64,000 nucleotides of DNA from Pseudoxanthomonas suwonensis (GTDB lineage: Bacteria > Pseudomonadota > Gammaproteobacteria > Xanthomonadales > Xanthomonadaceae): NCBI RefSeq assembly GCF_010093235.1, contig NZ_PDWP01000022.1, positions 1 through 64,000 on the forward strand. Reading direction: 5' to 3'. Shown here one piece after another: positions 1-64,000 of this stretch (positions within the stretch are counted from its first letter, which is position 1; every line of letters starts with the position of its first letter). Made by a program: the position numbers and the translations under genes. A model generated the notes under the pieces. That model worked only from the letters and a program-made list of their open reading frames with translations. It was not told where the DNA came from and ran no database searches.

Positions 1-63
1 GAGTGAGGGGCGGGCCCGGTTACGTGGTAACAGCGTGAACGCAAGCGGCGCGTGAAAGCGGCG

Positions 64-870
64 TTAGACGTAGTGCATCCTGCGGGTCATGCCGCCGTCG
101 ACGACGAACTCCTGCCCGGTGATGAAGCCCGAGAGGGCCGGGGCCAGGAGGTGGACGGCCAGCGCGGCGATGTCCTCCGGCGTGCCGACGCGGCCGGCCG
201 GGTGCTGCTGGTGGTCGCGGCGCGTCAGCTTCGGTTTGCGCCGGCTGGCTGGCGCGCGCCAGCCCTCGGTGGCGATCCAGCCCGGGCTGATGCAGTTCAC
301 CCGCACCTTCGGGCCTTCGCTCAGCGCCAGCGCATGGGTGAAGGCGACCAGCCCGCCCTTGGCCGCGGCATAGGCCTCGCTGTGGGGTTCGGACTGGTGG
401 GCGCGGGTCGAGGCGATGTTGACGATGGCGCCGCCATCCGGCGTCTGGCGCAGCGCGGGCAGGGCATGGCGGCTGCACAGGAAGGCCCCATGCAGGCTGG
501 ACAGGCGCCGGTTCCATTCCGCCGGGTCCAGCCGTTCGAGCGGCGGCACGTGCGGATCCGGCAGGCCGGCGTTGTTCACCAGGCCGTCGATGCGGCCGAA
601 GCGGTCCAGCGCCGCGGCGACGAACGCGGCGGCGCTGCGGTCGCTGGCCACGTCCAGGCGGCGGAACAGCGCCCGCGCCGGGGCGCCCCACTCGCGCAGG
701 CAGGCGCGGCCGGCGTCGGCATCGAGGTCGCCGATCACCACGCTGCCGCCGGCGCCGATCACCGCCTGGGCGATGCCGCGGCCGATGCCCTGGGCGCCGC
801 CGGTGACCAGGACCACGCGGTCCTGCAGCGGCGCCGGGTTCCAGGGCTGGATGGGCGGGATGGATGGCAT
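64..870 (-). CDS. SDR family NAD(P)-dependent oxidoreductase
   Basis: A 268-residue classical short-chain dehydrogenase/reductase. The Rossmann cofactor loop TGGAQGIG is at residues 23-30, NNAG at 99-102, and the catalytic Ser154, Tyr167 and Lys171 (YAAAK) are all present. The C-terminal VDGG is typical of the family. The length is slightly above the usual 250 because of about 17 extra N-terminal residues. The substrate cannot be read from the sequence. It lies downstream of DUF1415 on the same strand with an 85 bp gap, so co-transcription is possible but not shown. The fold is certain; the reaction is not. Confidence 0.9.
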   Translation of the reverse strand: MPSIPPIQPWNPAPLQDRVVLVTGGAQGIGRGIAQAVIGAGGSVVIGDLDADAGRACLREWGAPARALFRRLDVASDRSAAAFVAAALDRFGRIDGLVNNAGLPDPHVPPLERLDPAEWNRRLSSLHGAFLCSRHALPALRQTPDGGAIVNIASTRAHQSEPHSEAYAAAKGGLVAFTHALALSEGPKVRVNCISPGWIATEGWRAPASRRKPKLTRRDHQQHPAGRVGTPEDIAALAVHLLAPALSGFITGQEFVVDGGMTRRMHYV

Positions 871-955
871 GGGCTGGCTCCGGCCGGGACCTGCAGTGTC
901 GCCACGCCCGCGTGCAGGGGATGCAGGCGCGACGGCGGCCGCGCCTGCACCCGGC

Positions 956-1546
956 TCAAGCTGCGTCGTCGTCCGCGAGCAGCCTGCGCCAGCCCTCGTG
1001 GCCGAGCTTGCGCAGGGTCGCGTAGTTGCGCTCCACGATCACGTCCGCTTCCGGGTAGGCGTCCACCGCGCGGCTGACGCTGTCCTCCCGCAGCAGGTGC
1101 AGGATCGGGTAGGGCGCGCGGTTGGAGTAGTTCTCGATGTCGTCCGGGCGGCTGTCGGCGAACTGGTAATCAGGATGGAAGCTGGCCACCTGCAGCACGC
1201 CGTCCAGCTCCAGCGCTTCCACCAGCGCGTCGGCCTGGTCGAGGAAGTCGTTGAAGTCGAGGAAGTCGCCCAGCACCAGCGGATGCACCAGCAGGGTGGT
1301 GTCGACCTGCCCGGCCGGGGTGTCGCGCAGCAGCACCAGCTCCTCGCCGAGCTGCTCGACCAGCTGCTCCGGCGTGGTCGCGTCGCTGACCACGAAGCGC
1401 ACCTGCTCCTTGACGTACACCGCCTTGGCGAACGGGCACAGGTTCAGGCCTATCACGGCCTTCTCCAGCCAGCGCCGGGTGTCGGCCAGGACCTTCGCTT
1501 CGTCCAGCGCGCCCTCGGCGGGATTGCCCGCGTCCAAGTCAGTCAC
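956..1546 (-). CDS. DUF1415 family protein
   Basis: A 196-residue soluble protein matching the DUF1415 family of uncharacterised gammaproteobacterial proteins. The N-terminal stretch with GLNLCPFAK (about residues 33-41) and the FHPDYQF segment are typical of the family as remembered. It starts with GTG at 1546, and the yajQ stop codon (1539-1541) lies inside its first codons, an 8-base overlap that suggests translational coupling. No signal peptide or membrane segment is seen. No biochemical function is known to me. Confidence 0.88.
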   Translation of the reverse strand: MTDLDAGNPAEGALDEAKVLADTRRWLEKAVIGLNLCPFAKAVYVKEQVRFVVSDATTPEQLVEQLGEELVLLRDTPAGQVDTTLLVHPLVLGDFLDFNDFLDQADALVEALELDGVLQVASFHPDYQFADSRPDDIENYSNRAPYPILHLLREDSVSRAVDAYPEADVIVERNYATLRKLGHEGWRRLLADDDAA

Positions 1547-2021
1547 GGAAGTTCTCGAACTGCAGCGGGATGCCGAAATCGCCCTTGCGCAGCAGGGCGA
1601 TGGCCTCCTGCAGGTCGTCGCGCTTCTTGCCGTTGACCCGCAGCTTCTCGCCGTTGATCTGGCTGTCGACCTTGAGCTTGGCGTCCTTGAGCGCGGCCTG
1701 GATCTTCTTGGCCGTCTCGCGCTCGATGCCCTGCCTGACGGTGACCTTCTGCCGCGCGCCGGCCAGGTTGGTCTCGACGTCGCCGAATTCCAGGCAGCGG
1801 ATGTCGATGCCGCGGGCAGTCAGGCGCTGCTTGAGGATGTCGGTCATCTGCTTGAGCTGGAAGTCGCTGGGCGCGGACTGGCTGATGATGTTGTCGTCCA
1901 GGGCGAACTTCGCGTCCACGCCCTTGAAGTCGAAGCGGGTGGTCAGTTCGCGGCTGGCCTGGTCGACTGCATTGGTCAGCTCGTGGGTGTCCACTTCGGA
2001 CACGATGTCGAACGAAGGCAT
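1539..2021 (-). CDS. yajQ: YajQ family nucleotide-binding protein
   Basis: A 160-residue YajQ/UPF0234 protein. The frame is open further upstream to 2189, but the start at MPSFDIVSEVD (ATG at 2021) matches the conserved family N-terminus and follows an AGGAG-like site. Two ferredoxin-like halves can be traced, with conserved TRFDFKG and the C-terminal LQFENFRD. In Xanthomonas campestris a YajQ homologue binds cyclic di-GMP and acts in virulence gene control; whether this copy does so is inference. It overlaps DUF1415 by 8 bases. Confidence 0.93.
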   Translation of the reverse strand: MPSFDIVSEVDTHELTNAVDQASRELTTRFDFKGVDAKFALDDNIISQSAPSDFQLKQMTDILKQRLTARGIDIRCLEFGDVETNLAGARQKVTVRQGIERETAKKIQAALKDAKLKVDSQINGEKLRVNGKKRDDLQEAIALLRKGDFGIPLQFENFRD

Positions 2022-2109
2022 TGGGATACTCCTGGTGCGATGCGCACATTCTAGGCGGTGCCCGGGCCGGGAGCGCGCATGGGGCCGCGCATGCGCGGAT
2101 AATGGGCGC

Positions 2110-3009
2110 ATGCCTCCCCGTCCCCGCTCGAACCTGGCCGCCGCCGGCTGGATGGTCGCCGCCATCGCCTGCTTCTCGGTGATGGACACGGCGATGAAGC
2201 TGCTGTCCGCCCGCTACCCGCCGTTGGAGGTGACCCTGCTGCGCGGCGCGGCCTCGTTGCCGTTCGTGCTGGCCTGGGTGATGGCCACCGCTGGCGTGCG
2301 CTCGATCCTGCCGGTGCGCTGGGGCCTGCACCTGCTGCGCGGCGTGCTGGGCATGGCGATGATCGGCTGCTTCGTGTTCGCCTTGAAGCGCATGCCGCTG
2401 TCCACCGCCTACACGATCTACTTCGTCGCGCCGCTGCTGGTGGCGGCGCTGTCGGTACCGGTGCTGGGCGAGCGCGTGGGGCCAAGGCGCTGGACCGCGA
2501 TCGCCATCGGCCTGGTCGGCGTGGTCGTGGTGCTGCGGCCGGGCGTGGACGGGCTGGTGTCGTTCCCCGGGCTGATGGTGCTGCTGGCCGCCGCCGCCTA
2601 TGCCGTGGCCGCGGTCAGCGTCAGCCTGCTGACCCGCACCGACACGCCCCAGTCGATGGTGGCGTGGTTCCTGGCGATCATGGCCATTGTCGCTGGCCTG
2701 GCGGCGATTCCCGGCTGGGTGCCACTGCAGCGCGGGGATGCGCTGCTGATCCTGGGCATGGGCCTGGCCGGTGCGCTCGGCCAGATCGCGCTGACCACCG
2801 CCTTCATGCGTGGCGACGCCTCGCTGATCGCGCCGCTGGAATACACCGGCCTGGTCTGGGTGATCGGCTGGGACTGGCTGTTCTGGCGCACCCTGCCGGA
2901 CGGCGTCACCTGGATCGGCGCGGCCATCATCATGGGCAGCGGCCTGTACCTGCTGCGCCGCGAGCGCACGGTCGGGGCCTCGCGCAGCGCACCGCTGGAC
3001 CATTCCTGA
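2110..3009 (+). CDS. DMT superfamily permease (EamA domains)
   Basis: A 299-residue inner-membrane protein with about ten hydrophobic helices in two EamA repeats (roughly residues 10-135 and 148-280), the standard drug/metabolite transporter architecture. The reading frame stays open upstream to 1570, but that part is antisense to yajQ. The ATG at 2110, followed by a short basic N-terminus, gives the normal family length. Features such as RGAASLPF in helix 2 and EYTGLVW in the second repeat fit the EamA/RhaT branch. The substrate is unknown. It is divergent from yajQ with an 88 bp gap. Confidence 0.88.
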
Positions 3010-3130
3010 GCTGGCGCGGTACGCGGGGGAGCGGGACGCAGCGGCGCGCGGCTGGAACGCCGGCCCGCGCCGCCGGGGCAGGGCAGCTGCTAGGCTTGCC
3101 GGCCCGCGCGCCGATGCCTTCCAAGCCCAC

Positions 3131-4138
3131 GTGATCCGGTTCCAGCAGGTCCACAAGTCCTACGCCGTGGGCGGCCGCCAGGTCGCCGCCCTGCATCCGC
3201 TCGACCTGGAGATCGAGGCCGGCGAGGTGTTCGGCATCATCGGCCACTCCGGCGCCGGCAAGTCCACCCTGATCCGCCTGATCAACCGCCTGGAGGCGCC
3301 CAGCGGCGGCCAGCTGTGGGTCGAGGGCCAGGACGTGGCGGCGCTGGACGGCGACGGCCTGCGCGCGCTGCGCCGCCGGGGCGGCATGATCTTCCAGCAC
3401 TTCAACCTGCTGTCCTCGCGCACAGTGGCGCAGAACGTGGCCTTCCCGCTGGAACTGGCCGGCGAACCGCGCGCACGCATCGACGCGCGGGTGGCGGAAC
3501 TGCTGGCGCGGGTCGGCCTGGCAGACCAGGCGAACAAGTATCCGGCGCAACTTTCCGGTGGACAGAAGCAGCGTGTGGGCATCGCCCGCGCCCTGGCCAC
3601 CGGGCCGAAGATCCTGCTGTGCGACGAGGCCACCAGCGCGCTGGACCCGCAGACCACCGCCTCCGTGCTGTCCCTGCTGGCCAGGATCAACCGCGAGCTG
3701 GGCCTGACCATCGTCCTGATCACCCACGAGATGGACGTGATCCGCCGCGTCTGCGACCGGGTCGCCGTGCTCGACGCCGGCCGCCTGGTCGAGAGCGGCC
3801 CGGTCACCGAAGTCTTCCTGCACCCGAAGCACCCGACCACCCGCCGCTTCGTGTCCGAGGCCGAGCACGTGGACGAGCACGGGCTGCACGCCGACTTCGC
3901 CGCGGTGCAGGGCCGCATCCTGCGCCTGACCTTCCTCGGCGCCGATACCTATGCGCCGCTGCTGGGCCGGATCGCGCGCGAGGCGGGCGTGGACTACAAC
4001 ATCCTTTCCGGACGCATCGACCGCATCCGCGACACGCCCTACGGCCAGCTGGTCGTGGCCCTGGTCGGCGGCGACGCCGACGCGGCGCAGCGGGCGTTCG
4101 AGTCGGCCGGGGTCACCGTGGAGGTGCTGCGCACATGA
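3131..4138 (+). CDS. metN: Methionine ABC transporter ATP-binding protein MetN
   Basis: A 335-residue ATPase of the MetNIQ D/L-methionine importer. Walker A (GHSGAGKST, about residues 38-46), the signature LSGGQKQR and Walker B ([13 protein letters not shown]) are intact. The C-terminal ~80 residues form the NIL/ACT-like domain that senses intracellular methionine in this family. Start is GTG at 3131. The stop overlaps the metI start as ATGA, so the two are coupled. No SAM riboswitch or clear MetJ box is visible in the 120 bases upstream. Confidence 0.96.
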
Positions 4139-4836
4139 ACATCTTCGCCATGATCGCCACCAGCGCGGGCTTCTTCCGCAACCTGGACGCCGGCAAGTGG
4201 GCCGAGATCGGCCAGGCCACGCTGGATACACTCGCGATGCTTGGCGGCGCGCTACCGCTGACCATGCTGTTCGGCCTGCCGCTGGGCGTGCTGCTGTTCC
4301 TGGCCGGGCCGCGCCAGCTGCACGAGCGCCGCGGGCTGTACGCGGTACTGTCGCTGGTGGTGAACATCCTGCGTTCGGTGCCTTTCATCATCCTGATGAT
4401 CGCGATGATCCCGCTGACCCTGGCGGTGATGGGCACCTCGCTGGGCGTACGTGGCGCGATCCTGCCGCTGGTGGTGGGCGCGGCGCCGTTCTACGCGCGC
4501 CTGGTGGAGACCGCGCTGCGCGAGGTCGACCGCGGCGTGATCGAGGCCACCCTGGCGATGGGCGCCACCACCTGGCAGCTGGTCTGGCGGGTGCTGCTGC
4601 CGGAGGCGCGGCCTGGCCTGGTCGCCGGCGCCACCGTCACCACCATCGCCCTGGTCGGCTTCACCGCCATGGGCGGTGCGATCGGCTCGGGCGGCCTGGG
4701 CGACCTGGCCTTCCGCGACGGCTACCAGCGTTCGCACACCGACGTGGCCCTGGTCACGGTGGTGCTGCTGCTGGTGCTGGTGCAGCTGGTGCAGATGCTG
4801 GGCGACCGCCTGGTAGCCCGCTACAGCCGCCGCTGA
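4135..4836 (+). CDS. metI: Methionine ABC transporter permease MetI
   Basis: A 233-residue inner-membrane permease of the methionine importer with about five transmembrane helices. The cytoplasmic EAA-type coupling loop ([20 protein letters not shown]) contacts MetN. The ATG at 4135 overlaps the metN stop, and length and start match the family. It pairs with the MetQ lipoprotein 42 bp downstream. Confidence 0.95.
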
Positions 4837-4878
4837 GCCTTATCCTCCATCCACGTCCTTCCCCACGGATTCCTTCCC

Positions 4879-5679
4879 ATGCGCGCCATCCTCCTGCCCG
4901 TCCTCATCGCCGCCAGCACCGTGCTTGCCGGTTGCGGCGGCGGTTCCGGTTCCACCGGCAACGACACCCTCAGCGTGGCCGCCACCGCGGTGCCGCACGC
5001 CGAGATCCTGGAGGTGGCCAGGCCGATCCTGGAGAAGGAGGGCGTGCGCCTGCAGGTGCGCGTGTTCAACGACTACGTGCAGCCCAACGACCAGGTCGCG
5101 CAGAAGCACATCGACGTCAACTACTTCCAGACCGAGCCCTACCTGGATGCCTACAACAAGGGTCGGGGCACCGGCCTGGTGACGGTGACCGGCGTGCACA
5201 TCGAACCGTTCGGCGCGTACTCGCGCCGCCACGCCTCGCTGGAGGCGCTGCCGGCCGGCGCCGACGTGGCCATCCCCAACGACCCGAGCAACAACTCGCG
5301 CGCGCTGATCCTGCTGCACACCGCCGGCGTGATCACCCTGGCGGACCCGAGCAACGCGCTGGCCACCCAGCGCGACATCACCGCAAATCCCAAGGGCCTG
5401 AAGTTCCGCGAGCTGGACTCGGCGATGCTGCCGCGGATCCTCGACCAGGTGGACCTGGCCCTGATCAACACCAACTACGCGCTGGATGCCGGGCTGGACC
5501 CCACCCGCGATGCGCTGGCGATCGAAGGCAGCGATTCGCCGTACGTGAACTTCCTGGTCGCCCGCCCGGACAACAGGGATGATCCGCGGGTGCAGGCCCT
5601 CGCACGCGCGCTGACCAGCCCGGAAGTGAAGGCCTTCATCGAAGACAAGTACAAGGGCGCCGTGCTGCCGGCGTTCTGA
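4879..5679 (+). CDS. metQ: Methionine-binding lipoprotein MetQ (NlpA family)
   Basis: A 266-residue periplasmic substrate-binding lipoprotein. The N-terminus is a lipoprotein signal with lipobox LAGC, so Cys19 should be acylated. The rest is an NlpA/MetQ fold, including HAEILEVARPIL and the DVNYFQTEPYL ligand-region motif. As the third gene after metN-metI it completes the importer. Length is normal. Confidence 0.95.
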   Translation: MRAILLPVLIAASTVLAGCGGGSGSTGNDTLSVAATAVPHAEILEVARPILEKEGVRLQVRVFNDYVQPNDQVAQKHIDVNYFQTEPYLDAYNKGRGTGLVTVTGVHIEPFGAYSRRHASLEALPAGADVAIPNDPSNNSRALILLHTAGVITLADPSNALATQRDITANPKGLKFRELDSAMLPRILDQVDLALINTNYALDAGLDPTRDALAIEGSDSPYVNFLVARPDNRDDPRVQALARALTSPEVKAFIEDKYKGAVLPAF

Positions 5680-5688
5680 GCCGCGCGC

Positions 5689-6240
5689 ATGCCGGTCCTG
5701 CTGGCCCTCGTCGCCGTCCTGGCGCTGTTCCTGGCCCTGCTGCCGGTGGCGCTGGCGCTGCGCATCCGTGGCGCCTTCAACACCCGCCGCCAGGCATGGG
5801 TGCTGCCGCTGCGGCTGGCCTGGTGGTCGAGCCTGTTGTCGGCGGGGCTGTTCGCGCTGACCGTGCTGCTGGCGGGATTCTTCTGGAGCAACGTGTGGAG
5901 CTACGTGCCCGTGGCGGCGCTGGCGGGCATCGCGCTCGGCCTGCTCGCCACCACCCGCGTGCGCTTCGTCGAGACCACCGAGGGCCTGTTCTACCGGACC
6001 AGCCCGGTGGTGTCGGTGGGCCTGATGGTGCTGGTCCTGGTGCGGCTGGTGGCCGGCATGGTGCAGGGTTTCCGCGTGGCCTTCGGCGGCGCGGCGTGGC
6101 CGGAATCGGGCTGGCTCAGCCATGCCGGGATGATGGCCGTCGGCGGCCTGCTGCTGGGCTATGCCCTGGTCATGACCCGATACCTGTACGCACGTACCGC
6201 GGCGTACAGGCGCGACGGCGGGGTGCTGCGCCGCCGGTGA
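5689..6240 (+). CDS. Small integral membrane protein
   Basis: A 183-residue protein with about five hydrophobic helices (near residues 3-22, 40-60, 65-85, 103-122 and 140-160) and a basic C-terminal tail. It starts 9 bases after metQ, so it may be read from the same transcript. The layout faintly recalls DUF1453/CcdC-like membrane proteins, but the match rests on memory of family shape only. No catalytic or metal-binding motif is seen. Confidence 0.7.
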   Translation: MPVLLALVAVLALFLALLPVALALRIRGAFNTRRQAWVLPLRLAWWSSLLSAGLFALTVLLAGFFWSNVWSYVPVAALAGIALGLLATTRVRFVETTEGLFYRTSPVVSVGLMVLVLVRLVAGMVQGFRVAFGGAAWPESGWLSHAGMMAVGGLLLGYALVMTRYLYARTAAYRRDGGVLRRR

Positions 6241-6287
6241 GGGCGCGCGTCGGTTAGCCTTTCCCGGTCCACCCGGGGAGGAACACG

Positions 6288-7061
6288 ATGGTGCTGCAGT
6301 GGATCGGTGGGCGCCTGGCGCGCTTCCTGGCAAGGCCCCGTCCGGGTCGCTCACGCGGTCCCACCAGCCGCCTGGAGCTGGTGGCGGCGACCCTGCGCCG
6401 CGGCGACGTGCTGCTGGTCGAAGGCACCAGCCGCTTCGCCAGCGCGATCAAGTACCTCACCCAGTCGACCTGGTCGCATGCCGCACTGTGCCTGGGCGTA
6501 CCCGACGGCGAAGACCAGCCGTGGTTCGTGGACGTGGACGTCAACGACGGCGTGCGCAGCGTGCCGCTGTCGGAGTTCGCGGGCCTGCACCTGCGCATCT
6601 GCCGGCCGGTGGGGCTTGCGCCAGGCGAAGTCGATGCTGTCGCCGGCTTCATGCTGGAGCGGCGGGGCCACAGCTACGACCTCAAGAACATCCTCGACCT
6701 GGCGCGTTACCTCATCCGCCAGCCGCCGGTGCCGGACACCTTCAAGCGGCGGATGCTGGCGCTGGGCAGTGGGGAGCCGACGCGCGCGATCTGTTCCACC
6801 CTGCTGGCGCAGGCCTTCGGTTCGATCGGCTACCCGATCCTGCCCGGGATCGAAGTGCTGGAGGGACAGGGCGCGGACGGACGGTTCATGCGCGAGGAGG
6901 TGCTGCACATCCGCCACCACAGCCTCTATACGCCCCGCGACTTCGACGTCTCGCCGTTCTTCCAGGTGGTCAAGCCGCGGCTGGAGGCAGGATTCGACTA
7001 CCGCCGCGTGGTGTGGGCGTCGCAGCCATTGCACGACGCGATCGCCGCCACCGCGGCCTGA
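6288..7061 (+). CDS. YiiX-like permuted papain-like amidohydrolase
   Basis: A 257-residue protein resembling YiiX/YebB permuted NlpC/P60-like cysteine hydrolases. In the permuted order a His-containing motif comes first (WSHAALCLG, His64) and the catalytic Cys second (ICSTLLAQAF, Cys169), with the RGD-VLLVEG strand just before. It lacks a clear signal peptide, so location is uncertain. Substrates could be peptide or lipid amide bonds. It is followed by a strong hairpin and is convergent with ompW. Confidence 0.75.
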   Translation: MVLQWIGGRLARFLARPRPGRSRGPTSRLELVAATLRRGDVLLVEGTSRFASAIKYLTQSTWSHAALCLGVPDGEDQPWFVDVDVNDGVRSVPLSEFAGLHLRICRPVGLAPGEVDAVAGFMLERRGHSYDLKNILDLARYLIRQPPVPDTFKRRMLALGSGEPTRAICSTLLAQAFGSIGYPILPGIEVLEGQGADGRFMREEVLHIRHHSLYTPRDFDVSPFFQVVKPRLEAGFDYRRVVWASQPLHDAIAATAA

Positions 7062-7088
7062 CACGTCTGGCCGCGGCGCAGACGCGGG

Positions 7089-7110
7089 GAACGGGCCCGG
7101 GGGCCCGTTC
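7089..7110. terminator. Palindromic terminator between convergent genes
   Basis: A near-perfect inverted repeat (GAACGGGCCC, then GGGCCCGTTC) lies between two convergent genes. On the plus strand it is followed by TCTCCCTT, not a clean U tract, so termination strength is uncertain. Confidence 0.55.
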
Positions 7111-7139
7111 TCCCTTGCAGCGTTGGAACGCGTGGTGGA

Positions 7140-7766
7140 TCAGAAGCGCGCGCCGATACCGATGCCGACGGTCCACGGGTCGAGCTTGAGGTCCTCGCCG
7201 GTGCCCTGGCCGGCCACGCGGACTTCCGGGCGCGAGTGCATGTAGCGCACGTCGGTACGGGCGAACCAGGTCTCGTTGATGTTCATGTCCACGCCGACGG
7301 TGCCGATGGCGCCCTTGGCGGTCTCCAGGCCGACGACGCCGTCCAGGCCGGCCACGTCCTCGTTGCTGAAGTTGGATTCGTAATAGCCCAGGCCCACGAA
7401 CGGACGGAAGGTCTGGCCGGCCTGGCCGAAGTGCCACTGGCCGCTCAGCGCGATCGGCTGCTGCTGGACGGTGCCCAGCTTGCCCAGGCTGTCGCTGCGG
7501 ACCCGGTGGTCGAACTTGTCGGCCGCGCCCCACAGCTCCACCGCGAAGTTCTCGGTGGCGTACCAGCTGGCGCTCAGGGTCGGGGCCGGGCCGCCGTCGA
7601 CCCGCAGGCCATTGCCCGGATCGGAGGGCTCCATGTGGGTGATGCCACCGACCACGGCGAAGCGCTTGTCGGCCGCGGTGGAGGTGGAGGCGTCCTGGGC
7701 GAACGCCGGGGCGGCGACGGCCAGGGCGGGAACCAGGGCGAGGGTCAGGATTCGAATGGACCGCAT
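7140..7766 (-). CDS. OmpW family outer membrane protein
   Basis: A 208-residue OmpW/AlkL-type eight-stranded beta-barrel. The frame is open to 7853, but ATG 7766 follows a good GAGGAGA site and begins a typical Sec signal ending AAPAFAQ. Family marks include the GGITHMEPSD start of the mature part, alternating barrel strands and the terminal aromatic (GIGARF). OmpW proteins pass small hydrophobic compounds across the outer membrane; the ligand here is unknown. Confidence 0.92.
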   Translation of the reverse strand: MRSIRILTLALVPALAVAAPAFAQDASTSTAADKRFAVVGGITHMEPSDPGNGLRVDGGPAPTLSASWYATENFAVELWGAADKFDHRVRSDSLGKLGTVQQQPIALSGQWHFGQAGQTFRPFVGLGYYESNFSNEDVAGLDGVVGLETAKGAIGTVGVDMNINETWFARTDVRYMHSRPEVRVAGQGTGEDLKLDPWTVGIGIGARF

Positions 7767-8141
7767 GGGGGAGTCTCCTCTTCGTTGTTGTGTGCCCGTG
7801 GAGTGGGCGCGGCCGAACGTAGGAGCCCGCGGATGAACCAAACCCTGCCACATCCTGAGGATCCGGGGTCGCGTTCAGCAAAACCCGCGCAAGCTGCGTG
7901 GTTGCTTGGACGCGGGGCGCGTACCGGATTCATCCACGTCGTTGCGGCGTGGATGGTGCGCGAGCAGGGGGTGTACGTGATGCGCCGGTGATAGGGCGCG
8001 ACCCTGCGGTTGCGTATGGTCTCTGTTGAAACCGTGAGGCGCTGAAAGCGGCTCGCAACGTTACGGCTGCGGAGGTTGGCGGGTGGGGCGCGTACGGACA
8101 CAATAGGGGTCTTTCCCCACGCATAACGCCGGAGCCCTGGC
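7767..8141. other. Divergent intergenic region, ompW / aceF
   Basis: A 375 bp spacer between two genes read outward. I see the ompW ribosome site at its left edge and no credible ORF, RNA gene or repeat. It must hold promoters for both genes, but no hexamer pair is convincing enough to name. Confidence 0.6.
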
Positions 8142-9554
8142 ATGGCCGAAATCAAGGAAGCGCGCGTCCCCGACATCGGGGATTACAGCGACGTCCCCGT
8201 CATCGAAGTCCTGGTCGCCGTAGGCGACACCGTGAGCCAGGACCAGGGCCTGGTCACCCTGGAGTCGGACAAGGCGACGCTGGAAGTGCCTTCTCCCTAT
8301 GCCGGCGTGGTCAAGGAACTGAAGGTCAAGCTGGGCGACACCCTGTCCGAGGGCAGCGTCGTGGCCCTGATCGAGGTCGCCGAAGGCAGCAGCGCGCCGG
8401 CCCCCGCCGCCGCGCCGAAGGCCGATGCGGCCCCGGCCGCACCGCAGACCCCGGCCGCCTCGGTCAAGACCGCCGAGACCAGCGAGCGCATCGAGCCGGT
8501 GGCCGTGCCCGAAAAGGCCGACAACCTCGCCCAGCGCGACATCGGCCAGGCCCAGCTGCAGCAGCCGTCCGGCCAGCGCCCCCCGCCGGTCGAGTTCAAC
8601 GCCGACAGCGTGCTTCCGGAAAAGGTGCCTTACGCCACCCCGGCGGTGCGCCTGTTCGCGCGCGAGCTGGGCGTCGACCTGTCCCAGGTCACCGGCAGCG
8701 AGCGTGGCGGCCGCATCACCAGGGAAGACGTGCAGCGCTATGTCAAGGCCGCGCTCGCCGGTGGCGCCTCGCCCTCGGCTCCGGCCGGGGGTGCGACCGG
8801 TGGCAGTGGCCTCAACCTGCTGCCGTGGCCGAAGGTGGACTTCAGCAAGTTCGGCGAGGTCGAAACCAGGGCCCTGTCGCGGATCAAGAAGATCTCCGGC
8901 GCGAACCTGGCCCGCAACTGGGCGATGATCCCGCACGTCACCCAGTTCGACCAGGCCGACATCACCGAGCTGGAAGAACTGCGCGTGCAGCTCAACAAGG
9001 AGCAGGAAAAGGCCAAGTCGGGCATCAAGCTGACCATGCTGGCCTTCCTGCTCAAGGCCTCGGTCGCCGCGCTGAAGCAGTTCCCCGAGTTCAACGCCTC
9101 GCTGGACGAGAGCGGCGAAAACCTGACCCTCAAGAAGTACTTCCACATCGGCTTCGCCGCCGACACGCCGAACGGCCTGGTCGTGCCGGTGATCCGCGAC
9201 GTGGACAGGAAGGGCGTGCTGCAGATCGCCCAGGAGATGGGCGAGCTGGCGAAGAAGGCGCGCGACGGCAAGCTGGGTCCGGCCGACATGACCGGCGGCT
9301 GTTTCTCGATCAGCTCGCTGGGCGGCATCGGCGGCACCGCGTTCACCCCGATCATCAACGCGCCGGAAGTGGCGATCCTGGGCGTGTCCAAGTCCAGCTT
9401 CCAGCCGGTGTGGGACGGCAAGCAGTTCGTGCCGCGCCTGACCCTGCCGCTGTCGCTGAGCTACGACCACCGCGTGATCGACGGCGCCGCCGCCGCGCGC
9501 TTCACCAGCTACCTGGCCCAGGTCCTCGCGGACATGCGCCGCGTGCTGCTGTAA
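8142..9554 (+). CDS. aceF: Pyruvate dehydrogenase E2, dihydrolipoyl acetyltransferase
   Basis: A 470-residue E2 core subunit that transfers acetyl groups to CoA. One lipoyl domain (residues 3-80, lipoylated Lys44 in ESDKATLEV), an Ala/Pro linker, the peripheral-subunit-binding domain (about 165-200, TPAVRLFAREL) and the catalytic domain (about 240-470) with DHRVIDG carrying the active-site His and Asp. The sibling lpdA begins 10 bases later. aceE (E1) is not in the window. Confidence 0.96.
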   Translation: MAEIKEARVPDIGDYSDVPVIEVLVAVGDTVSQDQGLVTLESDKATLEVPSPYAGVVKELKVKLGDTLSEGSVVALIEVAEGSSAPAPAAAPKADAAPAAPQTPAASVKTAETSERIEPVAVPEKADNLAQRDIGQAQLQQPSGQRPPPVEFNADSVLPEKVPYATPAVRLFARELGVDLSQVTGSERGGRITREDVQRYVKAALAGGASPSAPAGGATGGSGLNLLPWPKVDFSKFGEVETRALSRIKKISGANLARNWAMIPHVTQFDQADITELEELRVQLNKEQEKAKSGIKLTMLAFLLKASVAALKQFPEFNASLDESGENLTLKKYFHIGFAADTPNGLVVPVIRDVDRKGVLQIAQEMGELAKKARDGKLGPADMTGGCFSISSLGGIGGTAFTPIINAPEVAILGVSKSSFQPVWDGKQFVPRLTLPLSLSYDHRVIDGAAAARFTSYLAQVLADMRRVLL

Positions 9555-9564
9555 CGGAGGGCAC

Positions 9565-11685
<2,121 letters not shown>

Positions 11686-11705
11686 CCGCACCTTCGTGCC
11701 ACAAC

Positions 11706-11735
11706 GGAAAACCCCGGCTTTGGCCGGGGTTTTCC
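11706..11735. terminator. Bidirectional terminator after lpdA
   Basis: A 13 bp perfect stem with a TTTG loop. GGAAAACCCCGGC pairs with GCCGGGGTTTTCC, with A and T runs at the two ends, so it can end lpdA on the plus strand and the convergent gene on the minus strand. Confidence 0.85.
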
Positions 11736-11757
11736 TTCATGCATCGGTGGAGCGGGT

Positions 11758-12582
11758 TCAGAACGCCAGGGTCACGCCCACCACCGGGCCCTTGAAGCGC
11801 TGCTCCCAGCCGACGATGCCGTCGCGGATGCCGTCGCCGGTGACGTTGCGCTTGACGTCCAGGCGGTACCACTCGTAGCCGGCGAACAGGCCGAAGTTGT
11901 CGGTGAAGCGGTACTCGGCCACGGCGTTGGCGCGGGTGATGCTGCCGTCGTAGTCGCCGAAGTTGCCCCAGTCCGCGTCCAGGTACTGGCCCTGCAGGTT
12001 CAGCAGCCAGCGATCGCCCGGGCGCGCGGTCAGGCGCAGGCCCACCACCGGCGCATAGCCGTCCTCGCTGGTGTCGTCGCTCCAGCGGTCCTCGCCGGCT
12101 TCCGCCACCAGGCTGGCCTTGGCCTTGGCCCATTCGGCGCCGATCTGCAGGCCCAGGCTGAAGGAGTCGGTCTGCACCACCGAGTAGTCGTACAGCAGGC
12201 TGGCGATCTGGAAGTCCAGTTCGGCCTCGGCGTAGCTGCCGGCCGGGATGGTGGTGTCGTCGTAGGAGATGCCCTCGTCGAGGGTCTCGCGCCGCTTCTT
12301 GTCGTAGTTGAAGTAGTCGAATACCAGGCGCTGGCGCTCGGACATCCGGAACACGCCGTCGATCCGCGGCACGCGCTCGCTGCTGCCGAAATCGAAGTCC
12401 TCGGAGAAGCGGTAGCGCTCGCCCATGAACGTGGTCGCCGCGGACAGCTCGGTCTCGGCCTTGGCGTTCATCGCGCCGATACGCAGGGTGAAGCGGTCGT
12501 CGCGGCTCTCCTGGGCGGCGGCATGGCCGGCACAGGCGAGCAGGGCGGCGGCGAGCAAGGTGGGGGCGGTACGCAGTTGCAT
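11758..12582 (-). CDS. Predicted outer membrane beta-barrel protein
   Basis: A 274-residue protein with a Sec signal (MQLRTAPTLLAAALLACAGHAAAQ) and alternating amphipathic strands ending in VVGVTLAF, an outer-membrane C-terminal signature. The frame opens earlier with TTG at 12615, but ATG 12582 gives a proper signal peptide. Repeated phrases (RLVFDYFNYDKKRR, FGLFAGYEWYRLDV) recall small porin-like or surface-antigen barrels. I cannot assign a transported substrate. Confidence 0.75.
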   Translation of the reverse strand: MQLRTAPTLLAAALLACAGHAAAQESRDDRFTLRIGAMNAKAETELSAATTFMGERYRFSEDFDFGSSERVPRIDGVFRMSERQRLVFDYFNYDKKRRETLDEGISYDDTTIPAGSYAEAELDFQIASLLYDYSVVQTDSFSLGLQIGAEWAKAKASLVAEAGEDRWSDDTSEDGYAPVVGLRLTARPGDRWLLNLQGQYLDADWGNFGDYDGSITRANAVAEYRFTDNFGLFAGYEWYRLDVKRNVTGDGIRDGIVGWEQRFKGPVVGVTLAF

Positions 12583-12685
12583 CGTCTCGGTCGCGTGTGA
12601 GTGGAGGGGCCGCAACTATGCGTGCCCCTCCGGTCCACGCGCCGTGAGCCCGGCGCACAGGTTTGGTGAAGGCGCTGAAAGGACG

Positions 12686-12710
12686 AAGGCCCCGGTTGGG
12701 CCGGGGCCTT
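12686..12710. terminator. GC-rich hairpin upstream of atp operon
   Basis: A 10 bp perfect stem (AAGGCCCCGG / CCGGGGCCTT) with a five-base loop. No T run follows on either strand, so it may be a weak terminator or simply an inverted repeat. It sits in the 383 bp gap between the divergent barrel gene and atpI; apart from this hairpin and the atp promoter I see nothing else there. Confidence 0.4.
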
Positions 12711-12864
12711 GGCGGCGACGGATCGACGAGGAACTCCGCGGCTGCATGGGTACGACTTCCCGGCCGGCAGGAAGTTCCCGGCGCACCCTGCCGAAAGGAA
12801 GGCAGGGCCCGGCCGGCAGGCAGGGCACGTCCAGGGGCGGGCACCGATCCACGACCTTCGTCGG

Positions 12865-12894
12865 TTGTCCCCCAAAATGTCCCGCTGCTATACT
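12865..12894 (+). promoter_or_regulatory. Probable sigma-70 promoter of the atp operon
   Basis: TTGTCC at 12865-12870 and TATACT at 12889-12894 with an 18 bp spacer, in a locally AT-richer stretch about 70 bases upstream of atpI. Confidence 0.6.
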
Positions 12895-12965
12895 TTTGCG
12901 GCTCAACGGGCGCATCTGCTGCAGTGCAGCCTGCTTCCGCTCTCCCTCAAAGGTACCTTCGCGTG

Positions 12966-13331
12966 ATGGATTCAGTTGCCGCGGGTCGGCGACAGGCCGG
13001 TCGCGCGATTGCCTGGCAGGCGGCAGTAACGTTGCTGACCTCCCTGGCCTGCCTCTGGTTCGGCTGGAAAGCGGGCGCGGCGGCACTGGTGGGCGGGACT
13101 GCGGTCCTGCTGGGCGGATGGATCGCGGCCCGCATCGGGCTGGGCGGCGGCATCACCGGGGCGGTTCCGGCGATGGCGCGGCTGCTGGCAGGGATGCTGG
13201 CCAAGTGGTTCGTCCTGGTCGCCTTGATGGTGATCGGGGTGGCAGCGATGGGTTTGCCCCCGCTGCCGATGCTGGCGGCGGCGCTGGCCACCTTGGTGGC
13301 GCAGGTGCTTGCCCTGGCGCGACATCCCTGA
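12966..13331 (+). CDS. atpI: ATP synthase accessory subunit I
   Basis: A 121-residue membrane protein with four hydrophobic helices, first in the atp operon as in many Proteobacteria. AtpI helps assemble the c-ring and is not essential for catalysis. GTG 12963 and ATG 12966 are adjacent in-frame starts; ATG is chosen. The frame is open far upstream, but that part crosses the promoter. Confidence 0.85.
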   Translation: MDSVAAGRRQAGRAIAWQAAVTLLTSLACLWFGWKAGAAALVGGTAVLLGGWIAARIGLGGGITGAVPAMARLLAGMLAKWFVLVALMVIGVAAMGLPPLPMLAAALATLVAQVLALARHP

Positions 13332-13402
13332 ATGGCTCAGGCCAGCAGGGCGGTTATACCGCAATAAACAACCCAGGTCGTTAGCACAGGAAGATCGGAC
13401 CT

Positions 13403-14200
13403 ATGGCGGGCGAGGCGGAACTTACCCCTACCAGCTACATCCAGCACCACCTGCACAACCTGACGGCACACGTCGGCGAGGGCAGCTTCTGGACGATTAA
13501 CGTCGACACGCTGGCGACCTCGGTCCTGATGGGACTGTTCATGGTCTTCCTGTTCTGGCTGGCGACCCGCAAGGCCACCTCCGGGGTGCCTGGCAAGTGG
13601 CAGGCCTTCGTCGAGATCTGCCTGGAGTTCGTGGACCGCCAGGCCCGCGACACCTACCACGGGACCAGCAAGCTGGTGACGCCGATCGCGATCACCCTGT
13701 TCTTCTGGATCCTGTTGATGAACCTCATCAAGATGATCCCGGCGGACTTCATCGCCAAGCCGCTGGAGCTGGTGGGCGTTCCCTACTGGAAGCCGGTGCC
13801 GACCGCCGACGTCAATGCCACCCTCGGCATGTCGATCAGCGTGTTCTTCCTGATGATCATCTTCGCGCTGCGCGCCAAGGGCCTGGGCCACTTCACCGCC
13901 GAGTTCCTGACCGCGCCGTTCGGCAAGTGGATGATGCCGTTCAACCTGATCCTCAACATCGTCGAGTGGCTGAGCAAGCCCATCTCGCTGGCGATGCGAC
14001 TGTTCGGCAACATGTTCGGCGGCGAGATCGTGTTCCTGCTGATCTGGGTGCTCGGTGGCGCAGGCCTGCTGGGCATGCTCGGCGGCGCGGCGTTCGGCTT
14101 CGGCTGGATGATCTTCCACCTGCTGGTGATCCCGCTGCAGGCCTTCATCTTCATGATGCTGTCGATCGTCTACCTCAGCCTGTCCGAAGACAGCCACTGA
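13403..14200 (+). CDS. atpB: F0F1 ATP synthase subunit a
   Basis: A 265-residue membrane stator subunit that forms the two proton half-channels. The essential Arg is in the conserved SLAMRLFGNMFGGE segment of the fourth-fifth helix region. About five to six transmembrane helices; length normal. Follows atpI by 71 bases. Confidence 0.97.
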   Translation: MAGEAELTPTSYIQHHLHNLTAHVGEGSFWTINVDTLATSVLMGLFMVFLFWLATRKATSGVPGKWQAFVEICLEFVDRQARDTYHGTSKLVTPIAITLFFWILLMNLIKMIPADFIAKPLELVGVPYWKPVPTADVNATLGMSISVFFLMIIFALRAKGLGHFTAEFLTAPFGKWMMPFNLILNIVEWLSKPISLAMRLFGNMFGGEIVFLLIWVLGGAGLLGMLGGAAFGFGWMIFHLLVIPLQAFIFMMLSIVYLSLSEDSH

Positions 14201-14554
<354 letters not shown>

Positions 14555-14671
14555 CTGTCGGACCGGAGTTCCCCGACGGGTCTGCCGCCGGTCCGAACAG
14601 GATCCGGCGGCAGCATGTAGGCGGCGCGGTGGCGATGCCATCGCCCGCCTGAGCACAGGCAGAGCGTACCA

Positions 14672-15142
14672 ATGAACCTCAATCTGACTCTTTTCGCCCA
14701 GGCGCTGGCCTTCGCAGGCCTGATCTGGCTGATCGCCACCAAGATCTGGCCGCCGCTGCTGAAGGCCCTCGAGGAGCGCCAGCAGAAGATCGCCGAGGGC
14801 CTGGCCGCGGCCGACCGCAGCCAGAAGGATCTCGCGCAGGCGCAGGACAAGGTCAACGAGCTGCTGAAGGAAGCCCGCGCCAAGGCCAACGAGATCATCG
14901 ACCAGGCCCACGCGCGCGCCAACCAGATCGTCGACGCTGCCCGCGAGGAAGCCGTGGTCGAGGCCAACCGCCAGAAGGCGCTGGCCCAGGCCGAGATCGA
15001 GGCTTCGGCCAACCGCGCCCGCGAGGAACTGCGCAAGCAGGTTTCCCTGCTGGCCGTGAGCGGCGCCGAGAAGCTGCTGCAGCGCGAGATCGACGCCAAG
15101 GCGCACAAGGCGCTGCTGGACGAACTGGCGGCCGAGATCTGA
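14672..15142 (+). CDS. atpF: F0F1 ATP synthase subunit b
   Basis: A 156-residue peripheral-stalk subunit: one N-terminal membrane helix (about residues 4-25) followed by a long, charged, Ala/Glu/Lys/Gln-rich helix typical of the right-handed coiled-coil dimer. Ends one base before atpH. Confidence 0.96.
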
Positions 15143-15143
15143 C

Positions 15144-15671
15144 ATGAGCCAGGCGCTGACCCTCGCACGTCCCTATGCCCGCGCCGCCTTCGGCGCGGCC
15201 CGCGATGAAGGGCGCCTGGACGCCTGGTCGCAGGCGCTGGCGTTCTCGGCGCAGGTCGCGGCCGACCCGCGCGTGGCCTCGCTGCTGCTCAACCCGGAAC
15301 TGGGCGACGAGGCGGCCACCGCGCTGCTGGCGCCGCAGGACGCCGGCGACAGCTTCCGCCGTTTCCTGGCGGTGCTGGCCGAAGCCGGGCGCCTGCCGCT
15401 GCTGCCCGAGATCGCGGGCCTGTTCGAACAGCTCCGCGCCGAGGAACAGCGCGTGGTGCGGGCCAGGGTGACTTCCGCCACCGAGCTTTCGGCCGACGAG
15501 CTGGAGAAGATCCGCGGCGCCCTGCGCCGGCGCTTCGGCCGCGAGGTCGAGGTGGAGCAGGCGGTCGACGCCAGCCTGATCGGCGGCGCGGTGATCGACA
15601 CCGGCGACGTGGTCATCGACGGCTCGCTCAAGGGCAAGCTGGCGCGCCTGCAGACCGCCCTGGCGGACTGA
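15144..15671 (+). CDS. atpH: F0F1 ATP synthase subunit delta
   Basis: A 175-residue OSCP/delta subunit linking the b-stalk to the top of F1. The N-terminal helical domain starts ARPYARAAF, and the C-terminal region has the conserved [23 protein letters not shown] signature in part. One base separates it from atpF. Confidence 0.96.
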
Positions 15672-15746
15672 CCGGACGCCGCACCCAGACAGTTCACTTT
15701 TCAGGTCGCAACCCGGGATCCGGCGCGCGACTCCAAGGAAACCAAC

Positions 15747-17294
<1,548 letters not shown>

Positions 17295-17379
17295 GCCGAA
17301 GCGCGGCGGGTGATCCCGCCGGGTAGACGGAACCAAGTCCAAACGGCGGGCCCCTGGGCCCGCCAAACGGGAAGAAGAG

Positions 17380-18243
17380 ATGGCTGGCGGACGCGAAATC
17401 AAAACCAAGATCAAGAGCGTGCAGAACACCCGCAAGGTGACCCGCGCGCTGGAGATGGTCTCGGCCTCCAAGATCCGCAAGGCGCAGGATCGGATGCGGA
17501 CCTCGCGCCCGTACGCGCAGGCGATGAAGCAGGTGATCGGCCACCTGGCCCAGGCCAACACCGACTACCAGCACCCGTTCCTGGTCCAGCGCGAGCAGGT
17601 CAAGCGGGTCGGCTACATCGTGGTCTCCTCCGACCGCGGCCTGGCCGGCGGCCTCAACAACAACCTGTTCCGCAAGCTGCTGGGCGAGATCCGCCAGCAC
17701 AACGAGCAGGGCGTCGAGGTCGACATGGTCACCATCGGCCAGAAGGCGCAGGCCTTCTTCCGCCGGATCAAGGTGAACATGGTCGGCAGCGTCACCCACC
17801 TGGGCGACGTGCCGCACCTGGACGACCTGGTCGGCGTGATCAAGGTGATGCTGGACGCGTACACCGAAGGCAAGGTCGACCGCGTGTACGTGGTCTACAA
17901 CCACTTCGTGAACACGATGAGCCAGAAGGCCACGTTCGACCAGCTGCTGCCGCTGCCGGCGGCGCAGACCGACGTGCCGGCCCACGACTGGGACTACATC
18001 TACGAGCCCGACGCGGCCACGGTGCTGGACCACGTGATCACCCGCTACATCGAGTCCCTGGTCTACCAGGCGGTGCTCGAGAACGTCGCCTCGGAGCACG
18101 CGGCGCGCATGGTGGCGATGAAGGCCGCCAGCGACAACGCGACCAAGCTGATCGGCACCCTGAACCTGGTCTACAACAAGGCCCGCCAGGCGGCGATCAC
18201 GCAGGAAATCTCCGAAATCGTCGGCGGCGCCGCGGCGGTCTGA
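17380..18243 (+). CDS. atpG: F0F1 ATP synthase subunit gamma
   Basis: A 287-residue central-stalk subunit. The two long terminal helices that form the rotating coiled coil are visible: the N-terminus [18 protein letters not shown] and the C-terminus [19 protein letters not shown]. Between them is the Rossmann-like domain with [11 protein letters not shown]. Confidence 0.97.
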
Positions 18244-18284
18244 TCCACATCCATCGGGAGTCCCGCGCCTGCGCGGGGCCCTGA

Positions 18285-19739
<1,455 letters not shown>

Positions 19740-19777
19740 GTGCGGTCTTCCCGGTCCATTGAGCACAGCGAGGCAGC

Positions 19778-20200
19778 ATGAGCACCATCCGTTGCGACAT
19801 CGTCAGCGCCGAGCAGGAGATCTTCCACGGCGAGGCCACCCTGGTCGTGGCCACCGGCGAGCTGGGCGAGCTGGGCATCGCGCCGCGGCACGCGCCCCTG
19901 ATCACCCGCCTGAAGCCGGGCAAGGTCGTGGTGACGCTGCCGGACGGCTCGTCGCTGGACTTCGCCATTTCCGGCGGCATCCTCGAGGTGCAGCCGCAGG
20001 TGGTGACCGTGCTGGCCGACACCGCGATCCGCGCCGAGGACATCGACGAGGCCGCGGTGCGCAAGGCCAAGGAAGAGGCCGAGCGTGCGCTGGCCGGCCG
20101 CAGCGAGGCGATGGACGTGGCCGAGGCGCAGCAGCGCCTGGCCGAGGTCACCGCCCAGCTGCAGGCGCTCGAGCGCCTGCGCCGCAACCTCAAGCACTGA
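19778..20200 (+). CDS. atpC: F0F1 ATP synthase subunit epsilon
   Basis: A 140-residue rotor subunit. An N-terminal beta-sandwich (with [15 protein letters not shown]) is followed by a C-terminal helical hairpin that can inhibit ATP hydrolysis. Last gene of the operon; two terminators follow directly. Confidence 0.96.
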
Positions 20201-20236
20201 CGCGCGCCGCCCGGTCCGCCGGGTCGCGCCACGGAG

Positions 20237-20262
20237 AACGCCGGCCCAGTGCCGGCGTTTTT
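20237..20262 (+). terminator. atp operon terminator 1
   Basis: AACGCCGGC and GCCGGCGTT form a 9 bp stem with a five-base loop followed by a T run, 37 bases after the atpC stop. Confidence 0.85.
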
Positions 20263-20268
20263 CGTTGG

Positions 20269-20292
20269 ACGCCGGCAGCTGGCCGGCGTTTT
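20269..20292 (+). terminator. atp operon terminator 2
   Basis: A second copy of almost the same hairpin: ACGCCGGC, a short AGCTG loop, GCCGGCGT, then TTT. It insulates the atp operon from trpD. Confidence 0.75.
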
Positions 20293-20372
20293 CGTTTCAG
20301 GCGCCACGTTCGCCGCCACCGGGCCGGCGCGGCGGTAGACTCCCCTGTCGTCCCGCCAGTCCCCCGCAAGCC

Positions 20373-21419
20373 ATGACCATCACCGCGCAGGAAGCCCTGC
20401 AACGCACGATCGAACACCGCGAGATCTTCCACGACGAGATGGTCGACCTCATGCGCCAGATCATGGGCGGGCAGGTCTCGGCGGTGATGGCCGCGGCCCT
20501 CCTCCCCCGCCTGCGGGTGAAGAAGGAGACGGTGGGCGAGATCGCCGGCGCGGCCACGGTGATGCGCGAGTTCTCGCGCAAGGTCGAGGTCGCCGACCGC
20601 AGCCACCTGGTCGACATCGTCGGGACCGGCGGCGACGGCTCGCGCACCTTCAACATCTCCACCTGCTCGATGTTCGTGGCCGCCGCGGCCGGCGCGCGCG
20701 TGGCCAAGCACGGCGGGCGCAGCGGGTCCTCCAGCGCCGGCGCGGCCGATGTGCTGGAGGCGCTGGGTGCGTCGATCGAGCTGCAGCCGGAGCAGGTGGC
20801 CGAATCCATCGCCCGCACCGGCATCGGTTTCATGTTCGCGCCGATCCACCATCCGGCGATGAAGGTGGTCGCGCCGGTACGGCGCGAGATGGGCGTGCGC
20901 ACGATCTTCAACATCCTGGGCCCCCTGACCAATCCGGCCGGCGCGCCCAACATCCTGATGGGCGTGTTCCATCCCGACCTGGTCGGCATCCAGGCGCGCG
21001 TGCTGCAGGAGCTGGGTGCCGAGCGCGCCCTGGTGGTGTGGGGCCGCGACGGCATGGACGAGATCTCGCTGGGCGCGGCCACCCTGGTCGGCGAGCTGCG
21101 CGACGGCAAGGTGCGCGAGTACGACATCCATCCGGAGGACTTCGGCATCGCCATGTCGGCCAGCCGCAACCTGAAGGTCGAGGACGCGGCGCAGTCGCGC
21201 GGCATGCTGCTGGGCGTGCTGGATGGTGCGCCCGGACCGGCGCGCGACATCGTCCTGCTCAATGCCGCCGCGGCGCTGTACGTGTCCGGCGTCGCGAACG
21301 ACATCCCCGAAGGCATCGAGCGCGCGCGCAAGGCGATCGACTCCGGGACCGCGCGCGCCGCGCTCAACCGCTACGTCGAAACCAGCCGTGCCCTGGCCGC
21401 GGAGGCGGCCCCGGCGTGA
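20373..21419 (+). CDS. trpD: Anthranilate phosphoribosyltransferase
   Basis: A 348-residue enzyme joining anthranilate to PRPP in tryptophan synthesis. The PRPP loop [14 protein letters not shown] (about residues 85-98) and the KHGGRS motif are intact. The frame is open upstream to 20085, but ATG 20373 lies after the atp terminators and gives the [11 protein letters not shown]-terminus of xanthomonad TrpD. trpE and trpG, common upstream partners, are not here. Its stop overlaps the next start as GTGA. Confidence 0.96.
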
Positions 21420-21775
21420 GCGGCGGCGGCTTCGCCACGCTGCCGGCGCCGCCGTACTACATGGTGGTGTTCGCCTCGCAGCGCAACGACGCCGATCCGG
21501 AGGAATACGCCGCCGCGGCTGGGCGGATGGTGGAGCTGGCGCGCCGGCAGCCCGGTTTCCTGGGCGTGGAGTCGGTGCGCGGCGCCGATGGTTTCGGCAT
21601 CACCGTGTCGTACTGGGAAAGCGAGGCGGCGATCGCCGCCTGGCGCGCGCACGCCGAGCACGCGGAGATCCGCCGCCACGGCCGTGCCCACTGGTACGAG
21701 CGCTACGAGCTGCGCGTAGGCAGGGTGGAGCGCGCCACCGGCTACCGCGCCGGCGACACCGCCGACACCCGCTGA
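21416..21775 (+). CDS. Antibiotic biosynthesis monooxygenase-like (ABM) protein
   Basis: A 119-residue dimeric alpha-beta barrel protein of the ABM/YgiN type. The pattern [11 protein letters not shown], then [10 protein letters not shown], then [18 protein letters not shown], then [13 protein letters not shown] fits the family closely. It begins with GTG at 21416 inside the trpD stop codon, so it is translationally coupled and sits between trpD and trpC. Family members act as small quinol or haem monooxygenases; a role in tryptophan synthesis is not known. Confidence 0.82.
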
Positions 21776-21854
21776 GCGGCGCCGGGCGGCGCCCGGCTCA
21801 TGCGAGAATGCCGGTCCCGGCCATGGCCGGGGTGCCGCGCCTTACAGGACACCC

Positions 21855-22652
21855 ATGAGCGACATCCTGCAGACCATCCTGGCCCGCAAGGCCGAAGAAA
21901 TCGCCGAGCGACGGGCGCGCCTGCCGCTGGCCGAGGTGGCCGCGCGCGCGCGCGACGCCGGCCCGGTGCGCGGCTTCGCCGCCGCCCTGCAGGCCGCCAT
22001 CGCCCAGGGCGATCCGGCGGTCATCGCCGAGGTGAAGAAGGCCAGTCCTTCGCGCGGGGTGATCCGTTCCGACTTCCGTCCCGACGAGATCGCGGTCAGC
22101 TACGAATTCGGCGGCGCGTCCTGCCTGTCGGTGCTGACCGACGTGGACTTCTTCCAGGGCGCGGACGAGTACCTGCAACAGGCGCGCGCCGCCTGCACCC
22201 TGCCGGTGCTGCGCAAGGACTTCACCATCGATCCCTACCAGGTGCACGAGGCGCGCATGCTCGGCGCCGACTGCATCCTGCTGATCGTCGCCGCGCTGGA
22301 CGACCAGCAGCTGGCCGAGCTGTCCGGCACCGCGCTGGAGCTGGGCATGGACGTGCTGGTGGAAGTGCACGACATCGACGAGCTTGAACGCGCGCTCCAG
22401 GTGCCGGTGCCGCTGGTGGGCATCAACAACCGCAACCTGCGCACCTTCGAGGTGTCGTTGGACGTGACCCTGCGGATGAAGGACGCGGTGCCGCGCGACC
22501 GCCTGCTGGTCACCGAAAGCGGCATCCTCGCGCCGCCGGACGTGGCGCTGATGCGCCAGGCCGGCGTGCATGCCTTCCTCGTCGGCGAGGCCTTCATGCG
22601 CGCCGAGGAGCCGGGCGAGGCCCTGCGACAGCTGTTCTTCGAGGAAGCATGA
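21855..22652 (+). CDS. trpC: Indole-3-glycerol phosphate synthase
   Basis: A 265-residue TIM-barrel enzyme closing the indole ring in tryptophan synthesis. Motifs include [35 protein letters not shown] and the phosphate-binding ESGI, with catalytic Lys and Glu residues in their normal places. Monofunctional, without a TrpF domain. Confidence 0.97.
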
Positions 22653-23380
22653 GCAACGACTGGCCCGAACCCAGGGCGAACGCGCCGCTGGTGGTGTTCG
22701 ACTTCGACCACACCCTGTACGACGGCGACTCCGGCAGCCACCTGTTCGCGTGGATGATCCGCCGCAACCCGCTGCGGGTGCTGGCCGCGCTGCTGCTCAC
22801 CCCGATCCTCGGGCCGATGGTGGCGTTCCTGCCAACCCGCCGCTGGGGCATTTCCGGCTACGTGTGGATCGGCAGCTTCGGCATGCACCGGGTGCGCGAG
22901 TTCGACCGGGTGATCGACCGCTACGTCGCCACCCACCGCGAGGAGATCGCCAGGCGCCTGCTGTCGACCGCGCTGGAAGTGTTCGCCAACCACCGCCGCC
23001 GCGGCGACCGCGTGGTCGTGGCCACCGGCGCGCCGCCGGAACTGGCGCGGGCGATCCTGGGCTTCGTCGCCCATGCGGACGTGCCGGTGATCGGCACCGA
23101 GGTCGGGCCGCGCCTGGGCGGGGTCAAGGCCACCCGCCACTGCCACAACCGCGAGAAGGTGCGCATGCTGCGCGAGCGCGGCTACAGCGACATCGACATG
23201 GCCTACAGCGACAGCACCGCGGACCTGCCGCTGCTGCAGGCCGCGCGCCAGCCGGTGGTGGTCAATCCCAAGCGCGGGCGCGAGGCGTTCTTCCGCCAGG
23301 TGCTGCCTGCCGGTACGCCGATCCTCAACTGGGGTTGCCCCGGACGCGGCGGCGATACGCCGCCGGCGCCGCAGGCCTGA
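22649..23380 (+). CDS. HAD-IB family phosphatase
   Basis: A 243-residue haloacid-dehalogenase hydrolase of the SerB-like IB type. The nucleophile and acid are Asp18 and Asp20 (FDFDHTL). Motif II is [10 protein letters not shown] and the metal Asp motif is [12 protein letters not shown] hydrophobic cap ([19 protein letters not shown]) is typical of the membrane-associated subset. The ATG overlaps the trpC stop (ATGA). The substrate may be a phospholipid or phosphoserine-like compound; not determined. Confidence 0.85.
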
Positions 23381-23402
23381 GCCCGCGGCCGTACGGCCCC
23401 GC

Positions 23403-24092
23403 TCAGCGGGTGCCGTAGACCACGACGGTCTTGCCGCGTGCGTGCAGCAGGCCGTCGGCCTGGAGCTTCTTGAGCACGCGTCCGGCCATCTCGCGCGAGC
23501 AGCCGACCAGGCGCGCCAGCTCCTGGCGGGACACCCGCAGCTGGGTGCCCTGCGGGCGGCTCATGGCATCCGGCTCGCGGGCCAGGTCGTGCAGGGTGCG
23601 CACGATGCGGTCGGGGACGTCCAGGAACGCCAGGCGGCTGGCCTTGCGGCTGGTGGTCAGCAGGCGCCGCGACAGCTGCACGCCGATCGAGTAGAGCAGG
23701 CGCGGGGCATCGGCGGCCAGCGAGCCCAGCATCAGCTGCTGCAGGCGCTCGTAGCTGATCTCGGCCAGTTCGCAGGCGGCGCGGGTGCGCAGGATGACCT
23801 CGCGGCTGTCGCTCTCGATGAACAGGCCCATCTCGCCGACGAATTCGCCGGGACCGAAGTAGCCCAGCACCAGCTCACGCCCGTCCTCTTCCTCGGCGAT
23901 GATGCTGACCGAGCCGCTGACCACGTAATAAAGGGTACCGGCGGGGTCGCCAGGCCTGAACACGTCGGTGCGATTGGGATACCGGCGGCGCTGGCAATGG
24001 ACGAGGAACCGGTCGATGACTGCCTGGTCCAGCGAGAGCGGGCTGCTGGCAAAACGCACGGGAGACACGATGGCGGGATTCCTGGCGTTCAT
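23403..24092 (-). CDS. clp: CRP-like global regulator Clp
   Basis: A 229-residue CRP-family regulator that closely follows Xanthomonas Clp. The cyclic-nucleotide-binding jelly roll spans about residues 15-130 ([15 protein letters not shown]), then the dimer helix, then the HTH ([19 protein letters not shown]). In Xanthomonas, Clp controls virulence and exopolysaccharide genes and its DNA binding is blocked by cyclic di-GMP. The acidic residue region implicated there ([16 protein letters not shown]) is conserved. It is convergent with the HAD gene and divergent from speD. Confidence 0.94.
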
Positions 24093-24116
24093 GAATTGGG
24101 GGGTGGTAGGCGTAGC

Positions 24117-24176
24117 GAAGGGTACCCCCGTGTCGCCCCGGGGGGCAAACCGGGGTTTACGGGGCGTACCCCCTTC
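24117..24176. repeat. Imperfect long inverted repeat between clp and speD
   Basis: GAAGGGTACCCCCGT at 24117-24131 can pair with ACGGGGCGTACCCCCTTC at 24159-24176, with two small bulges. Inside is a smaller palindrome AAACC-GG-GGTTT (24147-24158). It lies in the divergent promoter region. It could be a regulator site, an RNA structure or a mobile-element scar. Confidence 0.5.
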
Positions 24177-24219
24177 ACCGCCTTTGCCTCATAATGCCGC
24201 GTTTCCCACCCCCAGAGGC

Positions 24220-25023
24220 ATGACCGCCGTGGTCAAACCGCTGCCGCGCCTGAGGCTGCAAGGCTTCAACAACCTGACCAAAGCGCTGAGCTTCAACATC
24301 TACGACGTCTGTTACGCGGTCTCCGAAGACGAGCGCCAGCGCTACATCGAGTACATCGATGAAGCGTACAACGCCGACCGCCTGACCCAGATCCTCACCG
24401 ACGTGGCGCGGATCATCGGCGCGAACATCCTCAACGTGGCCCGCCAGGACTACGACCCGCAGGGTGCGTCCGTCACCATCCTCATCTCCGAGGAACCGGT
24501 GATCGACAAGAAGCAGGCCGGCAAGGAGGTCATCTCCGACGCGGTGGTCGCGCACATGGACAAGAGCCACATCACCGTCCATACCTACCCGGAAACGCAT
24601 CCGCAGAACGGCATCGCGACCTTCCGCGCGGACATCGACGTGGCCACCTGCGGCGTGATCTCGCCGCTGAAGGCGCTGAACTACCTGATCGAGAGCTTCG
24701 AGTCCGACATCGTGGTGATGGATTACCGCGTGCGCGGCTTCACCCGCGACATCAAGGGCAAGAAGCACTACATCGACCACAAGATCAACTCGATCCAGGA
24801 CTTCCTGGCCAAGAACATCCGTTCGCGCTACGAGATGATCGACGTGAACGTGTACCAGGAGAACATCTTCCACACGAAGATGCACCTGAAGGAGTTCGAC
24901 CTCGACACCTACCTGTTCGAGGAGAAGGCCCGCAACCTCTCGTTCAAGGAGCGCATGCGCATCGAGGCGCTGCTCAAGCGCGAGATCGAGGAGCTGTTCC
25001 ACGGCCGCAACCTGGTCGAGTAA
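24220..25023 (+). CDS. speD: S-adenosylmethionine decarboxylase proenzyme
   Basis: A 267-residue bacterial class SpeD that makes decarboxylated SAM for spermidine. The self-cleavage site is Lys115-Ser116 in [12 protein letters not shown]; Ser116 becomes the pyruvoyl cofactor. Start ATG 24220 gives the [19 protein letters not shown]-terminus; an earlier in-frame start at 23968 would run through clp. Length is that of the E. coli type, not the short archaeal/Bacillus type. Confidence 0.96.
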
Positions 25024-25082
25024 CCGCGCGGTTACACGTGGTTGCAGTGGCACCGGGCACACTGGCCGGGCCTGGAAAACAA

Positions 25083-25136
25083 GGCGGGACGACCCGCCCG
25101 CGGCAGGCGCCGCGAACGCGGGACCGACGGCGGTCC
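25083..25136 (+). promoter_or_regulatory. Guanidine-II (mini-ykkC) riboswitch
   Basis: Two perfect 6 bp hairpins, each closed by an ACGR tetraloop. Hairpin 1: GGCGGG-ACGA-CCCGCC (25083-25098). Hairpin 2: GGACCG-ACGG-CGGTCC (25121-25136), 22 bases apart. Paired ACGR loops on short GC stems are the defining shape of the guanidine-II riboswitch. It lies 60 bases upstream of a SugE/Gdx-type exporter, its classic target. The AGGAG ribosome site follows at about 25182-25186, so translational control is likely. Confidence 0.88.
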
Positions 25137-25196
25137 GGAACCTGGTTCCGGGCCGCTTTTGCGTTTGTGGCCCGGATGGAACGGAGGAGAACGACG

Positions 25197-25514
25197 ATGT
25201 CCTGGATCCTGCTCGTGCTGGCCGGCCTGCTGGAGGTGGTGTGGGCCGTGGGCCTGAAGTATTCCGAAGGCTTCACCCGGCCGCTGCCCAGCGTGGTCAC
25301 GGTGGTGGCGATGCTCGGCAGCTTCTGGCTGCTGGCCTCGGCCCTGAAGGCCATCCCGCTGGGCACGGGCTACGCGGTGTGGGTCGGCATCGGCGCGGTC
25401 GGTACCGCGCTGGTGGGCATGCTGGTCTTCCGCGAGCCGGCAACCGTGGCGCGGCTGCTGTGCATCGGCCTGATCGTGGCCGGCATCGCCGGGCTGAAGC
25501 TCACCAGCGCCTGA
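25197..25514 (+). CDS. sugE: Guanidinium exporter, SMR family (SugE/Gdx)
   Basis: A 105-residue small multidrug resistance protein with four membrane helices. It has the catalytic Glu13 in [19 protein letters not shown], which is the SugE/Gdx branch pattern rather than EmrE. Gdx proteins exchange guanidinium for protons. The frame is open from 25038, but ATG 25197 follows a strong GGAGGAGAA site and the riboswitch described above. The riboswitch supports guanidinium as the substrate. Confidence 0.92.
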
Positions 25515-25596
25515 CCGCGCCGCGCGGGGAACGGGCCAGGGCGGTTGGCACGGGGGAGTAGGTGGACACGCACCGGTGGCCTTCCATCCGCCACAC

Positions 25597-25621
25597 CCCG
25601 GATGCGCTGTGCTTATCCGGG
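25597..25621. repeat. REP-like palindrome
   Basis: CCCGGAT and ATCCGGG flank an 11-base GCGCTGTGCTT-type loop, followed by CTACGG. This is the form of bacterial repetitive extragenic palindromes, common between convergent genes in xanthomonads. Genome copy number cannot be judged here. Confidence 0.55.
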
Positions 25622-25640
25622 CTACGGATCAACCCCCGAA

Positions 25641-25759
25641 TCCCCAATCACCAATCCCCAATCACCAATCACCAATCCCCAATCACCAATCACCAATCAC
25701 CAATCACCAACCACCAACCACCAACCACCAACCACCAACCACCAACCACCAACCACCAA
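25641..25759. repeat. 17-copy heptanucleotide tandem repeat
   Basis: Exactly 17 consecutive 7-base units: TCCCCAA or TCACCAA in the first ten, and CCACCAA in the last seven. The array ends four bases from the coq7 stop codon (25764-25766). No ribosome site or plausible protein is linked to it, although it is open in several frames. It is a variable-number tandem repeat candidate. Confidence 0.9.
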
Positions 25760-25763
25760 ACCA

Positions 25764-26408
25764 TCAGATCCGGTACGCCACCAGCTTCATGAACTTCGAG
25801 GCCAGGGCCATCGCCTGCGGGATGGGCGGCGGCAGGGCGCGGGCGCCGGCGTGCTCGGCGTTGTCGGCATGGCGGGCCTCGTCTTCCTTCATCACCCGGA
25901 TGATCTCGCGGCTGCGCTGGTCGGCGGCCGGCAGCGACTCCAGGTGCTCGTCCAGGTGGGCCTCGACCTGGCGCTCGGTCTCGACCACGAAGCCCAGGTT
26001 CCAGCCGTCGCCGCGCAGCCCGGCGAGGGTGCCGATGGCGTAGCTGCCGGCGTACCAGAGCGGATTGAACAGGCTGGGGCGGCTGTCCAGCTCGCGCAGC
26101 CGCTGCGCGCACCAGGCCAGGTGGTCGGTCTCCTCCTGGGCCGCGTCCAGCAGGTGCTCGCGGGTGGCCGGGTCGCGGGCCACCGCGGCCTGGCCGAAGT
26201 ACAGGCCCTGGGCGCAGACCTCGCCCACGTGGTTGATCCGCATCAGGCCCGCGGCATGGCGGCGCTCGGCCCTGGGCAGCACCGGGTCCTTGGCACGGGC
26301 CGGGCAGGGCCGGGACGCCGGCGGGTCGCCCAGGGTGGTCTCCAGGGCGCGCTGGGCCTCGACCAGGACGCGATCCAGCGGGGACAGGTGGCGGGCGACG
26401 GAAGGCAT
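25764..26408 (-). CDS. coq7: Coq7-type 2-polyprenyl-3-methyl-6-methoxybenzoquinol hydroxylase
   Basis: A 214-residue di-iron hydroxylase of ubiquinone synthesis. Ferritin-like iron ligands are visible in [19 protein letters not shown] and [10 protein letters not shown]. The frame is open to 26579, but ATG 26408 ([15 protein letters not shown]) matches the family N-terminus. The stop codon abuts the heptamer repeat. Confidence 0.95.
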
Positions 26409-26512
26409 GGGCGGGACTCCTGCGTGGACGGCGATTGTCGGCCGGGCCGCCGGCGCCGCCAAGTGAAGGCCGGGAAGGGTCGCGCCGTCCCCGGTCCAGG
26501 TAGGGGGGCGAC

Positions 26513-26542
26513 TTGCGCCGGGCCTTCCGGATGCGCTAACAT
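26513..26542 (+). promoter_or_regulatory. Probable promoter of rplM-rpsI
   Basis: TTGCGC (26513-26518) and TAACAT (26537-26542) with 18 bp between them, about 95 bases upstream of rplM. Confidence 0.5.
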
Positions 26543-26635
26543 CCCGCGTCTTTGCTGCACCCTTCACAACGCGAGGCAAAGTTCCGTCCGGGCAATTCCG
26601 GGTGCGGAATCCGCCCGACCAACCTTCGAGTCCCC

Positions 26636-27064
26636 ATGAAGACCTTCATCGCCAAGTCCGAGACCGTCCAGCGCGACTGGTATCTCGTCGACGCCTCCGG
26701 CAAGACCCTGGGCCGCCTGGCCGCCGAGCTTGCCCACCGCCTCCGCGGCAAGCACAAGCCCACCTACACCCCTCACGTTGATACCGGCGACTACCTGGTC
26801 GTGGTCAACGCCGAGAAGATCGCCGTGACCGGCAACAAGCTGCAGGACAAGATGTACCACCGCTTCACCGGGTACGTCGGCAACCTGAAGAGCGAGACCC
26901 TGGCCCAGGCGCTGGAGCGCCACCCGGAGCGCGTGATCGAGATCGCGGTCAAGGGCATGCTGCCCAAGGGCCCGCTGGGCCGTGCGATGTACCGCAAGCT
27001 CAAGGTCTATTCCGGTTCCGAACACCCGCACGCGGCGCAGCAGCCGAAGCCGCTGGAAATCTGA
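26636..27064 (+). CDS. rplM: 50S ribosomal protein L13
   Basis: A 142-residue ribosomal protein with the standard start [20 protein letters not shown] and core motifs GKTLGRLA and [10 protein letters not shown]. The frame opens upstream, but ATG 26636 gives the canonical length. Forms the usual operon with rpsI ten bases downstream. Confidence 0.98.
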
Positions 27065-27074
27065 GGCACATACG

Positions 27075-27467
27075 ATGGCTACCACGCAAAACTACGGCAC
27101 CGGCCGTCGCAAGTCCTCCACCGCCCGCGTGTTCCTGCGCAAGGGCAGCGGCAACATCACCGTCAACGGCCGTCCGCTGGACGAGTTCTTCGGCCGTGAG
27201 ACCGCGCGCATGATCGTGCGCCAGCCGCTCGAGCTGACCCAGTCGACCGACAAGTTCGACGTCGTCGTCACCGCCACCGGCGGCGGCACCACCGGCCAGG
27301 CCGGTGCGATCCGCCTGGGCATCGCCCGCGCCCTGGTCGAGTACGACGAGTCGCTGAAGTCCGACCTGCGCAAGGCCGGCTTCATGACCCGCGACGCCCG
27401 CGAGGTCGAGCGCAAGAAGGTCGGCCTGCACAAGGCCCGCCGCGCCACGCAGTTCTCCAAGCGCTGA
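27075..27467 (+). CDS. rpsI: 30S ribosomal protein S9
   Basis: A 130-residue ribosomal protein, [13 protein letters not shown] at the N-terminus and the basic C-terminal tail RRATQFSKR that reaches the P-site tRNA. Length and gene order are standard. Confidence 0.98.
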
Positions 27468-27477
27468 TGCGCTGGAT

Positions 27478-27503
27478 GGGCCATCCCCTGCCGGGGGTGG
27501 CCC
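27478..27503 (+). terminator. Hairpin after rpsI
   Basis: GGGCCATCCCC and GGGGGTGGCCC form an 11 bp stem (one T-G pair) with a four-base loop. No U tract follows, so termination is plausible rather than certain. Confidence 0.45.
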
Positions 27504-27575
27504 GGAGGGAGGTGGCGACCCCGCCCGGGCGCCACTTCCTTCAGCCACCGGTATGGAAATTCCGGTGGATGCAGG

Positions 27576-27581
27576 TATAAT
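27576..27581 (+). promoter_or_regulatory. -10 element of the tRNA-Gln promoter
   Basis: A perfect TATAAT lies 18 bases before the tRNA 5' end. The -35 region is weak (ATGGAA near 27553). Confidence 0.6.
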
Positions 27582-27598
27582 TGCCGACCTGCAGCTAC

Positions 27599-27673
27599 AG
27601 CCCCGTCGCCAAGCGGTAAGGCACCTGACTCTGACTCAGGCATTCGGTGGTTCGAATCCATCCGGGGCTGCCA
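27599..27673 (+). tRNA. tRNA-Gln (anticodon CUG)
   Basis: A 75-base cloverleaf with encoded CCA. Acceptor AGCCCCG/CGGGGCT, anticodon stem CCTGA/TCAGG around loop CTCTGAC (anticodon CTG, reading CAG), and T-loop GGTTCGAATCC. Discriminator base G, as in other tRNA-Gln genes. A terminator follows 12 bases later. Confidence 0.96.
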
Positions 27674-27685
27674 TATCCAAAGAAG

Positions 27686-27711
27686 AAGCCCGGCCTCAAG
27701 CCGGGCTTTTT
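27686..27711 (+). terminator. tRNA-Gln terminator
   Basis: AAGCCCGGC, a five-base loop, GCCGGGCTT, then a T run: a strong rho-independent terminator. Confidence 0.85.
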
Positions 27712-27748
27712 CGTGCCGATGATCCTAGGGCTGCCATCGGACCACCTC

Positions 27749-28786
27749 ATGCCTACCAGCCCGGGAACCGCACAGAGTTCCCTTGCGCGATTCGTCAGGC
27801 ACACCGCATTGATGCGGGCCATCGGCTTTGTCGTCGCGGCCCTCGGCATCGTGTCGTCGCTGGACGGGCAGGGTGCCCCGGCCTGGGTACTGGCCTTGCT
27901 GGCGGTCAATACCGTGGCCTGGCCGGCCTTTGCCTGGTGGCGTGGCGAGAGCACGCTGCAACCGCTGCGTACCGCCTACCGGCTGCTCCTGGTCGATACC
28001 GCCATCGCCGGTTTCTGGATGGCGATGATGGGCTTCGACCTGCTGCCCTGCGCGATGCTGCTGGCGGTGATGCTGCTGGACCGGCTGATCGCCGGCGGCT
28101 GGAGCCTGGCCGGACGCGCGCTGCTCACGACCCTGGCCGGTGCCGTGGTGGGCTGGGTGGTCGCCGGCTTTCCTTTCCATCCTGAAACCACCTTCCGCAC
28201 CATGCTCTGGTGCATGCCGTTCTTCCTGCTCTATCCGCTGGGCACCGGCACGGTGGCGTGGCGCCTGACCGAGCAGGTGCGCATGCGCAAGCGCGAGCTG
28301 GAGCAGGATTCGCGCATCGATCCGCAGACCGGGTTGAACACCCGCCGGCAGTGGCAGGCGCAGGTGGTGGCCGAGGTGCGGCGCTACCGTCGCCACGGCA
28401 CGGTGGCCTCGCTGATGATGCTGGACATCGACCACTTCAAGCAGATCAACGACGCCGAGGGCCACCTGGCCGGCGACGAGGTGATCCGCAGGGTCGCCGC
28501 CTGCGTGCTGGACAACCTGCGCGGCGGCGACGCCGCCGGCCGCTTCGGCGGCGACGAGTTCGGCGTGCTGCTGCCGGGCACCGCGCGCGAGGCCGCCCTG
28601 GATGTCGCCCGGCGCCTGGCCCAGGCGGTGCGGGAGTGCGTCATGAGCGCCGGCCGCCCGGTCACGCTGAGCATCGGCGTGGCCGAGATCGGCCCCGGGC
28701 TGGACGAGTTCGAATCGTGGACCGGCGCTGCCGACGCGGCCCTCTACCGGGCCAAGCTCGCCGGACGCAACTGCGTCCGCGACTGA
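27749..28786 (+). CDS. Diguanylate cyclase with MASE2-like membrane sensor
   Basis: A 345-residue enzyme making cyclic di-GMP from two GTP. The N-terminal ~190 residues hold several membrane helices resembling the MASE2 sensor of AdrA/DgcC (WPAFAWW and LLPCAMLLAVMLLDRLIAGGW segments). The C-terminal GGDEF domain has the intact active site GGDEF at 267-271 and an intact inhibitory I-site RGGD at 258-261, so product feedback is expected. Upstream in-frame starts run into the tRNA terminator, so ATG 27749 is preferred; 27719 is an alternative. Confidence 0.88.
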   Translation: MPTSPGTAQSSLARFVRHTALMRAIGFVVAALGIVSSLDGQGAPAWVLALLAVNTVAWPAFAWWRGESTLQPLRTAYRLLLVDTAIAGFWMAMMGFDLLPCAMLLAVMLLDRLIAGGWSLAGRALLTTLAGAVVGWVVAGFPFHPETTFRTMLWCMPFFLLYPLGTGTVAWRLTEQVRMRKRELEQDSRIDPQTGLNTRRQWQAQVVAEVRRYRRHGTVASLMMLDIDHFKQINDAEGHLAGDEVIRRVAACVLDNLRGGDAAGRFGGDEFGVLLPGTAREAALDVARRLAQAVRECVMSAGRPVTLSIGVAEIGPGLDEFESWTGAADAALYRAKLAGRNCVRD

Positions 28787-28806
28787 GCCAGCGTTCCCGG
28801 CAGGAC

Positions 28807-29538
28807 TCAGCCCGCCGCCGGGCGGCAGCCCAGCGCGGCCAGCGGCCCGTGCAGCGCCGGTACCTGCATCAGCCAGGGGGCGGCCAGGGTCAGCAGTCCC
28901 GCGCCCAGCACCAGCATCGCCAGCGAAGTGCGCAACGCCGGCCGCTGCAGCCAGCGGCCCATGCGCGCCCCGGTCCAGGTCAGCGGCAGCATCACCGGCA
29001 GCGTGCCCAGCCCGAAGGCGGCCATCACCAGGGCGCCACCGGCCGCGCTGGCCTGCAGCCAGGCCACGGTCAGCAGGCCCAGGCTCAGGCCGCAGGGCAT
29101 CCAGCCCCACAGCGTGCCCAGTGCCAGGCGCTTCCAGCTGCGGTCGGCGGGGATCAGGCGCCGGCGCAGCGGCTGCAGCCAGCGCCAGGCCTGGATCCCC
29201 GGTTTGGCCAGCAGGTCGAAGCGGCCGCCGCGGTCCAGCAGGCGCAGGGCAACCAGCACCAGAGCCAGCCCGGCGGCCATGCGCAGGCCCACGCCCAGCG
29301 CCTCGATCCGCAGCAGCCGCAGCACGCCACCGCCCAGCCCACCGACCAGGGCGCCGGCCAGCACATAACCGAGGATGCGCCCGGCGTTGGCCTGCCAGGC
29401 CACCGTGCGCGCCGGGCCGGCGGCCATGGCGTGGAAGCCGGTGGCGATGCCGCCGCACATCACCGCGCAGTGCAGCCCGCCGAGCAGTCCGGCGGTGAGC
29501 GCCGCCAGCAGGGTGGGCAGGTCGACCGGGAAGATCAT
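28807..29538 (-). CDS. Sulfite exporter TauE/SafE family protein
   Basis: A 243-residue membrane protein with about six helices, of the short TauE/SafE type usually found at the end of ccoGHIS clusters. Conserved HCAVMCGG and GWMPCG segments hold paired cysteines. It starts ATG 29538 overlapping the ccoS stop (ATGA). Its role is unproven; the position suggests help in cbb3 oxidase biogenesis or metal handling. Confidence 0.85.
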
Positions 29539-29726
29539 GGCGGCGGGGTGTCGCCCTCGCGCTGGTGCCCACGGGGCGGGGCCGGGCGGTCGTCGTCCTC
29601 GAGGATGTCCAGCGCGGGCGTGTCGAGGTCGTCGAACTGGCCGCGCTTGACCGCCCAGACGAAGGCGGCGATGGCCACGCCCAGCAGCACCAGGCTGATC
29701 GGGATCAGCAGCAGCAGGATCCTCAT
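29535..29726 (-). CDS. ccoS: cbb3 oxidase assembly protein CcoS
   Basis: A 63-residue protein with one N-terminal membrane helix ([21 protein letters not shown]) followed by the family signature [16 protein letters not shown]. CcoS is needed to mature haem and copper cofactors in CcoN. It overlaps both neighbours by four bases. Confidence 0.92.
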
Positions 29727-32185
29727 GCGCGTGCCTCGCGGCCAGGGGCGGAAGCGCCATTGTCGCCGCTGGCGGGCAGCGGCGCGCGACGCGCCAGGCG
29801 CAGCGCGTTGAGGGTCACCAGCAGCGAGGACAGGGCCATGCCCAGCGCCGCCAGCCAGGGCGTGACCAGGCCGGCGGCCGCCAGCGGGATCGCCAGCACG
29901 TTGTAGGCGGCGGCCCAGGCCAGGTTCTGGCGGATGATGGCGCGGGTACGGCGGGCCAGCGAAACCGCGGCCGGGTTCCGCAGCAGGCCCGCGCCGGTGG
30001 TCACCAGGTCGGCGGCGCGGTGGGCGAGCGAGGCGCCCTGGCCCATGGCCACGGAGACGTCGGCGCCGGCCAGCACCGGGGCGTCGTTGAGGCCGTCGCC
30101 GACCATGGCCACGATGCGCCCCTCGGCCTGCAGGCGGCGCACCAGCGCCAGCTTGTCCTCCGGCGACTGCCGGGCATGGCGCTCGTCCAGCCCCAGCGTC
30201 GTGGCCAGGCGGGCCACTGCGGCTTCGCCATCGCCGCTGGCCAGGTGCAGGCGCAGGCCCTGCGCGCGCAGCCCGGCCAGGGCGTCGACGGCGTCGGTCC
30301 GGGCGCGTTCCTCCAGCACGAAGCGCGCGGCGGCGCGCCCGCCGTCGCCAAGCCACAGCGCACCATCGTCCTGGCGGCCGGCGGCGAAATCGGCCCGGCC
30401 CAGGCGCCAGGCACGGCCCTGGACCACGCCCTGCACGCCGCGCCCCGGCACGGTGTCCACGGAGCTGGCGGCCAGTGGCGTGGCGCCGGCGAACGCCGTG
30501 GCCAGCGGATGGCCGGTATCGCGGTCCAGCGCCGCGGCGATCGCCAGCACGCCGGCCTCGTCCAGGCCGTCCTCCAGTACTTCGACCAAGGCCAGCACCG
30601 GGCGGCCGTCGCTGAGGGTGCCGGTCTTGTCGAACACCACGTCGGTGGCGCGGGCCAGTGTATCCAGCGCGTCCGGGCGCATGGCCAGCAGGCCGATCCG
30701 CGCCAGCGCCCCGTGCGCGGCGGCCAGGGCGGTGGGCACGGCCAGCGACAGCGCGCAGGGGCAGCTGATCACCAGCAGGGCCAGGGTGACTTCCAGCGCC
30801 CGCTCCGGCTGCCAGTGCCACCAGCCGGCGAACACCACCGCCGCCACCGGCAGCAGCGACATCACGAAGCGGCTGCCGATACGGTCGGCCACCCGCGCCA
30901 GGGTGGGGCGGTGGGCCTGCGCCTGCTCCACCAGGCGGGCCAGCTGCGACAGGCGGGTGGCGGTGCCGGTGCAGGTGACCCGCAGGCGGGCCGGGCGCTC
31001 GCGGCAGATGGTGCCGGCGTAGACGGCCTCGCCGGCGGTGCGGCGCACCGGGGCCGACTCGCCAGTCAGCAGTGCTTCCTCGAACCAGGCCTCGGCGCTG
31101 TCGCCATCGGCCAGCAGCACGCCGTCGGCCGGCACCGCCTCGCCGGCGGCCACGCAGGCCACGTCCCCGGGCGCCAGCGCCGCCAGCGGCACGGTCTCGC
31201 GGCGGCCGTCGGCCAGTTCGCGGGTGGCGAAGGCCGGGCGCGCACGCGCCAGTGCGTCGACCTGGGCCGAGGCCACGCTGCGCGCGCGCTGCTCGAGCAT
31301 GCGCGCGGCCAGCAGCAGGAACACGAACATCACCGCCGCGTCGTACCAGACGTGCGGTCCGCCGCGGATGGTCTCCACCAGGCTGGCGAAGTAGGCCAGC
31401 AGGGTGGAGCTGGCGATCAGGAAATCCATGCCCAGGCGGCGCTGGCGCAGCTCGCGCGCGGCGCCGGCCAGGAATGGCCAGCCGGAGTAGAACACCACCG
31501 GCGCGCACAGCAGGAAGGTCAGCCAGCGGAAGAAGTCGCGGGTCGCCTCCGGCATGGTGCTGTCGAAGTCCAGGTACAGCGCCTCGGCCATCATCATGGC
31601 CTGCAGCATGCCCAGGCCGGCGATGCCCAGCCGCAGCAGCCAGCGCCGGCGCTCGCGCGTGCGTTCGCGTTCAAGCGCCTCGCTGCCGGCCAGGTAGGGC
31701 CGGTAGCCGAGCATCGCCAGGCGTCGCAGCGGCGCCGACAGCGCGGTGCGGGCCGGGTCCCAGACGATGCGGATGCGACCGGTCACCGCATTGGCGCCAC
31801 AGTCGACGATGCCCGGCTCGCGCGCCAGGGCGCGGTCGATCAGCCAGGCGCAGGCAGCGCAGCGCATGCCGTCGGTAAGCAGGGTGATCTCGCGGCCGCC
31901 CTCGACCGCACGGCTGTGCGCGGCCTGCACGTCGGCGCGGTCCCACACCGCCAGGTCCGGCAGCTGCTCGCCGACCTTGCCGGCGGCGGCGCTGCGCAGG
32001 CGGTAGTAGCCGTCGAGGTTGGCCTGGGCGATCCACTCGGCCGCCGCGGCACAGCCCTGGCAGCAGAAGGAACGGGCCTGGCCGTCCAGCTCCAGCACGC
32101 AGGCGTTGGCCGGCAGGGCCTCGCCGCAGTGATGGCAGTGGCCGGCCCCGGATGCGGTGGCCGGCATGGCCAGGGCCGCCGCCAT
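29723..32185 (-). CDS. ccoI: Copper-translocating P-type ATPase CcoI (FixI)
   Basis: An 820-residue P1B ATPase that supplies copper for cbb3 oxidase. In order: an N-terminal Cys-rich metal domain (CHHCGEALP and CCQGC), an HMA domain with [10 protein letters not shown], membrane helices, the actuator TGES, the CPC motif in helix 6 ([10 protein letters not shown]), the phosphorylated Asp in DKTGTLSDG, and [10 protein letters not shown]. It starts 5 bases after ccoH. In this family it exports copper to the periplasm for insertion into the oxidase rather than for resistance. Confidence 0.94.
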
Positions 32186-32190
32186 CGCGA

Positions 32191-32709
32191 TCAGCCTTCG
32201 CCGCCGCCCAGCGACGGGGCCAGGCGCGCCGCGTGCTGTTCCCTGGGCAGCCGGCCCTGCAGGCGCCAGCTGCCATCGGCCGCGCGCAGGCGGGCGATCC
32301 AGTCATGCGAGCCGTCCACGACCTGCCCGGCGCGCCAGCCCGGACCATGCGGCTGCAGCTCCAGCTGCAGGTCGTCGGCCTGGCGGGTCGGGTGCTCCAG
32401 CTGCAGGCTCAGCGGCGCCTTCTGGTCGAACCTGCCGGTGGCCGGCAGCACTTCGACGATGCCGTCCTCCACCCGCAGCACCACGCTCAGGCCCAGCTTC
32501 CTCGCCCGGGCGTCCGGGCCCAGGTCGGCGGTCTGGATCTGCGACACCCGGCGCACCGGATCGGTCACCACGTCGGCGCCGCCGGATCGGACCGCGATCA
32601 CCACCAGGCCCACGCCGGCGACGATCGACAGCAGCGGCAGGCCGACGACCAGCCACATCACCGGATTGCGCCAGGGCGAGGGATGCTTGTGCGGGTTTGA
32701 ATCGTTCAT
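32191..32709 (-). CDS. ccoH: FixH/CcoH family protein
   Basis: A 172-residue protein with one N-terminal membrane helix (VMWLVVGLPLLSIVAGVGLV) and a periplasmic domain, matching CcoH/FixH. CcoH stabilises the cbb3 complex and works with CcoI. It overlaps ccoG as ATGA. Confidence 0.88.
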   Translation of the reverse strand: MNDSNPHKHPSPWRNPVMWLVVGLPLLSIVAGVGLVVIAVRSGGADVVTDPVRRVSQIQTADLGPDARARKLGLSVVLRVEDGIVEVLPATGRFDQKAPLSLQLEHPTRQADDLQLELQPHGPGWRAGQVVDGSHDWIARLRAADGSWRLQGRLPREQHAARLAPSLGGGEG

Positions 32710-34265
32710 TGGACCGGTCCGAAGAAGCTGCTCTCGATGATGCGCCTTTCGCTGCCATCGATGCTCCCGACGACGAACCGCAGGTCGTGGCGCCCGGCGG
32801 GAATGCCCTCGCCCGCCACCACGCTCACCGCCACGGGCACCACCTGCTCCGGTCCCGCGTCCACCTCGCCGGCGCCGGCAAGGCGCAGCGGGGCGTCCGT
32901 TTCAAGGATGATCCGGTAACGCTGCTCCTGCTGGCTCTTGTTGACCACCTTGAGCGTGTAGTCGTTGGCGACGCTGCCGTCGCCGGACTGGCGGTACAGC
33001 GCGTTGCGGTCGCGCAGCACTTCCACGATCAGCTCGCTGCGGTGGGTCACGCCCCAGGCCCAGGCCACGCACAGGCCCAGCAGGACCAGTCCGTAGATGA
33101 GGATGCGCGGGCGCAGGACCCGGCTGGGCTTGCCGTCGATGCCGTTCTGCGTGGCATAGCGGATCAGGCCGCGCGGATAGCCCATCTTGCCCATGACCTC
33201 GTCGCAGGCGTCGATGCACGCGCCGCAGGCGATGCACTCGTACTGCAGGCCGTTGCGGATGTCGATGCCGGTCGGGCAGACCTGCACGCAGATCGTGCAG
33301 TCGATGCAGTCGCCCAGCTCCTCCGGCGCGAACTTCGGCAGCGGCGCCGGCTTCTCGCCCGCGCCGGCCAGGGTGATGGTGCCGCGCGCCTGGGCGCGGT
33401 TGTCGGCCGCGGTCGGGTGCGCGCTGGCGCGGAACACGTAGTCGTAGGCGGTGCGCGGGTCGAGCAGGCCGCGGGCGCGCTCGAGCACGCTGGCGAGGCC
33501 GCGCTTGCGCGGGCCGCGCGGCTCGCCGCGCATCGGGTCGTAGGCGATCAGCAGGGTGTTGCGGTCGAACATCGCGCTCTGGAAGCGCGCGTACGGGCAC
33601 ATGTACTTGCACACCTGCTCGCGCAGGAAGCCGGCGTTGCCCCAGGTGGCCAGGGCGTAGAAGAACACCCAGAAGGTTTCCCAGCCGCCCAGCTCGAACG
33701 GGACCAGGCGCGAGCCCAGGTCGCGGATCGGGGTGAAGAAGCCGACGAAGGTGAAGCCGGTCCACAGCGCGAACGCAAGCCACAGCGCGTGCTTGGCGCC
33801 CTTGCGCAGGATCTTCTCGCGGTTCCAGGGGCCGGCATCCAGCTTCATGCGCTTGGGCCGGTCGCCTTCGGTCCAGCGCTCCATCCACAGGAACACCTCG
33901 GTCCAGACCGTCTGCGGGCAGGCGTAGCCGCACCACAGGCGGCCGGCGAGCGCGGTGAAGAAGAACAGCGCGAACGCGGCGATGATCAGCAGCAGCGCCA
34001 GGAACAGGAAGTCCTGCGGCCAGAACGCCAGGCCGAACACGTAGAACTTGCGCGCCGGCAGGTCGAACAGCACCGCCTGGCGGCCGTCCCACTCCAGCCA
34101 GGGGAACAGGTAGAACATGCCCAGCAGCCACACCACCGCGGCAACGCGCAGGCGGTTGAAGCGGCCGGAGACGTCGCGCGGATAGACCTTGCGCTCGCTG
34201 ACGTAGAAGGAGTTGCCCTGGTCGTCGACCACGTCCAGGGGAATGCGCTTGCTCACGGCGTCCAC
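32706..34265 (-). CDS. ccoG: Cytochrome c oxidase accessory protein CcoG
   Basis: A 519-residue membrane iron-sulfur protein. Several N-terminal helices are followed by two ferredoxin-type clusters, CIDCTICVQVCP and CIACGACIDACD, and a C-terminal periplasmic FixG domain. In this family it reduces Cu(II) for cbb3 assembly. ATG 34265 is used; GTG 34256 (SKRIPLDVV) is a possible start. A 176 bp gap separates it from the small membrane gene upstream; I see no FNR box there. Confidence 0.94.
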   Translation of the reverse strand: MDAVSKRIPLDVVDDQGNSFYVSERKVYPRDVSGRFNRLRVAAVVWLLGMFYLFPWLEWDGRQAVLFDLPARKFYVFGLAFWPQDFLFLALLLIIAAFALFFFTALAGRLWCGYACPQTVWTEVFLWMERWTEGDRPKRMKLDAGPWNREKILRKGAKHALWLAFALWTGFTFVGFFTPIRDLGSRLVPFELGGWETFWVFFYALATWGNAGFLREQVCKYMCPYARFQSAMFDRNTLLIAYDPMRGEPRGPRKRGLASVLERARGLLDPRTAYDYVFRASAHPTAADNRAQARGTITLAGAGEKPAPLPKFAPEELGDCIDCTICVQVCPTGIDIRNGLQYECIACGACIDACDEVMGKMGYPRGLIRYATQNGIDGKPSRVLRPRILIYGLVLLGLCVAWAWGVTHRSELIVEVLRDRNALYRQSGDGSVANDYTLKVVNKSQQEQRYRIILETDAPLRLAGAGEVDAGPEQVVPVAVSVVAGEGIPAGRHDLRFVVGSIDGSERRIIESSFFGPVQ

Positions 34266-34441
34266 CGTACGCCGGGGGCGTGGCAGGAAAGGGAAAGGAT
34301 GCGTTCTTGGGCAGTCATGGCGTTTTGCTTGGCCGCGTCCGCGGCGTGGCGTGCGGGGGAGTCCGCCGCATGTCCCAGTATCCGCATCCGGTTCGCGCGC
34401 GAAAGCGACAGATTGTCCCAGGGCCGCGCGCCGGAGCGCGC

Positions 34442-34738
34442 TTATTCAGGCGGAAGCGCGCGGTTGAAGCGGCTGGAGGGACGCAGCAGGATCCAGGTAA
34501 AGAGGCTGGATGAGGCGGTCGCGAGCCAGAAAATGAAAAACCCCAGCGTGTAGCCGAGCTCGCGGGTCATCGGCAGGCCGGGGAAGGTGATGTCGCGCAG
34601 GACCAGCGGGTCGACGAAGGCGAAGAACACCATCGTCGACACGCCGGCCGCGAAGAAGCTGGGCCAGGCGATGGCCCCCACGCGCTGGGCCAGCGGACGT
34701 GGGGGGTGGTCAAGGCGTGGCTCGCTGAAGTCGGTCAC
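34442..34738 (-). CDS. Conserved small membrane protein in the cco operon
   Basis: A 98-residue protein with two predicted helices (IAWPSFFAAGVSTMVFFAFV and LGYTLGFFIFWLATASSSLF). Its ATG overlaps the ccoP stop (ATGA), so it belongs to the ccoNOQP transcript. I do not recognise a named family; position suggests a cbb3 assembly or stability factor. Confidence 0.8.
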   Translation of the reverse strand: MTDFSEPRLDHPPRPLAQRVGAIAWPSFFAAGVSTMVFFAFVDPLVLRDITFPGLPMTRELGYTLGFFIFWLATASSSLFTWILLRPSSRFNRALPPE

Positions 34739-35673
34739 TGTTGTGCCGTCGGTTCCCCGGACTGGGTCCGATTATGCGACAGCGACCAGACGTAGGCACC
34801 AGCCAGGCGGGCACGGGTCTCGCCGAGCAGCTCGCGGTGCGCGGGCATGCTGCCGTGGCGGCCTTCGGTGATGGTCTTGCGCAGGCTCTCGCGGCTGCTG
34901 CCGTACAACCAGTAGTTGTCGGTCAGGTCGGGGGCGCCCAGGTCCTGGTTGCCCTTGCCGTCGATGCCGTGGCACGCCACGCAAACGCCCTCGTACAGCT
35001 TCTTGCCCTGGGCCGCCATGAAGTTGTTCTGCATGGCTTCCGGATCGGACAGGGTGCGCACGTAGGCGATGGTGTAGTCCACCGCTTCCGGGCCGCCCAT
35101 CCCGGTCAGCACGGTGCCCCATTCCGGCATGACGCCCTCGCGGCCGTCGAGGATGGTCTCCAGGATGCGGTCCGGCGTTCCGCCCCAGTGCCAGATCTCG
35201 TCGGTCAGGTTCGGGTAGCCGACCGCGCCCTGGCCCGAGGAGCCATGGCAGGTGGCGCAGGTGTTGCTGAAGATCGAGCGGCCCAGGGCCACCGCCTTCG
35301 GATCCTGCGCCAGCTCGTCGATCGCCTTGCCGGCGTAAGGCTTGAAGGTCTGCTCCAGGCGCGCGTCCTGCACCGCCTTCTCCTCGGCATGCTCCTTCTG
35401 CGAGGTCCAGCCGCTGTAGCCGGGAATGCTGCCCAGGCCGCCGTACCAGATGATGTAGCCGATGGCGAAGACGATGGTCAGGTAGAACAGGTTGATCCAC
35501 CAGCGCGGCAGCGGCTTGTTGTACTCGGTGATGTCGCCGTCCCAGGTGTGCAGCGTGTCCTCGGGCTTCGGATCGCCCGGGCGCCGGCGCGACGTCCACC
35601 ACAGCAGCCAGACGTAGCCGACGATGTTCAGCGCGACCAGGGCGATGACGTACCACGTCCATCCCATGCTCAT
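34735..35673 (-). CDS. ccoP: cbb3 oxidase dihaem subunit CcoP
   Basis: A 312-residue subunit with two N-terminal helices and two c-type haem sites, CATCH (Cys139, Cys142, His143) and CVACH (Cys231, Cys234, His235). It receives electrons from soluble cytochrome c or other carriers. It overlaps ccoQ by four bases. Confidence 0.96.
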   Translation of the reverse strand: MSMGWTWYVIALVALNIVGYVWLLWWTSRRRPGDPKPEDTLHTWDGDITEYNKPLPRWWINLFYLTIVFAIGYIIWYGGLGSIPGYSGWTSQKEHAEEKAVQDARLEQTFKPYAGKAIDELAQDPKAVALGRSIFSNTCATCHGSSGQGAVGYPNLTDEIWHWGGTPDRILETILDGREGVMPEWGTVLTGMGGPEAVDYTIAYVRTLSDPEAMQNNFMAAQGKKLYEGVCVACHGIDGKGNQDLGAPDLTDNYWLYGSSRESLRKTITEGRHGSMPAHRELLGETRARLAGAYVWSLSHNRTQSGEPTAQQ

Positions 35674-35828
35674 GCGCGGTTCCCCCTAATGTTGCCCTGA
35701 TGCGAGTCCTCTTCCAGCGGCAGGTGCGCCGCCTCTTCGAACTCGGTCCTGCGTGCCGGGCTCCAGGCCCAGATCCAGCCGCCGATGAACAGCACCAGCA
35801 GCAGCGCGGTCACGATTCCGGAAATCAC
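35670..35828 (-). CDS. ccoQ: cbb3 oxidase small subunit CcoQ
   Basis: A 52-residue single-helix subunit ([18 protein letters not shown]). Start is GTG 35828, inside the ccoO stop as GTGA. Too short to stand alone; supported by position and form. Confidence 0.85.
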
Positions 35829-36454
35829 TGCTGGCCTCCCTTCGGCGCGTGCCGGCCGAGCCCCTGCAGGTAGGCGACCACCGCGTCGAGCTCGGTCTTG
35901 CCCTCGAGCTCGGCCGGGGCCTGCTCGATCTGCTCGTCGGTGTAGGGGTCGCCGAGTGCCTTGAGCGCACGCATGCGCGAGGCGACGGACTGGCCGTCGA
36001 GCTTGCCCTTGGCCAGCCACGGGAAGGCCGGCATGTTCGACTCGGGCACCACGTCGCGCGGATTGATCAGGTGCACGCGGTGCCAGTCATCGGAGTAGCG
36101 GCCGCCGACGCGGGCCAGGTCCGGACCGGTGCGCTTGCTGCCCCACTGGAACGGACGGTCGTAGACCGACTCGCCGGCCAGCGAGTAGTGGCCGTAGCGC
36201 TCGGACTCGAAGCGCAGGGTGCGGACCATCTGCGAGTGGCAGTTGTAGCAGCCCTCGCGGACGTAGATGTCGCGCCCGGCCAGCTCCAGCGCCGGGTAGG
36301 GCTCCACGCCCTCCAGCGGCTCGATCGCCTCGGCCTGGAACATCAGCGGCACGATCTCGGCCAGGCCGCCGAAGGAGACGGCCACCGCGATCAGGACGGC
36401 CATCAGGCCGACGTTCTTCTCGACTTTTGCGTGCGGATTCTGGTTGTCGCTCAT
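35825..36454 (-). CDS. ccoO: cbb3 oxidase monohaem subunit CcoO
   Basis: A 209-residue membrane-anchored cytochrome c. One N-terminal helix, then haem motif CYNCH (Cys69, Cys72, His73) and a distal Met in [10 protein letters not shown]. Family length and order are normal. Confidence 0.96.
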
Positions 36455-36469
36455 GGTTGTCCTTCCTCC

Positions 36470-37909
36470 TCAGGCGCGCGCATCGGAGGCCGCGACGGGC
36501 AGCACCGGCTGGGGAGCGATCGCCGGGGCGGAGCGCCAGGTGCGCAGCACGTTCCAGGCCATCACGCACATGCCGGACAGCACCAGCAGGCCGCCGCCCA
36601 GGCGGATCAGGTAGTAGGGGTAGGTCGCGTGCAGCGCCTCGACGAAGCTGTAGGTCAGCGTGCCGTCGGGATTGGTGGCGCGCCACATCAGGCCCTGCAT
36701 GACGCCGGCGATCCACATCGAGGCGATGTACAGCACCACGCCGCCGGTGTGCAGCCAGAAGTGCAGGTCGATGGCCTTGATCGAGAACATCTGCTCGCGG
36801 CCCAGCAGCTTCGGCAGCAGGGCGTAGATCGAGCCGATGGAGATCATCGCGACCCAGCCCAGGGCGCCTGCGTGCACGTGGCCGACGGTCCAGTCGGTGT
36901 AGTGCGACAGCGAGTTCACCGTCTTGATCGACATCATCGGCCCCTCGAAGGTGGCGATCATGTAGAACGAGATGGCGACGATCAGGAACTTCAGGATCGG
37001 GTCGGTGCGCAGCTTGTACCAGACGCCGGAGAGGGTCATGACGCCGTTGATCGCGCCGCCCCAGGACGGCGCCAGCAGGATCAGCGAGAACACCATGCCC
37101 AGCGACTGCGCCCAGTCGGGCAGCGCGGTGTACTGCAGGTGGTGCGGGCCGGCCCACATGTACACGGCGATCAGCGCCCAGAAGTGCACGATCGACAGCC
37201 GGTAGGAGTACACCGGGCGGCCGGCCTGCTTGGGCACGTAGTAGTACATCATTCCCAGGAAGCCGGCGGTCAGGAAGAAGCCGACCGCGTTGTGGCCGTA
37301 CCACCACTGCACCATCGCGTCGACCGCGCCGCTGTACACCGGGTAGGAGTGCAGGGCGCCGGTGGGGATGGCGATGTTGTTGACGATGTGCAGCAGCGCC
37401 ACGGCGATGATGAAGCTGGCGTAGAACCAGTTCGCCACGTAGATGTGCTTGACCCGGCGCTTGGCGATCGTGCCGATGAACAGCACCGCGTAGGCCACCC
37501 ACACCGCCGCGATCAGGATGTCGATCGGCCAGATCAGCTCGGCGTATTCCTTGCCCTGGGTCAGGCCCAGCGGCAGGGTCACGGCGGCCAGCACGATGAC
37601 CAGCTGCCAGCCCCAGAACACGAAGGCCGCCAGCCCGTCCGAGATCAGCCGCACGTGGCAGGTGCGCTGCACCACGTGCAGGCTGGTCGCCATCAGCGCG
37701 CAGCCGCCGAACGCGAAGATCACCGCATTGGTGTGCAGCGGGCGCAGGCGCCCGTAGCTGAACCAGGGCAGGTCGAAATTGAGCGCCGGCCAGTAAAGCT
37801 GGGCGGCGATGATCACGCCTACCAGCATGCCCACGATGCCCCAGACCACGGTCATGACCGCGAACTGACGCACCACCTTGTCGTTATATGTCCCCTGAAC
37901 GGTCGACAC
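36470..37909 (-). CDS. ccoN: cbb3 cytochrome c oxidase catalytic subunit CcoN
   Basis: A 479-residue haem-copper oxidase subunit of high oxygen affinity. Visible ligand segments include WYGHNAVGF and GPHHLQYT for CuB and [10 protein letters not shown] for the haems. The frame is open to 37978, but GTG 37909 follows an AGGAGG site with eight-base spacing and gives the usual N-terminus. Its promoter carries a perfect FNR box. Confidence 0.96.
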
Positions 37910-37964
37910 TTCCCTATCCTCCTGTGGATGGGAGGCATCATCGGCAGCGCCGGCAAGCGGGGCA

Positions 37965-37978
37965 TTGATCAGGATCAA
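37965..37978. promoter_or_regulatory. FNR box of ccoN
   Basis: TTGATCAGGATCAA, a perfect FNR/ANR consensus. Its centre is 62.5 bases from the ccoN start. Reading toward the gene, A and T fall 24 and 28 bases past the box (GATGAT), the place of a -10 element in a class II promoter. Confidence 0.9.
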
Positions 37979-38104
37979 GGCGCCAAGCCCCGTTAACGCG
38001 TTATCCCTTGGAATAGGGGAACTGCGTCCCGGTTCCGGCCCCTCGAAGCGCCCATGGGCGTACCGCTGTATCGTTTAGCACTGAGACGTACCGAGCCGTT
38101 GCGG

Positions 38105-40816
38105 ATGAGCATCTACGCGCTGGAAGCCGTTTTCTCCCCGAAGTCGGTAGCCGTGGTCGGGGCCAGTCCCCGGGCCGGGTCGGTCGGCCGCACCGTGGTC
38201 CAGAACCTGCGCCAGGCGGGTTTCGCCGGCCAGGTGGGCCTGGTGAACCCCAAGTACCGCCAGATCGAGGGCGTGCCGGCGGTGGGTTCGCTGCGGCAGC
38301 TGCCCTTTTCGCCGGAACTGGTGGTGGTCACCACCCCGGCCGAAACCGTGCCCGGGGTGATCGCCCAGGCCGTGGAAGTGGGCGCGCGGGCGGCCGTCGT
38401 GGTCACGGCCGGCCTGGGCCAGGGCCCGGGCTCGCTGCTCGAGAACCTGAGGAACGAGGCGCGTCCGCATGGCCTGCGCATCGTCGGTCCCAACTGCCTG
38501 GGGGTGATGGCGCCGCACGCCGGGCTCAATGCCAGCTTCGCCGCGCGCAGCCCGCTGCCGGGCGACCTGGCCCTGGTCTCCCAGTCCGGCGCCATCGCCG
38601 CCGGGCTGGTCGAGTGGGGCGCCGCGCGCTCGATCGGGTTCTCGGCCGTGGTCTCGCTGGGCGACGCCCTGGACGTGGACTTCGGCGACCTGCTGGACTG
38701 GTTCGCGCAGGATCCGAAGACGCGCGCCATCCTGCTGTACATCGAATCCATCCGCGACGCGCGCAAGTTCATGTCCGCCGCGCGCGCCGCGGCCCGCTCC
38801 AAGCCGGTGGTGGTGGTCAAGTCGGGGCGCCACGCCCAGGGCGCGAAGGCCGCCGCCACCCATACCGGCGCCCTGGCGGGGTCCGACGCGGTGTACGACG
38901 CTGCCTTCCGCCGCGCCGGCCTGCTCCGCGTGCACGCGCTGGACGAGCTGTTCGCCGCGGCCGAGACCCTGGGACACCTGCGCCAGGCCCCGGGCCGGCG
39001 CCTGGCCATCCTCACCAACGGCGGCGGCATCGGCGTGCTGGCGGTGGACCGGCTGGTCGACCTCGGCGGCACCCTGGCCACGCTGGATCCAGGGACCGTG
39101 CGCGCCCTGGACCGGGTGCTGCCGCCGACCTGGTCGCGCTCCAACCCGGTGGACATCGTCGGCGACGCCGACGCGGCCCGCTACACGGCCGCCCTGGAGG
39201 CGCTGCTGGCCGATCCGGGCAACGACGCGGTGCTGGTGATGAACGTGCCCACGGCGCTGTCGTCCTCGATCGAGGCGGCCGATGCGGTGGCTTCGGTACT
39301 GCAGCGGCGGCCGCGCCCCGGCGCCGGCAAGCCGGTGCTGGGCGTGTGGCTGGGCGGCGGCCAGGAAGCGCTGTCGCGGCTGGACGCGGCCGGGGTGCCG
39401 ACCTACGCCACCGAGGCGGACGCCGTTCGCGGCTTCACCTACCTGGTGCGCCACCGCGAGGCGCAGCAGGCACTGATGGAGACTCCGCCCAGCCTGCCCG
39501 AGGACTTCGTGGTCGATGCCGCCGCCGCCCAGGCGATCGTCGGCCGCGCGCTGGAGCAGGGACGCAACTGGCTCGATCCGCTGGAAGTGGTCGCGCTGCT
39601 GGGTGCGTACGGCATCCCGGTGACGCCGGCCTGGCTGGCCGCCGACGCCGACGCCGCGGTCGAGGCCGCGCGCCCGCTGCTGGCGGACGGCAAGCTGGTC
39701 GCGCTGAAGATCCTGTCGCCGGACATCGTGCACAAGTCCGACGTGGACGGCGTGCGCCTGAACCTGTCCAGCGAGGCCGCGGTGCGCGAGGCGGCCGCGT
39801 CCATCCTGGCCCGCGCCCGCGAGCTGCGGCCGCAGGCGCGGATCGAGGGCGTGACCGTGCACCCCATGGTGGCCAGGTCCAAGGCGCGGGAGCTGATCGC
39901 CGGCATTGCCGACGACCCCACCTTCGGGCCGGTGATCGTGTTCGGCCGCGGCGGCACCGCGGTCGAGGTGATCGACGACAAGGCCCTGGCCCTGCCGCCG
40001 CTGGATCTCCACCTGGCCCACGACCTGATCTCGCGCACCCGCGTCAGCCGCATCCTCAAGGCCTACCGCGACGTGCCGGCGGCCGACGAGCGCGCGGTGG
40101 CGCTGGTGCTGGTCAAGCTGGCGCAGCTGGCGGCCGACGTGCCCCAGATCCGCGAGCTGGACATCAATCCGCTGCTGGCCGACCGCGAGGGCGTGATCGC
40201 GGTGGATGCGCGGGTGGCGATCGCGCCCCATCCGGGCCCGGCGCAGAAGGGGCCGTGGCATTCGAGCTTCGTGATCCGCCCGTATCCGAAGGAATGGGAG
40301 CGCATGGTCGACCTGGCCCAGGGGCGGCGGATGTTCGTGCGCCCGGTGCGGCCTGAGGACGAGAAGATGTTCCTGGAGTTCTTCTCGCGGGTCAGCGACG
40401 AGGACCTGCGCCTGCGCTTCTTCTCCGCGGTGCGCCACTTCAGCCACGAGTTCATCGCCCGCCTGACCCAGCTCGACTACGCGCGTTCCATCGCCCTGGT
40501 GGCGATCGATCCGGAGAACGGCGAGATGCTCGGCGCGGTGCGCCTGCTGGCCGACGCCAACTACGAGCGCGGCGAGTACGGGATCATGGTCCGTTCCGAC
40601 CTCAAGGGCCTGGGCATCGGCTGGCAGCTGATGCGGATCATGATCGAGTGGGCCGGCAGCATCGGCCTGAAGGCGGTCGAGGGCCAGGTGCTGCGCGAGA
40701 ACGTGACCATGCTGGCGATGTGCCAGCAGCTGGGTTTCAAGGTCAGGCCGGACCGCGAGGATCCGACGGTGATGGACGTGCTGCTGGACGTGGCGGCGGC
40801 GAGGGCCGCGGGCTGA
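38105..40816 (+). CDS. Bifunctional acyl-CoA ligase / GNAT acetyltransferase (Pat-like)
   Basis: A 903-residue protein like PatZ/YfiQ lysine acetyltransferases. In order: CoA-binding Rossmann domain (about 8-130, VAVVGASPR), succinyl-CoA-ligase-like domains (about 150-460, THTGALAGSD), ATP-grasp domain (about 490-700) and a C-terminal GNAT domain (about 735-900, IMVRSDLKGLGIGWQLM). Such enzymes acetylate proteins such as acetyl-CoA synthetase. ATG 38105 is preferred to 38054. Divergent from ccoN. Confidence 0.9.
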   Translation: MSIYALEAVFSPKSVAVVGASPRAGSVGRTVVQNLRQAGFAGQVGLVNPKYRQIEGVPAVGSLRQLPFSPELVVVTTPAETVPGVIAQAVEVGARAAVVVTAGLGQGPGSLLENLRNEARPHGLRIVGPNCLGVMAPHAGLNASFAARSPLPGDLALVSQSGAIAAGLVEWGAARSIGFSAVVSLGDALDVDFGDLLDWFAQDPKTRAILLYIESIRDARKFMSAARAAARSKPVVVVKSGRHAQGAKAAATHTGALAGSDAVYDAAFRRAGLLRVHALDELFAAAETLGHLRQAPGRRLAILTNGGGIGVLAVDRLVDLGGTLATLDPGTVRALDRVLPPTWSRSNPVDIVGDADAARYTAALEALLADPGNDAVLVMNVPTALSSSIEAADAVASVLQRRPRPGAGKPVLGVWLGGGQEALSRLDAAGVPTYATEADAVRGFTYLVRHREAQQALMETPPSLPEDFVVDAAAAQAIVGRALEQGRNWLDPLEVVALLGAYGIPVTPAWLAADADAAVEAARPLLADGKLVALKILSPDIVHKSDVDGVRLNLSSEAAVREAAASILARARELRPQARIEGVTVHPMVARSKARELIAGIADDPTFGPVIVFGRGGTAVEVIDDKALALPPLDLHLAHDLISRTRVSRILKAYRDVPAADERAVALVLVKLAQLAADVPQIRELDINPLLADREGVIAVDARVAIAPHPGPAQKGPWHSSFVIRPYPKEWERMVDLAQGRRMFVRPVRPEDEKMFLEFFSRVSDEDLRLRFFSAVRHFSHEFIARLTQLDYARSIALVAIDPENGEMLGAVRLLADANYERGEYGIMVRSDLKGLGIGWQLMRIMIEWAGSIGLKAVEGQVLRENVTMLAMCQQLGFKVRPDREDPTVMDVLLDVAAARAAG

Positions 40817-40877
40817 AGCCTCGCGCCGTGTTCACGCCCGCTTCCTATCGTTCCCGGGTGGACGAAGGAGGTGGCAG

Positions 40878-41773
40878 GTGGACGAGGCGGATGTACTGGT
40901 GTCGGCGGTGGCCCGGCGGGTTTGACCGCCGCCACCTACCTGGGAAGGCTGCACCGGCGCTGCGTGGTGGTCGACGCCGGCGACAGCCGCGCGCGCTGGA
41001 TTCCCGAAAGCAACAACTGCCCCGGCTTTCCCCAGGGGATTGCCGGCACCACGCTGCTGGCGCGGCTGCGGGCCCAGGCCGAGTCGTTCGGTGCCGTGCT
41101 CGAGCACGGCATGGTGGAGTCCCTGGAGCGCGACCCGGAAGGCATGTTCGTCGCCCAGGCCGGCGATGGCAGGGTCTGGCGCGCGCCGGCGGTCATCCTC
41201 GCCACCGGGCTGAAGGATCGCCTGCCCGATCTTGCCGACGTGGAAGAAGCGATCGGCTGCGGCGCGCTTCGCCTGTGCCCGGTCTGCGATGCCTACGAGG
41301 CCAGCGACCAGGCCATCGGCATCCACGGTCCCTGGGACACGATCATCGACCACGTACCGTTCCTGCGCGGCTACAGTCCGCGCCTGGCCCTGCTGCCGAC
41401 CGATGCGGTGCCGGCTTCGCTGCCGCCGGAACTGGACGTGGAAGTGCTGCCGGCAGGCGGCCGCCTGGTGTACGCGGACGGCCGTTGCGGCTACGTGGTC
41501 GACGGCCACTGCCACCGCTTCGACACCATCTATCCGTTCCTCGGATGCGACAGCAGCGCGCACCTGGCCAGGCAGGCGGGCGTGGTGCTGTCCGACACCG
41601 GCGAGATCCCGGTCGATGCGCGCCAGCGGACCTCGGTGCCCGGACTCTATGCGGCCGGCGACGTGGTCAGCGGGCTCAACCAGATCTCGGTGGCGGTGGG
41701 CCAGGCGGCAATCGCCGCACTGGGTGCACACAACCGCCTGCCGCCACGGCCGCGCGAACTGCAGGAGAAGTAG
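40878..41773 (+). CDS. Thioredoxin reductase-like FAD oxidoreductase, probable N-terminal frameshift
   Basis: A flavoprotein of about 300 residues. The best start is GTG 40878, seven bases after GGAG, reading VDEADVLV, but that frame stops at 40922-40924. The rest ([15 protein letters not shown] onward) is one frame away, as if one G were missing near 40901. The long frame itself opens at GTG 40871, directly against the ribosome site. A redox-type CPVC motif is present. The expected NADPH loop is replaced by [12 protein letters not shown], so NADPH use is doubtful. Final FAD motif: [10 protein letters not shown]. Confidence 0.7.
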
Positions 41774-41848
41774 GACCGGGCGCCACAGGGTGCCGCCTGG
41801 ACCGACCCGCCGGGGGGAGGTGCGGCGGGCCGGCTGGCGACAAGGAAG

Positions 41849-43030
41849 TCAGGCCTGCGGAACCCTGACGTGGCCTTCCATCAGCACGCGCGCGCTGCGG
41901 CTCATCACCGCGCGGGTCACGGTCCACTGGCCATCGACCTGGGCGACCGATGCGCCCACGCGCAGCGTCCCGGAAGGGTGGCCGAAGCGCACCACGTCGC
42001 GCGAGCCGCCACCAGCGGCGCGGTTGACCAGGGTGCCCGGGACCGCGGCGGCGGTGGCGATCGCGACCGAGGCGGTGCCCATCATCGCGTGGTGCAGCTT
42101 GCCCATCGACATCGCGCGCACGTTGAGGTCGATGTCGCCGGCGGCGATCTGTTTGCCGCTGCTGGCGAGGTAGTCGCGCGGCGGCGCCACGAAGGCGACC
42201 TTGGGCGTGTGCTGGCGCCTGGCTGCTTCCTCGGGCGAGGAGATCAGGCCCATGCGCAGCGCGCCGGCGACGCGGATGGCCTCGAGCTTCGCCAGGATCG
42301 CCGGATCGCCGTTGATCGCCGGCTGCAGCTCGGTGCCGGTGAAGCCGATGGCCTGTGCTTCCACGAACACGGTGGGGATGCCGGCGGTGATCAGGGTCGC
42401 CTCCAGCGTGCCCATGCCGGGCACCTCGAGGCTGTCGACCAGGTTGCCGGTGGGAAACATGCTGCCGCCGTCGTCGCCTTCCTCGGCCGGATCGAGGAAC
42501 TCGACCACCACCTCGGCGGCGGGGAAGGTCACGCCGTCCAGTTCGAAATCGCCGGTCTCCTGCACCTGGCCGCCGCTGACCGGCACGTGCACGACAATGG
42601 TCTTGCCGATGTTGGCCTGCCACACTCGCACTTCCACCGTGCCTTCCTGCGGGATGCGCGCCGGGTCGATGAAGCCGTTGGCCACGGCGAACGGACCGAC
42701 CGCGGTGCTGAGGTTGCCGCAGTTGCCGCTCCAGTCGACGAAGTCCTCCTCGATCGCGACCTGGCCGTAGAGGTAGTCCACGTCATGGCCCGGGCGCGTG
42801 GCCGGGCCGATGATCACGCACTTGCTGGTGCTGGAGGTGGCGCCGCCCATGCCGTCGGTGTGCTTGCCGTAGGGGTCGGGCGAACCGATCACCCGCTGCA
42901 GCAGGCGGTCGCGCGCCGGACCCGGCACCCGCGCCGCGGCGGGCAGGTCCTGCAGGCGGAAGAACACGCCCTTGGAGGTGCCGCCGCGCATGTAGGTGGC
43001 GGGGATGCGGAGCTGGGGCTTGTGGCTCAT
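41849..43030 (-). CDS. prpF: 2-methylaconitate cis-trans isomerase PrpF
   Basis: A 393-residue isomerase of the methylcitrate cycle for propionate. The N-terminal RGGTSKG (catalytic Lys) and SGNCGNLSTAVGPFA (active-site Cys) motifs are intact. PrpF works with AcnD in organisms that lack PrpD. Here an SRPBCC gene separates it from acnD. Confidence 0.95.
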   Translation of the reverse strand: MSHKPQLRIPATYMRGGTSKGVFFRLQDLPAAARVPGPARDRLLQRVIGSPDPYGKHTDGMGGATSSTSKCVIIGPATRPGHDVDYLYGQVAIEEDFVDWSGNCGNLSTAVGPFAVANGFIDPARIPQEGTVEVRVWQANIGKTIVVHVPVSGGQVQETGDFELDGVTFPAAEVVVEFLDPAEEGDDGGSMFPTGNLVDSLEVPGMGTLEATLITAGIPTVFVEAQAIGFTGTELQPAINGDPAILAKLEAIRVAGALRMGLISSPEEAARRQHTPKVAFVAPPRDYLASSGKQIAAGDIDLNVRAMSMGKLHHAMMGTASVAIATAAAVPGTLVNRAAGGGSRDVVRFGHPSGTLRVGASVAQVDGQWTVTRAVMSRSARVLMEGHVRVPQA

Positions 43031-43073
43031 GGGATGGGCTTGGCAGGGGGCAGGCAGGAGTGGAGGACGCGGC

Positions 43074-43532
43074 TCATGCCCCGTCCGGGATTTCGGGTTC
43101 GACCAGCTTCGCCAGCATGTCCAGCGAATCGCGCCAGCCGAGGTGGCACATGTCCACCGGGATGGCCGCGGGAATGCCTTCCTGCACGATCGTCAGGGCG
43201 GTACCGGCGACGCTGGGCTGCAACGACACGGTCACCTGCATCTCCCCGGGCAGGCCGGGGTTGTCGAAGGTGTCGGTGTGCCGGAGCAACTCGTTCTCGA
43301 CCAGCTCGACGAAGCGCACGCGGAACGATTCGCTGTTGCCGGTGGAGAAGTTGGTGAAGGCCATGCGGTAGCCCACGCCCGCTTCGAACTCGAGCATGCG
43401 CGCGGTGAAGCCGTACGGCGGCATCCATCGCACCAGCGCGTCCGGATCGGTGAACGCGCGGAACGCCCTGGCCGGCGGTGCGGCCAGGATGCGGTGCAGG
43501 CGGACGGTTCCGGTGGCGGTGGTCTCGGTCAT
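43074..43532 (-). CDS. SRPBCC (AHSA1-like) protein
   Basis: A 152-residue START-like protein of the AHSA1 type: VRLHRILAAPPARAFRAFTDPDALVRWM at the start (in part), then GYRMAFTN, then the C-terminal HLGWRDSLDMLAKLVE helix. ATG 43532 is chosen because AAGGAG lies eight bases before it. It sits between acnD and prpF on the same strand. The ligand is unknown and it is not a known methylcitrate-cycle enzyme. Confidence 0.88.
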   Translation of the reverse strand: MTETTATGTVRLHRILAAPPARAFRAFTDPDALVRWMPPYGFTARMLEFEAGVGYRMAFTNFSTGNSESFRVRFVELVENELLRHTDTFDNPGLPGEMQVTVSLQPSVAGTALTIVQEGIPAAIPVDMCHLGWRDSLDMLAKLVEPEIPDGA

Positions 43533-43577
43533 GGTCGTGGCTCCTTCGCAGTGGGTCATGCCACTGCGACGAACCGG

Positions 43578-46196
43578 TCAGGCCGCCTTCGACGCCTCCA
43601 GGAAGTCCTGGGCGAAGCGCTGCAGCACGCCGCCGGCCTCGTAGATCGACACCTCCTCGGCCGTATCCAGGCGGCAGGTCACGGGGACCTCCACGGTCTC
43701 GCCGCTGCGGCGGTGGATGACCAGGGTCAGGTCCGCGCGCGGGGCGCGGGTGCCGACCACGTCGAAGGTCTCGGTGCCGTCGATGCCCCAGGTGTTGCGG
43801 TTCTGGCCGGGCTTGAACTCCAGCGGCAGCACGCCCATGCCGATCAGGTTGGTGCGATGGATGCGCTCGAAACCCTCGGCCACGATCGCCTCCACGCCGG
43901 CCAGGCGCACGCCCTTGGCGGCCCAGTCGCGCGAGCTGCCCTGGCCGTAGTCGGCGCCGGCGATGATGACCAGCGGCTGGCGGCGCTCCATGTAGGTCTC
44001 GATCACCTCCCACATGCGCATCACCTTGCCCTCCGGCTCCAGCCGCGCCAGCGAGCCCTGGCGCACGCTGCCATCCTCGTTGCGCACCATCTCGTTGAGC
44101 AGCTTCGGGTTGGCGAAGGTCGCGCGCTGCGCGGTGAGGTGGTCGCCGCGGTGGGTGGCGTAGGAATTGAAGTCCTCCTCCGGCAGGCCCATCTTCGCCA
44201 GGTATTCGCCGGCGGCGCTGTTGGGCAGGATGGCGTTGGACGGGGACAGGTGGTCGGTGGTGATGTTGTCGCCCAGCACCGCCAGCGGGCGCATGCCGCG
44301 CAGCGTGCGCTCGCCGGCCAGCGCGCCCTCCCAGTACGGCGGGCGGCGGATGTAGGTGCTCATCGGGCGCCAGTCGTACAGCGGCCTGACCGGTTCGCCG
44401 TGCTCCACGCGCACGTCGAACATCGGCCCGTAGACCTTGCGGAAGTGCTCGGGCTTGACGCTGGCGCGGACGATCGCGTCGATCTCCTCGTCCGAGGGCC
44501 AGATGTCCTTGAGCGTGACCGGGTTGCCCTGCGGGTCCAGCCCCAGCACGTCCTTCTCGATGTCGAAGCGCACGGTGCCGGCGATGGCGTAGGCGATCAC
44601 CAGCGGCGGCGAGGCCAGGAAGGCCTGCTTGGCGTACGGGTGGATGCGGCCGTCGAAGTTGCGGTTGCCGCTGAGCACGGCGGTGGCGTACAGGTCGCGG
44701 TCGACGATTTCCTGCTGGATCTTCGGGTCCAGCGCGCCGCTCATGCCGTTGCAGGTGGTGCAGGCGAAGGCGACGATGCCGAAGCCCAGCTTCTCCAGGT
44801 CAGGCAGCAGGCCCGACTCCTCCAGGTACAGCTGCACGGCCTTGGAGCCCGGCGCCAGCGAGGTCTTCACCCACGGCTTGCGCAGCAGGCCGCGTGCGTT
44901 GGCATTGCGCGCCAGCAGGCCGGCGGCGATCACGTTGCGCGGGTTGGAGGTGTTGGTGCAGCTGGTGATGGCGGCGATGATCACCGCGCCATCGGGCAGC
45001 AGGCCGCGGGCCTCTTCCTCGCGCGCGGCCTGCAGCTTGGCCTCGTCGGCGATGCCGCGTTCGGCCAGGGCCGTGGTCGGCAGGCGCCGGTGGGGGTTGG
45101 ACGGGCCGGCCATGTTGCGCACGACCGAGGACAGGTCGAACTCCAGCACGCGCTCGTACTGCGCCTGCTGCAGGTCGTCGGCCCACAGGCCGGCGGTCTT
45201 CGCGTAGTTCTCCACCAGCTGCACCTGCTGCTCCTCGCGCCCGGTCAGGCGCAGGTAGTCCAGGGTCTGCTGGTCGATGTGGAACAGCGCGGCGGTGGCG
45301 CCGTACTCCGGGCACATGTTGGAGATGGTGGCGCGGTCGCCGATGGTCAGCGCCGCGGCACCCTCGCCGAAGAACTCCAGGTAGTGGCCGACCACGCGCT
45401 CCCTGCGCAGGAATTCGGTCAGGGCCAGGACCACGTCGGTGGCGGTGATGCCCGGCTGCGGCCGGCCGGCCAGGCGCACGCCGGTGATGTCGGGCAGGCG
45501 CATCCACGAGGCACGGCCGAGCATCACGTTCTCGGCCTCGAGGCCGCCGACGCCGACGGCGATCACGCCCAGCGCGTCCACGTGGGGGGTGTGCGAGTCG
45601 GTGCCCACGCAGGTGTCGGGGAAGGCGACGCCGTCGCGCACGTACACCACCGGCGACATCTTCTCCAGGTTGATCTGGTGCATGATCCCGTTGCCCGGCG
45701 GGATCACCTCCACGTTGCGGAAGGCGTGCCGGGTCCACTCGATGAAGTGGAAGCGGTCGGCGTTGCGGCGGTCCTCGATCGCGCGGTTCTTCTCGAAGGC
45801 CTGCGGGTCGTAGCCGCCGCACTCGACCGCCAGCGAGTGGTCGACGATCAGCTGCACCGGGACGACAGGATTGACCTGCGCCGGGTCGCCGCCCTTGTCG
45901 GCGATCGCGTCGCGCAGGCCGGCCAGGTCCACCAGCGCGGTCTGGCCGAGGATGTCGTGGCAGACCACCCGCACCGGGAACCAGGGGAAGTCCAGGTCGC
46001 GGCGGCGCTCGACCAGCTGCCGCAGGTAATCGTCCAGGTGGGCCGGATCGGCGCAGCGGACCAGGTTCTCGGCGTGCACGCGCGAGGTGTAGGGCAGGGT
46101 GGCCCAGGCGCCGGGCTGCAGGGCTTCGACCGCCTCGCGGGCGTCGTACCAGTGCAGGGGGGTACCGGAGAGGGGCTTGCGGTGCTTGGTGTTCAT
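43578..46196 (-). CDS. acnD: Fe-S 2-methylisocitrate dehydratase AcnD
   Basis: An 872-residue aconitase-family enzyme converting 2-methylcitrate to 2-methylaconitate. Cluster cysteines are in ITSCTNTSNP and ACTTCNGMSG; the C-terminal swivel domain has ADYGQGSSRDWAAKG. The N-terminus MNTKHRKPLSGTPLHWYDAR is AcnD-like, not AcnA-like. prpB and prpC are not in the window. Confidence 0.95.
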   Translation of the reverse strand: MNTKHRKPLSGTPLHWYDAREAVEALQPGAWATLPYTSRVHAENLVRCADPAHLDDYLRQLVERRRDLDFPWFPVRVVCHDILGQTALVDLAGLRDAIADKGGDPAQVNPVVPVQLIVDHSLAVECGGYDPQAFEKNRAIEDRRNADRFHFIEWTRHAFRNVEVIPPGNGIMHQINLEKMSPVVYVRDGVAFPDTCVGTDSHTPHVDALGVIAVGVGGLEAENVMLGRASWMRLPDITGVRLAGRPQPGITATDVVLALTEFLRRERVVGHYLEFFGEGAAALTIGDRATISNMCPEYGATAALFHIDQQTLDYLRLTGREEQQVQLVENYAKTAGLWADDLQQAQYERVLEFDLSSVVRNMAGPSNPHRRLPTTALAERGIADEAKLQAAREEEARGLLPDGAVIIAAITSCTNTSNPRNVIAAGLLARNANARGLLRKPWVKTSLAPGSKAVQLYLEESGLLPDLEKLGFGIVAFACTTCNGMSGALDPKIQQEIVDRDLYATAVLSGNRNFDGRIHPYAKQAFLASPPLVIAYAIAGTVRFDIEKDVLGLDPQGNPVTLKDIWPSDEEIDAIVRASVKPEHFRKVYGPMFDVRVEHGEPVRPLYDWRPMSTYIRRPPYWEGALAGERTLRGMRPLAVLGDNITTDHLSPSNAILPNSAAGEYLAKMGLPEEDFNSYATHRGDHLTAQRATFANPKLLNEMVRNEDGSVRQGSLARLEPEGKVMRMWEVIETYMERRQPLVIIAGADYGQGSSRDWAAKGVRLAGVEAIVAEGFERIHRTNLIGMGVLPLEFKPGQNRNTWGIDGTETFDVVGTRAPRADLTLVIHRRSGETVEVPVTCRLDTAEEVSIYEAGGVLQRFAQDFLEASKAA

Positions 46197-46368
46197 GGCG
46201 GGCAGGTGCGCTGGCGTCGCGCCGGCCAGCCTGCCGCCGGTGCTGCTGCACCGGCCTGCCGGGCGTGCCGGGCATGGATCGGGAGGTCGATCTTACCCCC
46301 GCGGTACCGCCCGGCCCGCCGAAACGCGCTTTTTCCGGGCGCATTACGCCCTGAATGCGCGCCTTGTA

Positions 46369-46385
46369 TTGATGCCGGCGATCAA
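46369..46385. repeat. TTGAT-N7-ATCAA inverted repeat
   Basis: TTGAT and ATCAA separated by GCCGGCG, which is almost self-complementary. It lies about 180 bases upstream of acnD and just after the Cys-tail gene. The 7-base spacer excludes an FNR site. It could bind a different dimeric regulator. Confidence 0.4.
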
Positions 46386-46402
46386 TGCGTCGGCGCCGGC
46401 CT

Positions 46403-46642
46403 TCAGCCGCTGCAGCCGCCGCAACAGACCGAGGGCACGATGTGGATGGCCTGCTGCGGCACCGCAACACCGGCGGCGGCAAGGATCGCCCGGACCTCGC
46501 TGGTGCCGGCGCAGGTGGCCACGCGCAGGTGGCCGCTGGCAGGGTCCAGGTCGACCAGGGCGGCAGGATCGCTTTCCAGCAGGGCGCGCTCGATGCGCGT
46601 CAGGTCGACCCGCGACGGATCGATGCGGATGTCCAGTTCCAT
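46403..46642 (-). CDS. Small Cys-tailed protein A (possible metallochaperone)
   Basis: A 79-residue protein from ATG 46642. It has a short strand-helix-strand-strand-helix pattern (MELDIRID, RIERALLES, HLRVATCAG, VRAILAAAGV) ending in a VCCGGCSG tail. It resembles the 84-residue protein at 56988-57242: both have a DPxxG(H/S)(L/V)(R/Q)V strand, a V(R/D)(A/R)ILAAAG helix and a Cys-rich C-terminus. As the last gene of nirK-nirV-sco-azurin, a copper or iron delivery role is inferred. No family name is known to me. Confidence 0.78.
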   Translation of the reverse strand: MELDIRIDPSRVDLTRIERALLESDPAALVDLDPASGHLRVATCAGTSEVRAILAAAGVAVPQQAIHIVPSVCCGGCSG

Positions 46643-46716
46643 GGCGGATTCCGGAAATGGCCGCGTGGCGGCCCGGTGGAGGCCGCCCGCGCCCCGTGGC
46701 ACGGGCGGCACGCGGC

Positions 46717-47175
46717 TTACTTGGTGACGACCAGCTTGCCCTTCATCATGGCCGAGTGGCCCGGGAAGCTGCAGAAGAAGCTGTAGTCGCCGCCGGCCGC
46801 CAGGGCCTTGCCCGGGAAGGTGATCTTGGTGCTCTGGCCGCCGCCGACCAGGTCGGTGTGCGCGATCACGCGGGCGTCGCCCTTGGGCACGTAGGCGTTG
46901 GCGGCGCCGGCCTTGATGCCGTCGCGGGCGATGCCGGCCATGTCCGGGGTCTTGCTGATGACCACGTTGTGGCCCATCGCGGTGACCGGCAGCTTGCCGG
47001 TGTGGGCCAGCTCGACGGTGATGGTCGGGCAGCTGGCCGAGACGGTGGCCTCCTTCAGGTCGAACTTCATCGCATCGTCGCCCTTGAGCGAGATGGTGCA
47101 GTTGCCGGCGGCCTGGGCCATGCCGGCGGCGCCCAGCAGGGCGAGGGCGGCGAGGATGCGGGTGCGGTTCTTCAT
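46717..47175 (-). CDS. azu: Azurin
   Basis: A 152-residue periplasmic blue copper protein with a Sec signal (cut after MAQA, residue 22). Copper ligands are His69 (MGHN), Cys135, His140 and Met144 (FFCSFPGHSAMM), and Cys26/Cys49 form the usual disulfide. It probably donates electrons to NirK. ATG 47175; the frame is open further upstream but that part is sco in another frame. Confidence 0.96.
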   Translation of the reverse strand: MKNRTRILAALALLGAAGMAQAAGNCTISLKGDDAMKFDLKEATVSASCPTITVELAHTGKLPVTAMGHNVVISKTPDMAGIARDGIKAGAANAYVPKGDARVIAHTDLVGGGQSTKITFPGKALAAGGDYSFFCSFPGHSAMMKGKLVVTK

Positions 47176-47212
47176 GGTGTTGCTCCGTGATGGCAGGGGT
47201 GGATGGAAAGCG

Positions 47213-47833
47213 TCAGTCCGCGGCAAGGAGGGTGCGGACCTGTTGCAGGAATGCGGGATCGGGGGCAATGCCGGTGACTTCGGAACGCGCGACCTCCCGG
47301 CCTTCCGCGTCCAGCAGCACCAGCACGCTGGTGTGGTTGATGCTGCCGTCCTCGCGGAAGCGGTAGCGTACGCCCAGTACGCTGGCCAGGGCGCGCACGG
47401 CGTCCGGTTCCGGGCGCAGGTAGCGCCAGGCGTCCGGCGTGCGGTGGTCGGCCGCGACCGCGGCCAGGGCTTCGGGCGTGTCGCGCGCCGGATCCAGGGT
47501 GAGGACGGCCACGCCCAGGCGGGCACCGTCCTCGCCAAGCTGCTTCTGCAGCGCCTTGGCGTTCTCCAGGATCAGCGGGCACATCAGGTGGCAGTTGGCG
47601 TAGAACATGGACACCAGCTGCGGCTGGCCGCGCAGGGCGGACCACTGCAGCTGGCGCCCGTGCTGGTCGGTCAGGTCGGCCTGCACCTGGTAGAGCGATT
47701 CGCCCGGCAGGGAATCCACGGCCTGCGGGCCAGGCGTGGCCAGCGCGGCGAGCGCGACCGGCAGAGGACCGCACACGGAAAGCGCCAGGGCCAGGCCCAG
47801 GGCGGTGCGCAGCGGGTTGATGCGATGTTTCAT
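47213..47833 (-). CDS. SCO1/SenC family copper chaperone
   Basis: A 206-residue thioredoxin-fold protein with an N-terminal signal or anchor. It has the copper-binding CxxxC (Cys81, Cys85 in YANCHLMCPL) and His167 (INHTSV). Sco proteins insert copper or keep target cysteines reduced. Here, between nirV and azurin, NirK maturation is more likely than CuA assembly. It overlaps nirV as ATGA. Confidence 0.92.
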   Translation of the reverse strand: MKHRINPLRTALGLALALSVCGPLPVALAALATPGPQAVDSLPGESLYQVQADLTDQHGRQLQWSALRGQPQLVSMFYANCHLMCPLILENAKALQKQLGEDGARLGVAVLTLDPARDTPEALAAVAADHRTPDAWRYLRPEPDAVRALASVLGVRYRFREDGSINHTSVLVLLDAEGREVARSEVTGIAPDPAFLQQVRTLLAAD

Positions 47834-48636
47834 GGCTGGCTCCTCGCGCAGCGGAAGCCCAGGTTGCCGAGGGTGGCAGAGGGCGTGAGGGCCGACAGCA
47901 GGACGAAGCGCTTGACCACGCCGTAGTCGGCCGGATCGTTGAAGGCCATGGCCGAGGCGCCGCAGTACTGCAGGGCATTGCCGTCGTCCTGGCCGCGGCG
48001 GTCGCCGTCGCCCAGCAGCGAGGTGGCGTCGCCGGTCCACTCCCAGTACGCGCCATGCATGCCGCGCAGGCCGTGGACGTTGGCCGGTGCATCGGGCGCG
48101 GCGTCCGGCGCGTGCGGCGTGCCGTCGTTGGCCTGGCGCAGGCGCCACTGCCGGTCGTGGCGGGCGTCGGCACGGGTCGCGTCGGCGGCCGCGGCGTATT
48201 CCCATTCGATGAAATCAGGCAGGCGGCCGCCGGCATCGCGGCAGAACGCGTCGGCGGCGTACCAGTTCACGTGGACCACCGGCGCATCGGCCTCGAGCCT
48301 GGCGCCGGGCGCGTCCGCACTTTCCCAGTGGCCCAGGTAGCCGGGGCTGGAGAACAGCGCGGGAATGCGGTCGCGCCGCCACTGCGGCTGGCGCGCGAGG
48401 AAGGCCGCGAACTGGGCATTGCTGACCGGGCGCTCCATCAGCTGGAACGCGGCGACCGGCAGATGCTGCCGGTCATCCTCGAAGCGCACCGCCGAGCGGA
48501 ACATGCCGCCGGGGACGGCCCGCCACTCGATCCCGGCGCCGGCGGCCGCCGCATCCGTGGCGCCGGCCGCCGGCAATGCCGGGGCCAGCGCCAGGAGGAG
48601 GGCGGTCGTCGTTGCCAGGAGCGTGCTGCGGGCCAT
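47830..48636 (-). CDS. nirV: NirV-like SUMF1/formylglycine-generating-enzyme-fold protein
   Basis: A 268-residue exported protein with a Sec signal (ALAPALPAAGA) and a SUMF1/PvdO-type fold: WRAVPGGMF at the start, MERPVSNAQFAAF, VHVNWYAADAFCRDAGGRLP, and the C-terminal LGNLGFRCAR. nirV is the partner of nirK in several denitrifiers; its function is not settled. The Cys pair of true formylglycine enzymes is not evident. Confidence 0.88.
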   Translation of the reverse strand: MARSTLLATTTALLLALAPALPAAGATDAAAAGAGIEWRAVPGGMFRSAVRFEDDRQHLPVAAFQLMERPVSNAQFAAFLARQPQWRRDRIPALFSSPGYLGHWESADAPGARLEADAPVVHVNWYAADAFCRDAGGRLPDFIEWEYAAAADATRADARHDRQWRLRQANDGTPHAPDAAPDAPANVHGLRGMHGAYWEWTGDATSLLGDGDRRGQDDGNALQYCGASAMAFNDPADYGVVKRFVLLSALTPSATLGNLGFRCARSQP

Positions 48637-48653
48637 CGTCGTGCCTTCGTTGC

Positions 48654-49718
48654 TCAGTGGTGCGCGCCCTGGGGCTCGCCTTCCGGGTACTCGATGTCGT
48701 GCTGCTGGCCGCTGTAGATCGCCTCGTTCTCCTCGCCATCGACCTTGAGGATGCCCAGCGTGCCCTTGTGGAAGGCGCGGAACAGGCTGTGGTCGACCAG
48801 CACGAAGTTGCCGGGCACGTCGGCCTTGAACTCGACGATGGCCGAGCCACCGGCCGGGATCAGCGTGGTCTGCACGTTCTCCTGGTACTTGCTGCCGCCC
48901 TCGAAGTAGACCTTGTCGAAGATCTCGCCGATGACGTGGAAGCTGGAGGTCAGGTTGGGGCCGCCGTTGCCGACGTACATGCGGATCTTCTCGCCGGCCG
49001 TGGCCTGCAGCGCGTTGTCGCCGGTGAGCGCGCCGACCGAGCCGTTGAAGACCACGTAGGTCGGCGTCTCGTCGATGCCCTTCTCCAGGCTGAAGGCCTG
49101 CAGGCCCTTCTCGCCGGTGGCGCCCTCGGTGTAGAAGTCGCCCTGCATCACGTAGAACTCCTTGTCCACCGGCTCCATGCCTTCCTCCGGCTCGACCAGG
49201 ATCAGGCCGTACATGCCGTTGGCCACGTGCATGGCCACCGGGGCCATCGCGCAGTGGTAGACGTACAGGCCCGGGCTCAGCGCCTTGAACGTGAACTGCG
49301 TCTCGCGGCCGGGCAGGGTGAAGGTCGCCTCGGCGCCGCCGCCCTGGCCGGTCACCGCGTGCAGGTCGATGTTGTGGGAGAAGTGCGAGCTGTGGTGGTT
49401 CTTCAGCCGGAACTCCACCGTGTCGCCCTCGCGGACGCGGATGAAGCTGCCGGGGACCGAGCCGCCGAAGGTCCAGAAGTTGTAGGTGACGCCGTCGTCC
49501 AGCTGCATCTCCTTTTCGACCATCTCCAGGTCGACCACGACCTTGGCCGGGGTCTTGCGCGAGATCGGAGCCGGGACCAGCGGCGGCGCGGTCAGCTGCG
49601 CCTGCACGACCGGCAGCGGGGCGTCGGAAGCCTTGGCCTTGGCGGCGAAGGCGGGAGCGGAAGCCAGGGCGATCGCCGCGGAAAGGGCGCCGATGGCCAG
49701 GTGGTGACGGATCTTCAT
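48654..49718 (-). CDS. nirK: Copper-containing nitrite reductase (AniA-type NirK)
   Basis: A 354-residue periplasmic trimeric enzyme reducing nitrite to NO. Sec signal to about residue 26, then two cupredoxin domains. Type 1 copper: His115, Cys156, His164, Met169. Type 2 copper: His120, His155, His310. Catalytic Asp118 and His261 are present. The Cys loop [11 protein letters not shown] and [14 protein letters not shown] match Neisseria AniA, the short-loop class. No extra cytochrome or cupredoxin domain; the tail is His-rich (QGAHH). ATG 49718 is chosen; an upstream in-frame start at 49796 would include the promoter. Confidence 0.97.
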
Positions 49719-49782
49719 GTTTCGTCTCTTTCGTCTCGTTGGGCTGCGGGACGAACAGTGCGCGTACGGGGCCGCACGGACC

Positions 49783-49796
49783 TTGATTTGCATCAA
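49783..49796. promoter_or_regulatory. FNR box of nirK
   Basis: TTGATTTGCATCAA, a perfect FNR consensus centred 71.5 bases from the nirK start. A and T lie 24 and 28 bases past it toward nirK (CACTGT). Confidence 0.9.
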
Positions 49797-49831
49797 TCGG
49801 CGGCCCGCGGCGGGTGCGACCTGCGTCCGGC

Positions 49832-49845
49832 TTGACCCAGGTCAA
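49832..49845. promoter_or_regulatory. Extra FNR/DNR-type box in the nirK-receptor gap
   Basis: TTGACCCAGGTCAA, a perfect palindrome with C/G inner bases. It lies between the nirK and receptor boxes. Unlike the other boxes it has no A/T pair at 24/28 in either direction, so it may be an accessory site. Confidence 0.75.
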
Positions 49846-49880
49846 GCCGCCCCCGGGAACCGGCCTGCGCGGCCCGGCGA

Positions 49881-49894
49881 TTGACCACCATCAA
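49881..49894. promoter_or_regulatory. FNR/DNR-type box of the TonB receptor gene
   Basis: TTGACCACCATCAA centred 72.5 bases before the receptor ATG. A and T are found at 24 and 28 bases past it (AAGACT). Confidence 0.8.
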
Positions 49895-49959
49895 GGCGCG
49901 CGCCATGGGCGCGGCCAAGACTGCGCGCACTCCAAGGGAACACGCGCAAGAGGCGCACC

Positions 49960-52020
49960 ATGACCCGAACGCTGCTCGCAAGCGCCCTCGCCACGGCGCT
50001 CTGCGTCGTCGCCGCCCCCGCCGCCATCGCCGCGGACGGCCATGTACATACGGATATCGCGGCCACCGACCTGGAAGGCGTCGTGGTGCTGGGCGTGGCC
50101 CCCGTGGCCGCCGCGACCTTCACCACCGATCCGAAGCTGCCGCGCCAGCCGGTCCCGGCCAGCGACGGCGCCGACTACCTGAAGACCATCCCCGGCTTCT
50201 CCACCCTGCGCAGTGGCGGCACCAACGGCGACCCGGTGCTGCGCGGGATGTTCGGCTCGCGCATCGCCCTGCTGGTCAACGACGGCGCGCTCAGCGGCGC
50301 CTGTCCCTCGCGCATGGACAACGCCATGTCCTACATCGCGCCGGAGACCTACGACCGCCTGACCGTGGTCAAGGGTCCGCAGACCGTGCTGTGGGGCGGT
50401 GGCGCCTCGGCCGGCACGGTGCGCTTCGAACGCGAGATCCCGTACTTCGACCGCCCCGGCCTGCGCGCGCAGGGCAGCGTCCTGGCCGGCGGCAACGGCC
50501 GCAACGACCAGGTGCTGGACGTCAGCGCCGGCACCCCGCGCGGTTACCTGCGCGCGGCCGGAAACCGCTCCGAGGCCGACGACTACCGCGGCGGCGATGG
50601 CCGCCGCGTGCCATCGGCCTGGGACAGGTGGAATACCGATGCAGCCATCGGCTGGACCCCCGATGCCGACACCGTGCTGGAACTGTCCGCCGGCGCCGGC
50701 GACGCGCAGGCCCGTTACGCCGGCCGCGGCATGGACGGCTCGCAATTCCGTCGCGACAGCCTCGGCCTGCGCTTTGAAAAGAAGCACATGGGCGGCGTGC
50801 TCGATGCGGTGGTGGCCAACCTCTACCGCAACGAGGTCGACCACGTGATGGACAACTACAGCCTGCGCGACCCGGATCCGGGCTCGGCCATGCCCATGCC
50901 GATGGCCAGCAACGTCGGCGACACCAGCGAAGGCGGACGCGTGGCCCTGACCTTCCAGCACGACCGCTGGGAACTGACCGCCGGCGTCGACGGCAGGCAG
51001 GGCGAGCACCGTCGGCGCAGCGCCATGGGCCGCGGCGCCTGGCAGCAGGCGCCGTGGAGCCATGACGCGCGTACCCGCAGCCTGGGTGTGTTCGCCGAAT
51101 CGCACTGGCACATCGACGAGGTCCACCACCTGATGTCCGGCCTGCGCGTGGACCACGCCCGCGTCGCGGACCGCCGCGCCCAGGTCGGCAGCGGCATGTC
51201 GGCCATGCCCAACCCGACCGCCGGGCATCGCCGCGAGGAGACCCTCGCCGGGGGCTTCCTGCGCTACGAGCACGACATGGCCGGGCGCTTCGGCTGGTAT
51301 GCCGGCCTCGGCCATGCCGAGCGCATGCCGGACTACTGGGAGCTGTTCTCGCCCACGATGGGGCCACAGGGCGCGGCCAATGCCTTCGCCGGCGTGCAGC
51401 CGGAGCGCACCACCCAGCTCGATGCCGGCCTGCAGTACCGTGCCGGCGCCTTCGAGGCCTGGGCCTCGGTCTATGCCGGGCGGATCGACGACTACATCGT
51501 GTTCGACTACCTGTCCGGCGGGATGACGGGCAGCGCCACGCGCGCGCGGAACCTGGACGCGGACATCGCCGGTGGCGAACTGGGCATGGATTGGAAGCCG
51601 CGTGCCGGGCTGAAGCTCGGCGGCGCGCTGGCCTATGCCTGGGGTCGCACCGGCGAGGGCGCGCTGCCGCAGATGCCGCCGCTGGAGGCGCGCCTGAGCG
51701 CCAGCGTGGAGCAGGGCGACTGGTCCTGGGGCGCGTTGCTGCGCGTGGCCGCGCACCAGCACCGCGGCAATACCGGCCAGGGCAACGTGGTCGGCCGCGA
51801 CCTGGGCCCGAGTCCGGGTTTTGCGGTGTTCTCGCTCAACGGCGGCTACCGCCTGGACGAACACCTGCAGCTGGCCGCGGGCATCGACAACCTGTTCGAC
51901 CGCCACTACCGCGAGCACCTCAACGCCGCCGGCAACAGCGGTTTCGGCTATCCCGCCGAGCCGGAGCGCATCGCCGAACCGGGGCGCACGGCCTGGATCA
52001 AGCTCAACTTCAGGTACTGA
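49960..52020 (+). CDS. TonB-dependent receptor, probable copper receptor (NosA/OprC-like)
   Basis: A 686-residue outer membrane receptor with Sec signal (APAAIAAD), an N-terminal plug (about 55-160, DYLKTIPGFSTLRSGGTNGDPVLRGM in part) and a 22-strand barrel ending in WIKLNFRY. The plug motif, Met/His-rich patches (MPMPMAS, SGMSAMPNP) and Cys-containing SGACPSRMDNAM resemble NosA/OprC copper receptors. It is divergent from nirK with FNR-type boxes between, which fits copper supply for NirK and azurin. Confidence 0.88.
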   Translation: MTRTLLASALATALCVVAAPAAIAADGHVHTDIAATDLEGVVVLGVAPVAAATFTTDPKLPRQPVPASDGADYLKTIPGFSTLRSGGTNGDPVLRGMFGSRIALLVNDGALSGACPSRMDNAMSYIAPETYDRLTVVKGPQTVLWGGGASAGTVRFEREIPYFDRPGLRAQGSVLAGGNGRNDQVLDVSAGTPRGYLRAAGNRSEADDYRGGDGRRVPSAWDRWNTDAAIGWTPDADTVLELSAGAGDAQARYAGRGMDGSQFRRDSLGLRFEKKHMGGVLDAVVANLYRNEVDHVMDNYSLRDPDPGSAMPMPMASNVGDTSEGGRVALTFQHDRWELTAGVDGRQGEHRRRSAMGRGAWQQAPWSHDARTRSLGVFAESHWHIDEVHHLMSGLRVDHARVADRRAQVGSGMSAMPNPTAGHRREETLAGGFLRYEHDMAGRFGWYAGLGHAERMPDYWELFSPTMGPQGAANAFAGVQPERTTQLDAGLQYRAGAFEAWASVYAGRIDDYIVFDYLSGGMTGSATRARNLDADIAGGELGMDWKPRAGLKLGGALAYAWGRTGEGALPQMPPLEARLSASVEQGDWSWGALLRVAAHQHRGNTGQGNVVGRDLGPSPGFAVFSLNGGYRLDEHLQLAAGIDNLFDRHYREHLNAAGNSGFGYPAEPERIAEPGRTAWIKLNFRY

Positions 52021-52071
52021 GCCGGCTGTCGCCGGCGGCGGCATGATCGCCGCCGCCGGACATCCGCGCCT

Positions 52072-53343
52072 TCAGCGGTAGGCTTCCGGATGCATCCGGA
52101 AGTGGCGCGCGCGTCGCAGGCAACGCAGCAGGCAGAGCGCAGTCGCCGCATGGGCCGCGGCCAGGGCCAGGCCGGCGGCAAGCGTCGCCAGCGGTCCGAG
52201 AAGCGCAGCCGGCAGCAGCACCGCCGCGACAAGATGCAGGGCCAGGGCGCGGCGCTTGTCTTCCTCCGGCTGCAGGCGGCCCACCGCGGGAATGCGCATG
52301 CCGCGCGGGCAGCGGCCGCGCAGGTCCACCCAGGCGATGAACGCGACGATCTCCAGCAGCATGCCGGTGACCAGCAGCGGTGTGCCGACCCCCAGGCCCA
52401 GCGCTCCGGCAAGCATGGCCCACGCCGGTGCTTCCAGGCCTGGAGCGCCGGCCGCACCCGCGCAGGCCGCCACGGCCGCCAGGCACAGCGCGATGCAGCC
52501 GGCGCACCAGAAGCGCACCAGGACCGGATTGCGCCGGTGCGGCGCCTGCCATTGCAGCCACAGCACTGCGGCGGCGAGGACGCCGGCCTGCAGGGCGAGG
52601 GCCAGCGTGACCACGGCGGCCGGTGCGCCCAGCAACCGCGCCACTGCCGCGGCCAGCGGCAGGGCCACCGCTGCGACGGTCCAGGCACGCTGCGCGCGTG
52701 GCCCCACCTGCGCCGTGCCCTGGAACATCGGCACGGTCACGCCTCCCACTGCCGCCAGCAGGCCAAGCAGCCAGCCGCCGCCGCCAAGCATGGCGTGGGC
52801 GTCCACCACCTGGTCCAGGGGCAGCATGAGGTAGCCGCGCAACAGTGCGGTCGCCACCACGCCCAGCAGCGCCGTCGCCGCCAGTGCCAGCAGCGCCGCG
52901 CCGATGCCCGCCCGCAGCAGCCGCTGCGTTCCCCGGCGCAGCAGCGCCGGCAGGGGCGGGGCGAGCACGGGCAACAGCGATGCCGCGAGCAGGGTCGCCG
53001 CCGCGGGCAGCAGCGCGGGCCAGTGGCAAAGCGCCAGTACGAACAGGGCCAGGCCCAGGTTCAGCGCCGCATGCGCCAGCGGCAGCAGGCGCACGGCGCG
53101 CACCGGCGTGCCCGCGGCCACCGGCAGGAACTGCAGCAGGCTGCCGAGCATGGCGTTGCCAAGCACGCCCAGGGTGAACACATGTACCAGGGCCACCACC
53201 GGCGGCGACCAGCGTCCGCCGTCCAGGAGGTGCGGGTCGGCGGCCATCATCGTGCCGGCAACGATGCCCCATGCAGGCGCGCACAGCAGGAAGCGCAGCG
53301 GCCGCGCCGCCGGCGGCGCGGCCGCGAAGGCCAGGCCGCTCAC
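52072..53343 (-). CDS. Polytopic membrane protein, NnrS-like in outline
   Basis: A 423-residue protein with about twelve helices. Start GTG 53343 overlaps the DUF2249 stop as GTGA; the longer frame to 53457 is unlikely. Segments LVHVFTLGVLGNAMLGSLLQFLPV and DAHAMLGGGGWLLGL place histidines at helix starts, much as in NnrS (next cluster). A distant relation to NnrS or haem-copper subunit I-like proteins is inferred. Function unknown; regulated with denitrification genes. Confidence 0.78.
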   Translation of the reverse strand: MSGLAFAAAPPAARPLRFLLCAPAWGIVAGTMMAADPHLLDGGRWSPPVVALVHVFTLGVLGNAMLGSLLQFLPVAAGTPVRAVRLLPLAHAALNLGLALFVLALCHWPALLPAAATLLAASLLPVLAPPLPALLRRGTQRLLRAGIGAALLALAATALLGVVATALLRGYLMLPLDQVVDAHAMLGGGGWLLGLLAAVGGVTVPMFQGTAQVGPRAQRAWTVAAVALPLAAAVARLLGAPAAVVTLALALQAGVLAAAVLWLQWQAPHRRNPVLVRFWCAGCIALCLAAVAACAGAAGAPGLEAPAWAMLAGALGLGVGTPLLVTGMLLEIVAFIAWVDLRGRCPRGMRIPAVGRLQPEEDKRRALALHLVAAVLLPAALLGPLATLAAGLALAAAHAATALCLLRCLRRARHFRMHPEAYR

Positions 53344-53615
53344 GCCCGTGCCGTTGCCGCGCCCGGAGCGGGCGCAGAGGTGGAGGCAGACCCGGTGCGC
53401 GGCCGCCGCCAGATCGCGATGCGGCAGCCCCCTTCGGGCAGATCCGCAAGCCGCCATGCCGAGCCCTGCGCTTCCAGCATGGGCAGCAGCGGTACCGGAC
53501 GGAACGGCGTCAGCGCCACCAGGACGGCGCGTGCGGGCAGGGCATCCAGCGCTTCGAGGATGTGCTGCAGCGGTTCGGGCGGCGGCAGGTGGCGGAGGTC
53601 GAGCAGAGGGGACAT
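53340..53615 (-). CDS. DUF2249 domain protein
   Basis: A 91-residue protein of the TusA-like DUF2249 family: LLDLRHLPPPEPLQHILEAL, then LVALTPFRPVPLLPMLEAQG. Such proteins recur near nor, nnrS and cbb3 genes. The TusA-type Cys is not present in the first motif. Ala/Thr-rich tail. Upstream is an FNR-type box. Confidence 0.82.
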   Translation of the reverse strand: MSPLLDLRHLPPPEPLQHILEALDALPARAVLVALTPFRPVPLLPMLEAQGSAWRLADLPEGGCRIAIWRRPRTGSASTSAPAPGAATARA

Positions 53616-53673
53616 GGCGATCGGTGGGCGGGTGCGGGCCGCTGCACGTTCGCAGCGCGGCCGCCGCGATGCA

Positions 53674-53687
53674 TTGACGTACATCAG
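53674..53687. promoter_or_regulatory. FNR/DNR-type box of the DUF2249 operon
   Basis: TTGACGTACATCAG, one mismatch from a full palindrome, centred 65.5 bases from the DUF2249 start. A and T occur 24 and 28 bases past it toward the gene (GAACGT). Confidence 0.75.
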
Positions 53688-53721
53688 CCGCGTGCGCGTA
53701 TCACCCCGCCGCCGCGGCGTC

Positions 53722-53735
53722 TTGACCCTGGTCAT
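53722..53735. promoter_or_regulatory. FNR/DNR-type box of the porin gene
   Basis: TTGACCCTGGTCAT centred 64.5 bases before the porin ATG, with A and T at 24 and 28 bases past it (CAGCGT). Confidence 0.75.
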
Positions 53736-53792
53736 GGCTCCCCGGCGCCGACGGGCCCAGCGTGCGCGCAACCCCACACACCGGCTCCCCCG

Positions 53793-55037
53793 ATGCCTGT
53801 CCAATACCGTCCGCGCCACATCGTCCCCCTGCTTGCCCTGGTCATGCTTCCCCTGCCGGCGTTGGCCGCGCAGGACGAAGGCCCCGGAACCTGGCTCGAC
53901 CTGCGCTACCGCCACGAACGCGTGGACCAGTCCGGCTTCGGCGAGGATGCGGTCGCCGACACCTTGCGCCTGCGCGTGGGCGCGCGCAGCGCGCCGTGGC
54001 ACGGCTGGTCGGCGCTGGCCGAGGCCGACGCGGTGCTGGGCCAGGACGATGGTCGCTACAACGACACCCGCAATGGCCGCCGGGCCTATCCCGTGGTCGC
54101 CGATCCGGCCGGCGCGGAGATCAACCAGGCCCTGCTGCGCCACGCCGGCACGCGCACCGTCGCGACCCTGGGGCGGCAGCGGATCAACCTGGACAACCAG
54201 CGCTTCGTCGGCGGCAGCGCCTGGCGGCAGAACGAGCAGACCTACGACGGCGTGCGCCTGCAGCTGGCCGCCACGCCGCGCCTGGCGCTGGATTACGCCT
54301 GGATCGGCGGCGTCAGCACCATCTTCGGGCCGGCCGACAGCAGCGCCTCCACCCGCGCCAACCGTTCCGACAGCGGCGGCGACAGCCACGTGCTGCGCGC
54401 CGCGTTGCAGCTTGCGCCATCGCTGCGCCTGGTCGCCTACCACTACCGGGTGGAACTGGAGGACATGGCGGTCACTGCGGCAGCGCCGCTGGGCACCCTG
54501 GACAGCCGTACCAGCGGCCTGCGCCTGGAGGGAACCCGGGGTCCGTGGAGCTATGCGGCCGAATACGCAGGCCAGCGGGACCTGGCGGGCAACCCGTGGG
54601 GGCTCGACAGTCGCTACGTACTGGCGGAGCTGGGCTATGGCCTCGCGGGCGGCACCGTGCTGAAGGCCGGATACGAGTCGCTGGGCGGCGGCGAAGGCGA
54701 GGGCAACCGCGCCTTCCAGACCCCGCTGGCGACCCGGCATGCCTTCCAGGGCTGGGCCGACGTGTTCCTGACCACGCCGGCGCAGGGCGTGGACGACCGT
54801 TACGTGGGCGCCACGGTGCCGCTGGCCGGCGGCAGCCTGCAGGCCTGGTACCACGACTTCGCCGCCGAGCGCGGCGGCGGCAGCTATGGCCAGGAGCTGG
54901 ATGTTTCCTACGCGCACGCGGTACCGGGCGTGCAGGGCCTGTCCGGCCTGCTCAAGCTGGCCCGCTACCGCAGCGACGACGCGGCTTACAGCGCCGACAC
55001 CGGCAAGCTCTGGCTGCAGCTGCAGTACAGCTACTGA
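53793..55037 (+). CDS. Alginate-export/porin family outer membrane protein
   Basis: A 414-residue outer membrane barrel with signal VMLPLPALAAQD and a start like alginate-export porins (WLDLRYRHERVDQSGF). The segment LGRQRINLDNQRFVGGSAWRQ is diagnostic of that family, and the last strand ends LQYSY. ATG 53793; the frame is open upstream but crosses the promoter. With its FNR-type box it may pass nitrite or other small anions; that is inference. Confidence 0.85.
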   Translation: MPVQYRPRHIVPLLALVMLPLPALAAQDEGPGTWLDLRYRHERVDQSGFGEDAVADTLRLRVGARSAPWHGWSALAEADAVLGQDDGRYNDTRNGRRAYPVVADPAGAEINQALLRHAGTRTVATLGRQRINLDNQRFVGGSAWRQNEQTYDGVRLQLAATPRLALDYAWIGGVSTIFGPADSSASTRANRSDSGGDSHVLRAALQLAPSLRLVAYHYRVELEDMAVTAAAPLGTLDSRTSGLRLEGTRGPWSYAAEYAGQRDLAGNPWGLDSRYVLAELGYGLAGGTVLKAGYESLGGGEGEGNRAFQTPLATRHAFQGWADVFLTTPAQGVDDRYVGATVPLAGGSLQAWYHDFAAERGGGSYGQELDVSYAHAVPGVQGLSGLLKLARYRSDDAAYSADTGKLWLQLQYSY

Positions 55038-55047
55038 GGCGGCGTGG

Positions 55048-55179
55048 CTAGCCGGCGGACGGATCCGCCGGCGGCACGGTTTCCAGGAACAGCGCCACGC
55101 CTGCTGCGTCGCAGGATTCCTGCAGCAGCAGGCTGGCCGCCAGGCACGGATCGGGAAGTTCGGGGCACTCGTGTTCCAT
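55048..55179 (-). CDS. 43-residue Cys-containing small protein
   Basis: A short ORF with three cysteines (MEHECPELPDPCLAAS and QESCDAAG). A strong GCGGAGGAAC site precedes ATG 55179 and the gene follows SirB2 by 11 bases, so it may be the last gene of the nnrS operon. It contains no signal peptide. I know no family; reality depends on conservation. Confidence 0.55.
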   Translation of the reverse strand: MEHECPELPDPCLAASLLLQESCDAAGVALFLETVPPADPSAG

Positions 55180-55190
55180 GGTTCCTCCGC

Positions 55191-55592
55191 TCAGCCGCCA
55201 AGCAGGTAGAGCGCCCCCAGCGGATGGTGGGCGCGGGCGATGCAGTAGGCCTGAAGGAAGCACAGCGCCGCGCCGGCCAGCAGCCCCGCGCGGACGCCGG
55301 GCCCGCGGCGCGGACGGAAGGCCAGGATGCCCAGCACCACGTAGCTGGCGACGAAGCCAAGCTTCACCAGCAGCCAGCCGTTGGCGTACAGCTCGCGCGG
55401 CAGGATGGTCAGCAGCATCAGCGCCGCGGTCAGCAGCACGGTATCGATCGTGTAGCTGAGGTAGCGCGGCAGCGCGTGCCGCGGCCATTGCAGGCCTGCC
55501 AGCAGCGACAGTCCGCGCAGGGCGAAGAAGCTGCCGCTGAGCATCACGGCGCTGATGTGGACGAGCTTGATCTGCGGATAGAACTCGATCAT
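55191..55592 (-). CDS. SirB2 family membrane protein
   Basis: A 133-residue protein with four helices; IKLVHISAVMLSGSFFALRG is typical of SirB2. The family is linked with haem-copper and NnrS-type gene sets but has no set function. It lies 9 bases after nnrS. Confidence 0.88.
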   Translation of the reverse strand: MIEFYPQIKLVHISAVMLSGSFFALRGLSLLAGLQWPRHALPRYLSYTIDTVLLTAALMLLTILPRELYANGWLLVKLGFVASYVVLGILAFRPRRGPGVRAGLLAGAALCFLQAYCIARAHHPLGALYLLGG

Positions 55593-55601
55593 GGGAGTGG
55601 C

Positions 55602-56846
55602 TCAGCCGGGACGACCGTCGCGGCGCGGGGTGAGGTAGACATGGCCGATGCGCGCCACCCAGGGCGACAGCGCCAGCAGCCAGCCGATCGCGGCCAGTGC
55701 CTGCCACAGCCCCGGATCGGGCAGCACGTCGGCGAGGATGCGCAGGGTGGCCACGACCTGGATCGCCGCGAACGCGAACCAGGCGATGCCGTACATCCGC
55801 AGCGGACGCCCGGAATGGCCCTGGGTCACGCGGGTGACCATCGCCACCAGCAGGCTGCCGAAGAAACCGATGAACAGCGCGTGCATCGGCGCGCGTCCCA
55901 GGATGAATTCCCCGGTGACGCCATATACCGCGCTCTGCGCCAGGTACAGGGCGAAGGTGACCGGCAGCCAGGTGGTGCCGATGAACAGCACCGCCAGCAG
56001 GCCGGGCATGCGCGTGCGCGGCCACCAGCGCCACACGGCCAGGGTGGTGAGCGCCAGCAGCGGTGCGTCGGCGATCCACAGCCAGGCGTAGCCATGCACC
56101 AGTTCCAGGCCGAGATGGACCAGCGCCAGCACCCACACCGCCAGCAGCCACCACAGCGGCCGCCACGCGCGGTAGCCGGGCACGGCATTGCCGGCGAAGA
56201 ACGGGAACATGCGATGGGCTACGGTCACGTACAGCGGCAGCAGCAGGCCGAATCCGCCGAGCTTGATGCTGGCGAAGGCCCACTGCGCGGATGCGCCCAG
56301 CACGAAGGCCAGGAACATCGCCAGGCCCAGCCAGCCCAGCACCAGCGCGGCGAAGCAGGACCATGCATGCATGGTGCGTCCGCGCTCGTCGGCCAGCAGC
56401 CGGCCGAGCAGGAACAGGGCCGTGCTCCATCCGGCAAGCGCCATCCACAGGCCAATGGTCAGGCCCGCTTCCAGGCCGGCGGCACCGAGCAGGATGGCCA
56501 GCTGGCCACCCATCAGTCCGGCGCCCACCGGCAGGTAATGCCGGCGCTGCAGCTCCGGCAGGCCCATCCAGCGCGGGAACACGGTCAGCAGGAAGCCGAA
56601 CACGAAGCTGGGCAGGACCAGGTACTGCATCAGGAAGGCGTGCAGCCAGCCGGCGGGAACCGGCAGCTCCGGCATGCTCCATGCGCCCCAGCGCGCCGAT
56701 ACCAGCCACAACGCCCACCACAGCATCGCCAGCAGCACGTTGGCCGCGCCGATGAAGAACATCAGCCGGTGCGGGGCATGCGCGAGCCAGGCCGGCGAGG
56801 GCCGGACGCGACCGGGACGGGGCAGGGGAACGGTCTCGATGTGCAT
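55602..56846 (-). CDS. nnrS: NnrS family protein
   Basis: A 414-residue haem- and copper-linked membrane protein with about twelve helices: HAPHRLMFFIGAANVLLAML at the start, LHAFLMQYLVLPSFVFGFLLTVFPRW (in part) and HALFIGFFGSLLVAMVTRV. NnrS proteins protect against NO stress, including damage to iron-sulfur proteins. It heads nnrS-sirB2-small ORF and is divergent from the second Cys-tail gene. Confidence 0.92.
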   Translation of the reverse strand: MHIETVPLPRPGRVRPSPAWLAHAPHRLMFFIGAANVLLAMLWWALWLVSARWGAWSMPELPVPAGWLHAFLMQYLVLPSFVFGFLLTVFPRWMGLPELQRRHYLPVGAGLMGGQLAILLGAAGLEAGLTIGLWMALAGWSTALFLLGRLLADERGRTMHAWSCFAALVLGWLGLAMFLAFVLGASAQWAFASIKLGGFGLLLPLYVTVAHRMFPFFAGNAVPGYRAWRPLWWLLAVWVLALVHLGLELVHGYAWLWIADAPLLALTTLAVWRWWPRTRMPGLLAVLFIGTTWLPVTFALYLAQSAVYGVTGEFILGRAPMHALFIGFFGSLLVAMVTRVTQGHSGRPLRMYGIAWFAFAAIQVVATLRILADVLPDPGLWQALAAIGWLLALSPWVARIGHVYLTPRRDGRPG

Positions 56847-56880
56847 GGCCGCAGTCTGTCCGCCACCCGTGGGGGGCGCC

Positions 56881-56894
56881 TTGACCCAGGTCAG
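56881..56894. promoter_or_regulatory. FNR/DNR-type box of nnrS
   Basis: TTGACCCAGGTCAG, one mismatch from perfect, centred 41.5 bases from the nnrS start. A and T lie 24 and 28 bases past it (CAGACT). The transcription start would then fall at or near the start codon, so a leaderless message or a later start is possible. Confidence 0.7.
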
Positions 56895-56914
56895 CCCGGA
56901 GCGTTGCGGCGGGT

Positions 56915-56928
56915 TTGACCAGGGTCAA
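56915..56928. promoter_or_regulatory. FNR/DNR-type box of the second Cys-tail gene
   Basis: TTGACCAGGGTCAA centred 66.5 bases before ATG 56988. TAACGT follows at 23-28 bases past the box, a good -10 element. Confidence 0.85.
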
Positions 56929-56987
56929 GGCGGGACGCGCGTGCGCTGCCTAACGTGCCGCCGCATCGACCACGCCACGAGGAACGC

Positions 56988-57242
56988 ATGAGCCATCCAT
57001 CCGACCCTGCCGATACCGGAGCCGGCCTGTCGCGCCTGGCCGCCATCAGCGCGGCCCTGCGCCCGCACGATCCCGGCGCGCAGGTGGCCCTGGACCCGGA
57101 CCACGGCAGCGTCCAGGTCCTCACCGTGCTTGATCCGGAGGAGGTGGACCGCATCCTCGCCGCGGCCGGGATCCCGACTGCCCCCGCGCAGGCCAGGTCC
57201 GGCGGCGGCTGCGGTTGCGGTTGTTCCTGCGGCGGCGGCTGA
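56988..57242 (+). CDS. Small Cys-tailed protein B (possible metallochaperone)
   Basis: An 84-residue protein with a helix-strand-strand-helix core (RLAAISAALR, AQVALDPDHGSVQVLTVL, EEVDRILAAAGI) and a tail GGGCGCGCSCGGG carrying four cysteines. It resembles the protein at 46403-46642 in length, core and Cys tail. ATG 56988 follows ACGAGGAA. A strong FNR-type promoter precedes it. Metal or NO binding by the tail is inference. Confidence 0.8.
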   Translation: MSHPSDPADTGAGLSRLAAISAALRPHDPGAQVALDPDHGSVQVLTVLDPEEVDRILAAAGIPTAPAQARSGGGCGCGCSCGGG

Positions 57243-57440
57243 GCCTGGCGTCGCGGCCTTCCCGGGTGCCGCGCGCCGCGGCGCCCCACCCGGCGCTTGG
57301 GCGGGGTTCATGGGGCCGGGTGGTACCATGGCCGCCGAGCCCCGTGCTCCCACGCGCGTCCCGCGCGGCCATACGGCCCCGATTCGCTCCCTTCCACACT
57401 GAGAGGCCCGCCCGTGCGCGGCCAGCCCGGGGAGCCGCAC

Positions 57441-58103
57441 ATGCCAGGTTACGAAACCCGCCAAGAACACGTCGCCATCGGCGGCCACGACTACCGCCTG
57501 CGCGTGCTGGCCGACCGCCAGCAGTTCTGGGATCCGGACGGGCATGGCGAACGCCTGGGCATCTCCTCGGCGCAGTGGGCGCTGTTCGGGCAGCTGTGGC
57601 CCGCCGGCGAGCTGCTGGCGCGGGCGATGCAGGACTTCGACATCCGTGGCAAGCGCATCCTCGAACTGGGCTGCGGCATCGGCCTGGCCAGCCTGGTCCT
57701 GCAGCGTCGCGGCGCCGACGTGGTGGCCTCGGACATGCATCCGCTGGCCGAGGTGTTCCTGGCCTACAACGCCGCGCTCAACGAACTGCCGGCGCTGCAC
57801 TACCGCCACCTCAACTGGGACGAGCCGCTGCCGGAACTGGGTCGTTTCGACCTGATCATCGCCAGCGACGTGCTGTACGAGAGCGGCCACGCGGCGTTGC
57901 TTGGCGGCGTGGTCGACCGCCACGCGCAGCCGGAGGCGGAGGTGCTGGTGGCCGATCCGGGCCGCGGCAACAGTGCCCACCTCAACCGCCAGATGGGCGG
58001 GCGCGGCTTCGAACTGGAGGAACGGCGCTGCGCGCTGCATCCCGACGAGGCGCCGCCTTTCCGCGGCCGCCTGCTGCATTACACCCGCGGCGGCCACGCG
58101 TGA
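57441..58103 (+). CDS. SAM-dependent methyltransferase, METTL21/Methyltransf_16 type
   Basis: A 220-residue class I methyltransferase. SAM motif I is ILELGCGIGLASLVL, followed by DVVASDMHP, and the post-motif IIASDVLYE resembles the lysine-methyltransferase group that includes METTL20/21. The target could be a protein lysine, not known. ATG 57441 is preferred; the frame opens further up. It overlaps the YkgJ gene. Confidence 0.82.
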   Translation: MPGYETRQEHVAIGGHDYRLRVLADRQQFWDPDGHGERLGISSAQWALFGQLWPAGELLARAMQDFDIRGKRILELGCGIGLASLVLQRRGADVVASDMHPLAEVFLAYNAALNELPALHYRHLNWDEPLPELGRFDLIIASDVLYESGHAALLGGVVDRHAQPEAEVLVADPGRGNSAHLNRQMGGRGFELEERRCALHPDEAPPFRGRLLHYTRGGHA

Positions 58104-58420
58104 GCCGCCACGGCGCCCGGCACGCGCGCTGCGCGGCCGAGTGCAGCCACTGCGATGCGGTGTGCTGCCGGCTGACGGTGGTGCTGGACGAGGGCGACCA
58201 TGTTCCCGAACACCTGACCGAGCTGTTGCCGGGCGGGGCGCGGGTGATGGCGCATGGTGCCGATGGCTGGTGCGTGGCGCTGGATGCGGAGCACCGCAAC
58301 TGCGGCATCTATGACGACCGCCCGGATACCTGCCGGCGCTTCGTGATGAACGGCCCTTACTGCCGCTCGGTGCGCAGCGAGCACGCCGCACGCGAGCCGA
58401 TTCCCCTGCTGCTGCGCTGA
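58100..58420 (+). CDS. YkgJ family cysteine cluster protein
   Basis: A 106-residue protein with the YkgJ/CxxCxxCC zinc/iron-binding pattern: CSHCDAVCCR, then a WCVAL segment, CGIYDDRPDTCRRF and GPYC. It starts GTG 58100 within the methyltransferase stop (GTGA). Function unknown. Confidence 0.85.
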   Translation: MSRHGARHARCAAECSHCDAVCCRLTVVLDEGDHVPEHLTELLPGGARVMAHGADGWCVALDAEHRNCGIYDDRPDTCRRFVMNGPYCRSVRSEHAAREPIPLLLR

Positions 58421-58819
58421 CCCGTTCCATGCTTCCTTCCCCCACCGCGAGGGGTTGGGGCAGGCGGGAAGGGAAGGCTCGCGATGCCGGTTGCGCCTCG
58501 CCCCGGAAAGGCGAAGCTCCAGGAGCAAGGGCTTTGGCCTGCCGTCTCGCGGCTTTGGCGGGCCACCTGTTCCCTGCTTGTGCAAGAGCGCTTTTCAGCA
58601 GCCGGATGGCTGGTCAAAAGCAACCAAAGGACAGCAAAGCCCGACCCGCTCGCCGTGGCCTGGCCAGCCGGTGCCCGCGCTCCTTGCGACGGCGGTCGTG
58701 GACCATGACCCACCCGGACATATGGGTCTCTACGGCCGACCGTTGCTGCGATGCCCGCCGAACTGCAACGGGCGGCGAGAAGCACAGGCCACGGCAACCG
58801 CCACAACCCCGGGCCTGAC
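58421..58819. other. Intergenic region with no supported gene
   Basis: About 400 bp between YkgJ and the norB terminator. Short open frames exist but have no ribosome sites or familiar domains. The stretch near 58610-58650 (CAAAAGCAACCAAAGGACAG) resembles a repeated xanthomonad intergenic sequence as I remember it; a genome search would settle that. Confidence 0.5.
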
Positions 58820-58821
58820 GC

Positions 58822-58852
58822 AAAAAAAGACGGGCCGCGAATGCGGCCCGTC
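58822..58852 (-). terminator. norB terminator
   Basis: On the minus strand GACGGGCCGC and GCGGCCCGTC form a 10 bp stem with a four-base loop followed by seven Ts, 22 bases past the norB stop. Confidence 0.9.
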
Positions 58853-58874
58853 CTGTGTCCAGCTTCCTGGCGGA

Positions 58875-61172
58875 TCAGCGGCGCGGCACGATCGCCGCCG
58901 CGGCCACGGTGGTGGCCGACGAGACCGGCGCGCCGCGCTTGGGCGCCACCCACAGCCGGAACACGAACCAGGCCAGGGCCAGCGCACCGACGCTGAACAG
59001 CGTGTCGGCCGGCACGCGCATCCACACCAGCAGGTCGATGATCGGCTGCTGCATGAACTCCGCCGAGCGCGCGAACCAGTAGCCGTGCTCGATCGCCGCA
59101 TCCAGCTGCAGGATGCCCAGCGGAAGCAGGGTGAACAGCGACATGCCGGCCAGGCCGATGTTGAGCGACCAGAAGCAGGTCTTCAGCAGGCGCTCGCTCC
59201 ATTGCAGGTCGGGCTTGAGCCCGCGCAGGCAGAACAGCATCAGGCCGATGCCGAGCATGCCGTACACGCCGAACATCGCGGTGTGGCCGTGGTTGGCGGT
59301 CAGGTTCAGGCCCTGCATGTAGTACAGCGGCAGCGGCGGGTTGATCAGGAAGCCGAACAGGCCGGCGCCCACCAGGTTCCAGAACGAGACCGCCAGGAAG
59401 AACATGATCGGCCACTTGTAGCGTGCCATCCACGGCGTGGCCTTGCCCAGCCTGTAGTTGTGCCAGGCCTCGAAGCCCACGTAGGCCAGCGGCACCACTT
59501 CCAGCGCCGAGAAGCTGGCGCCCAGGCCGATGACGGCGGTCGGGGTGCCGGTGAAGTACAGGTGGTGCAGGGTGCCGAGCACGCCGCCGGCCATGAAGAT
59601 GATGGTGGCGAACAGCACCGCGACGGTGGCCGAACGCACCTGCAGCAGGCCCAGGCGGGTGAACAGGAAGGCGATCACCGCCACCGCGAACACCTCGAAG
59701 AAGCCTTCCACCCACAGGTGCACCACCCACCAGCGCCAGTACTCGACCATCGACAGGTGGCTGTGCTCGCCCCACATCAGGCCGGCCGAATAGAACACGC
59801 CTATCGCGACCACCGACAGGAACAGCAGGCCCACGATCGAGCGCGATTCGGCGCCCTTGCGCATCGCCGGCCACAGGGCGCGGCCGACCAGTACCAGCCA
59901 CAGCAGCAGGCCGACGAACAGGAACCACTGCCAGAACCGGCCAAGGTCGACGTATTCCCAGCCCTGGTGGCCGAACCAGAAGTTGTGGGCCAGGCCCAGC
60001 TTCTGCATCACCGCCATCCACTGTCCGGCGAAGGAACCGACCACGATCACCAGCAGGCAGGTCCACAGCACGTTGACGCCCAGGCGCTGGAACTTCGGCT
60101 CGTGCCCGGAGATGGCCGGGGCGATGTACAGGCCCATGCCCAGCCACGCGGTGGCGATCCACAGCACGGCCAGCTGGGTATGCCAGGTGCGGGTCAGCGC
60201 GTAGGGGAGGATCTCGGACAGGGCGAAGCCGTAGGCCTCCTGGCCCTCGACCTGGTAGTGCGCGGTGGTCGCGCCCAGCAGGATCTGCACCAGGAACAGC
60301 GCGATCACCACCCAGAAGTACTTGGCGGTGGCGCGCATCGAGGGCGTGACCTTGATCAGCGCCAGCGGATCGGACTTGGGCAGCACCGGCTGCATTTCCT
60401 CGCCGTGGCCGGTGGCGTAGTGCCAGCCCAGCAGGCCGACGCCGGCGATCAGGAACAGCACGCTGAACACCGTCCAGATCAGCAGGTTGGACGGCGGGGT
60501 GTTGCCGACCAGTTCGTCATGCGGCCAGTTGGCGGTGTAGCTGATCTCCGAGCCCGGACGCTCGGTCACCGAGGCCCAGGCCGCCCACCAGTAGAACGCC
60601 GCCAGCTGGCGGCGATGCCCGGCGTCCGGCACCGCGTCGTTGCGCATGGCATAGGCCTCGCGCAGCTCCGCCGTCGCCGGGTCGTTGGAGAACAGGCTCT
60701 CGTAGTGCGCGGAGACCTTGGCCATCGCCGCGGCGCGCTCGGCGTCGAGGGTGATGGTGCCGCTGTCCGCGTCCCAGGTGTTGGGCCGCAGCAGGGCCTG
60801 CACGCGCTTCGCGTACGCGGCCTGGGTCGGTTCGTCCAGCTGCTTGTACGAATCGACGCCATGCTCGCGCGCGGCCCAGGCATCGAGGATGGCCTCGGCC
60901 TCGCGGTGCAGCCAGTCCGCGCCCCAGTCCGGCGCCACGTAGCCGCCGTGGCCCCAGATCGAGCCCAGCTGCTGGCCGCCGATCGACTGCCAGACCTGGC
61001 GTCCGGTCTCGATGTCGGCGCGGGTGTAGACCACGGTGCCGTCGGTGGTGACCACCTGTTCGGGCATGGGTGGCGCCTGGCGATGGATCTCGCTGCCGAC
61101 CCACAACAGGGCGGCGAACGAGGCGAAGAGCAGGACCGCCAGGCCTGCCCAGAGCTTGCGTGTTGGATCCAT
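58875..61172 (-). CDS. norB: Quinol-dependent nitric oxide reductase (qNOR)
   Basis: A 765-residue single-subunit NO reductase that makes N2O from NO using quinol. The N-terminal ~250 residues are the fused NorC-like part without a haem c motif (DGTVVYTRADIETGRQVWQSIGG in part). The catalytic part has the Glu-rich HLWVEGFFEVFA, GTLHHLYFTG and ANHGHTAMFG segments carrying haem and FeB ligands. ATG 61172 follows GGAGAGG; an in-frame start at 61205 is less likely. No norQ or norD adjacent. Confidence 0.96.
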   Translation of the reverse strand: MDPTRKLWAGLAVLLFASFAALLWVGSEIHRQAPPMPEQVVTTDGTVVYTRADIETGRQVWQSIGGQQLGSIWGHGGYVAPDWGADWLHREAEAILDAWAAREHGVDSYKQLDEPTQAAYAKRVQALLRPNTWDADSGTITLDAERAAAMAKVSAHYESLFSNDPATAELREAYAMRNDAVPDAGHRRQLAAFYWWAAWASVTERPGSEISYTANWPHDELVGNTPPSNLLIWTVFSVLFLIAGVGLLGWHYATGHGEEMQPVLPKSDPLALIKVTPSMRATAKYFWVVIALFLVQILLGATTAHYQVEGQEAYGFALSEILPYALTRTWHTQLAVLWIATAWLGMGLYIAPAISGHEPKFQRLGVNVLWTCLLVIVVGSFAGQWMAVMQKLGLAHNFWFGHQGWEYVDLGRFWQWFLFVGLLLWLVLVGRALWPAMRKGAESRSIVGLLFLSVVAIGVFYSAGLMWGEHSHLSMVEYWRWWVVHLWVEGFFEVFAVAVIAFLFTRLGLLQVRSATVAVLFATIIFMAGGVLGTLHHLYFTGTPTAVIGLGASFSALEVVPLAYVGFEAWHNYRLGKATPWMARYKWPIMFFLAVSFWNLVGAGLFGFLINPPLPLYYMQGLNLTANHGHTAMFGVYGMLGIGLMLFCLRGLKPDLQWSERLLKTCFWSLNIGLAGMSLFTLLPLGILQLDAAIEHGYWFARSAEFMQQPIIDLLVWMRVPADTLFSVGALALAWFVFRLWVAPKRGAPVSSATTVAAAAIVPRR

Positions 61173-61231
61173 GATGCGGCCTCTCCGGGGAAGGAACGGC
61201 CGCATCTTCGGCAGCGGGGCCGGCGGCGGCC

Positions 61232-61245
61232 CTGACGCAGGTCAA
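61232..61245. promoter_or_regulatory. FNR/DNR-type box of norB
   Basis: CTGACGCAGGTCAA, read toward norB as TTGACCTGCGTCAG, centred 66.5 bases from the start, with A and T at 24 and 28 bases past it (GAAGAT). The rest of the gap to 61524 shows no gene, RNA or repeat I can support. Confidence 0.78.
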
Positions 61246-61524
61246 GCCGCGGACACTGGCGGTGCTGGAGCGGTGAGCCGGCGCAGTTGTCGCGTGACGG
61301 GATAGGCAGTACGGGCGCGATGCGCGTCCGGTCCCAGGTGGCCGGCATGCCGTGGCGGGAGCAGAAGGCTTCCGCACCGCAACCCCGGCGGCGCCCTGCC
61401 GGTCGGCGGTGCAGGTGCCCGGGCGCCGCATGCATGCACCGCACAGGACGGCCCATCGCGTTGACGCGGCAGGGGCCATGGCCCGGTAAATTCCAGTTCC
61501 CATCCCGCCGCCTTCCCGGGTGCC

Positions 61525-63300
61525 ATGCCGGTGCACAGGAAGCCCTCTCCAGCGATCGAACAGGTGCCGGGGCACCCAGGCCGCATCCGCGGCCGGGGCG
61601 CGACGGCACCGGCGATCCGTCGCGGGACGCTGCTGGTGGCCGCAGTGCTGGCCGGCTGCGTGGCCACGCCCCGCGAACCTTCCGCTGCCGCCGCAGCGGC
61701 TGGTCCACGCACGCAGCAGGAGGCCGCCGCGCTCGCCCGCCGCGCCGCGCGCGAGCCGGACCCGTCGATCCGCACGCGCCTGTGGCTGGACTGCGCGTCC
61801 GCGGTCCATGCCGCGCTGGACGGGGAGGCGGCCCCGCCGGATGCGGGAATCGCACTGGCGGACCATTGTTCGACGCAGGCGCTGCTGGACCTGTTCCGCC
61901 GCCATCCCGGCGGATGGCAACCCGGGCGGCGGCGCATCGCCGGACGCGAGCTGGAGTTACGGATCGAAGGTGCCAGCCCGATGGCCCGTGGTGCCTATAC
62001 GATCACCCCGGCGCAGGATGTCCCGGTGCCGCCGGGCTGGGACTTCCGCCAACCCGGGTTCGGCCTGCCACTGGTGCTGCGCGCCGACCGCTGCACCGAT
62101 GCGCCCGATTGTGCGCTGTACACGCCGGAAGGGATCTACCGCTGGGCCACCGCCTGGATCGAGCATGGCGACGACGTCCCCGTCGTACGCATCGTCGACC
62201 CGGTGGCGACGCCGTCGACCACCGTGGGCGGGCGCGGGATGCGGCTCTCCTTCGATGCGTTCTCGGCCTACTGGAAGGGCGCGATGGCCTCGCGCCTTCC
62301 GCGGCTGGGCGTCTACGGGCTGCTCGGAGGCGATGGCATCGGCCGGCGCGCGGGCGCCTACCTGCTCACGGACTACGATCCGCGCAAGACGCCGGTGGTA
62401 ATGGTGCACGGGCTGGGCAGCCACCCGATCATCTGGGCCGAACTGTCAGGTGCCATCTGGGCCGATCCGGTGCTGCGCGACAGCTACCAGGTCATCCACG
62501 TCGTATTCCAGACCAACGCCCCGCTGCTGGTGTCCACGCAACGCGTCCGCACGTACCTGGACCGGATGTGGGAACTGCTCGACCCCGAAGGCGACGACCC
62601 GGCGCGCGGGAAGATGGTGCTGGTCGGCCACAGCCTGGGCGGAGTGGTCGCGCGCCTGCTCGCGGTCGACAGCGGACGGGTGCTGTGGGATGCGGCGTTC
62701 ACCGTCGCCCCCGGGCAGCTCCACGGGGCGGCGGAGGACGTGGCGGCGATCCAGGACATCTTCCTGTTCGATCCGTATCCGGGTGTCTGCGCGGTGGTCA
62801 TGCTCGCCGCTCCGCACAAGGGCAGCCCGGCCGCATCGGGGTTCGCCGGGCGACTGGCCCGGGCGCTGGTGGCCCGCCGCGCACCGGAGATCCAGGCACT
62901 CAGGGAGGTGACGCTGGCCCACCCGGAGGACGTGCGCGACGAGGTGCGCGACAGCTACCGCTTCGCCCGGCTCGACAGCATCTGGACCCTGCGCGCGCCG
63001 CAACCGGTGCGGCGGACCGGCGAATCGCTGCTGCCGGCGCCGGGCATCCGCTACCACACCATCGCCGGCTACCTCCACGGGCAGGGCGGCGACGGCCTGC
63101 GGCCGCTGGAAAGCGCCCTGCTGCCGGGCGCGCGCTCGACCCTGGTGGTGGACCAGGGGCACACGCTCTACCGCGATCCGGTGGTCATCGGCCGCGTGCT
63201 GGAGATCCTGCGCGAGGAACGCGGGCTGCCGTGCGCGGGCGCGGCCGATCCCGGGAACACGGCCGATGCGGGGGATGTCGCCCGGGACATGCCGGCCTAG
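61525..63300 (+). CDS. Lipoprotein alpha/beta hydrolase
   Basis: A 591-residue hydrolase. Residues 35-45 form a lipoprotein signal (LLVAAVLAGC, Cys45) behind an unusually long 34-residue leader, so the true start may be later. The hydrolase core has the oxyanion HGLGSHP and the nucleophile motif GHSLGG with Ser370. It resembles triacylglycerol lipase/esterase-type proteins. Convergent with fnr by 7 bases. Substrate unknown. Confidence 0.82.
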   Translation: MPVHRKPSPAIEQVPGHPGRIRGRGATAPAIRRGTLLVAAVLAGCVATPREPSAAAAAAGPRTQQEAAALARRAAREPDPSIRTRLWLDCASAVHAALDGEAAPPDAGIALADHCSTQALLDLFRRHPGGWQPGRRRIAGRELELRIEGASPMARGAYTITPAQDVPVPPGWDFRQPGFGLPLVLRADRCTDAPDCALYTPEGIYRWATAWIEHGDDVPVVRIVDPVATPSTTVGGRGMRLSFDAFSAYWKGAMASRLPRLGVYGLLGGDGIGRRAGAYLLTDYDPRKTPVVMVHGLGSHPIIWAELSGAIWADPVLRDSYQVIHVVFQTNAPLLVSTQRVRTYLDRMWELLDPEGDDPARGKMVLVGHSLGGVVARLLAVDSGRVLWDAAFTVAPGQLHGAAEDVAAIQDIFLFDPYPGVCAVVMLAAPHKGSPAASGFAGRLARALVARRAPEIQALREVTLAHPEDVRDEVRDSYRFARLDSIWTLRAPQPVRRTGESLLPAPGIRYHTIAGYLHGQGGDGLRPLESALLPGARSTLVVDQGHTLYRDPVVIGRVLEILREERGLPCAGAADPGNTADAGDVARDMPA

Positions 63301-63307
63301 CGGGACT

Positions 63308-64000
63308 TCAGTCGCGCAGGACCGCCAGGGCCAGCGCTTCCAGGCGCTCCATGTCCAGCACTTCCACGTCGCGCAGCTTGATGTGCAGCAGGCCGTCGGT
63401 CTCGAACCGGCGCAGCACGCGGCTGACCGTCTCCGGCGCCAGGCGCAGGTAGTTGGCGATGTCGGTGCGCGACATGGTGAGCTGGAAGCGGCGCGGCGAG
63501 AAGCCGCGCGCGGCCAGGCGCCGCGACAGGCCGATCAGGAACGCGGCCATGCGTTCGTCGGCGGTGTTGTCGCGGGCGAACAGCGAGGCCACGCCGATGT
63601 CGCGGCTCATCAGCCGGAACAGGTGCTGCTGCAGGTTGGGCAGGCGCTGGGCCAGCAGTGCGATCTTGGGGAACGAGAACCGGCACAGCATCACCGTGTC
63701 CAGCGCCACCGCGTTGCAGGGATAGCGGTCGTCGTGGATCGCGTTGAGGCCGATCACCTCGCCGGGCAGGTGGAAGCCCAGTACCTGCTCGTGGCCGTTG
63801 CGGTCGACCTGGTAGGTCTTCACCGTGCCGGCGCGCACGGCGGCGATCGCGCCGAACGCATCGCCCTCGCGGAACACGTGTTCGCCGGGGTGCAGCGGGC
63901 CGACATGCTCGACCAGCACGTGCAGGTCCATGAGCGCGGCCTTGTCCATGCCCTCGGACATGCAGGCCTGGGAGAAGGCGCAGGTGGAGCAGAAGGTCAG
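63308..64000 (-). CDS. FNR-type Crp/Fnr regulator, 5' end outside the window
   Basis: At least 230 residues are visible; the frame continues past 64000. Upstream of the first in-window ATG (63961) the frame reads FCSTCAFSQAC, a CX2CX5C cluster as in FNR Cys20/23/29; the fourth Cys is likely in VMLCRFSF. The HTH reads TDIANYLRLAPETVSR with Glu, Ser and Arg at the positions that read TTGAT. It is thus an oxygen-sensing [4Fe-4S] FNR/ANR-type activator and the best candidate controller of the boxes in this window. Confidence 0.92.
   Translation of the reverse strand: MTFCSTCAFSQACMSEGMDKAALMDLHVLVEHVGPLHPGEHVFREGDAFGAIAAVRAGTVKTYQVDRNGHEQVLGFHLPGEVIGLNAIHDDRYPCNAVALDTVMLCRFSFPKIALLAQRLPNLQQHLFRLMSRDIGVASLFARDNTADERMAAFLIGLSRRLAARGFSPRRFQLTMSRTDIANYLRLAPETVSRVLRRFETDGLLHIKLRDVEVLDMERLEALALAVLRD

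Follow-up and report, generated by a model that had tools for sequence, protein, structure and literature searches.

The stretch of Pseudoxanthomonas suwonensis DNA analysed here (the window, 64,000 nucleotides, contig NZ_PDWP01000022.1) contains eight genes of low-oxygen and nitric-oxide metabolism, each preceded by an FNR-type box, a ninth box between two of them and an FNR gene. Seven of the eight genes were identified by domain or family models: ccoN (TIGR00780), nirK with its product NirK (TIGR02376), a TonB-dependent copper receptor (TIGR01778), a DUF2249 gene (PF10006), a porin-like gene (PF13372, Alginate_exp), nnrS (PF05940) and norB, whose product NorB is recognised by PF22085 and COX1, with no NCBIfam match. 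The remaining one is a small Cys-tail gene. The features, with their predicted -10 elements and transcription starts, are:

37965..37978, minus strand: ccoN FNR-type box TTGATCCTGATCAA; -10 at 37937-37942, predicted +1 at 37930
49783..49796, minus strand: nirK FNR-type box TTGATGCAAATCAA; -10 at 49755-49760, predicted +1 at 49748
49832..49845, no strand: auxiliary FNR-type box TTGACCCAGGTCAA; A24/T28 absent on both sides, no -10
49881..49894, plus strand: TonB-dependent copper receptor FNR-type box; -10 at 49917-49922, predicted +1 at 49929
53674..53687, minus strand: DUF2249 gene box CTGATGTACGTCAA; -10 at 53646-53651, predicted +1 at 53639
53722..53735, plus strand: porin-like gene box TTGACCCTGGTCAT; -10 at 53758-53763, predicted +1 at 53770
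56881..56894, minus strand: nnrS box CTGACCTGGGTCAA; -10 at 56853-56858, predicted +1 at 56846, on the ATG
56915..56928, plus strand: small Cys-tail gene box TTGACCAGGGTCAA; -10 at 56951-56956, predicted +1 at 56963
61232..61245, minus strand: norB box TTGACCTGCGTCAG; -10 at 61204-61209, predicted +1 at 61197
63308..64000, minus strand: FNR gene with a C-x2-C-x5-C motif and a further Cys, running beyond the window end

The window holds 13 boxes with no more than one mismatch, where shuffles lead one to expect 1.26. Counting from the end of each of the eight promoter boxes in the direction of its gene, base 24 is A and base 28 is T, just as an earlier note on this DNA had described, and its opinion that such agreement would hardly arise by chance was borne out: because A-N3-T is found at only 2.1% of all positions in the window and 2.3% of those near boxes, the p for eight out of eight at a given offset is about 4e-14 to 7e-14, or about 2e-12 to 4e-12 after correction for 60 offsets. 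Read as part of a -10 element, the pair places this element at a single fixed offset and the centre of each box 41.5 bp before the predicted start, which would lie 21-31 nt upstream of the start codon for seven genes and on the ATG itself for nnrS. The -10 elements are degenerate (NANNNT). Within the first 60 downstream bases two further columns, G2 and C30, are invariant among the eight boxes, and the base right after the T is G29 in 7/8. These extra conserved bases beyond the T would fit another explanation, namely that the pair is a piece of the site of another regulator, or mere chance, and not a -10 element.

The same geometry was found elsewhere in the genome. A scan with TTGAYN4RTCAA, as the earlier note had proposed, returned 16 perfect boxes, 11 of them with the pair on one side or both; once the five window boxes are set aside, 7/11 have it where 0.46 would be expected (p=6e-8), and every other offset holds only 0-2 sites in the same 11 boxes. 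Equal frequency of the pair at random matches, the outcome which that note had named as contrary to its claim, was therefore not what the genome showed, and chance was dropped as an explanation. The control boxes, TTGA-N6-TCAA without the Y/R bases, form too small a set (5/21 genome boxes, one with the pair). Among 186 oriented boxes from 43 Lysobacterales-type nirK loci, the A-N3-T pair peaks at offset 24, with 61 sites, followed by offset 25 with 17, the remaining 58 offsets having 0-12 each. At the predicted start of these sites there is a signature in columns that lie outside the selection, with C at -1 in 77% and A at +1 in 46% vs a 20% background, and -12 is C or T in 80% of the 61 sites. 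Both the out-of-sample boxes (genome and nirK loci) and the start signature at the matching distance speak against chance or a foreign site, which we regard as extremely improbable.

The footprints in relatives point in the same direction. We counted boxes that have A-N3-T at offset 23-25, in rows that are related and not independent, and found such a box upstream of ccoN in 17/17 distinct regions (genus members, own copy included), of nirK in 27/27 distinct regions, of nnrS in 16/16 relatives, of norB in 21/22 (own copy included) and of the Cys-tail gene in 6/6. It was present in only 8/25 relatives for the copper receptor, 5/13 for the DUF2249 gene and 3/6 for the porin.

The rules of class I, II and III activation, and the alpha-CTD contact through which they operate, are general knowledge of FNR and CRP activation. 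A class II promoter has its activator box centred near -41.5, fixed by the -10, and this arrangement is seen in 8/8 window boxes and 7/11 other genome boxes. The class II FNR site at -41.5 suggested in the earlier note thus gains support from the genome scan, the relatives' footprints and the C-1/A+1 signature, and as a reading of the predicted starts it is well supported by computation. We consider it very likely that the window promoters comprise eight class II FNR-type promoters and one auxiliary FNR-type box. Class II FNR-type promoters are an already known kind. As oxygen falls, an Fe-S FNR dimer would bind each box, overlap the -35 position and help sigma-70 RNA polymerase to open the promoter.

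In E. coli, 19/23 FNR-activated promoters with a known start have their site at -41.5 +/- 4 (PMC3688515), and the window boxes resemble these class II sites in being centred near -41.5 and overlapping the -35. They differ in that all eight predict exactly -41.5, in the degenerate -10 set in 70% GC DNA, and in the C/G type of several boxes. Similar features are reported for the FNR regulon of Sphingopyxis granuli TFA, with a TTGAc/t-N4-g/aTCAA box whose centre is mostly at -41.5, two FNR-like genes, and targets that include ccoN and hemN2 (PMC7713065). However, the part of that report on which we draw does not describe paired, phased boxes for TFA. Our literature search found no paper on Pseudoxanthomonas FNR and denitrification, on a Xanthomonadaceae nirK gene preceded by two FNR boxes, or on a Stenotrophomonas FNR regulon.

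The ninth box, 49832-49845, does not appear in the finding of the earlier note. It lies 49 bp from the nirK box and 49 bp from the copper-receptor box, so its centre falls at about -90.5 relative to both predicted starts. Two other identities were considered and dropped. As a third promoter box it would need the A24/T28 pair, which is on neither side; as a decayed receptor promoter box it does not fit the relatives, where its spacing from nirK is kept without a receptor box with a -10, and where the auxiliary box, in relatives lacking such a receptor box, is without A-N3-T at 23-25 toward the receptor. A second box upstream of the promoter box, as in a tandem, class III-like arrangement, was found at nirK in 25/25 rows chosen from the Pseudoxanthomonas-type group. 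Among more distant nirK loci, three (L075, L091 and L094) have a single box and one (L099) has no box in the 330 bases searched.

In relatives, the auxiliary boxes are mostly separated from the promoter box by about 39, 49 or 59 bp, placing them at about -81, -91 or -101, in helical phase, while the boxes of divergent promoter pairs are unphased; the idea that any two neighbouring boxes would be phased was accordingly dropped. The nirK tree counted rows L045-L047 although their pair is labelled divergent in the cluster analysis. With nirK only, the phase fit gave p=0.16, 0.05 and 0.009 for 4, 5 and 7 independent spacing changes. Because this test was weak, a separate order-wide set was analysed. 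R(10) was 0.57 for 23 tandem and 0.25 for 15 divergent clusters in the discovery set, and 0.79 for 12 tandem and 0.06 for 23 divergent clusters in the separate set, where, with the phase fixed beforehand, label shuffling gave p=0.00035. In this separate set the strict windows fixed beforehand hold only 7/12 tandem clusters (p=0.032); two of its loci (L229 and L230), TonB receptors that resemble each other in their N-terminal halves, are not fully independent. For locus L157 the reading frame is doubtful and no gene is named.

With both sets together, spacings of 38-41, 48-51 or 58-61 occur in 29/35 tandem vs 14/38 divergent clusters, spacings of 42-47 in 2/35 vs 8/38 and of 52-57 in 0/35 vs 7/38. 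A different 2-by-2 comparison (p=4e-5) used windows chosen afterwards and no conclusion rests on it. The tandem or divergent label itself depends on A-N3-T at offsets 23-25. In 29/35 clusters the second box is placed on the same side of the helix, either in phase or no more than 1-1.5 bp away from it. Exceptions have spacings of 35, 37, 44, 47, 62 and 74, of which 35, 37, 44 and 74 are the four out-of-phase clusters among the 23 tandem ones of the discovery set, and the cluster with spacing 44 (L158/L159) was counted as tandem though its flank suggests a second, divergent gene.

In E. coli, the yfiD and ompW promoters also have two FNR sites each, the upstream one being repressive, at spacings of 53 (yfiD; PMC11264516, PMC3688515) and 45 (ompW; PMC4886647). 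In this sense, an FNR dimer near -90 might damp nirK and the copper receptor in full anaerobiosis, as at yfiD, which would entail a microaerobic expression maximum and limited nitric oxide. The window's auxiliary box fits this alternative, since -90.5 falls in the range of -85 to -95, for which strong repression of an artificial E. coli promoter is reported, and the yfiD upstream site at -93.5 lowers expression (PMC11264516); the second site of ompW also represses (PMC4886647). However, the relatives' boxes at about -81 and -101 lie outside this range, and the natural repressive spacings, about half a turn off 39, 49 and 59, are avoided by the tandem clusters. FNR at -81.5 activates ompW, though without a -41.5 site (PMC4886647). 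We regard repression as rather unlikely; the auxiliary box probably serves activation, and would bind a further FNR-type dimer on the same face of the DNA.

Most likely, the second dimer would add activation of both nirK and the copper receptor by a second alpha-CTD contact, and therefore the copper enzyme and copper uptake would rise together. Such shared control would not be general, because only 8/25 relatives have a receptor box with a -10. Unlike yfiD and ompW, one auxiliary box in the window is in phase with two divergent promoters. The nirS-nosR2 region of Dinoroseobacter shibae similarly has divergent denitrification genes under FnrL/Dnr control, with one central box reported to serve both genes, at -39.5 and -41.5 (PMC5398030), whereas in the window each gene has its own box and the auxiliary box is shared.

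Which protein may read these boxes was approached through the regulators of the genome. The FNR gene at 63308 encodes the C-x2-C-x5-C cluster and an E-T-V-S-R recognition helix, E-x-x-S-R being the rule for that of FNR, and by sequence it would be a [4Fe-4S] FNR. Its product matches FNR chains 5cvr/5e44 (E=5.5e-49) and stays below the cut-off of the NCBIfam Fnr model NF008365 (203 bits vs 228). The genome encodes two FNR-type regulators that carry Cys clusters, and only three of its proteins score above the HTH_Crp_2 cut-off: FNR, the paralogue with the Cys cluster and a protein whose best solved relative is 3iwz, a Xanthomonas-type catabolite activation-like protein (E=1e-117), which we take to be of the Clp/CRP type.

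This bears on whether a dedicated NO-sensing regulator of the Dnr/NnrR type, and not FNR, drives the NO genes through the same geometry. Dnr and Anr boxes are reported to be indistinguishable in Pseudomonas (PMC5398030), and additional HTH_Crp_2 matches above the cut-off occur in some members of the genus; in the genome of the window, however, a search covering Crp/Fnr-type proteins showed no further one that passes it. We judge such a regulator quite improbable.

The box types may also serve different regulators, with one Fe-S FNR acting at TTGAT-N4-ATCAA (ccoN and the nirK promoter box) and the second, FixK/FnrL-like paralogue at TTGAC-N4-GTCAA (the auxiliary box and the NO genes). In agreement, the nirK promoter box is of the T/A type in 22/25 of the chosen rows while the auxiliary box is C/G in 19/25 and T/A in 0/25, the ccoN boxes are TTGAT-N4-ATCAA in 17/17, and two Cys patterns occur among 28 genus regulator loci (13 with one, 12 with the other). 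Nevertheless, one FNR may simply bind C/G boxes less strongly, and a differing half-site choice is left unexplained because both proteins carry the same E-T-V-S-R motif. We hold this division of labour to be possible, though doubtful. The wider picture that it would allow, which we put forward tentatively, is one of two FNR promoter architectures in Xanthomonadales, simple class II and class II with an auxiliary box at whole turns (about -81, -91 or -101), the TTGAC-N4-GTCAA box of the window being in phase for nirK and copper uptake and read by the second Cys-cluster paralogue; two oxygen sensors would therefore be combined on one DNA face.

The geometry of the eight promoters yields base-precise start predictions for a Pseudoxanthomonas-type denitrifier from sequence alone. 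Furthermore, the phased auxiliary boxes constitute a natural spacing series at nirK across species (39/40, 49/50 and 59/60 bp), and the effect of a second upstream FNR dimer on a class II promoter is therefore directly testable. Such testing would tell whether copper nitrite reductase and copper uptake share one switch.

All eight FNR-type boxes for which the earlier note claimed an A 24 and a T 28 bases past the box, toward the gene, are present in the window and carry the pair (8/8). The claim that chance agreement is unlikely also holds: 2.1% of window positions carry A-N3-T, which gives p ~4e-14 per offset for 8/8. Over the first 60 downstream bases, the columns invariant in all eight are G2, A24, T28 and C30, while the -12 base varies (G, C, A, G, C, C, T, G). 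With the box placed at -48 to -35, A24 and T28 become -11A and -7T, and the predicted +1 falls 35 bases past the box. The genes behind the boxes were identified by profile matches as ccoN, nirK, a copper receptor, DUF2249, an Alginate_exp porin, NnrS and NorB. The window (64 kb, 70.3% GC) belongs to a genome of 3.42 Mb in 66 contigs, and its NirK shares 96% identity with that of Pseudoxanthomonas sp. J31 and 95% with that of P. taiwanensis. A protein of 84 residues (56988-57242, + strand) ends in a C-terminal Gly/Cys run, GGGCGCGCSCGGG; searches against Pfam and NCBIfam at E 0.001 gave no match for it.

Predicted +1 relative to the start codon, and upstream regions with a box plus A-N3-T at offset 23-25 (exactly 24 in brackets); distinct regions from 62 mutually related loci, own copy counted for ccoN and norB
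ccoN: 21 nt upstream; 17/17 (14)
nirK: 30 nt upstream; 27/27 (22)
copper receptor: 31 nt upstream; 8/25 (6)
DUF2249 gene: 24 nt upstream; 5/13 (5)
porin: 23 nt upstream; 3/6 (3)
nnrS (56846-56894, - strand): at the A of its own ATG; 16/16 (15)
Cys-tail gene: 25 nt upstream; 6/6 (3)
norB: 25 nt upstream; 21/22 (17)

The predicted nnrS start implies a leaderless mRNA. The nnrS box also lies 48 bp before the ATG in 7 relatives, those whose alignment begins at residue 1. Also, an ATG stands one base beyond the predicted start at a box of locus L167 and at that of hemN, which adjoins the FNR gene; the hemN box (65522-65535 of the contig, just outside the window) has A24/T28 and marks a further promoter of the same geometry.

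Besides box presence, box quality is conserved. The ccoN box is TTGAT-N4-ATCAA in 17/17 upstream regions, the nnrS box starts with CTGA in 16/16, and the norB box ends with TCAT or TCAG in 20/21 regions having a box. The imperfect nnrS (56881) and norB (61232) boxes are kept as if weak sites were retained for NO genes.

The genome contains 16 perfect TTGAYN4RTCAA boxes vs 1 for the reversed pattern, and 11/16 have the A-N3-T pair at offset 24. The scan proposed earlier, box plus A/T pair, bears out the geometry: leaving aside the window's five perfect boxes, the pair is found in 7/11, with 0.46 expected (p=6e-8), and every other offset has at most 2 pairs. The plain box was commoner than the reversed control in 21/21 genomes searched (our own and 20 relatives). 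From 80 nirK loci we obtained 288 oriented boxes, 234 once near-copies were removed; as palindromic boxes are counted in both directions, many of these entries cannot act as promoters. In the Lysobacterales-type set (43 loci, placed there by record title or similarity) the pair occurs at offset 24 in 61/186 oriented boxes and at offset 25 in 17/186, the remaining 58 offsets holding 0-12 each; the other nirK loci have it at offset 23 in 12/48 and at 24 in 11/48. Among the 61 offset-24 sites, position -1 is C in 77%, position +1 is A in 46% (background 20%) and position -12 is C or T in 80%; none of these columns played a part in their selection.

The earlier finding is correct and, for the most part, of an ordinary kind: the eight are predicted class II FNR promoters. 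According to PMC3688515, FNR-activated promoters of E. coli mostly have a site near -41.5, and 89% of FNR peaks have one site.

Three proteins of the genome passed the HTH_Crp_2 cut-off. One, encoded at 63308 and adjoining norB and hemN, has C-x2-C-x5-C and E-T-V-S-R motifs and matches an FNR of known structure (E=5.5e-49); it scored 203 on the NCBIfam Fnr model, under the cut-off of 228. A second Crp/Fnr protein, on another contig (L022:1028-1843), has C-x2-C-x7-C and E-T-V-S-R, its closest solved structure being FixK2 (E=4e-29); its gene adjoins an apparent ABC exporter gene, judged by eye. The third (23403-24092) is closest to the catabolite activation-like protein 3iwz (E=1e-117). HTH_Crp_2 matches occur in 17/17 genus genomes, and 26 of the 28 regulator loci fetched comprise 13 with C-x2-C-x7-C, 12 with C-x2-C-x5-C and 1 with no motif; beyond these loci, additional matches above the cut-off exist in some genus members. 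Neither of the genome's two Rrf2 proteins resembles NsrR by eye.

A ninth, perfect box (49832-49845) stands midway between the nirK and copper-receptor boxes, at 49 bp from each, and has A24/T28 on neither side. A second box is found in 25/25 Pseudoxanthomonas-type rows (our own and 24 loci chosen from that group, some nearly identical), at 39, 40, 49, 50, 59 or 60 bp. Loci L027, L030 and L031 place the middle box 49 or 50 bp away from the nirK one and 39 bp away from that of the receptor. Four Lysobacter nirK loci have a second box with one mismatch, at 50 or 61; among more distant loci, L075, L091 and L094 have a single box and L099 zero. A nirK tree of 29 rows requires at least 7 switches among three spacing classes, although 8/26 inner branches are weak. 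The nirK promoter box is T/A in 22/25 rows, and the auxiliary box C/G in 19/25. At L155, from another genus of the family, an auxiliary box at 49 bp accompanies a gene whose copper-oxidase-type product looks NirK-like by eye and has a cytochrome c domain at its C-terminus.

Pairs were called tandem when one box only had an outward A-N3-T at offset 23-25, and divergent when both did. In the discovery set, spacings of 23 tandem clusters were concentrated in phase (R=0.57 at period 10; p=0.0007, period free) and those of 15 divergent clusters gave R=0.25 (p=0.60). Because this grouping was devised after the nirK spacings had been seen, an order-wide search of 299 genomes was run for two boxes 34-64 bp apart, which found pairs in 53/299 vs 0/299 for the reversed control. 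Of 59 pairs read, 20 were removed because they nearly duplicated the earlier set or each other, and the 39 kept were 12 tandem (38, 47, 48, 48, 49, 49, 50, 50, 51, 59, 59 and 60 bp), 23 divergent and 4 neither. R was 0.79 for tandem vs 0.06 for divergent pairs (label shuffle p=0.00025; p=0.00035 at the phase fixed beforehand), and 7/12 tandem pairs fell inside strict windows fixed beforehand (p=0.032). Taking both sets together, spacings of 38-41, 48-51 or 58-61 hold 29/35 tandem and 14/38 divergent clusters, those of 42-47 hold 2/35 and 8/38, and those of 52-57 hold 0/35 and 7/38. Downstream of 9/12 new tandem pairs are three TonB receptors, two porin types, two universal stress proteins, an ODP-type metallo-beta-lactamase fold protein and a pyridine-nucleotide oxidoreductase.

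A second upstream site might repress, as described for yfiD (sites at -93.5 and -40.5, spacing 53; PMC11264516, PMC3688515) and ompW (-126.5 and -81.5, spacing 45; PMC4886647). Our auxiliary box, at a predicted -90.5, would fall inside the -85 to -95 range reported to be repressive for an artificial promoter (PMC11264516). However, the tandem spacings are offset by about half a helical turn from 53 and 45, the repressive ones, which argues for activation and makes repression the less favoured explanation. Judged from sequence, activation would be the better reading of the auxiliary box's predicted role, not a settled one, and this phased box is the part that a specialist would want to test.
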